The notes below the pieces were generated by a model, which was not told the DNA's origin, searched no databases, and saw only the letters and a list, made by a program, of their open reading frames with translations. Both the position numbers and the translations under genes were made by a program. Shown piece by piece: positions 1 to 27,458 of a DNA stretch of 27,458 nucleotides. The stretch spans positions 1 to 27,458 of the IMG/VR virus record IMGVR_UViG_3300005264_000157; one strand, written 5' to 3'. This DNA comes from a virus. Within the stretch, counting starts at the first letter, position 1. Every line of letters begins with the position of its first letter.

Positions 1-330
1 ATCGTCTCCGTTTATGTCTATAACGTCTCCTGTTAAGCCACCGTCTACATTTGGTGTAAAAACTAAATCGTTGATTATATCTTCAATGTCGACTATTGAA
101 TCTGGGGATATTGAGCCGCCGCCGCCAACCATATTAATTCTTAATGCTGCGTTTGTCGTGTCGTACACCCCTCTAAAAGCATCATACGTATTACTCGGCA
201 TTCCGTTTAATGATGGGCTTACCGTATCGTAAACACTATATAAAATCTTATACGTATTGCTAGGTACTTCTGTTTGAGAAAAAGCATTAACTGTTATAAA
301 CATTAACGCTAATAATAATAATCTTTTCAT
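1..330 (-). CDS. Secreted repeat protein of the tail region, 3' end outside window
   Basis: The frame is open from the ATG at 330 to the window edge (110 codons, C-terminus missing). It begins with a clear Sec signal peptide: MKR, then a leucine-rich core, then a VNAFSQ end typical of Flavobacteriia signal peptidase I sites, with no lipobox Cys. The mature part carries two imperfect repeats, each of the form PSNTY-x4-(S/G)VYDT, then a GGGG linker and a DI/GD-rich stretch. It follows the receptor-binding protein gene, so an adhesin, tail-fibre or host-surface role is plausible, but the function is not recognised. A signal peptide is unexpected for a virion protein assembled in the cytoplasm. 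The start is supported by the hydrophobic leader and an AT-rich upstream region. Confidence 0.75.
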   Translation of the reverse strand, partial: MKRLLLLALMFITVNAFSQTEVPSNTYKILYSVYDTVSPSLNGMPSNTYDAFRGVYDTTNAALRINMVGGGGSISPDSIVDIEDIINDLVFTPNVDGGLTGDVIDINGDD

Positions 331-361
331 TTTTCTATATTTTAAATTAATTGCAATTTAA

Positions 362-377
362 TATGTTTTACAACATA
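362..377. promoter_or_regulatory. 16-bp palindromic element, copy a
   Basis: TATGTTTTACAACATA has perfect TATGTT/AACATA arms. It spans the stop codon of the receptor-binding protein gene and lies about 30 bp upstream of the next start at 330. It shares the nine-base core TATGTTTTA and the terminal CATA with the copies at 10122 and 16680. It is likely an operator or regulator site at an operon junction. No convincing TAnnTTTG box was found at the expected distance here. Confidence 0.45.
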
Positions 378-1267
378 AAACAAATATTTAGTGATAAATT
401 TGTTAATCCGAAACTAGATGCTATAACTTCGCCGCTTGCTTTTACTTCAATATAAGAGCAAGATGTAACATCCCCATCATCTTCAACTACAGGAAATAAC
501 ATTTGTGAAGATGGTCTGCAATATGTAGGTAATTGAAATATTGTTGTTGATGTTCCTAGTTTTACATGTCCTTGAATATGTACCACGTTGTTAAAATCTC
601 TTTTGTATCTTGCTTCTTGATATGGACTTCCGTAGTTTGCCCACGTAGTCAATAATGAGGGAGTTTGCCATTCGTCTACGCTTTTTGTGTTCGTGAATGT
701 TTTTACGTTTATATCTAAAGTTGTCGTGCCGCTACTTAATTCTATTGTATCATTGAAAAACCCAAAACCGTTTTTGTTTCTTCTAATATACAACGTTATT
801 GTGCCACTGACATCAAAATATTCTAACGGTATAATCTCATTAAAATAATTAATACCATCTACTGACAAAGAAAAATCTTTTAGCTTGTTATTTACAAAAC
901 TTAAACCATCTATTAAATTAGCATAAGTTAATACAATTGTTGTTTCTAAATATCCACTATCCTCAATATCTGCATCTGTAATAGTTACTTCGGGGTCAAC
1001 TGAAAAGCTTAATGTTGGGGCTGTATTTGATGTTGTATTATCAACAATTATATCTTCTATGAAATTATCAAATATATCAAACACTTGAATATAAGCGTAT
1101 TTTATGCCTGTATCTTTTGTAACTCGGTCTACTTTTGCACTAAATTCTAATTCGTCATTCTCTAAATAAAATACATCATTATTAACTTTCGCTAATTTCG
1201 GAGTATCTGAATTAGGAAAATAAAAACTAAATATTTCGTTTGTATCTACTATTTTAACTTTTATCAT
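368..1267 (-). CDS. Putative tail fibre / receptor-binding protein
   Basis: This 299-residue protein is rich in beta structure, Asp, Thr and Ser. The N-terminal two thirds look like stacked beta domains, with a DPEVTITDADIEDSG acidic stretch near residue 93. The last 100 residues match the pattern of C-terminal receptor-binding domains of siphophage tail proteins: WQTPSLLTTWANYG, then V-x-I-x-G-x-V-x-L-G, then LPTYCRPSSQMLFPV. I infer host-surface recognition at the tail tip. Its ATG overlaps the TGA of the upstream hub gene (ATGA), so translation is probably coupled. The stop codon lies inside a palindromic regulatory element. The fold assignment is by pattern only. Confidence 0.65.
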   Translation of the reverse strand: MIKVKIVDTNEIFSFYFPNSDTPKLAKVNNDVFYLENDELEFSAKVDRVTKDTGIKYAYIQVFDIFDNFIEDIIVDNTTSNTAPTLSFSVDPEVTITDADIEDSGYLETTIVLTYANLIDGLSFVNNKLKDFSLSVDGINYFNEIIPLEYFDVSGTITLYIRRNKNGFGFFNDTIELSSGTTTLDINVKTFTNTKSVDEWQTPSLLTTWANYGSPYQEARYKRDFNNVVHIQGHVKLGTSTTIFQLPTYCRPSSQMLFPVVEDDGDVTSCSYIEVKASGEVIASSFGLTNLSLNICFML

Positions 1268-4056
1268 AGTGAAAAACTTTCATTTTGTGATTTTTGCGAG
1301 GTATTACCATCATTTAAATTAGCTGCATTTACATTAGCAGAACCGCCACCGCTACCTCCATTATTAACCTCCCAAACTTTAATATTTGCAAGATAATCAT
1401 TGCTTTGATATTCGTCAAAAGAGTATGTAATATAGCTTTCTATTTCTAGCTTATAATCATTTACGCTTGCAGATGCTGCATTAAGTTTTATTTTCCAACT
1501 ATTAGTAGCAATAGGTACATTAATGTAATTACCTACTGTTAACGCTAACCACGTAATCCCCCCATCTGTTGAATATGTGTATTTACTTGATGTATTTGTA
1601 ATCACTTTTAATCTAGCAGAAGTTCCCCCTACTGCAATAACATCTAAATCATAAATTACCGTTGATGTGTTGCCTGTCGTAACTTGCTTAATTGCGTTGT
1701 AACTTGCGGCATCGAAACTCACTCCTGTAAACGTATAACTTGGTAAAGTTCCTGTATAATGTGGATTAATTAATGTGCTTATTAACTCGAATTTTGTTAG
1801 ATTGTCTTTTGTAAATGAATCTAATTTATTAATTCTGTGTAAATTTCCGTTATAGTCAATTAATGTATTATGTTTTATTTGACTGTATTCGTCTTCTTGT
1901 ATATCAATATCACATTCAATAATATTAAGATTCGGATTAATTAAATCGTTTAATTTCCTTTGTAAATAGTCTTCTCTTACATTGTCTTTTAAAAATTGCG
2001 TATGAAAGTGTAATGTTTTATTTGCTTTCGTTGAAGTAGCTACAGTCAATACATTTAACTGAACGTTTGCCCCTAATTCATTTCCTAATATTTTACTTGT
2101 TGGCTGTTTGTCAATGAAGTACAAAAATGTACCGTTGCCATATTCTCTGATATTATAAGGGTCGTTGTAACTTCCTGTTTTGTCATTGATTTTGTAAAAT
2201 ATGCCTAAATCTAAAATAAAATTATTGTATATCATTTCAGGCAAAGTAAATATTAATTCAATTTCTTGCGTACCCTCGTTATTAAAGGACGTGAAAGTAT
2301 CTAATTTATTTAAGTCATTTTGACTTGGCAGAATTTCTGAATCAGTATATTTATATTTGTATTCTCTATTGATTTCTGAACTAGGCAATAGCATATTAAC
2401 ACTATCCTTATCTACTTTATTAGTTAAGTTTAATATTGTAGATTTAGATATAAAATATTCGTCAAATGTATAAAATGTAAATGTTTTATTTAATGTCGAA
2501 TAATCAAATTGTAAATCTGCAAAGTTTATAACGTTCTTTAAAAACTCGTAAGCTGATATATTTGGTAATACTCGCCTTAATGGATATTCTGTATTGTCTC
2601 TTATTGTAGATTGTTCTTCAATTTCGTAATCGCCAGACGTTTTAAGATTTAAAAAATCTAAATATCCAACATCTGCAAAATCGTGAGGGACTTCAAATTC
2701 AGCCCTACAACTAAAAACAACTGATAATTTATATTCTGTATCTTTTAAAAATCTAAAATTTTCATCAATTATAAAATCTAAAGAATGTGAATTATATCTG
2801 TTAATGTCGTAAAGTTGTTGATTTCCAACCACATACTCATTACCTCCCTCTTGCAGTATTATGTATACAGACCCTGATAACCTGAACCAAAAGCCTAACT
2901 CATTCCCATCGCTATCATTTGTAGCCGTGTCAAATGTAACTTTTAATTCAGCTTTTAATTTACCGTAAATATTTTCTGTTACTTCAAATTTAGTTGATGT
3001 AAAACTTCCTGTAGTATCGGTTAATTCTGTTTGTATTTTTGCGTAAAGGTTATTATCGTCAACTGCCTGTACCCATTGTTTTGTGTAATCGTTATTGTTG
3101 TTAAATTTACATTTATTTTCTACTATATTCTCATCTTTGTAATTCTCAAAGTCTGTAATTGTAAGCTCTTGACAATAAATTGAGTCGAACCAATCGCCTG
3201 TTATATTGTATTCTGTTGCATCGCTTATACTTTCTATTATCTTATCTAATCTAGCACCTACAATACAATGAGATGTTGCAATATCCCAAACAGGAATATA
3301 CCCCCCTATGAAAAAATTACCGCCCGTATAATTGCCTAAGTCTGCAAATGAATATCTACAATAATCGTCATTATCATTTATTATGTTATCGCTTGTTATT
3401 TCAAATACCTTATCTGCAATATCTAATTGCGACATTGTAATATTTTTCAATTTCTCTACAAAGTCTAATTGTTCACTTACAAATTGAGCATTTATAAACT
3501 CATCATTTCTGGACGTTAAAATTAATTCGCCTTGTAATTCATCTAATACTGCTATGTATGTTATTCTGTTGTCGTTTGGATAAACAAAAACTGATTGAGC
3601 TTTATTATTGTTTACAATCTCAAAGTCTTTACTATGTTCTAATGCAATGTTTTCTATATCTGTTACGCTATTGCTAATTTTTGTTAGTTCAATGGTAGAA
3701 TCTACAACGTCTATTAAAGCTGCATCAATTTCTATTACCTCTATGTTATCAAAATAAATACCTCCTGCAACTGAATTTACTTCAAAAGTCCAAAAGTTCG
3801 AACTTGCTGTAAAATAACCCTCTTTTGTATACCCTGTGATATAAGTTGTATCTGTTACATCATCGCACGTAGTATTATTGAATTTAAAATAATATCTATT
3901 GCCAACTGTTAAACTAACAGGAAATTTTAAAGTTGTAGAACCAACTAAACGCCTAACTGATTTATTAGATTTAGGATTTAATACTTCATTTGCGTATAAT
4001 AAAGGAAAATTTAATAACGTCCCCTCGCAATATATTTTTTTCTTAACGTAAAGCAT
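1264..4056 (-). CDS. Large tail-tip / baseplate hub-like protein
   Basis: This protein of about 930 residues has no enzymatic motif that I recognise. The N-terminus is beta-rich. A central part around residues 490-560, with ISAYEFLKNVINFADLQFDYS and then KTFTFYTFDEYF, resembles the hub folds of tail-associated (Tal/gp27-like) proteins. The C-terminus ends in a low-complexity GGSGGGSANVN linker and a short polar tail. Size and place, between a distal-tail-like protein and the receptor-binding protein, fit the tail-tip hub that holds fibres and opens the tube. The frame also has a TTG two codons earlier; the ATG at 4056 is preferred. The start overlaps the upstream gene by 14 nt. Confidence 0.6.
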   Translation of the reverse strand: MLYVKKKIYCEGTLLNFPLLYANEVLNPKSNKSVRRLVGSTTLKFPVSLTVGNRYYFKFNNTTCDDVTDTTYITGYTKEGYFTASSNFWTFEVNSVAGGIYFDNIEVIEIDAALIDVVDSTIELTKISNSVTDIENIALEHSKDFEIVNNNKAQSVFVYPNDNRITYIAVLDELQGELILTSRNDEFINAQFVSEQLDFVEKLKNITMSQLDIADKVFEITSDNIINDNDDYCRYSFADLGNYTGGNFFIGGYIPVWDIATSHCIVGARLDKIIESISDATEYNITGDWFDSIYCQELTITDFENYKDENIVENKCKFNNNNDYTKQWVQAVDDNNLYAKIQTELTDTTGSFTSTKFEVTENIYGKLKAELKVTFDTATNDSDGNELGFWFRLSGSVYIILQEGGNEYVVGNQQLYDINRYNSHSLDFIIDENFRFLKDTEYKLSVVFSCRAEFEVPHDFADVGYLDFLNLKTSGDYEIEEQSTIRDNTEYPLRRVLPNISAYEFLKNVINFADLQFDYSTLNKTFTFYTFDEYFISKSTILNLTNKVDKDSVNMLLPSSEINREYKYKYTDSEILPSQNDLNKLDTFTSFNNEGTQEIELIFTLPEMIYNNFILDLGIFYKINDKTGSYNDPYNIREYGNGTFLYFIDKQPTSKILGNELGANVQLNVLTVATSTKANKTLHFHTQFLKDNVREDYLQRKLNDLINPNLNIIECDIDIQEDEYSQIKHNTLIDYNGNLHRINKLDSFTKDNLTKFELISTLINPHYTGTLPSYTFTGVSFDAASYNAIKQVTTGNTSTVIYDLDVIAVGGTSARLKVITNTSSKYTYSTDGGITWLALTVGNYINVPIATNSWKIKLNAASASVNDYKLEIESYITYSFDEYQSNDYLANIKVWEVNNGGSGGGSANVNAANLNDGNTSQKSQNESFSL

Positions 4057-5308
4057 ACTCAAAACTTACTTTATATTGAAACAATTTACTTTTGTCTTTT
4101 CTGTATATCTGTTCTGTTTTATCCACAATATTAACAGGAACAATTACACCATCTATTGATAAATAAACCTTTTCCGAACCCCATAGAGATTTTAAATAGT
4201 TAATTTCATCAAGTGTTAAATAGTCTGTAATTAAATCAAATGTGTATTGTTGTTGTATTCCTATCTTATGTACATTGTGATTGTCATTGTCGTTTATCTG
4301 TTGCCAATCTGCATAGTTAGAAGCGTTATACTCATCGCTTACAGTTTTTAATCTATCTGTACGATATTTATTAAAGTTCATAAAATCGTAGCCGCCAACT
4401 TGATTAATCCAATGTGCTGTTATAATTTTATTATCGCAATTTGTAATTGTGTATTTTGCTCTTTCTTCTACACCGCTAATGAATTTCCATACTTCAAAAC
4501 TTATTATGTCGCCTCCGAAACTAGGAACGTCATAAATACCTGTTGCTGCTCCTGTGCTTGAATGCCATACGTTTGATAAATCCCAGTAACCTAAACGATT
4601 TAATGATGTTGTTTCTAGTGTTTTAATTCCTACAGGAACAAACGCCCCACTTGTCGAACTTTCTAATGCAGAACCTACTCCTGCTGTAAAATCGTAATAG
4701 TTAGATAATTGTAATTCAAATCTCCATTTGTAACCTGTATCAAATAACGCTTCATAATATACATCTATATGACCGATTGAAGTAATGTAACCATCTTCTA
4801 ACCTAGATGCGTTGTAAACACACGTATACGCTTCTGTATTCCTGTCTTGACGTATGTTTTTTTCTAAAGCATTTGATAATAAAAAGTTTCGCATTTGCTT
4901 CCATGCATTCGGATAAATATTTCTATCTTCATTGTCTGTACGTTCCGCTAATAAACCTCTAGTAAACAACCCTACAACTCCCTGTAATGAGCCGTTGTAA
5001 AACTCCTGAACTGTTACTTTATAATCGTAAACAGCTCTAAAATAGCTTATTGAATTACTATATTCTGTATTAAGTTTCTTAGATATGTATTTATTTGCAT
5101 CAAAATAACCATAACCGTTAATTGTTGGCGTTGCGTTGTATGTTGTAATTGTTCCCTCATAATCGGTTAATACAAATACATATTTAAAATCTATATAGTT
5201 TCCTACTTGCGAACTATCGGCAATATAAAAAGCTGGGTTTTTCTTATCGTGTGGATAAACTAAACCGCTACTAACTGTATTACCTACTTGTTTTAATGTT
5301 ATTGCCAT
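4043..5308 (-). CDS. Distal tail (Dit-like) protein
   Basis: This is a 421-residue, aromatic-rich beta protein. The C-terminal 65 residues carry a pattern seen at the end of distal-tail proteins in Bacteroidota phages: LTLDEINYLKSLWGSEKVYL, then VPVNIVDKTEQ, then YKVSFEYALR. The expected role is a ring at the tube end linking the tail tube to the hub encoded next. It is encoded directly downstream of a gp10-like head-tail joining protein, with a 10-nt overlap, and overlaps the hub gene by 14 nt. The function is inferred from order and pattern; a general minor tail protein is the alternative. Confidence 0.55.
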   Translation of the reverse strand: MAITLKQVGNTVSSGLVYPHDKKNPAFYIADSSQVGNYIDFKYVFVLTDYEGTITTYNATPTINGYGYFDANKYISKKLNTEYSNSISYFRAVYDYKVTVQEFYNGSLQGVVGLFTRGLLAERTDNEDRNIYPNAWKQMRNFLLSNALEKNIRQDRNTEAYTCVYNASRLEDGYITSIGHIDVYYEALFDTGYKWRFELQLSNYYDFTAGVGSALESSTSGAFVPVGIKTLETTSLNRLGYWDLSNVWHSSTGAATGIYDVPSFGGDIISFEVWKFISGVEERAKYTITNCDNKIITAHWINQVGGYDFMNFNKYRTDRLKTVSDEYNASNYADWQQINDNDNHNVHKIGIQQQYTFDLITDYLTLDEINYLKSLWGSEKVYLSIDGVIVPVNIVDKTEQIYRKDKSKLFQYKVSFEYALR

Positions 5309-5694
5309 TGTCCTTTTATTTTTTCTTTTATTTCAAACCCTAACGCCTTTTCAATCTGTATTTTATTTGCTCGTATTACGTCTGCAAAATTGTGTATAAA
5401 TGGATGTGGCTTTGTTCCGTATTTTTTAATTGACATTGCAACCGCCCAAACATTTAATCCTTTTTTTGCAGCCCACTTTCTAAGACTATTAACAGGAGGC
5501 ATATGTGGATTTGTCCCTTTATCTAAATAAACTCCATATTTTAACATTTCAAATTCTAAAGAATAACTTAAATAATTTCCTCTAGATACTTGAAATTTAA
5601 AAGACTTAGATAAATGTCCAGAACTATCGGCAATATCTTTTTGCATTGCCTTAATAATCTCTTTACCTATCTTATTTAACGTATCTGATAACAA
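5299..5694 (-). CDS. HK97 gp10-like head-tail joining / tail-completion protein
   Basis: This 131-residue protein has a lysine-rich helical N-terminus and the family-like core YGVYLDKGTNPHMPP, then WAAKKGLN and SIKKYGTKPHPFI. These resemble small connector or virion-morphogenesis proteins that join head and tail. The frame has no ATG before residue 17. The best start is a TTG at 5694 that overlaps the upstream gene by 19 nt and follows a purine-rich AGAAAAAC stretch, so an unusual start codon is likely. The neighbours are a small unknown gene and the connector upstream, and Dit downstream. Confidence 0.65.
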   Translation of the reverse strand: MLSDTLNKIGKEIIKAMQKDIADSSGHLSKSFKFQVSRGNYLSYSLEFEMLKYGVYLDKGTNPHMPPVNSLRKWAAKKGLNVWAVAMSIKKYGTKPHPFIHNFADVIRANKIQIEKALGFEIKEKIKGQWQ

Positions 5695-5897
5695 AGTTTT
5701 TCTTTTTTGCCTATTTTTACAATCTTAAAATCTTGCTCTTTTAACGCCTTAATCTCTTTAGGCTTTAATGTTGTTAAAGATAATTCTAATGTTTTGTGTG
5801 TCATTTTTAAAACTATTACGTTCTTTGCACTTACTTCTGTAAGTTTCTGCAATATCTCTTGACTTGTTGCTCCTGTTGAATGTCTAAATTGTATCAT
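5676..5897 (-). CDS. Small protein in the head-tail connector block, function unknown
   Basis: This is a 73-residue basic protein with an alternating helix/strand pattern and no recognised motif. It lies between the connector-like gene (2-nt gap) and the gp10-like gene (19-nt overlap), so it belongs to the structural operon. Its size and place would suit a second small head-tail connector or stopper, but no sequence feature proves this. Confidence 0.55.
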   Translation of the reverse strand: MIQFRHSTGATSQEILQKLTEVSAKNVIVLKMTHKTLELSLTTLKPKEIKALKEQDFKIVKIGKKEKLCYQIR

Positions 5898-5899
5898 AA

Positions 5900-6436
5900 T
5901 TATATATTTTCTCCTAAATAAATTCCCTGTGTTGAAGAGTTTAATTTGTCGCTTAAACTGTATTCTGGATAATCTGTAATATTATCTTCTATAAATGTTA
6001 TTAATAAATCTGCGTAACTTGCGGCTCTATTTGCATTCGTTTGTTCTATGTCTGCTAACATAGACCTATCTACTACTGTACTTGTTGAACTGTTTTGATT
6101 AACAATACTTTTGTTTGTAATCTTAACAAAAAAATCATAGTTTCCGTTTTTTAATGTTGTGTACATTAAATAAGGAAATGATTCTTTTACTAAATCAATT
6201 ATTACTTGGTCTACATAATCTGTAATCGGGTCTGATGTACCTCCACCATCTATATAGTTTTTCCACGATGTATATTGGTCTATTATTCTATTCCATAATT
6301 CAATTCCTAATAAACCTCTGTAATCAATGTCTACGGATGCTATTATATTAGGTGAGATTATTTTATCTTCTACATTAGTCATTATAGACGAATGCTCTTT
6401 GATATATTTTATTGAAACTAATTGTATACTACTCAT
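5900..6436 (-). CDS. Head-tail connector-like protein (DUF6712-like pattern)
   Basis: This 178-residue, largely helical protein has the pattern of adaptor/connector proteins encoded after the portal in Bacteroidota phages: KYIKEHSSIMTNVEDKIISP near the N-terminus, then LLGIELWNRII, and a C-terminal helix ending ADLLITFIEDN. The likely role is an adaptor ring below the portal. It overlaps the portal stop by 8 nt and is followed within 2 nt by the next small gene. The family name is a recollection of the pattern, not a search result. Confidence 0.5.
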   Translation of the reverse strand: MSSIQLVSIKYIKEHSSIMTNVEDKIISPNIIASVDIDYRGLLGIELWNRIIDQYTSWKNYIDGGGTSDPITDYVDQVIIDLVKESFPYLMYTTLKNGNYDFFVKITNKSIVNQNSSTSTVVDRSMLADIEQTNANRAASYADLLITFIEDNITDYPEYSLSDKLNSSTQGIYLGENI

Positions 6437-7688
6437 TTTTTAATAGATTTAAAGCCTTTTTAAATACGCTTAGTTTAATTTCTTTGTCTTCTAATGGCTG
6501 TGTTGATAAAATATCTTCTTTTGCAAACCCCATTAACTCGCCTATTTTATCAATAGTTAACACTTTGCTTAATTCATCTATACTTGTGGTTAATAACAGA
6601 TTTGTCGGTATTTCTCCAATCTTTAAATCTTCACCTGTTAGCATATTAATATACTCTAAAATAGTCGTTTGTATAGGCTTAACGTAGTTTGTGACGAATT
6701 TATCTAATTGGAATAATACATCTTTACCACTTGAAAAACCTTTTACTCCCTCTATTCCTGCTGTTGTTCTGTCAATTGAATGAGATACTAATATGTTTTC
6801 TTTAACATCTCTACTTAGTAATGCAAACATCTTGCTTATATCACTTACTGCAATTGGTTCTATTTCGGTTTTAGTTCCCTCTGGTACAAAGAAATACATT
6901 GCTTTACCCGTATTAGATGCACTTGCATACTTCTCTTTTATTTGGTCTGTTATTTTTTTCTTTGTTTTCTCGTCAGGGTTACCGCCCGTAAATACAAATT
7001 TAAAGCCTGGCTGCATATTATTGTGCATATTAGCGTTGTGAAATGTGCTAATTTCTTTTAATGTATCAAGGTCTTTTAATGCAGAAACATAATCGGGTAA
7101 TCCGTAATTAGTAACAGGATTGTATTTTACCATATGCAACATCTGTACTTCCTTTTTGTATTTAGTATTAAATGCAATGTATGGTGTAATATGTGGCTCT
7201 GACAAGCTAGTCCACGTTGCCCACTTGTAAGTTGTATCTCTGTATTTTGTATTTACATAATACATCTCAGAAAAATTAAAATCATTAGGTATTGATGCCC
7301 TTACACTATTTTGAGGTGTATGAAAATACTCCGATGGTCTTGCACCTCCACGTTCCCAACCTACTTTCAAATAACTTTCGTAGAACATTGCAAAGTCATT
7401 ACTTATCTTCTCAAATAAATCGTTCCAAGTCTCGAAAGGGTTCGCCATTTCTAAATATGGCGTTCCGTCTTGATGCTGTAAACCTAAACCTTTAATTAAG
7501 TTCGTCTTTCGATTAATTATAGCTGAGTGCATCGCTACCTCTGTGTATAATTCTGTAAGTAAGTAAGGTAGTTTATTATCGTTTCCGTTCCTTTGATACT
7601 CATCAATATCGTTAATATTAAATGTAGGACTTTCAACTTGCGAAGATAAACTAATAAATTCAACACTTATATTTTCTTTATTCTTCAT
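6429..7688 (-). CDS. Portal protein
   Basis: This 419-residue protein has the usual length and order of motifs of an HK97/SPP1-type portal. There is an N-terminal region with LLTELYTEVAMHSAIINRKT, a wing with YESYLKVGWERGG and FHTPQNSVRA, a mid-section GLPDYVSALKDLDTLKEIS followed by NMQPGFKFVFTGG, and a C-terminal helical stem with GIEGVKGFSSGKDVLFQLDKF. It forms the dodecameric DNA channel at the capsid vertex and docks the terminase. It overlaps the small gene upstream by 11 nt and the connector downstream by 8 nt. In this phage the portal follows the capsid genes rather than the terminase. Confidence 0.85.
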   Translation of the reverse strand: MKNKENISVEFISLSSQVESPTFNINDIDEYQRNGNDNKLPYLLTELYTEVAMHSAIINRKTNLIKGLGLQHQDGTPYLEMANPFETWNDLFEKISNDFAMFYESYLKVGWERGGARPSEYFHTPQNSVRASIPNDFNFSEMYYVNTKYRDTTYKWATWTSLSEPHITPYIAFNTKYKKEVQMLHMVKYNPVTNYGLPDYVSALKDLDTLKEISTFHNANMHNNMQPGFKFVFTGGNPDEKTKKKITDQIKEKYASASNTGKAMYFFVPEGTKTEIEPIAVSDISKMFALLSRDVKENILVSHSIDRTTAGIEGVKGFSSGKDVLFQLDKFVTNYVKPIQTTILEYINMLTGEDLKIGEIPTNLLLTTSIDELSKVLTIDKIGELMGFAKEDILSTQPLEDKEIKLSVFKKALNLLKNE

Positions 7689-7983
7689 TTACAAATATTG
7701 TTTCTGTTACGTCGTTAACGTAATCTGTATTAGTAATTGTATTTGTTGCAATACCTTTAAACACTTCGTTTTCTTCTATTGTTAAAGTAATGTTATAACT
7801 TCGCTCTGTAAATGTAGTAAAATCTTCTGTAATTACAAAGAATCTATCATTATCTATTACAACATTGCCTATAAATGTACTTGTTTTCTTTGTTTGCGTA
7901 CTATATAATTCTAAGGTATACTCAAATGTACCATATCCTATAAAACTACTATACGTAAATGTTAAACTGTTTTCTAACTTCAT
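7678..7983 (-). CDS. Small beta-rich structural-region protein, unknown
   Basis: This is a 101-residue protein rich in Thr, Phe, Tyr and acidic residues, with alternating strands (TFEYTLELYSTQT, NITLTIEEN) and no recognised motif. The pattern suggests one immunoglobulin- or jelly-roll-like domain, for example a head decoration or adaptor, but this is a guess. The start codon lies 10 nt after the T-tract of a terminator hairpin, so expression depends on read-through or on a promoter inside the upstream gene. It overlaps the portal start by 11 nt. Confidence 0.55.
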   Translation of the reverse strand: MKLENSLTFTYSSFIGYGTFEYTLELYSTQTKKTSTFIGNVVIDNDRFFVITEDFTTFTERSYNITLTIEENEVFKGIATNTITNTDYVNDVTETIFVNEE

Positions 7984-7993
7984 AATAATTAAT

Positions 7994-8020
7994 AAAAAAC
8001 CCCCTCATATTTGAGAGGGT
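7994..8020 (-). terminator. Intrinsic terminator after the capsid/tube genes
   Basis: On the minus strand ACCCTCTCA-AATA-TGAGGGGGT forms a 9-bp stem with a tetraloop, followed directly by six T. The one imperfect pair is a G-U wobble on the minus strand but a C-A mismatch on the plus strand. There is a T-tract only on the minus-strand side, so the direction is clear. It ends 10 nt before the ATG at 7983 and probably reduces, rather than ends, transcription into the portal operon. Confidence 0.85.
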
Positions 8021-8045
8021 CTAATTTATAAACAATGAACTAAAA

Positions 8046-8591
8046 CTAAACTGATGTTACTGTTAATGTTCCTGATGCATCTATTACTATGTTGTCTGCT
8101 TCTATCTCATTAGAGCGTTCGCCCTCTTCACATACTAATACTAAAGGATAACCGTTTAATCCATCCGTCTCAGCTGCAATTGTTGCAACATCCTCGCTAG
8201 ATTCTAATGCTTCCCATTCGCCAACTAAGAAATATTTACCTGCTTTTGTCTTGATAATTGCACAAGAATAACCAGTCTCAATAGGTATTAATAAGTTCTT
8301 ATTTTCTTGACTCATTCCTTGAATTGTTATTGCTACTTTCTTAGCAAATCCAGCACTACCATTTGCAGCCATTAACGCCTCTTCAAATGATGTTGTTTTC
8401 TGAACTCCCGTATAAGGAAAAAACTCAATAGCTGTTCCTGCGGTTTCTTTGTCGTCTATATCTATAATTTTCGTAGACGTTCCGTCTTTTGGTGCATAAA
8501 GTGTATCTGGACGTGTAGCAAGGTATACTGTGTATATCCCTGCTGACGTTTTACATAACTTTGCACCTTTATCTGTAATTGTACAAGCCAT
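8046..8591 (-). CDS. Probable major tail tube (or capsid-associated) protein
   Basis: This 181-residue protein starts MACTITDKG with CK at residues 13-14. The order is then GIYTVYLA, IEFFPYTGVQKTTSFEEAL, KVAITIQGMSQENKNLLIP, AGKYFLVGEWEALE, and a GYPLVLVCEE stretch near the end. This fits a small tail-tube-like beta protein of Bacteroidota phages. It directly follows the major capsid gene (1-nt gap) and precedes a strong terminator, so it is probably made in large amounts. A head decoration protein is the main alternative because of the position between capsid and portal. Confidence 0.5.
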   Translation of the reverse strand: MACTITDKGAKLCKTSAGIYTVYLATRPDTLYAPKDGTSTKIIDIDDKETAGTAIEFFPYTGVQKTTSFEEALMAANGSAGFAKKVAITIQGMSQENKNLLIPIETGYSCAIIKTKAGKYFLVGEWEALESSEDVATIAAETDGLNGYPLVLVCEEGERSNEIEADNIVIDASGTLTVTSV

Positions 8592-8592
8592 A

Positions 8593-9474
8593 TTATTTAA
8601 GTTTTATAAATTCGTTATTAAATTTAAATTCTACTCCTTCTTTTGTGAAAATCTTAACCCAAAGTAAGTCTGTTTTTTCGTCTGGAATAAGTTTGAAATA
8701 CGTTTTTTCTTCCTGTTCGTCCATAGGTATCACTATGTTTTTTTCCCAAGTTAAATAAGCGTTATCTACTCCAACTAATCCAGCAACCGCCTTAATTTTA
8801 ATTGTGTTTTCGTATCCGTACATCCACATTGTATGGTCGTCTATCTTGTTTGTGTCTCCATAGAAATTAGCCGCTAATCTATTTTGCTTATACATTGAGT
8901 AAATCGCATAAGGTAAATAGATTGTAATTCCTGTACGTGACATTAACGATTCATTTGTAAAATAAGAATCAACTAATTTTTGTAACTCATCATCAATGTT
9001 TACTTTTGATAATGTAGTCGTTGAGCCTATATCTACAACGCCTGAATTGTTTTCTGCTAAATAAGCAACTCCGTTATATTGGTCTGTTGAGCCTGTCGTT
9101 GTTGTGTCTCCATTCCAAAACATAGTATCCATTTTTTTCTTAAATGATGCTATTTTCTCTGTTACGATAGCGTTTCTAATTTCTGCTATCGTTGACCCTT
9201 TTTTGCGAACGTCTGAAAAACAATAAGTACTTACGTCTTGACAAACGTGTGTTTCAATGTCTTTGTCTGTAAATGTTGCGTCTCCTGTTGGAGTAAGCGA
9301 ACAACCTGCCCCTTGAATAGTAGTATCCATTTCTACATATTCTAATTTCTTTTTGTAGCTAACCCCTTTTTGAATTGTGAAGTTTGCTCTGTCTGGACTG
9401 TACAAATAACCTTTGTGAAAAATTTCCGTAGCCTTATCTGTAAAGTCTGCTAATCCTGTTAATACAATTGCCAT
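8593..9474 (-). CDS. Major capsid protein, HK97 fold
   Basis: This 293-residue protein has typical features of Bacteroidota-phage capsid proteins. After a short N-arm come GVSYKKKLEYVEMDTTIQ and a Cys-containing DVSTYCFSDVRKKG stretch. A long helix follows (AEIRNAIVTEKIASFKKKMD), then FWNGDTTTTG and a P-domain-like NIDDELQKLVDSYFTNE, and a late strand WEKNIVIPMDEQE with the EFKFNNEFIKLK end. It lies downstream of a scaffold-like gene and an XkdF-like protease, the expected head-assembly set. There is no obvious N-terminal delta domain, and the separate scaffold gene may replace it. Confidence 0.75.
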   Translation of the reverse strand: MAIVLTGLADFTDKATEIFHKGYLYSPDRANFTIQKGVSYKKKLEYVEMDTTIQGAGCSLTPTGDATFTDKDIETHVCQDVSTYCFSDVRKKGSTIAEIRNAIVTEKIASFKKKMDTMFWNGDTTTTGSTDQYNGVAYLAENNSGVVDIGSTTTLSKVNIDDELQKLVDSYFTNESLMSRTGITIYLPYAIYSMYKQNRLAANFYGDTNKIDDHTMWMYGYENTIKIKAVAGLVGVDNAYLTWEKNIVIPMDEQEEKTYFKLIPDEKTDLLWVKIFTKEGVEFKFNNEFIKLK

Positions 9475-9480
9475 AATATT

Positions 9481-10098
9481 TTATTTATTATAATTTTTAT
9501 CTTGTTCCATCATTCTCTCTGAAAATGACATATCTTCTAACTTTATTTCCTTTTCTCTGACTGGTTGTTTTTCTAATTCGACAACCTTGTCGGCTAATTC
9601 TTTATTAGCTGTTTCCATAGCTTCCAATTTAGCAAGAATAACATCTGTAGGAGTTTCTTTTTCTTCTACCTTTGGAGTGTCTTCTTTTACTTCTGTAGCT
9701 TTATTTTCACTAAGAGTTACTATTTTTTCGTTTGCAGATTCCAAATCTGCTGTAAGAGTTGTTTTCTCTTGCTCTAGTTCGGCAACTTTTGCCTCTAATT
9801 CTTTTGTATCCACTTTATTTAATTTTAAATTTACTTCTTTATCTATTGATGTAATAACGCCTGAACTATCAACCATCATTTTTTCGCCACCCTCTAATTC
9901 GTATTCTCCTGCTTCTAATGGCTCAGTCTCGTTATCCCACCATCTGCGAATAACTTTATTACCTACTGCAAATACATCTGTATCTACTTCGATATACCAT
10001 TTATTAACACGTGCTATTTGTGCTAAGTTGATAGCCTCTTGTACATCGTCTTTTAACAACGCTTTTATTTGATTAACTTTTTCAGTTGCTTTTGTCAT
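9481..10098 (-). CDS. Putative head scaffolding protein
   Basis: This protein of about 205 residues is acidic and has a long coiled coil over roughly residues 97-140 (LEAKVAELEQEKTTL, LESANEKIVTLSE) and a second one near 160-185 (LEAMETANKELADKVVELE). Before it is a small beta module, LEAGEYELEGGEKMMVDSSG. Scaffold proteins next to capsid genes often look like this: low complexity, coiled coil, removed during maturation. A GTG at 10113 would add five residues, but the ATG at 10098 is preferred. It lies 6 nt upstream of the capsid gene. A plus-strand insert separates it from the protease gene. Confidence 0.6.
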   Translation of the reverse strand: MTKATEKVNQIKALLKDDVQEAINLAQIARVNKWYIEVDTDVFAVGNKVIRRWWDNETEPLEAGEYELEGGEKMMVDSSGVITSIDKEVNLKLNKVDTKELEAKVAELEQEKTTLTADLESANEKIVTLSENKATEVKEDTPKVEEKETPTDVILAKLEAMETANKELADKVVELEKQPVREKEIKLEDMSFSERMMEQDKNYNK

Positions 10099-10121
10099 AA
10101 TAATATTTTTCACTAAATTAA

Positions 10122-10161
10122 TATGTTTTATAGCATATTAACAAATAATTGTTTATCTTTG
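10122..10161 (+). promoter_or_regulatory. Rightward promoter with palindromic element, copy b
   Basis: TATGTTTTATAGCATA (10122-10137) matches the elements at 362 and 16680 outside two central bases. A Bacteroidota-type -7 box, TATCTTTG, lies at 10154-10161. The position expected for a -33 box is covered by the element and has no TTTG. It should drive the plus-strand HTH and DUF115-like genes, with a start near 10168 and an 18-nt leader to the ATG at 10186. The element is also about 24 bp upstream of the leftward scaffold start, so it may act on both directions. Confidence 0.55.
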
Positions 10162-10185
10162 TTTGTATATGTAATAAATTGTATT

Positions 10186-10359
10186 ATGGAAACGACAATA
10201 AAAGACTATTTCACAGTTAAAGAGTTAGCAGATAGAGCTGGAGTAACTCCGAAAACAATAAACGAATGGCGAAAAAACGACATTATTAAATCTTGTAAAA
10301 TTGGAGGGCGTAGATACTTCCATAAATTCGATGTTCATAAACTTTTAAATGCAATGTAA
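10186..10359 (+). CDS. Small MerR/excisionase-type HTH regulator
   Basis: This 57-residue protein is essentially one winged HTH domain of the HTH_17/excisionase kind: DYFTVKELADRAGVTPKTIN (helix-turn-helix), EWRKNDIIKSCKIGGRRYF (wing), then a short helix DVHKLLNAM. Such proteins act as phage regulators or directionality factors, and no integrase is seen here. The start at 10186 is chosen because upstream in-frame codons fall inside the promoter and palindrome. It is on the opposite strand to all structural genes and overlaps the next gene by one base (TAATG). It may bind the palindrome in its own promoter. Confidence 0.75.
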   Translation: METTIKDYFTVKELADRAGVTPKTINEWRKNDIIKSCKIGGRRYFHKFDVHKLLNAM

Positions 10360-10907
10360 TGAGGTGTACTATTGTAGCAACAGGAAACAGCCTAAGAGGT
10401 TTTGATTTTGGTAGAATAAAAGATTATACTATTGCTGTTAACGATGCTTATAAATATTGCAATTATGATATTTGTGTTTCTTTTGATAAAAAGAAAGCAT
10501 TAGAGTTTAAGGGTAATAAAGAAAAGTTGCATACATTAGCAAGGAATAGCAGGAAAATACCATTTGATACAACTAAGATAAATAGCAATGAATATCTAGT
10601 ATCTGATAATTACGAACTATCATTTAACTATCCTTACGTTGGGGCTTTCCGTTCTACTCTGCTATTTGGTATTAATATAGCTATTCTAAAAGGATTTACA
10701 GATATTCATATTCTAGGGGCGGATAATAAACTAAGTGATTATAGGTACTTTTACGATACGAATCCAAGCACTAAAGACTCTGACTTTAAAATATTTCTTA
10801 CTTATATGAAAATGATACAACAAGACATTAATCATAAAAAAATAGCACTAACTTTTTATGATAGTACTATTAAATTATTTAATAATAAAGATTTAAGCGA
10901 GTATTAA
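10359..10907 (+). CDS. DUF115/MptE-like or glycosyltransferase-like protein (moron)
   Basis: This 182-residue protein has a Rossmann-like start, CTIVATGNSLRGFDFGRI, then IAVNDAYKYCNYDICVSFDKK, and later GFTDIHILGADNKLSD. This order (G-x-SL nucleotide loop, avNda, D, lG-D) is that of DUF115/6-hydroxymethylpterin-kinase-like and sialyltransferase-like proteins found in surface-glycan loci and in some phages. Surface modification or superinfection exclusion is an inference. It is translationally coupled to the HTH gene by TAATG and converges tail-to-tail with the protease gene, with 15 nt overlap. No terminator is visible between them. Confidence 0.6.
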   Translation: MRCTIVATGNSLRGFDFGRIKDYTIAVNDAYKYCNYDICVSFDKKKALEFKGNKEKLHTLARNSRKIPFDTTKINSNEYLVSDNYELSFNYPYVGAFRSTLLFGINIAILKGFTDIHILGADNKLSDYRYFYDTNPSTKDSDFKIFLTYMKMIQQDINHKKIALTFYDSTIKLFNNKDLSEY

Positions 10908-11498
10908 TTTACGTAATTCTGTTAATTTATCTTCATCTGATACATCAGAGCTTAATATATTTTCGATTACACTTAATTCTGTGTGTTCTACTACACCCAT
11001 TAGAGATTCAATACTAAAGCCATTAAGCTCATTGTCTTTGACTCTTTGCCATATATCAGAATCATTAACTTTCATTGTAATTAACCACGTCCCTTTTGGC
11101 TGCTCGCCTAAACCTATTGCATTTGCTTTGTCGTTCTTAGGGTCTGCTACTAACCAGCTTTCGATAACTGTAACCTCATTATTATCAACATCTGTTAAAT
11201 GGTCTAAAGTTATACTATTTTGATTTGCTGAACTTAAATGCAATTGAGCTAATTCAGATATAGTATTTTCACTAAAATAAATATCAAACTCTTGGTTATT
11301 AATGTTTCTGTAAATAAGTTGCTCGGGTATTAATACAACGCCCGTTAAGGTTTGTTTATCCTCATCGGCTTGCATCTTAATAGTTTCTTGCCTTTGCATC
11401 TTAATAGCTACGCTTTCGTTTGCTGGTCTATCTACAATGCTAATTGCATTAATTTTATTGTCATCGTTACTGATAACCATTTCGAATATTTTTCTCAT
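10893..11498 (-). CDS. XkdF-like prohead serine protease
   Basis: This 201-residue protein matches the order of the XkdF/peptidase S78-like family. The N-terminus is NAISIVDRPANESVAIKMQ, then LTGVVLIPEQLIYRN and FDIYFSENTI. The putative catalytic His is H100 in ITLDH, followed by VIESWLVADPKNDKA and KGTWLITMKVND, with the putative nucleophile S162 in NGFSIES. It is expected to cut scaffold and capsid during head maturation. It lies between the tape measure and the inserted plus-strand genes; the scaffold and capsid genes follow after the insert. Confidence 0.85.
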   Translation of the reverse strand: MRKIFEMVISNDDNKINAISIVDRPANESVAIKMQRQETIKMQADEDKQTLTGVVLIPEQLIYRNINNQEFDIYFSENTISELAQLHLSSANQNSITLDHLTDVDNNEVTVIESWLVADPKNDKANAIGLGEQPKGTWLITMKVNDSDIWQRVKDNELNGFSIESLMGVVEHTELSVIENILSSDVSDEDKLTELRKLILA

Positions 11499-11501
11499 AT
11501 C

Positions 11502-12380
11502 TTAAAATTTATTTCTATTTATTATTTTTGTGTCTACTCCTTGCTTTGCTGTAATTTCACTAGATACTACATACACCTTTTTAGATTGCATTGCACTTGC
11601 CATTTTATTATAATCGAATATATCGGCAACGTTATCAGATTGTCGATTACCGTTACCTGCTCCGTTAATTGCAGATAATAAAGGCTTATATCTTGATGTT
11701 GATGCTTGATTAATTAAGTACTCTCCTTGCTCCATATTAACATTTGTACCGCCTGTACTATGTGGATTGCCTCCAATTTCTCCACCTGTTGCTCCTTTAA
11801 ACTGTTGGGCTTGTACATTACTTGCTTGTTTAAATGCTACACCGCCTATTGCTGTACTTAATCCTGCTGCTATGTATGGGGTTGCCGCAAATGCCGCCCA
11901 CGTCTTCATAACTGCAGTAGCTGCATCAATAAAAATATGTGCTAACTGGTTACTCTTATCCTCCTCAAACGCTTCTCTTTTTATGTCTGTTACCTTTGTG
12001 TCATAATCTTCTTGACTTATTAATTGATTATCTAATTTCGATTTTAATAGAGCTAATTCGTTATCACTATCTATTTGGTTGCGGTCGTGGACTAAGTCCA
12101 TATATTGAACTGATAAGTCAAAACCTTGCTGTAATCCTGCTTTTTTATTTGCTGCTATTTCTTCTTCTAATGCAATTTTCGCATCTGCTAATTTCTTAGA
12201 TATTTCTAATTCTTTTGCGGCGGCTTTCTTTGCATCTGCTAAATTTTGAGCGTCTATTTCTGCAAGTCTGGCGTTATTTTCCTCTATTGCTGCTCGTTCG
12301 TATTCTTTTTTCCAATCGAAAAATTCTTGATTTAAATCTTTACGTCCTAATAAGTATTCTATTTCTAATTCATAGTAATT
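11502..12380 (-). CDS. Tape measure protein, C-terminal part in shifted frame
   Basis: The frame is open from 12380 to a stop at 11502 (292 codons). It starts with a long Ala/Glu/Lys coiled coil (EIDAQNLADAKKAAAKELE), then AHIFIDAATAVMKTWAAFAA, an Ala/Gly hydrophobic stretch, and the tape-measure-type end ATGGEIGGNPHSTGGTNV, EQGEYLIN, RYKPLLSAING. These pieces normally sit in the same polypeptide as the N-terminal part encoded at 12370-13485. The only ATG in this frame is at 12101, deep in the coiled coil and with no clear initiation signal. Frameshifting or a sequence error is therefore more likely than separate initiation. Confidence 0.7.
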   Translation of the reverse strand, partial: NYYELEIEYLLGRKDLNQEFFDWKKEYERAAIEENNARLAEIDAQNLADAKKAAAKELEISKKLADAKIALEEEIAANKKAGLQQGFDLSVQYMDLVHDRNQIDSDNELALLKSKLDNQLISQEDYDTKVTDIKREAFEEDKSNQLAHIFIDAATAVMKTWAAFAATPYIAAGLSTAIGGVAFKQASNVQAQQFKGATGGEIGGNPHSTGGTNVNMEQGEYLINQASTSRYKPLLSAINGAGNGNRQSDNVADIFDYNKMASAMQSKKVYVVSSEITAKQGVDTKIINRNKF

Positions 12381-13485
12381 CTAATGCTTTATTTGCTGCT
12401 GCATTTGCCCAAATTGCTTTCCTATAACCCTCTTGAACTAGATTAATCTCTCTTTGTCTGTATTGGTTTTTAATTAAGTATGCTGTTAACTCTCTAACTG
12501 ATTTTCCATTATTAAAAAATGCCTCGCCTAATTGCCTTTGCTTTCTATCGAATTTTTGGGCTTCGTTTGCTCCTTGACTTAAAACCCCCGCCCACTTTTC
12601 AAAGGTGCTTAAACTCTCATCGTTTATAGTTTCGTTTATCTCTTTTAAACTCTTATTAATTGCTGGTAAAATCTTCAAAGCATTCCCTGTTTGCTGTATT
12701 TGACCTGCTTGTGTCTTTGCTGCTTCCGTTGCTAAATCAAAACCGCTTGCCATTTCTTCCTGTAAGATTGCCATCTTCTCGGCTTCTGTCTCTGCGTTTC
12801 TTAATGCTGGGATATAACGCTCTAATTGCGAAAAATTACCTTGATAAGCAAGCGCTACACCTTTTAACGCTGTCTCTTGTCCTAGTCCTGCTTTCTTAAA
12901 TTTCTCTGCAAGTCCTATTGCTCCTTTTGTGGCTTCTTCTGTTTTGTCTACAGCTACACCCATATTGCGAGCTTGTGTCATTAATTGGAGTGTCTGCTCA
13001 TCGCCTACTGTAGTTACTTTTTGTATATCTGAGGCTGTATCTTGTAATACTTTTGAATAATCTCCAAATACTGCAATATTATCAGCAACCGCTTGTTCTT
13101 GTACGTGAAACGCTTCTAAACTAGAACTGATAAAGCTACCTATCCGTGATGTTAAGCCTAAGAAGATGCTGGACATTGCATTGCCTAAGAAATTAAACTT
13201 AAAAGCGAACGATTTCATTGCAGAACCCCATCTGTTAGTAGACTTCTCGCCTCGTTGTTGTGCTTTAGCTGTATTAATAATTGACCTCTGGAGTTTACTA
13301 TATTGACCTCGTAAGTCTTTTATTACTGTTTTATTCTTTGTAAAAGCATCGGTCGTTTCTTTACCCTCTTTTTTGAGTTTCTTTTGTGCTTTCGATACAT
13401 CATTTATTTCTTTCTCTAAATCGTTTAGAGATTTTTGCATCTGATTACTCTTCAACTCTAATCTATACGTAATTTTTTCAGCCAT
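12370..13485 (-). CDS. Tape measure protein, N-terminal part
   Basis: This 371-residue part has a basic coiled coil at residues 1-85 (KSLNDLEKEINDVSKAQKKL), a hydrophobic segment near 90-120 (FLGNAMSSIFLGLTSRIGSF), then the tape-measure pattern TTVGDEQTLQLMTQARNMGV, GIEEA-like ATKGAIGLAEKF, ALKGVALAYQGNFSQLERYI and MASGFDLATEAAKTQAGQIQ. It sets tail length and occupies the tube. It stops with TGA while the matching C-terminal half continues in the +1 frame, with an 11-nt overlap. The full product would be about 660 residues, short for a long-tailed siphovirus. The two upstream tail genes precede it closely (2-nt gap). Confidence 0.8.
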   Translation of the reverse strand: MAEKITYRLELKSNQMQKSLNDLEKEINDVSKAQKKLKKEGKETTDAFTKNKTVIKDLRGQYSKLQRSIINTAKAQQRGEKSTNRWGSAMKSFAFKFNFLGNAMSSIFLGLTSRIGSFISSSLEAFHVQEQAVADNIAVFGDYSKVLQDTASDIQKVTTVGDEQTLQLMTQARNMGVAVDKTEEATKGAIGLAEKFKKAGLGQETALKGVALAYQGNFSQLERYIPALRNAETEAEKMAILQEEMASGFDLATEAAKTQAGQIQQTGNALKILPAINKSLKEINETINDESLSTFEKWAGVLSQGANEAQKFDRKQRQLGEAFFNNGKSVRELTAYLIKNQYRQREINLVQEGYRKAIWANAAANKALELL

Positions 13486-13487
13486 AA

Positions 13488-13880
13488 TTAACAGTTAAAG
13501 GCGTTTATAATATCTATTGTAACAGTAAACTTCATCCCTGCTGTATGGTCGTCAAATTTAGACTCAAAAGGGCTTATATTAGCTGTATCAAAATCTAGTT
13601 CTGTACTTGTTTCTAAGTGTTTAACGAAGTCGTAACCTACTGCATTCATATCTGTAAGTATGTCTATGAAGTTGCTTCTATCGTGAAGTAACACGTCCCC
13701 AAAATAAACATCATATGTTAGTTTATTAAGTGGCGAGTCCATAGGCATTACCCACATAACAGGGAACACTCTGTCTTTTGTGCTTAAATTGTCTATATGG
13801 TCGAATCCAAATGTATTTAATTGAGGGTGCGAATTGCAAAAAGCCTCAAAATTAAGCTGTATGTCTTTTATCGTTTGCAT
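13488..13880 (-). CDS. Putative tail completion/terminator-like protein
   Basis: This 130-residue protein has the order LNFEAFCNSHPQLNTFGF, VFPVMWVMPMDSPLNKLTYD, then YFGDVLLHDRSNFIDILTD and DHTAGMKFTVTIDIINAFNC. I read this as the pattern of a small conserved tail protein of Bacteroidota phages, of the size and alpha/beta makeup of tail-terminator proteins. The role is inferred from size and place between the chaperone-like gene (29-nt overlap) and the tape measure gene (2-nt gap). Confidence 0.45.
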   Translation of the reverse strand: MQTIKDIQLNFEAFCNSHPQLNTFGFDHIDNLSTKDRVFPVMWVMPMDSPLNKLTYDVYFGDVLLHDRSNFIDILTDMNAVGYDFVKHLETSTELDFDTANISPFESKFDDHTAGMKFTVTIDIINAFNC

Positions 13881-14496
13881 TTTTCTTTAATCTGATTAAC
13901 ATAAATATTTGTCTTATTAGTTTTTTTTCGTTTAGTTCTTGTTTATCAAGGTCAAAGTCTGCTAGTTCTGTACTCATAGGCAACCAACCGTTATATTGTT
14001 CTGTTGCCTCATCTGATTTAGTTATTATGTCGCTGTAATCTTCATATAATTGTTTTTGCCAATCTTGAAAAGCTTTAATCTTTGGTAGCTCAAACGCTAT
14101 GCTGTTATTATTAGTTAAATAGTTTTCTACATCATCTGAACTATAACCATTGCCTAATGTAATACAAGCAATACAACGTTGTACGTCTCCTGTATGGAAA
14201 TAGTAATCTATATCAATGAAGTTGCCAAATGTTATCTTATCAAAGTCTTTTTTATATTCTTTAAAGTTTGGTATTAATATATTTTGTATGTCTATATCTG
14301 TAATAGAATCATCTGTTATACAGTCAATATACATTTTAGGTACATCAGACAAATGAGTTAATATGCTCTTAATTATCGTTGTTGGCGTTGTACAAGTTGC
14401 AAATGTTTTTTCAAATGCTGCATATTCTGCAACGTTTAAAGATTCGACATTGTTAATTGTATACTCATCTGTATTGTTTATTTTTAGTTTTATCAT
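13852..14496 (-). CDS. Putative tail assembly chaperone
   Basis: This 214-residue protein is mostly helical and acidic: ESLNVAEYAAFEKTFATCTT, KDFDKITFGNFIDIDYYFHT, a repeat-poor middle, and a C-terminal FQDWQKQLYEDYSDIITKS. Proteins of this kind, two genes upstream of the tape measure, usually act as gpG-like chaperones that keep the tape measure soluble. I looked for the classical -1 shift at its end and did not find a fitting downstream frame. It overlaps the terminase gene by 4 nt (ATGA) and the next gene by 29 nt. Confidence 0.45.
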   Translation of the reverse strand: MIKLKINNTDEYTINNVESLNVAEYAAFEKTFATCTTPTTIIKSILTHLSDVPKMYIDCITDDSITDIDIQNILIPNFKEYKKDFDKITFGNFIDIDYYFHTGDVQRCIACITLGNGYSSDDVENYLTNNNSIAFELPKIKAFQDWQKQLYEDYSDIITKSDEATEQYNGWLPMSTELADFDLDKQELNEKKLIRQIFMLIRLKKNANDKRHTA

Positions 14497-15791
14497 ATTA
14501 CACCCATTTCAAACTGTCCTACTTCTTTTATGTGGTATATCATACCCATTAATAACATATCTAAATAATCAGGGCTTTTGCCTAAACTTAGTTTCATTGC
14601 ATCCTTTTTGATTATCTTTTTTTTATCTAAATCTACATTATCTCTTTTTAAACAAACTGATAATTCTCTTTTAATTAGTTCCTCTTGACTATCATTACAA
14701 ATTATTCTTAACTGTCTGTTGTTAATTAATTCAGCTAATTTAAACGAACACTCATCTTTTAGATTACCAAATTCTAAAGTCTTAAATGCTTTTGCTCCAC
14801 CGTGGAAAGTCTTTATGTTCTTTATATAAGATTCTAAATAAGCTCCTAATCCATCGCTATCTGCTACTATATTAGTATTTGCAACGCCTTTACTATTCTT
14901 TAAGTTTGTTAAATCAGTTTCGATACTCTTTCCGTTGGCTTTAGGTTTATCAATTGCAACCTCACAAATTAATCCCTCCCAATATCCAGCAATAAAACTA
15001 TCTCTACCCTGCATTGCTAAATCTGCGCTAATTCTTTTGTCGCCTTTTGCTACGTGTGTATTTGTGAATATATCACATATTGCATTGTAATTGCATAATG
15101 CTGAGGGGTCATCGTCATACTCCCAATTACCAAAATATAAACGTTGTTTACTTGCATCGTCTAATTCTAATAAACTTTCTAAATACGATTCTGGTAAATG
15201 TGGGTTATCTGTTGGTAAAGCTTGAATAAATTTTTTATTATTACCTAATGTATTTTCTTTGTTTGGTTTATAAAACTTTGAATAAGCCCATTTATGAGTT
15301 GGGTTGCAAGTCCCTAACATTTTAGGTATTAAATCAAATTCTGTTAATTTATATCTGATTCTACTCTTTACTATTTGCCAAGCTTTAAAGGTTATTTGCG
15401 AAACCTCATCGATGAAAGCTCCTGTAATTTCTAAACTTCCTAATTCGTCAAACTCGGGGTCTGATGGATATGCAAACAAATCTTTTAATAAAATTTCACT
15501 TCCATTATCCCAAGTAATTACGCTCTTTTGTGAATTATAATTATACTGTTCAGATATCCCAAACGAAGAAGTTAACTCGAAGAATGTATTTAATGTAGTT
15601 TCTTTTAATGTCTTTAGTTTCGCACGTCCCATTAACCACCTTGAGTTTGGGTATTTTTGGCAATTCTCAATTAACCACAAACAACCAAGAGCAGACTTAC
15701 CACCACCTGCAGCACCTCCATAAAGGAGTTCATTAGTAGAATTATCCTTTAGATAATATACTGCATTTTCTTGTTTGGTTAATAATTCCAT
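14493..15791 (-). CDS. terL: Terminase large subunit
   Basis: The 432-residue packaging motor has all key parts. Walker A is GGAAGGGKS at residues 25-33. Walker B lies at residues 123-129 and ends with D128-E129 (TGAFIDE). The coupling motif is LGTCNPTH. The C-terminal RNase H-like nuclease has acidic residues in ISADLAMQGRDS, VADSDGLGAYL and SPDYLDMLLMGM. It translocates DNA into the prohead and cuts the concatemer. It follows the small subunit after 55 nt and overlaps the next gene by ATGA. The length is normal for the family. Confidence 0.93.
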   Translation of the reverse strand: MELLTKQENAVYYLKDNSTNELLYGGAAGGGKSALGCLWLIENCQKYPNSRWLMGRAKLKTLKETTLNTFFELTSSFGISEQYNYNSQKSVITWDNGSEILLKDLFAYPSDPEFDELGSLEITGAFIDEVSQITFKAWQIVKSRIRYKLTEFDLIPKMLGTCNPTHKWAYSKFYKPNKENTLGNNKKFIQALPTDNPHLPESYLESLLELDDASKQRLYFGNWEYDDDPSALCNYNAICDIFTNTHVAKGDKRISADLAMQGRDSFIAGYWEGLICEVAIDKPKANGKSIETDLTNLKNSKGVANTNIVADSDGLGAYLESYIKNIKTFHGGAKAFKTLEFGNLKDECSFKLAELINNRQLRIICNDSQEELIKRELSVCLKRDNVDLDKKKIIKKDAMKLSLGKSPDYLDMLLMGMIYHIKEVGQFEMGVI

Positions 15792-15846
15792 TTCTTTTTG
15801 TTTTCATACTGTAAGAAGTTGCCTAAATCGTTGCTATCATTGAGTT

Positions 15847-16275
15847 TTATTTTTTTGGCTTTTGTCCGTTGCCTAGACTAATAACATTTACATCTCCTTT
15901 AATACTATTATCTACTTCTGATTTATCCTTGTAATTGTGATGATTCGTTAAAACAAACTTAGTCATTTGTGCATTTAATTTATCAAACACCCCATATTTA
16001 ATAAGCTTTAGCTCTTGTATTTTCTTTGCTTTCTCTATTAACTTTAAAAATGACGTATGTTTATTACTAAGATAAGCTATCAACTCAGGATAAAACCCTC
16101 TTTCTATGACAAGGTATTCCTCAAAGAATATATTTTCATCCTCTAAGCTTAGCCATTTAATTAAATCGTTGCCTACTTCTATTGCCTTTTCCTCAGTCCA
16201 TTTTTCTTGAGGCTTGTAAGTAGAGCTAAACTGCTTACCATCTTCAGGTCTTATATTTCCTTTACCTCCAGGCAT
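15847..16275 (-). CDS. terS: Terminase small subunit
   Basis: This 142-residue helical protein is encoded directly before the large terminase gene. The N-terminus is basic and glycine-rich (MPGGKGNIRPEDG), followed by an HTH-like region (WLSLEDENIFFEEYLVIERG) and the conserved end MTKFVLTNHHNYKDKSEVDN typical of small subunits in this phage group. It recognises phage DNA and regulates the large subunit. Its ATG overlaps the last base of the HhH gene upstream. There is no Walker motif, as expected. Confidence 0.8.
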   Translation of the reverse strand: MPGGKGNIRPEDGKQFSSTYKPQEKWTEEKAIEVGNDLIKWLSLEDENIFFEEYLVIERGFYPELIAYLSNKHTSFLKLIEKAKKIQELKLIKYGVFDKLNAQMTKFVLTNHHNYKDKSEVDNSIKGDVNVISLGNGQKPKK

Positions 16276-16673
16276 TACTTAATTAAATCAATAGCAAGTA
16301 TAGCAGTATCTTTAAAATTGTCTTTAAGTCCAATTGTTTCTATTTGCTCGGTTGTAATTTCTGCTAATTGTTCAAACGTTCCTATACCAGCGTTATAAAG
16401 TTTATCGGCTGTAGCTTGTCCTATTCCTCTTACTTTCGTAAGGTCGTCTTTAATCATAGATGTTCTAGTTAAGTACCAATCTCTGTAAATGCTTCTCAAG
16501 ACCCCTCGAAATGTACCTGTACACATAGAATATCTTAATGTCTTGTTGTATTTCTCATTGAATACATCAATTACAATTATCCTATCTTTTTTATTTTTAA
16601 ATTCAAAAGATATAATTTGTCCTTTATCGTCAGATTGAACTAACTCTGTAAATACTTTATCTAATCTTTGCAT
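16275..16673 (-). CDS. Helix-hairpin-helix protein next to terminase
   Basis: This 132-residue protein has an N-terminal alpha/beta part of unknown fold (GQIISFEFKNKKDRIIVIDV, then CTGTFRGVLRSIYRDWYL). The C-terminus from about residue 78 carries tandem helix-hairpin-helix sequence: LTKVRGIGQATADKLYNAGI, then GTFEQLAEITTEQIETIGL. Such domains bind DNA without sequence preference. It directly abuts terS and is the first gene after a terminator and a palindromic element, so it may start the packaging operon. A packaging, DNA-end or late-regulator role is open. Confidence 0.7.
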   Translation of the reverse strand: MQRLDKVFTELVQSDDKGQIISFEFKNKKDRIIVIDVFNEKYNKTLRYSMCTGTFRGVLRSIYRDWYLTRTSMIKDDLTKVRGIGQATADKLYNAGIGTFEQLAEITTEQIETIGLKDNFKDTAILAIDLIK

Positions 16674-16679
16674 AATAAA

Positions 16680-16695
16680 TATGTTTTAAAACATA
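16680..16695. promoter_or_regulatory. 16-bp perfect palindrome, copy c
   Basis: TATGTTTTAAAACATA is a perfect palindrome 7 bp upstream of the HhH gene start and 30 bp downstream of a terminator. It shares TATGTTTTA and CATA with the copies at 362 and 10122. On the minus strand a weak promoter may lie just upstream: TTG, 20 bp, TTACTTTA, which only partly fits the TAnnTTTG rule. The palindrome would then cover the transcription start, as a repressor site does. Confidence 0.5.
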
Positions 16696-16725
16696 AAGTA
16701 ACTAATAATAATTGATATAAACAAC

Positions 16726-16753
16726 AAAAACCCCTACAAATTAATATAGAGGT
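16726..16753 (-). terminator. Intrinsic terminator before the packaging operon
   Basis: On the minus strand ACCTCTA and TAGGGGT form a 7-bp stem around a 10-nt loop, followed by TTTTTG. The single wobble (U-G) is allowed only in the minus-strand RNA. It lies about 55 nt after the stop of the gene at 16807-17109 and closes the early-type small-gene operon. Confidence 0.7.
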
Positions 16754-16806
16754 CTTGTTTAGTGTGTTGTTTGGGTTATAATAATTCTTTTGCTGTTTCT
16801 AATAAT

Positions 16807-17109
16807 TTAATTGTTTTGCATATTAATAACATCTATATCAAAGAAAGTACTTATTTCTTTTTCAGTTTGTTTATGTGTTACCTTAATTTCATTGAAGTAA
16901 ATATCAAAGAATCCAGCCACTAAACTAGATTGTCCAGTATCATTATCTAGTTCAAATATACGTTCATCATTTGTATCAAAATCTATGTATATTAGATAAT
17001 TAAGGGTTTCAACATCTATTATCTGATGTTCATCTTCTGTATTAAGATATTTACAAATAATATCTGTAATATCTAATTTACCAGCTACGGTGTATTTTTC
17101 TAGTTCCAT
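16807..17109 (-). CDS. Acidic small protein, unknown
   Basis: This 100-residue protein is strongly acidic (YLNTEDEHQIIDVETLNYLI, FDTNDERIFELDNDTG) with predicted alternating strands. No family is recognised. Small acidic phage proteins of this kind can be DNA mimics or inhibitors, but nothing here proves it. It overlaps the end of a small membrane protein gene by 10 nt and is followed by a terminator, so it is the last gene of its operon. Confidence 0.55.
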   Translation of the reverse strand: MELEKYTVAGKLDITDIICKYLNTEDEHQIIDVETLNYLIYIDFDTNDERIFELDNDTGQSSLVAGFFDIYFNEIKVTHKQTEKEISTFFDIDVINMQNN

Positions 17110-17258
17110 TGTTTTAAATTTTTATAAAGTAAATAAATTAAATAACATATAATAAATATTGCTAGTATCTCAGCTATTAATAAAGGCATATACGCAACTA
17201 TTATAACTGATATAACAATTATAACAAATGTTAATAATATTGCTTTTATTGTTGCCAT
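17100..17258 (-). CDS. Small two-helix membrane protein
   Basis: The 52-residue ORF starts MATIKAILLTFVIIVIS. It has two hydrophobic helices, residues about 5-22 and 26-45, joined by a short turn with MP and an acidic IAEI, and a basic tail YKNLKQWN. It overlaps the gene upstream by 13 nt and the one downstream by 10 nt, the spacing of coupled genes. A holin is conceivable from topology, but there is no endolysin nearby, so the role is open. Confidence 0.55.
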   Translation of the reverse strand: MATIKAILLTFVIIVISVIIVAYMPLLIAEILAIFIICYLIYLLYKNLKQWN

Positions 17259-17464
17259 AACTTTGTATATCTTAATTTAAGTCTTTCAATTACCATCTCA
17301 CAAATTATTATTCTATGATCCAACCACTCTTTCGAGTAAAGGAAATGAGCTTCGTACAGCTTCTTATCATCTTCTTTGGCTTGTATCATACCTCTATAAG
17401 ATTTGATATGCCCTAGTAGTTCTAAACTAGTTTCGTGTTTCTCTATTAGTTTATCTATTTGCAT
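17246..17464 (-). CDS. Small helical protein, unknown
   Basis: This 72-residue protein is predicted to be all helical, with many charged residues (IEKHETSLELLGHIKSYRGM, KEWLDHRIIICEMVIERLKL). It contains no metal or catalytic motif. It sits inside the overlapping chain of small genes driven by the promoter at 17569, with 10 nt overlap to the peptide ORF upstream and 13 nt to the membrane protein downstream. Confidence 0.5.
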   Translation of the reverse strand: MQIDKLIEKHETSLELLGHIKSYRGMIQAKEDDKKLYEAHFLYSKEWLDHRIIICEMVIERLKLRYTKLWQQ

Positions 17465-17544
17465 ATCGCAGTTATTAAAAAGTATGAAACTGTTAATATT
17501 AGAATTATCTCACTGCTGAATCGTTGTAGTTTTAAGTTTTTCAT
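17455..17544 (-). CDS. 29-residue membrane peptide ORF
   Basis: The ORF codes for a basic N-terminus (MKNLKLQRFSS) and one hydrophobic helix (IILILTVSYFLITAI). It is the first ATG after the promoter at 17569-17576, with a leader of about 18 nt, and its TAG overlaps the ATG of the next gene by 10 nt. The placement supports translation; it could be a real peptide or a leader that couples translation to the next gene. Confidence 0.4.
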   Translation of the reverse strand: MKNLKLQRFSSEIILILTVSYFLITAICK

Positions 17545-17568
17545 AATTTTATCTTTTTAAGTACACCA

Positions 17569-17645
17569 CAAATATACAACGGTAATTACAATAAACTTAT
17601 GCTGCAAAACATCTTTAGTGATTATTTTTTATGTTCTTTAACACT
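17569..17645 (-). promoter_or_regulatory. Leftward promoter with paired regulator sites, copy d
   Basis: The minus-strand -7 box TATATTTG lies at 17569-17576, inside GTTGTATATTTGT. The element GATGTTTTGCAGCATA (minus strand, 17598-17613) sits where a -33 box would be, and no TTTG -33 is present. A weaker second site TATGTTCTTTAACACT (plus strand, 17630-17645) lies 32 bp further out and overlaps the stop of the upstream gene. The layout repeats that of the promoter at 20478-20554, with the same 22-bp and 32-bp offsets. Confidence 0.65.
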
Positions 17646-17814
17646 TAAAACCGTTTAAAAATTCTGCTATTGGATTACTTACTTCCGATTCGTTAACTTT
17701 CAATATAGTTAATTCGTTTTTCACTTTCTGAATTGCAGTTTGTTTATTTGCGGCAATAGTCGTTACTTTTAGCTTTTTGCCGTATATCTTGAAATATATA
17801 GTATACTCTTTCAT
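17638..17814 (-). CDS. Small conserved-looking phage protein, unknown
   Basis: This 58-residue ORF reads MKEYTIYFKIYGKKLKVTTI, then an Ala/Lys helix (AANKQTAIQKVKNELTI) and a polar end IAEFLNGFKC. The beta-beta-alpha order and basic character are common in small phage proteins. The start is 4 nt after the stop of the gene at 17819-18031. Its stop lies within the outer regulator site of the next promoter. Confidence 0.55.
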   Translation of the reverse strand: MKEYTIYFKIYGKKLKVTTIAANKQTAIQKVKNELTILKVNESEVSNPIAEFLNGFKC

Positions 17815-17818
17815 AATC

Positions 17819-18031
17819 TTAACTATTAATATAATCGTCTGTATACTCTATCATAACATTGTTTTCTAGTTTGCTATAAACTACTTCTGTGTTCTTAGTT
17901 AATTCTAGTATAGCTTTTGCGACTTCTTTATATGACTCTTCTCTTACTGCAGTAACGCTCCAATTTCTGTATTGTTCTTTTAATGTTACTGATTTTCTTT
18001 GTAATATTTCTATTATTTGTTTTTCTGTCAT
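17819..18031 (-). CDS. Small protein, unknown
   Basis: This 70-residue protein is a single long helical N-terminus (MTEKQIIEILQRKSVTLKEQ) followed by a second helix (SYKEVAKAILELTKN) and a short acidic C-terminus. No family is recognised. Its ATG lies about 13 nt behind the T-tract of an intrinsic terminator, so its level may depend on read-through from the DnaA-domain gene. Confidence 0.5.
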   Translation of the reverse strand: MTEKQIIEILQRKSVTLKEQYRNWSVTAVREESYKEVAKAILELTKNTEVVYSKLENNVMIEYTDDYINS

Positions 18032-18044
18032 AATCTTAAAGTTT

Positions 18045-18068
18045 AAAAAGGGGTATATCTCAACCCCT
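18045..18068 (-). terminator. Terminator/attenuator hairpin in the leader of the next gene
   Basis: On the minus strand AGGGGT-TGAGATAT-ACCCCT makes a 6-bp stem with an 8-nt loop, followed by TTTTT. There is no T-tract on the plus-strand side. The hairpin ends 13-18 nt before the ATG at 18031, leaving no room for a new promoter, so it is probably a partial stop that lowers expression of the genes beyond. Confidence 0.65.
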
Positions 18069-18105
18069 AAATTATCAATTCAAAACACTCTACAATATAC
18101 TAATT

Positions 18106-18570
18106 TTATTGATATTTTTCAATTTCTTCGCCTATTTTTTTAACAAATAACTTAATATCCTTATCATATGCTAATAATGTTTCAATTACAATTATGCTAT
18201 GATGTACTGAACTATGGTCTCTGTTTATTTTTTCAGCTATCTGTACTAGTGTTTTAGCTGTGTACTTTCTAGCAAAATAAGAATACAATTGCCTTGCTGT
18301 TACTATTGTCCTATGCCTTGCTTTTGATTCAATTTGATTAACTGTTATGTTTAAATAATCTGCAATCTCTTGCTTAATTATATCTAATGTTAAAAATTGA
18401 TGTCTTTTTATATTACCAAAAAATATATAAAACTCATCTTCAAAATGATACGCAAATGATACTTTTAACTGTTCTTTCATTTGTTCTATTTTCTCATTAG
18501 GTGTATTTATTGAGTCTAATAATGTGTATGTATCTTCATACTCCTGAGTTGTGTTAAATTGTATATTCAT
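18106..18570 (-). CDS. Stand-alone DnaA domain IV-like protein
   Basis: The C-terminal half of this 154-residue protein (about 60-145) fits the DNA-binding domain IV of DnaA: LDIIKQEIADYLNITVNQIE, then IVTARQLYSYFARKYTAKTL, and the box-binding signature RDHSSVHHS at 117-125. No AAA+ ATPase domain is present; the first 55 residues are acidic and of unknown fold. It may bind DnaA boxes at the phage origin or compete with host DnaA. The neighbourhood (annealing protein, Gp157) is early replication. A DnaA-box-like palindrome lies 0.7 kb upstream at 19299. Confidence 0.8.
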   Translation of the reverse strand: MNIQFNTTQEYEDTYTLLDSINTPNEKIEQMKEQLKVSFAYHFEDEFYIFFGNIKRHQFLTLDIIKQEIADYLNITVNQIESKARHRTIVTARQLYSYFARKYTAKTLVQIAEKINRDHSSVHHSIIVIETLLAYDKDIKLFVKKIGEEIEKYQ

Positions 18571-18594
18571 AGCTTTAAAGTTTTTGTTATGTAA

Positions 18595-18816
18595 TTATTT
18601 TACAGATTCGTTTACTATTTCCTCAATTGATTGATGATGCCACGTTTCGCCATTTACAACAAAAAAATATTCTGTATTGATATATTCGTCTAATCCGTTG
18701 TAATTAGCTAAACCTTTTGATGTTAATTTATACTTTTTGATTAACAATTTTAGTTCCTTTTTAAATCTATTTATTTTAGCTTTTTGTGCTTCAAATTCCT
18801 TTTCATAACTTCCCAT
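18595..18816 (-). CDS. Small basic protein, unknown
   Basis: This 73-residue protein has a Lys-rich amphipathic N-terminal helix (FEAQKAKINRFKKELKLLI) then a compact end with VNGETWHHQSIEEIVNE. No known motif is present. It overlaps the upstream gene by 14 nt and ends 24 nt before the DnaA-domain gene, so it belongs to the same early operon. Confidence 0.5.
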   Translation of the reverse strand: MGSYEKEFEAQKAKINRFKKELKLLIKKYKLTSKGLANYNGLDEYINTEYFFVVNGETWHHQSIEEIVNESVK

Positions 18817-19054
18817 TAAGTATTTTTTTATGAATTATTGATGTTATTTCAATCTTTAATTGTTGTTCTGCTAAGAATAAACCACCTGCTTTAATTGACA
18901 AAACTCGTATAGAGTTGTGATAAATATGATAAGTCCATCTGTTGCCTCCATCTTTTACCATTATCCACTCTTCGCCTAAGATACTATACTTATAAGTTGT
19001 TTTATTAACTCTTATACGCTCGATGTCGTATGATGCTGTTATTTCTATTTCCAT
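18803..19054 (-). CDS. Small beta-rich protein, unknown
   Basis: This 83-residue protein starts with a strand pattern (MEIEITASYDIERIRVNKTT) and continues with tryptophans in EEWIMVKDGGNRWTYHIY, then a helix with LAEQQLKIEITSIIHKK. No family is recognised. It overlaps the preceding 49-residue ORF by 10 nt and the next gene by 14 nt, which suggests translational coupling. Confidence 0.5.
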   Translation of the reverse strand: MEIEITASYDIERIRVNKTTYKYSILGEEWIMVKDGGNRWTYHIYHNSIRVLSIKAGGLFLAEQQLKIEITSIIHKKILNGKL

Positions 19055-19194
19055 ACTGATTTATATTTTACTAATTTAAATACTCTACGTTTATTGTATT
19101 TATTGCAAAGAATATCATAAAATTGGCTTTCGCTACTTGCTTCTATTTTGTTTAATTCTCTACGTATAATTAACTTTATTAAATAATGAATCAT
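19045..19194 (-). CDS. 49-residue basic ORF, unknown
   Basis: The ORF encodes MIHYLIKLIIRRELNKIE, a polar middle, and a Lys/Arg-rich end NKRRVFKLVKYKSVWK. Its ATG overlaps the TGA of the gene upstream (ATGA) and its stop overlaps the next start by 10 nt. This fills an otherwise unexplained gap in a chain of overlapping genes and is the main support for it. The high positive charge could mean DNA or RNA binding. Confidence 0.5.
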   Translation of the reverse strand: MIHYLIKLIIRRELNKIEASSESQFYDILCNKYNKRRVFKLVKYKSVWK

Positions 19195-19409
19195 CTTACA
19201 AGTTTTAAGTAAAGATTATAAAGACTATTTGCATCTAAATCAGAGTCTAATTTAATAGCGTCTGAACTATTTATCCTATGTGCGGAGTGAATTATTAGTT
19301 TATCCACGTGGATAAATACATCTATGTTTCTACTCTGTGTTGTTTCTAATCTTGCACAAACAGTTACAATAGATTGTAATAACTCTAATATTTCTGTGGT
19401 TATTTTCAT
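19191..19409 (-). CDS. Small protein, unknown
   Basis: This 72-residue protein contains ITTEILELLQSIVTVCARLE at the N-terminus, then DVFIHVDKLIIHSAHRI and an acidic helix DSDLDANSLYNLYLKLV. No family is recognised. It overlaps the Gp157-like gene upstream by 4 nt (ATGA). The coding sequence contains an 18-bp perfect palindrome at 19299-19316 that may be a replication signal. Confidence 0.5.
   Translation of the reverse strand: MKITTEILELLQSIVTVCARLETTQSRNIDVFIHVDKLIIHSAHRINSSDAIKLDSDLDANSLYNLYLKLVR
19299..19316. other. 18-bp palindrome containing two DnaA-box-like sites
   Basis: TTTATCCACGTGGATAAA is a perfect inverted repeat. It contains TTATCCACG on both strands, which matches the DnaA box TTATCCACA at 8 of 9 bases. 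It lies within a coding region, 0.7 kb from the gene of a DnaA domain IV-like protein. It could be a binding site of that protein or part of an origin. Confidence 0.45.
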
Positions 19410-19927
19410 TTAATTTGCAAATTTAGATTTGTTTGTAATTCTACTCCTTTGATTTTCTTGCCAGCTTTTAAATCCTTTTTTATTTCAGTTTTACTTATCG
19501 GCTTAATCTCTATTTTTTGGTATTGTTTTGGCAACTCCTGAACTTCGCAATTAATAACAACACTTTCAGATTTTCGCAAACTTAATTTATTTAAATGCAA
19601 TTCCATTTTATCAACATCAAAAGCAATCATAGCCTTTTTAATGGCTTGTTTCATTCTTTCAATAGCATTAATACGAGCCTTTTTAATTGCTGTTAATCGT
19701 GCTATTTCCTTAGTGATGTAATCTGCTTCACTATCTAATTTGTTAATAACTGCAATATAGCTTTCTGACTTCTGCATTAAATCAGTTTCGTTAATCTGTA
19801 GTGCATTATCTATACTTTCGGTTAACTCTCCTTGATTATCTTCTAATAAGTGCATAATACGCTCTTGTTCTTCTGATATCCTGTATAGACTTCTTGTTTT
19901 TTCAAACTCTCTTTTACTCGTTCCCAT
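19406..19927 (-). CDS. Siphovirus Gp157-like protein
   Basis: This 173-residue protein follows the Gp157 family pattern: NQGELTESIDNALQINETDL, KSESYIAVINKLDSEADYIT, KEIARLTAIKKARINAIERM, KQAIKKAMIAFDVDKMELH, then beta strands SLRKSESVVIN and the end IKPISKTEIKKDLKAGKKIK with KGVEL. The middle is a long coiled coil. In other phages the gene is tied to recombination/replication genes, and a resistance role was once proposed in streptococci. Here it follows the annealing protein after a 2-nt gap. Confidence 0.85.
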   Translation of the reverse strand: MGTSKREFEKTRSLYRISEEQERIMHLLEDNQGELTESIDNALQINETDLMQKSESYIAVINKLDSEADYITKEIARLTAIKKARINAIERMKQAIKKAMIAFDVDKMELHLNKLSLRKSESVVINCEVQELPKQYQKIEIKPISKTEIKKDLKAGKKIKGVELQTNLNLQIK

Positions 19928-19929
19928 TG

Positions 19930-20454
19930 TTACGATTTTTTATAGTTAAATCTTAATTTGCCTGTGGTATCTTTTGCTGCTAATTTTATTAAAACATTAT
20001 CTTTAAATTCAGCTCCCCAAATCCACTCTCTTAATTTTAATTCAAACGATGGTCTGAATTTACCGTTATACTCTGTTATTTCGTTGTCATTCAATTTAAT
20101 TGATATAATAGGGTAATCGTATAATTCCCTACCTATCCCCCAATTAAAACAAGCTCTTTTAAAACTATCACTAGCCAGACCCTTTGCAGCTTCTGTATTG
20201 CTTTCACTTCCTGTATCTTCTTTACTTATCCACTCTTTTGTATCTTCATTAAAAATAGACACTATGCAATTAGCATTGTTTTTAGTATGCTCTCGTTTCC
20301 AATTTAAAGCACCACAAACAGCATCTAATCTATTCATATCTACTCTAGCATCTTTGTATGCAAGTATAGTTGCGTATTTACCTTTATTAATTGATTGTAT
20401 TCTGAAATCAATATCTGATATTGCTAAAGGTTTTGTAAGGTCTTGTATTTTCAT
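19930..20454 (-). CDS. Rad52-like single-strand annealing protein
   Basis: This 174-residue protein resembles Rad52/Sak-type recombinases: YATILAYKDARVDMNRLDAV, CGALNWKREHTKNNANCIVS, EWISKEDTGSESN, then GLASDSFKRACFNWGIGREL with LYDYPI. It anneals complementary single strands during phage recombination and replication. An ATG seven codons upstream (20475) begins only 3 bp after the -7 box and would lie at or before the transcription start, so the ATG at 20454 is chosen. Gp157 follows after 2 nt, a common pairing. Confidence 0.85.
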   Translation of the reverse strand: MKIQDLTKPLAISDIDFRIQSINKGKYATILAYKDARVDMNRLDAVCGALNWKREHTKNNANCIVSIFNEDTKEWISKEDTGSESNTEAAKGLASDSFKRACFNWGIGRELYDYPIISIKLNDNEITEYNGKFRPSFELKLREWIWGAEFKDNVLIKLAAKDTTGKLRFNYKKS

Positions 20455-20477
20455 CGTTCTAGTTTTTAAATTCATTA

Positions 20478-20554
20478 CAAATATACAACTCTATTATGTA
20501 TTAATTTATGCTGAAAAACACGTTTTAAGTTTTTATTTTATGTTATATAGCATT
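20478..20554 (-). promoter_or_regulatory. Leftward promoter with paired regulator sites, copy e
   Basis: The -7 box TATATTTG (minus strand, 20478-20485) lies in GTTGTATATTTGT. The element CGTGTTTTTCAGCATA (minus strand, 20507-20522) replaces the -33 region. A second site TATGTTATATAGCATT (plus strand, 20539-20554) is 32 bp further out and touches the stop of the ribbon-helix-helix gene. The offsets equal those of the promoter at 17569. It drives the annealing protein/Gp157/DnaA-domain operon. Confidence 0.65.
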
Positions 20555-20726
20555 AAAACGGACAATACTCATTAGACTTTATTTTCTTAAAATCTCGTTT
20601 TATTTTCTCCTTAATTGCTAATCTGATAAATTGCGATGCATTTACACCGTAAGACTCAATTATCTTTAAAGATTCTTTTTGCTCTTTAGTTATCTTAAAT
20701 TGCTGTCTTTCAGTGTATTGTATCAT
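20553..20726 (-). CDS. Small ribbon-helix-helix-like protein
   Basis: The 57-residue ORF has the strand-helix-helix order of Arc/CopG-like regulators: YTERQQFKITKEQKESLKII, then SYGVNASQFIRLAIKEKIKR, with a basic end DFKKIKSNEYCPF. The key features are the polar strand before TKEQ and the N-x-SQFIRLAIKEK second helix. It probably binds DNA as a dimer. Its stop codon overlaps the outer site of the promoter copy e, so it is a candidate ligand of those sites and autoregulation is possible. It is encoded 33 nt after the gene upstream. Confidence 0.6.
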   Translation of the reverse strand: MIQYTERQQFKITKEQKESLKIIESYGVNASQFIRLAIKEKIKRDFKKIKSNEYCPF

Positions 20727-20759
20727 AATTGTGTGTATTAACTGTGGTTTAGTAATGTG

Positions 20760-21005
20760 TTAAGCACAATTAATACGCTTTGTCCTTCCGTATTCAGAAA
20801 GTTTCAGTCCATATACGTAAATAAAGCCATAAACATCTTTCATTAAGTTATTATACATTGCTTTATATACCATTTTACCTGCTATTGTATCTATTTCAAT
20901 CACTTCATTTACTACCTTTGTCTCTAAATTTAGCATTAGTTTTATTTCTTCCGCTACTGTTTCTTGGTAGTCTAAATGTTTAATTTTATTCTTTTTGTAT
21001 TCCAT
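20760..21005 (-). CDS. Small protein, unknown
   Basis: This 81-residue protein has a Lys-rich start (MEYKKNKIKHLDYQETVAEE), a helix with IKLMLNLETKVVNEVIE, and a Tyr-rich end (MKDVYGFIYVYGLKLSEYG) with a final RTKRINCA. No family is recognised. The pattern of strand plus helices is too short to judge. It follows a tRNA-like spacer and leads into the ribbon-helix-helix gene. Confidence 0.5.
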   Translation of the reverse strand: MEYKKNKIKHLDYQETVAEEIKLMLNLETKVVNEVIEIDTIAGKMVYKAMYNNLMKDVYGFIYVYGLKLSEYGRTKRINCA

Positions 21006-21044
21006 AGTTTTATTATTTAAAAGTGCTTAACACAAAATATAAAA

Positions 21045-21149
21045 TAATTGGGTGTGGACTCGAACCACCTTGTCTTCATTTCACCTGATAATTTAGGACT
21101 CGAACCTACTATTCCGCTTTTCACCCGAACCCAACTATTCATATTTCAC
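21045..21149 (-). ncRNA. tRNA-like element with three tandem T-arm-like repeats
   Basis: On the minus strand AGTTGGG (21130-21136) can pair with CCCAATT (21046-21052), one G-U included, like an acceptor stem with discriminator A. It encloses two hairpins, TAGG-TTCGAGT-CCTA (21094-21108) and GTGG-TTCGAGT-CCAC (21054-21068), each like a T arm. Primary sequence shows three repeats of GTGAAA, a short gap, then GGTTCG with or without AGTCC, at 21123-21149, 21096-21124 and 21056-21084. No D arm is recognisable and the enclosed length is 92 nt, so this is not a normal tRNA. It could be a degraded tRNA, a tRNA mimic or a repeated hairpin. Confidence 0.4.
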
Positions 21150-21161
21150 TTCGTTATGCAA

Positions 21162-21446
21162 TTATAAATCATACATCCCAATAATTCCTGCATCAAATCT
21201 TTTTATAATATTAATACATTTATCATATTTTTCTTTATAATTTACAGAATTGCTAACACGCTTTATATTTAAGTTTGCTTTTTCTCGTTCTTGAGCCTCA
21301 GCCTGCTCGTGTTCGTCTTTATTTAGCAAATCACATATCTTTTGTGCCATATTTTCGGGTGAATGTGGGTATCTGCAAAGTGCTACTTGGTGTCCATCTT
21401 GGTTAAGTATTGCAACTTTCTGTTTTCTTCCTACTCTATATCTCAT
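21162..21446 (-). CDS. Small protein, unknown
   Basis: This 94-residue protein begins MRYRVGRKQKVAILNQDGHQ, a beta hairpin-like start with VALCRYPHSPENMAQKICDL, then a charged helix (NKDEHEQAEAQEREKANL) and a C-terminal NYKEKYDKCINIIKRFDAGI. The N-terminal part looks like the short domain of small phage or host proteins handling a key Asp/His pair, but I do not recognise it. It is a single-gene unit between two structured spacers. Confidence 0.5.
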   Translation of the reverse strand: MRYRVGRKQKVAILNQDGHQVALCRYPHSPENMAQKICDLLNKDEHEQAEAQEREKANLNIKRVSNSVNYKEKYDKCINIIKRFDAGIIGMYDL

Positions 21447-21536
21447 TTTACTCGCTTTTTAAGTTTATATCTTCGTATTTAATTTTGTAGGTTATTCGGG
21501 AGCAAACCTAAACATAGCTCAATTCGTTAACCCCTA
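21447..21536. other. Structured intergenic spacer
   Basis: On the minus strand, 9 nt after the upstream stop, TAACGAATTGAGCTATG resembles motifs at the same place in two other spacers. It is followed by TAGGTT and AACCTA, which form a 6-bp inverted repeat with a 10-12 nt loop, and then an AT-rich leader for the gene at 21446. No gene is seen. Confidence 0.35.
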
Positions 21537-22232
21537 TTAGGGTAGCCAATTCCATATTAAAGGTTCATTATCCATAAATCGCCCTGTTTTAAAATCGCTT
21601 CTTACCCATTTAGCAAGGAAATCAACTTTATTATTTCGTTCAACTCTATAAACCATACCTTCGGGCAATTCTTTACTTTTAATATCATTAGTTTTTAAAT
21701 TTAAAGTGTCTAATAATTCACTTGTTTTAATAGCATTTCCTCTATACAATAATCTTGGTGTTTGTAATCCAAAATTAACACTGCAATAGTTTTTTAAGTA
21801 GTCGTATTCTTTCCGTTTATTTTTATTATCAAAATAGTCAAAAAATATAACAGGCTCTTTTTTAATATCATATTCCAAACCGTGTGCTTGTGCCATCCAT
21901 TCTCCTGTTATTCTTTCGCCATTTTTAAGCATTTCGTGGAATAGCATAATATTTTTGTAAACCCAATCGCTAAAATAGTGGTGTTGCTTATATTTGCTTG
22001 TATTTGCTGTATATCCACTTCTGGTAAGTGCAAGTATTTTATTATCAACCTTTGCTACTCCAATATTTGAGCCGTCATATTTTTCAAATACTAAAACTTC
22101 ATCGTGCTTATCACGGGTTTTTAAAGTTAATATTCGCTCTTGCCCTTCGTGTATAAAATGGTCGCCACTACCTAATTTACTATTAGATAAGTGAGGGATG
22201 CTTCCGTAATTTTTATGTCCTAATGGTTTCAT
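21537..22232 (-). CDS. RNA ligase family protein
   Basis: This 231-residue protein carries the nucleotidyltransferase motifs of RNA ligases. Motif I is EKYDGSNIG with adenylation Lys K51. Motif III is GEWMAQAHG around E111, motif IIIa FFDYFD near 130-135, motif IV EGMVYRVE from E191, and motif V VDFLAKWVR with K208. It should seal RNA or DNA ends with ATP. No C-terminal domain is present, which is usual for short ligases. No polynucleotide kinase partner is seen within the window. It is the largest gene in the accessory block. Confidence 0.85.
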   Translation of the reverse strand: MKPLGHKNYGSIPHLSNSKLGSGDHFIHEGQERILTLKTRDKHDEVLVFEKYDGSNIGVAKVDNKILALTRSGYTANTSKYKQHHYFSDWVYKNIMLFHEMLKNGERITGEWMAQAHGLEYDIKKEPVIFFDYFDNKNKRKEYDYLKNYCSVNFGLQTPRLLYRGNAIKTSELLDTLNLKTNDIKSKELPEGMVYRVERNNKVDFLAKWVRSDFKTGRFMDNEPLIWNWLP

Positions 22233-22361
22233 TCTATTTAAGTTTATTAGTTAATACTTTTCTTAAATTTCTCATTTTCCTTTTTTTTAAAAGTTAATAT
22301 TTCAAATTAAATTAGTAGCTGTTAAGGTCGCTACACACCATATTCAAACCGTTATAGCCAA
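22233..22361. other. Structured intergenic spacer
   Basis: On the minus strand just after the upstream stop is TATAACGGTTTGAATATG, similar to the motifs in the neighbouring spacers. GTAGC and GCTAC form a 5-bp stem around a 10-nt loop shortly after. The rest is an A/T-rich leader for the RNA ligase gene. No coding sequence is seen. Confidence 0.35.
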
Positions 22362-22550
22362 TTAAGACTGAACATCTTCCCAATGAAGGTTATGGTAAGG
22401 TATATTTTTATCATTACTCATTTGCTGTTTCTTTTCGTGTTTTTTATCCTCAAAGTAATCAGCACTTACGTTGTTATTAATCATCAACGAGTATATTAAT
22501 CTTCCATCAATCTCGTTGTAAAGTCTAAATTTACTAAATGTTTCTTGCAT
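22362..22550 (-). CDS. Small protein, unknown
   Basis: This 62-residue protein has FRLYNEIDGRLIYSLMINNN near the start and a highly charged C-terminal part (YFEDKKHEKKQQMSNDK, then YHNLHWEDVQS). No motif is recognised. It is a single-gene unit between two spacers, and its codons resemble the neighbouring genes. The start at 22550 follows a TTTTAAAA leader. Confidence 0.4.
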   Translation of the reverse strand: MQETFSKFRLYNEIDGRLIYSLMINNNVSADYFEDKKHEKKQQMSNDKNIPYHNLHWEDVQS

Positions 22551-22693
22551 TTTTAAAAGTTTTATATTTAATTTATTGGTATTTATTTAATTCTGTTATT
22601 CGCTTCTTATTGCCGTTTGTTGTTATAGTCAATTTAAGTTCTAACATCGCATCAAAACCGAATGCTTGCTTAGTCGCTAATTCCGTTCACTAT
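22551..22693. other. Intergenic spacer
   Basis: On the minus strand the spacer begins after the upstream stop with AGTGAACGGAATTAGCGAC, a weaker relative of the TAACG motif in the next spacers, and continues with a less AT-rich stretch containing GATGTTAGAAC and TATAACAACAAACGG. It ends in an A/T-rich leader. No gene or clear terminator is seen. Confidence 0.3.
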
Positions 22694-22930
22694 TTAAGAA
22701 GATAATCGTAAGCAATTCATTTGTTCTAATAAAACAAATCGTTTAGGGTTAAATCCTGCTTCATCACCGTCATAAAAATAACCGTGTATAAATTCGTTCA
22801 CAATTATACCACCTGTGTAATCAAAATCACGGATAGTATAAATTTTACCCTTTCTTAAATAATTTAGTATCTCAAAATTATTCACTTGGATGTCTGCATT
22901 TATGCAAACGATTTTATCACCTTTTTTCAT
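22694..22930 (-). CDS. Small SH3-like barrel protein, unknown
   Basis: This 78-residue protein starts MKKGDKIVCINADIQVNNFE, followed by LNYLRKGKIYTIRDFDYTGG, VNEFIHGYFYDG, and a conserved-looking end EAGFNPKRFVLLEQ. The GDKIVCIN, KGKIYTIRDF and FNPKRFVLL pattern is common in small phage and prophage proteins with a predicted five-stranded barrel. The function is unknown. It follows a long structured leader. Confidence 0.6.
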   Translation of the reverse strand: MKKGDKIVCINADIQVNNFEILNYLRKGKIYTIRDFDYTGGIIVNEFIHGYFYDGDEAGFNPKRFVLLEQMNCLRLSS

Positions 22931-23130
22931 TGTTTAAAAATTTAGTAAAACAGTGGGTAACAATGCGTATAAGTAATGGGGTGGGCTGCAAATGAACTTG
23001 GCTACCTCCCAAGAGCGTTACTCATTCGTCAACTTTCACGGATTGCTTGTAACATTCCCCACTACTAATTGCTCTCTAAATATTGTTTAATTCTTCATTA
23101 ACAAAACTACAAAACATTTCACAAACAAAA
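22931..23130 (-). other. Gene-free structured leader/spacer with possible promoter
   Basis: This 200-nt stretch has no credible ORF. On the minus strand TAGTGGGG can pair with CCCCATTA (one G-U). Alternatively AGTGGG can pair with the distal CCCACT. An inner hairpin CTTGG-GAGGTAG-CCAAG is bracketed by AATGA and TCATT. Upstream is a possible weak promoter with TAGTTTTG (23102-23109) and TTTG 16 bp before it. The segment is clearly less AT-rich than its neighbours. It may be a structured RNA leader, or a mobile-cassette junction. Confidence 0.45.
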
Positions 23131-23352
23131 TTATATCTTGCTATGTTGTGCAGCATATTCTAATAATATTTTATTTATTTTATCTTTAGAATCTTTAAAT
23201 CTTGCATCTACTCGCATAACTCTTTCAGTATAAATATAAGTATTTGTTTTTTCTCCAGTTACTACACGATGCACAACTTCAGCAATTTGAGCCATTAACA
23301 ACATTGTTATTGCTTGTTTTTTAAACTCTGCTTTTTCTCCTAATTTTCTCAT
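23131..23352 (-). CDS. Small protein, unknown
   Basis: This 73-residue protein is helical: MRKLGEKAEFKKQAITMLLM, then AQIAEVVHRVVTGEKTN, a YIYTERVMRVDARFKDSKD region and a helix IIKILLEYAAQ-like end with NKILLEYAAQHSKI. No family is recognised. It overlaps the RusA-like gene by 4 nt and is the last gene of the replication operon before the spacer. Confidence 0.5.
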   Translation of the reverse strand: MRKLGEKAEFKKQAITMLLMAQIAEVVHRVVTGEKTNTYIYTERVMRVDARFKDSKDKINKILLEYAAQHSKI

Positions 23353-23696
23353 AACTCTTTTATGTATATTGTTAGTTTATCGTTTAAACTTTTACGACTT
23401 CTTAATGTTACTTGTGTTACTATTTTTGGGCTATCGTCTGGAAAAATAACATCTTCTACCATCTTAGCAAGATAACTAGTATTTGAACAATCTAGAGGGC
23501 GTTTACTAAATTCAAAATCATAAAATACTTTGCAAGGTTTTACACCTCTAAAATTCGTTTGTAAATCTACAAGCCTTTTTATATTATCTTTGTTAGCTTT
23601 CCTTTTAGTCCAATGTTGCGACTGATACATTTTATTAGTCGATATTTTAGGAATATGCAACAGTTCTATTTTTATAACTCTAGAATACTTCTCCAT
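23349..23696 (-). CDS. RusA-like Holliday junction resolvase
   Basis: This 115-residue protein fits the RusA family pattern. The N-terminal strand is followed by STNKMYQSQHWTKRKANKDN and VFYDFEFSKRPLDCSNTSYL, with acidic residues D69 (in LDCSN), D82 (VED) and D87/D88 (PDD), and a C-terminal strand KSLNDKLTIYIKEL. RusA enzymes cut four-way junctions as dimers, and phage versions process branched concatemers before packaging. It overlaps the HNH gene by 17 nt and the next gene by 4 nt. Confidence 0.8.
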   Translation of the reverse strand: MEKYSRVIKIELLHIPKISTNKMYQSQHWTKRKANKDNIKRLVDLQTNFRGVKPCKVFYDFEFSKRPLDCSNTSYLAKMVEDVIFPDDSPKIVTQVTLRSRKSLNDKLTIYIKEL

Positions 23697-23940
23697 TGTC
23701 TATATTTCTTTGCTTAACTATTTCTTTTAACTTGTTATTAAACTCTTTGCTATTGTGTGCTTTGTTGTGGCAATATCTCGATAATCCTATTAAGTTCGTT
23801 ATATCATTAGAACCGTTTTGGCTTCTGAATATTACGTGATGTACGTCAATTAGCTCACGACCACAACCGCACTCACAAAGGGGTCTATCTTGCTCTCCTA
23901 TACCAAAATATTTAATGTATGTTTTCTTATATCCTACCAT
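23680..23940 (-). CDS. Small HNH endonuclease
   Basis: This 86-residue protein has the zinc and HNH pattern: C22-E-C24-G-C26 in LCECGCGREL, DVHH (H34/H35), NGSNDITNLIGL (N46/N49) and C57-H58 with H62 at YCHNKAH. Metal-dependent cleavage of DNA is expected. In phages, small HNH proteins are either homing-type mobile genes or helpers of packaging and recombination. Here it fits exactly between the DUF1367-like and RusA-like genes, with a shared base and a 17-nt overlap, so it is integrated in the operon. Confidence 0.85.
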   Translation of the reverse strand: MVGYKKTYIKYFGIGEQDRPLCECGCGRELIDVHHVIFRSQNGSNDITNLIGLSRYCHNKAHNSKEFNNKLKEIVKQRNIDNGEVF

Positions 23941-24347
23941 TAAAAAAAGTTTATTAATTCTCGTTCTATATCTTCTTTTGTCGTTCCAACATCTGTAATA
24001 ATTACAGTTAATATTCTACTGTAAAGCTCCGAAAATATATCTTCTGACATACTCGCAAAACTTATGCTTTCAGGTAAAAACATTGTCCCGTTTGGTGTTT
24101 CGTAAATATGTACATATCCTGCTTTCATTATACATCTAGCTCTGTATGCCTCAAACGGCAGATTTATTCTAGTGTTTTGATGTCCTAAATTTAATAATGC
24201 AAATAGCTTCTTATGAAACTTTATATTACGAGGGTTTGTTATCTTCGCTTTATATTCTCTGTCAATTTTCAACTTCTTTTTTTCTGCTAAATCAGAATTA
24301 TACAAAGGTATTAATCCAGCTAATGTATTTTTTAAGTATATTTCCAT
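23940..24347 (-). CDS. DUF1367-like protein
   Basis: This 135-residue protein has the order LAEKKKLKIDREYKAKITNP, then NIKFHKKLFALLNLGHQNTR, FEAYRARCIMKAGYV and ESISFASMSEDIFSELYSR. That is the DUF1367 pattern, found beside NinB/RusA-type genes in many phages, role in recombination unknown. A TTG at 24392 would extend it into the methyltransferase gene. The ATG at 24347, after the leader AAATTTAAAATT and 4 nt behind the methyltransferase stop, is preferred. Confidence 0.7.
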   Translation of the reverse strand: MEIYLKNTLAGLIPLYNSDLAEKKKLKIDREYKAKITNPRNIKFHKKLFALLNLGHQNTRINLPFEAYRARCIMKAGYVHIYETPNGTMFLPESISFASMSEDIFSELYSRILTVIITDVGTTKEDIERELINFF

Positions 24348-24351
24348 AATT

Positions 24352-25338
24352 TTAAATTTTTGATAACCATTGTTTGTGTATTTTGCTTGCAACTTGTGCT
24401 GTCATTACTGGCGGAACACTCATTCCAATTAAATATACATTATCTGAATTAAACTTATAATCTGTGGGGTAAGAACCTATTAAACTGTATTTTTCTGTTT
24501 TTAAAATTTGTGTTTCATTTAACCAAAAGCGAACACCACTCGTAATCGTATTAGCGGGTTTGTCTAAATCCAAAATAACATCTCCAAATCTTTTTTCAGA
24601 ATAGTTTTGTGTGTCTTTTTTATGCTCAAATTCAGCAAAAGCTCTTATTGGTATTTCTTTCTCGTTAAATTCAAGTTCCAATTTTGGAGCAACCGAAAAT
24701 AAATCTTTCTGGTATAAAAAAGGTTTTGCAATATCTTTACGTAAAGCAATAAAAAAAATTCTTTCTCTACGTTGTGGCACGCCCATTTTAGAAGCATTCA
24801 ATAACCAATGTTGCACGTAATACCCTGCTTTATCAAATTCTCTATAAATACGCCTTACATACTCCATTGCATTGCCTAAAAGTAAACCTTTTACGTTTTC
24901 TGCTATTACAACTTTTGGCTGTAATTCATTTGCTAAATCAATAAAATCAAAAAACAAATTGTCTAATATTTGGCACGCTTGACCCTCTCTAAATTTCTTG
25001 TCTTTTCCCCAGTCCTTTTCTCTATTACCAGCCATTGAAAAACTGCTACAAGGTGGCGAGCCGTCCAAAATATCTAAATTATACAATTCTTTTGGTAAAT
25101 CTTTACGTAATTTAAAAGTTTGTATTGGTTCTAAATATGCAAGTTTTGGGTTGTGGTTTGCTTTGTAAGCCTCCATCATTTTAGTGTCAATCTCATTGCA
25201 ACCTAAAACATCAAACCCCGCAAGTTTATATCCCATTGTCGAGCCACCACCGCAAGCAAAACAACTAAAAACAGTTCCCTTATCTTTGGTAAAGTTTGCA
25301 TCTTTTAACGTCCAATTATAATCAAATTTGTGTTCCAT
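24352..25338 (-). CDS. Cytosine-C5 DNA methyltransferase
   Basis: The 328-residue enzyme has the C5 motifs: motif I FSCFACGGGSTMGYKLAGF at about 24-42, motif IV GSPPCSSFSMAG with catalytic C97, motif VI ENVKG at 147-151, motif VIII QRRERIFFIA at 189-198, and motif X GMSVPPVMTAQVASKI near the end. The target recognition region is short. No restriction partner is visible, so protection of phage DNA from host nucleases is likely. A TTG at 25371 lies upstream; the ATG at 25338, 4 nt after the helicase stop and after TTTTAAAATT, is the better start. Confidence 0.88.
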   Translation of the reverse strand: MEHKFDYNWTLKDANFTKDKGTVFSCFACGGGSTMGYKLAGFDVLGCNEIDTKMMEAYKANHNPKLAYLEPIQTFKLRKDLPKELYNLDILDGSPPCSSFSMAGNREKDWGKDKKFREGQACQILDNLFFDFIDLANELQPKVVIAENVKGLLLGNAMEYVRRIYREFDKAGYYVQHWLLNASKMGVPQRRERIFFIALRKDIAKPFLYQKDLFSVAPKLELEFNEKEIPIRAFAEFEHKKDTQNYSEKRFGDVILDLDKPANTITSGVRFWLNETQILKTEKYSLIGSYPTDYKFNSDNVYLIGMSVPPVMTAQVASKIHKQWLSKI

Positions 25339-25342
25339 AATT

Positions 25343-26971
25343 TTAAAAGTCTGGGTTTGGTTGTGTTTCAAATATATTAAATTCTTCTTTTAACGATTCT
25401 ATATCTATATTATTAGTTTCAAATGGCGTTAAATTGTGTTCTAAATATCTATTCGTTTTGTAATCATAATCTAAAATTGTTTCGCCTGGTTTGCCTGTCA
25501 GCTTTTGTTTCTTTATCTTTTGGCTAATGATATTTACGGACGTATCTTTAATGTCTGTATTTCTGTTTTCTCTCCAAACTATCACAACATTATCGGCCTT
25601 ATCGCCAAATGTTCCACCGCCTTTAATCTTGTAAATATTAGGCTTTGGGTAATTCTCATTTTTAACCGTAAAAGGTGTAACCTGGTGGGCCACTAAATGA
25701 ACACTTACATTGTGATCAACTGCAAACTTTTTTAACTTTGCCATAAATCTACTAATATAAAGATCCTCTCTTTCTCCGGACTCCATTTTATGATGTATCT
25801 GATTATAAGGATCGAAAGTTACAGTTTTTACATTGTTTTTTCTAATAACGTAAGAGAATTTTTTTAATAATTCATCTATTGAATGGTCCTCACTTGGATT
25901 AATAGTTATAAAATGATGGTCCATAAAATTAATACCCTCGTTTAATTGGACTTCTGACATTGCCATATTTTTATATTTACTATCTGCAGACTTTCCAATA
26001 TAACTTTCTATTAAATCTGTATAGAACTCTTGCAGTGGTAATTCTTCCGGACTAAATATTGCGTGTTTCCACCCCTCAAATTTAGATTTTAATAAAAGTA
26101 ATTGTTTTAAAAATAAACTCTTACCCTCATTATTGTATCCGGTCCATATTGTAACCTCTCCAGGTCTATGGGTCCAAATCTTATCAACTGTACTAAAATA
26201 AGTAGTAGTTCCTTTTGGTTGTCCGTTTCTGTAATCGCTTAATATTTTATCTTTAAAATCTGCGGCCCTAAATATACCCTCTACTTGTACATCTTTTGCA
26301 GTTTCGTAAAGTTCTTCGTCAGTATCTACGCTTAAATATATGTTATTTGCGTTTTCGAATACATCAAAGCAATTATAAATACATTCTATTTTTTTGTCTA
26401 TTGTTTTATCGTTTGCATTTGGGGCCCCTTGACTTACAGAAGTTGCGTGTTTATATCCGGCCATTTCCCATGCCAACGCATCAAATTCGCCCTCGCAAAT
26501 AATAATACTATCCTGGTTTATAATATCATTATATTTATACATTGTTTGCTTAGCTTGTTTGGCCTGCATAAATTTCTTATCCTTAGATTTTCGATATTTA
26601 ACATTCACTACATTTTCGCCCTCATAATAAGGGAATGCTATAAAATCGTTTTTAGCTGTTTGTATTCCGGACCGGTTAACTACGTCTGCATTAATTCCCC
26701 TTTTGCTGAAATAAATTAAATGTTCGTCTGATAGTTGCGTAAAATTTCTAATATCCGGAGTTAAGTATTCTACTTTTTTAGATATTATTTCTCCAAAGTA
26801 TCCGGACCACCCACATTTATGACAATGAAAAACTTGTAAAGATTTATCTACGCTTAAACATTTATCTTTATAATTTTTTTTGCCTAATTCTGCACATTTA
26901 GGGCATTGAGTTTTCCCTTTTTGGCCCCGAATAGTTTGATCGTCTATTGTATAATCTTGATATTTAAGCAT
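25343..26971 (-). CDS. Twinkle/gp4-type primase-helicase with apparent TOPRIM deletion
   Basis: This 542-residue protein has a zinc ribbon (C23/C26 and C50/C53), a TOPRIM region with IIICEGEFDALAWEMAG near 157-171 and VDTDE at 215-219, and a RecA-type helicase with Walker A GYNNEGKS at 278-285, FSPEELP, Walker B VTFDPYNQ at 384-391, AHQVTP and KIKGGGTFGDKADN. It unwinds DNA and probably primes. Right after VDTDE the sequence runs into ELYETAKDVQVEGIF, where relatives carry roughly 40-60 more residues including a KDAN-type motif. Priming may therefore be impaired. It overlaps the upstream gene by 8 nt. Confidence 0.88.
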   Translation of the reverse strand: MLKYQDYTIDDQTIRGQKGKTQCPKCAELGKKNYKDKCLSVDKSLQVFHCHKCGWSGYFGEIISKKVEYLTPDIRNFTQLSDEHLIYFSKRGINADVVNRSGIQTAKNDFIAFPYYEGENVVNVKYRKSKDKKFMQAKQAKQTMYKYNDIINQDSIIICEGEFDALAWEMAGYKHATSVSQGAPNANDKTIDKKIECIYNCFDVFENANNIYLSVDTDEELYETAKDVQVEGIFRAADFKDKILSDYRNGQPKGTTTYFSTVDKIWTHRPGEVTIWTGYNNEGKSLFLKQLLLLKSKFEGWKHAIFSPEELPLQEFYTDLIESYIGKSADSKYKNMAMSEVQLNEGINFMDHHFITINPSEDHSIDELLKKFSYVIRKNNVKTVTFDPYNQIHHKMESGEREDLYISRFMAKLKKFAVDHNVSVHLVAHQVTPFTVKNENYPKPNIYKIKGGGTFGDKADNVVIVWRENRNTDIKDTSVNIISQKIKKQKLTGKPGETILDYDYKTNRYLEHNLTPFETNNIDIESLKEEFNIFETQPNPDF

Positions 26972-27458
26972 AAACTTCTTTTATTGTTTTATAATCGCCT
27001 GCTTTCATTTTCGAAATTAATTCTTTGCGAGTGTAAAAATTATACTCATCTGCAGGAACGTGATAAATTTTTAATAAACTTTCTTCTTCTTCTTTTTCTA
27101 CTAATCTTATATCGTTTGATGTCATTTGTTTAGATTCTTTTACCTCTATTTCTGGTAGATTATTTAAGAAAGTGCTAAAATTTAAAATGTAATTATTTTT
27201 ATTTTCTACTAAGTACCATTTAATAGTGTTGATTAACAAATCTTTACTTATGCTAGATAACATCTTTTTTATTTTTGCTTTGTCATTTTTGCCCTTATTT
27301 GTAGATCTATTTGCTATTTTACACCTTGTAGGATAAAGAGAATAAATTTTATCTATTGTTTCTTTGTTTATTTGTTCTTTGTTTATTTGTTTATCTACAC
27401 TAACAGTGCTTTCTACTTGCTTTGCCTTGTGCTTTATCATCGCTTTATCAAGTGCTTT
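26964..27458 (-). CDS. Replication protein C-terminal part, 5' end outside window
   Basis: The frame is open to the window edge beyond the ATG at 27440 (KALDKAM is read upstream), so the gene very probably begins outside. What is seen is a basic helix, then the pattern IDKIYSLYPTRCKIANRSTN, KGKNDKAKIKKMLSSI, LINTIKWYLVENKN and LNFSTFLNNLPE. That is common at the C-terminus of phage replication-initiation or helicase-loader proteins. An acidic KEEEESL follows with an ELISKMKAGDYKT end. It overlaps the primase-helicase gene by 8 nt. Confidence 0.65.
   Translation of the reverse strand, partial: KALDKAMIKHKAKQVESTVSVDKQINKEQINKETIDKIYSLYPTRCKIANRSTNKGKNDKAKIKKMLSSISKDLLINTIKWYLVENKNNYILNFSTFLNNLPEIEVKESKQMTSNDIRLVEKEEEESLLKIYHVPADEYNFYTRKELISKMKAGDYKTIKEVYA

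Follow-up and report, generated by a model that had tools for sequence, protein, structure and literature searches.

Putative sites for the host carbon-starvation regulator Cur dispersed over the operons of a 27-kb phage fragment

The window analyzed here, the 27,458 nt of IMGVR_UViG_3300005264_000157 (IMG/VR), is a 27-kb phage fragment in which a 16-bp dyad element is dispersed, with six strong copies. The element is real, and its consensus is identical to the published site of the Crp-family protein Cur (BT4338), which in Bacteroides is the master regulator of carbon use (PMC3878776, PMC6989115). Judging from the sequences compared, we put the probability at roughly 70% that the phage wires several of its operons into the host carbon-starvation regulon through these putative sites. 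The likely binder would be the host regulator and not a phage repressor, because the consensus equals the Cur site and no Crp gene is present in the window.

Occurrence and positions of the dyad

A first-pass annotation of this DNA had described five copies of a palindromic element, and all five were located, with exact copies confirmed at 362, 10122 and 16680 and related copies on the minus strand at 17598 and 20507, which carry two and three mismatches to its pattern, respectively. The copy at 20507 is weak, and two strong copies at 20539 and 23142 had been missed. The features of the window are as follows.

362..377, no strand assigned: dyad TATGTTTTACAACATA, 22.8 bits, exact match to TATGTTnTAnAACATA
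10122..10137, plus strand: dyad TATGTTTTATAGCATA, 20.0 bits, one mismatch to the Cur consensus
10154..10161, plus strand: Bacteroidota -7 box TATCTTTG, 16 bp downstream of the 10122 dyad
10186..10359, plus strand: 57-aa HTH_17/MerR-like or excisionase-like protein (Pfam HTH_17, E 4e-11)
14493..15791, minus strand: terminase large subunit (Pfam Terminase_3), in the operon downstream of 16680
16275..16673, minus strand: helix-hairpin-helix protein (Pfam HHH_5, E 6e-8), first gene downstream of 16680
16680..16695, no strand assigned: perfect dyad TATGTTTTAAAACATA, 21.2 bits, exact consensus match
17569..17576, minus strand: -7 box TATATTTG of module 1, operon of small genes 17464 to 16807
17598..17613, minus strand: proximal dyad GATGTTTTGCAGCATA of module 1, 14.9 bits, 21 bp upstream of the -7 box
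17630..17645, minus strand: weak distal dyad AGTGTTAAAGAACATA of module 1, 7.0 bits, the only other high score within 130 bp
19930..20475, minus strand: Rad52-like annealing protein (Pfam Rad52_Rad22, E 5e-9), first gene after module 2, start at 20457 or 20475
20478..20485, minus strand: -7 box TATATTTG of module 2, Rad52 / Gp157 / DnaA-C-like operon
20507..20522, minus strand: weak proximal dyad CGTGTTTTTCAGCATA of module 2, 9.9 bits, 21 bp upstream of the -7 box
20539..20554, minus strand: distal dyad AATGCTATATAACATA of module 2, 15.8 bits
23142..23157, no strand assigned: dyad TATGCTGCACAACATA (minus-strand reading), 20.5 bits

The annotation had proposed a comparison with shuffled sequence, and its own pattern did not pass: three mismatches are needed to take in all five copies, and at this level 51 matches are found in the window against 48.9 in shuffles, so that the criterion is too loose. 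The consensus ATGYTNNNNARCAT has seven copies in the window and is the most extreme of 60 palindromes with 5-4-5 spacing, the other 59 of which, with the half-site ATGYT permuted, average 0.29 copies and do not exceed 3. The literature consensus TATGTTnTAnAACATA with up to two mismatches is found six times against 0.95 expected, a count reached in none of 100 shuffles; 362 and 16680 match it without mismatch, 10122 with one, and 20539 and 23142 with two. A scoring matrix was built from 27 host sites (26 distinct) of Bacteroidales, nearly all of them chromosomal sites from this analysis, with one published site (fusA2) and none taken from the window. Six window sites reach 14 bits or more, whereas 500 shuffles gave 0.13 such sites on average and never more than 3. 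From the best score downwards they are 362, 16680, 23142, 10122, 20539 and 17598, and the next-best score of 10.9 bits equals the mean maximum of the shuffles. The phage-wide set of sites at operon junctions that the annotation had proposed is upheld.

Non-coding DNA makes up about 6% of the window, and the strong dyads fall there or at gene ends, at a density about 30 times that of a Parabacteroides chromosome (27 strict dyads in 3.7 Mb). Gene 368-1267(-) ends within the 362 dyad, which is also 32-47 bp ahead of the start of a secreted-protein gene, 1-330(-); no recognisable -7 box was found for it on the gene strand. The 10122 dyad occupies the divergent region between gene 9481-10098(-) and the HTH_17 gene 10186-10359(+), a candidate target gene, and its 16-bp distance to the -7 box is also seen in several host promoters. 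The perfectly symmetric 16680 dyad is situated 7-22 bp upstream of the start codon of gene 16275-16673(-), the first gene of the packaging/structural operon, and is just preceded by a terminator at 16756-16727. Gene 23131-23352(-) has the 23142 dyad at its 3' end, and on the minus strand this dyad is followed after 8 bp by TAATTTTG. A promoter position that would suit Crp-type control is seen at 10122, 17598 and 20507, which have -7 boxes nearby, and at 16680 before the start codon. The earlier statement that all copies lie at gene ends or just before a start, next to promoters or terminators, can be kept in part, with 362 spanning a gene end, 16680 preceding a start, and -7 boxes TATNTTTG lying 16 bp (10122) or 21 bp (17598 and 20507) downstream. 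A scan of the window for sigma-70 promoters, the wrong promoter type for Bacteroidota, stayed at background, and ARAGORN, Rfam and folding gave nothing significant for a tRNA or structured RNA at 21030-21160 or 22935-23126.

That the dyads are AT-rich chance palindromes chosen post hoc is very improbable. The background level of the three-mismatch pattern and two dyad-like matches within genes, at 14529 and 27249, would fit such an origin, which is contradicted by the large excess in every test with an externally fixed pattern and by the exact 32/21-bp layout described below, which occurs twice. Chance is not viable as a full explanation, and may apply to 14529, 27249 and possibly 17630.

A tandem promoter module shared among phages

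Two promoters of the window, both on the minus strand, one before the Rad52 operon and one before the small-gene operon, have the same layout of distal dyad, 32 bp, proximal dyad, 21 bp and TATATTTG. The paired dyads at 20539/20507 and 17630/17598 are exactly 32 bp apart, and the layout ending in TATNTTTG is found twice in the window and in none of 100 shuffles. With the box taken to centre at -7, both modules have their proximal dyad centred at about -40 relative to the predicted start sites. No canonical -33 box is apparent upstream of the -7 boxes of the modules. Dyad-to-box distances differ in the window, being 8 bp at 23142, 16 bp at 10122 and 21 bp at 17598 and 20507, which, like the low scores of 20507 and 17630, counts against control by Cur.

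In class II/III CRP promoters of E. coli, a dyad near -40 replaces the upstream element and a second dyad lies whole helical turns upstream. The window modules, known here from sequence, resemble these promoters, with one dyad at about -40 and a second upstream in helical phase. The same stretch of about 85 bp recurs in a further phage, G002 (L167), and L167 has no match to the window proteins at E up to 1e-4, two weak ones being found elsewhere in the G002 contig. A layout search recovered L582 and L583, two more phage contigs. In L582 a pair of strong dyads with a spacing of 33 bp stands 21 bp ahead of TATCTTTG and precedes a packaging operon; in L583 a single strong dyad is at the same 21-bp distance from TATATTTG, and more dyads occur elsewhere. 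The class II/III Crp-type layout is thus found at both window modules and in L167, with a spacing of 33 bp in L582. The tandem module is shared among otherwise unrelated phages, and the 32/21-bp layout was not seen in the host matches.

We propose that, at two or more of the phage promoters, a host Cur dimer would bind the proximal dyad centred near -40, in place of the -33 box, with the second dyad 32 bp, or three helical turns, upstream. From there Cur would bring sigma-ABfr polymerase to the -7 box TATATTTG, in the manner of class II Crp activators that have tandem sites. Protein bound at 16680, just before the start codon, or at 23142, 8 bp from a -7 box, could stand in the way of RNA polymerase, and some operons may therefore be repressed; both activation and repression by Cur have been reported genome-wide (PMC6989115). 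The replication/recombination, packaging and small-gene operons would in this way be tied to host carbon status.

Cur as the candidate reader of the dyad

The site of BT4338 (Crp, now Cur) was given as wwwTATGTTnTAnAACATAwww (Ravcheev et al. 2013, PMC3878776), and ChIP-seq together with a 22-bp deletion showed CCTTATGTTACATAACATTGTT, ahead of fusA2, to be bound by Cur, which activates this gene when carbon is limiting (Townsend et al. 2020, PMC6989115). In the Cur regulon the same dyad TATGTTnTAnAACATA occurs near TANNTTTG promoters, and a conserved dyad stands just before the regulator's own gene (PMC3878776, PMC6989115). The targets in these two papers are host genes (carbohydrate operons, fusA2, masB) and include no phage promoter, whereas the window has six strong putative sites in 27 kb.

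Scanning GTDB for dyads with a Bacteroidota -7 box downstream returned mostly Bacteroidales chromosomes, from Prolixibacteraceae, Parabacteroides, Tannerellaceae and Paludibacteraceae, with the dyad upstream of host genes. In two Prolixibacteraceae the dyad precedes the gene of a Crp/Fnr regulator, a conserved protein with cNMP_binding and HTH_Crp_2 domains. Orthologues with 50-57% identity were found in 25 of 26 Tannerellaceae, the 26th giving weak partial matches only, and in 23 of the 25 the dyad lies at most 40 bp before the Crp/Fnr start, compared with 4 of 1847 control windows. Its position, with the start about 18 bp upstream of the gene in most Tannerellaceae, resembles that of the 16680 dyad. 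The recognition-helix region SNMTTSNAIRTL is identical across the Prolixibacteraceae and Tannerellaceae sequences inspected. These proteins are likely the orthologues of BT4338, as identified from the consensus and the autoregulatory site (PMC3878776) and not from the BT4338 sequence.

Promoters of the FopS sRNA carry the same dyad at a near-fixed place. The transcriptional regulator of FopS is described as unknown, and BT4338 is not mentioned in connection with FopS (PMC11697453). Cur activates another sRNA, MasB (PMC10994844).

Bacteroidales genomes hold several Crp/Fnr paralogues, and one dyad stands just upstream of the gene of an XRE protein in Mariniphaga (L259), so another paralogue or an unrelated host regulator such as this XRE protein might be thought to bind the dyad. 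We consider this rather improbable: in each genome a single strong orthologue (E ~1e-75) has the conserved dyad before it at a nearly fixed position, and the published ChIP and deletion data link the dyad to BT4338 (PMC6989115).

The dyads could also be read by a phage-encoded regulator, whether HTH_17 at 10186, the small 20553 protein or the product of a gene beyond the contig end, their likeness to the Cur site being convergent or copied. The HTH_17 gene has the strong 10122 site in its own promoter, as an autoregulator would, dispersed operators are common in temperate phages, and the window is an incomplete 27-kb fragment, so that a phage regulator of the same specificity could lie outside it. 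Yet the dyad recurs in phages that have few or no genes in common with the window and have different small regulators, and in host chromosomes it stands beside housekeeping and sRNA genes. Moreover, viral contigs yielded no relative of the HTH_17 protein, Pfam gave no match for the 20553 protein, and no CI/S24 repressor or integrase was seen in the window, itself a fragment. A phage regulator is thus unlikely, if somewhat less so than a second host binder, and the HTH protein at 10186 and the ribbon-helix-helix protein at 20553, which the first-pass annotation had put forward as binders, find no support, the dyad being the published site of a host Crp-family regulator and recurring in host chromosomes and near-unrelated phages.

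The analogy to operators and stoperators drawn in that annotation found no support either. Stoperators, as in the temperate phage L5 and its like, lack symmetry, follow the direction of transcription and are recognised by a repressor that the phage itself encodes. The window elements are likewise spread across a phage genome as copies of a single element, but they are symmetric dyads at promoters and equal to the site of a host Crp-family regulator.

A search for Crp-like proteins in the window and seven further phage sequences, several of them fragments, gave no match and did detect the host positive control. Control by the host regulator accounts for the letters of the site, the layout, the recurrence in unrelated phages and the lack of a phage-borne Crp in the available sequence. 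The -7 boxes and the kinship of the terminase, the only two indications used, suggest a Bacteroidota host, in which Cur is predicted to be present.

Distribution among phages and implications

Among 50 terminase-related contigs, the lineage G003/G042/G004, picked without use of the motif, is enriched in the dyad, and most others are at background. G003 has 9 sites against 0.12 expected, with all seven of its strict dyads intergenic, and G042 has 6 against 0.13. The closest terminase relative, L005, has one site, and the terminase-bearing Bacteroidales contigs L524-L526 have no strong sites by the matrix. Conservation in relatives, which the annotation had named as a check, is thus seen in this one terminase lineage and was not found across the terminase or Rad52 relatives as a family; the HTH_17 and HHH proteins gave no useful relatives. 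Five further sequences (G001, G002, G390, L582 and L583) are enriched in dyads, an enrichment that is not independent because they were found through the motif.

Named phages of Bacteroides, Flavobacterium and other Bacteroidota have no site or one in 13 of 14 cases, and LoVEphage has two, one of them common to BI-TP1. An excess of the exact consensus in intergenic regions of IMG/VR was sought and not found above the control pattern (29 of 80 among the matches listed, against 25 of 80), and single exact matches across IMG/VR look like chance. The dyad set is not a general feature of Bacteroidota phages, since named phages and terminase relatives are mostly without it, and belongs to certain phages, which may be those whose hosts have Cur.

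A related case is phage T1 of E. coli, whose regulatory gene pir is under host CRP, so that it senses the metabolic state via a Crp-family protein (PMC6737242). T1 acts through this one regulator gene, whereas several operons of the window carry sites. About even odds can be given to the wider proposal that some Bacteroidota phages place several units under a host starvation regulator, by a reusable tandem module moving between unrelated phages, and so have a phage-wide catabolite regulon without a phage regulator.

To our knowledge, little is known on how phages of Bacteroidota, a dominant gut and environmental phylum, sense host physiology. Strains of B. thetaiotaomicron with cur deleted are available, and a response to Cur is therefore readily testable. 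The comparison supplies a candidate binder for a type of site usually ascribed to phage repressors, and the module is a promoter part that would work, if at all, without phage factors. The Cur-like sites at the operon junctions suggest that this phage sets the timing of its genes by how much sugar the cell has. If Cur does act on the promoters, the availability of sugar would directly gate the genes for phage replication and packaging.

Promoter module common to two phages

An 85-bp promoter module is common to two phages with otherwise almost no proteins in common, which suggests promoter exchange between them. The module is located as follows:

5478-5560 of locus L180 / 3860-3936 of locus L167 (phage G002), 85-bp promoter module
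window 17569-17655, 85-bp promoter module

Other features of the window

Two plus-strand genes at 10186-10907 form an island inside the otherwise minus-strand structural module, and their promoter carries a Cur-type site, a 16-bp dyad with predicted binding of Cur. The island looks like a moron.

window 10186-10907, plus strand, HTH_17 gene and gene for a 182-aa protein of unknown function

The C-terminus of the protein encoded at 18106-18570 corresponds to the DNA-binding domain IV of DnaA (Pfam Bac_DnaA_C, E 5e-18); this protein had no match to an ATPase domain. Repeats at 21030-21142 resemble a tRNA T-arm (GGTTCGAGTCC) and are possibly a tRNA remnant, while ARAGORN predicted no tRNA gene there.

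Dyads in other phages

A 1.3-kb stretch (L583, 606-1906) of a viral contig of 76 kb contains six further dyads, whose centres vary. One dyad is conserved between the related temperate phages LoVEphage (MW660583, 21573) and BI-TP1 (PQ571265, 50401); the LoVEphage copy is situated in the early region, beside the S24 repressor genes, and a -7 box follows about 55 bp downstream of it.

FopS sRNA promoters in host chromosomes

Among the FopS sRNA genes (RF04319) examined in Bacteroidales chromosomes (loci L222, L223, L224, L225, L237, L250 and L527-L556), a Cur-type dyad 7-9 bp 5' of the -7 box is very frequent. Some of these promoters possess a second dyad 62-63 bp upstream of the first, and a few have only a single dyad, placed about 35 bp farther upstream. 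Since the published study of FopS (PMC11697453) names no transcriptional regulator for it, Cur, as predicted from these sites, is a testable candidate regulator of FopS.
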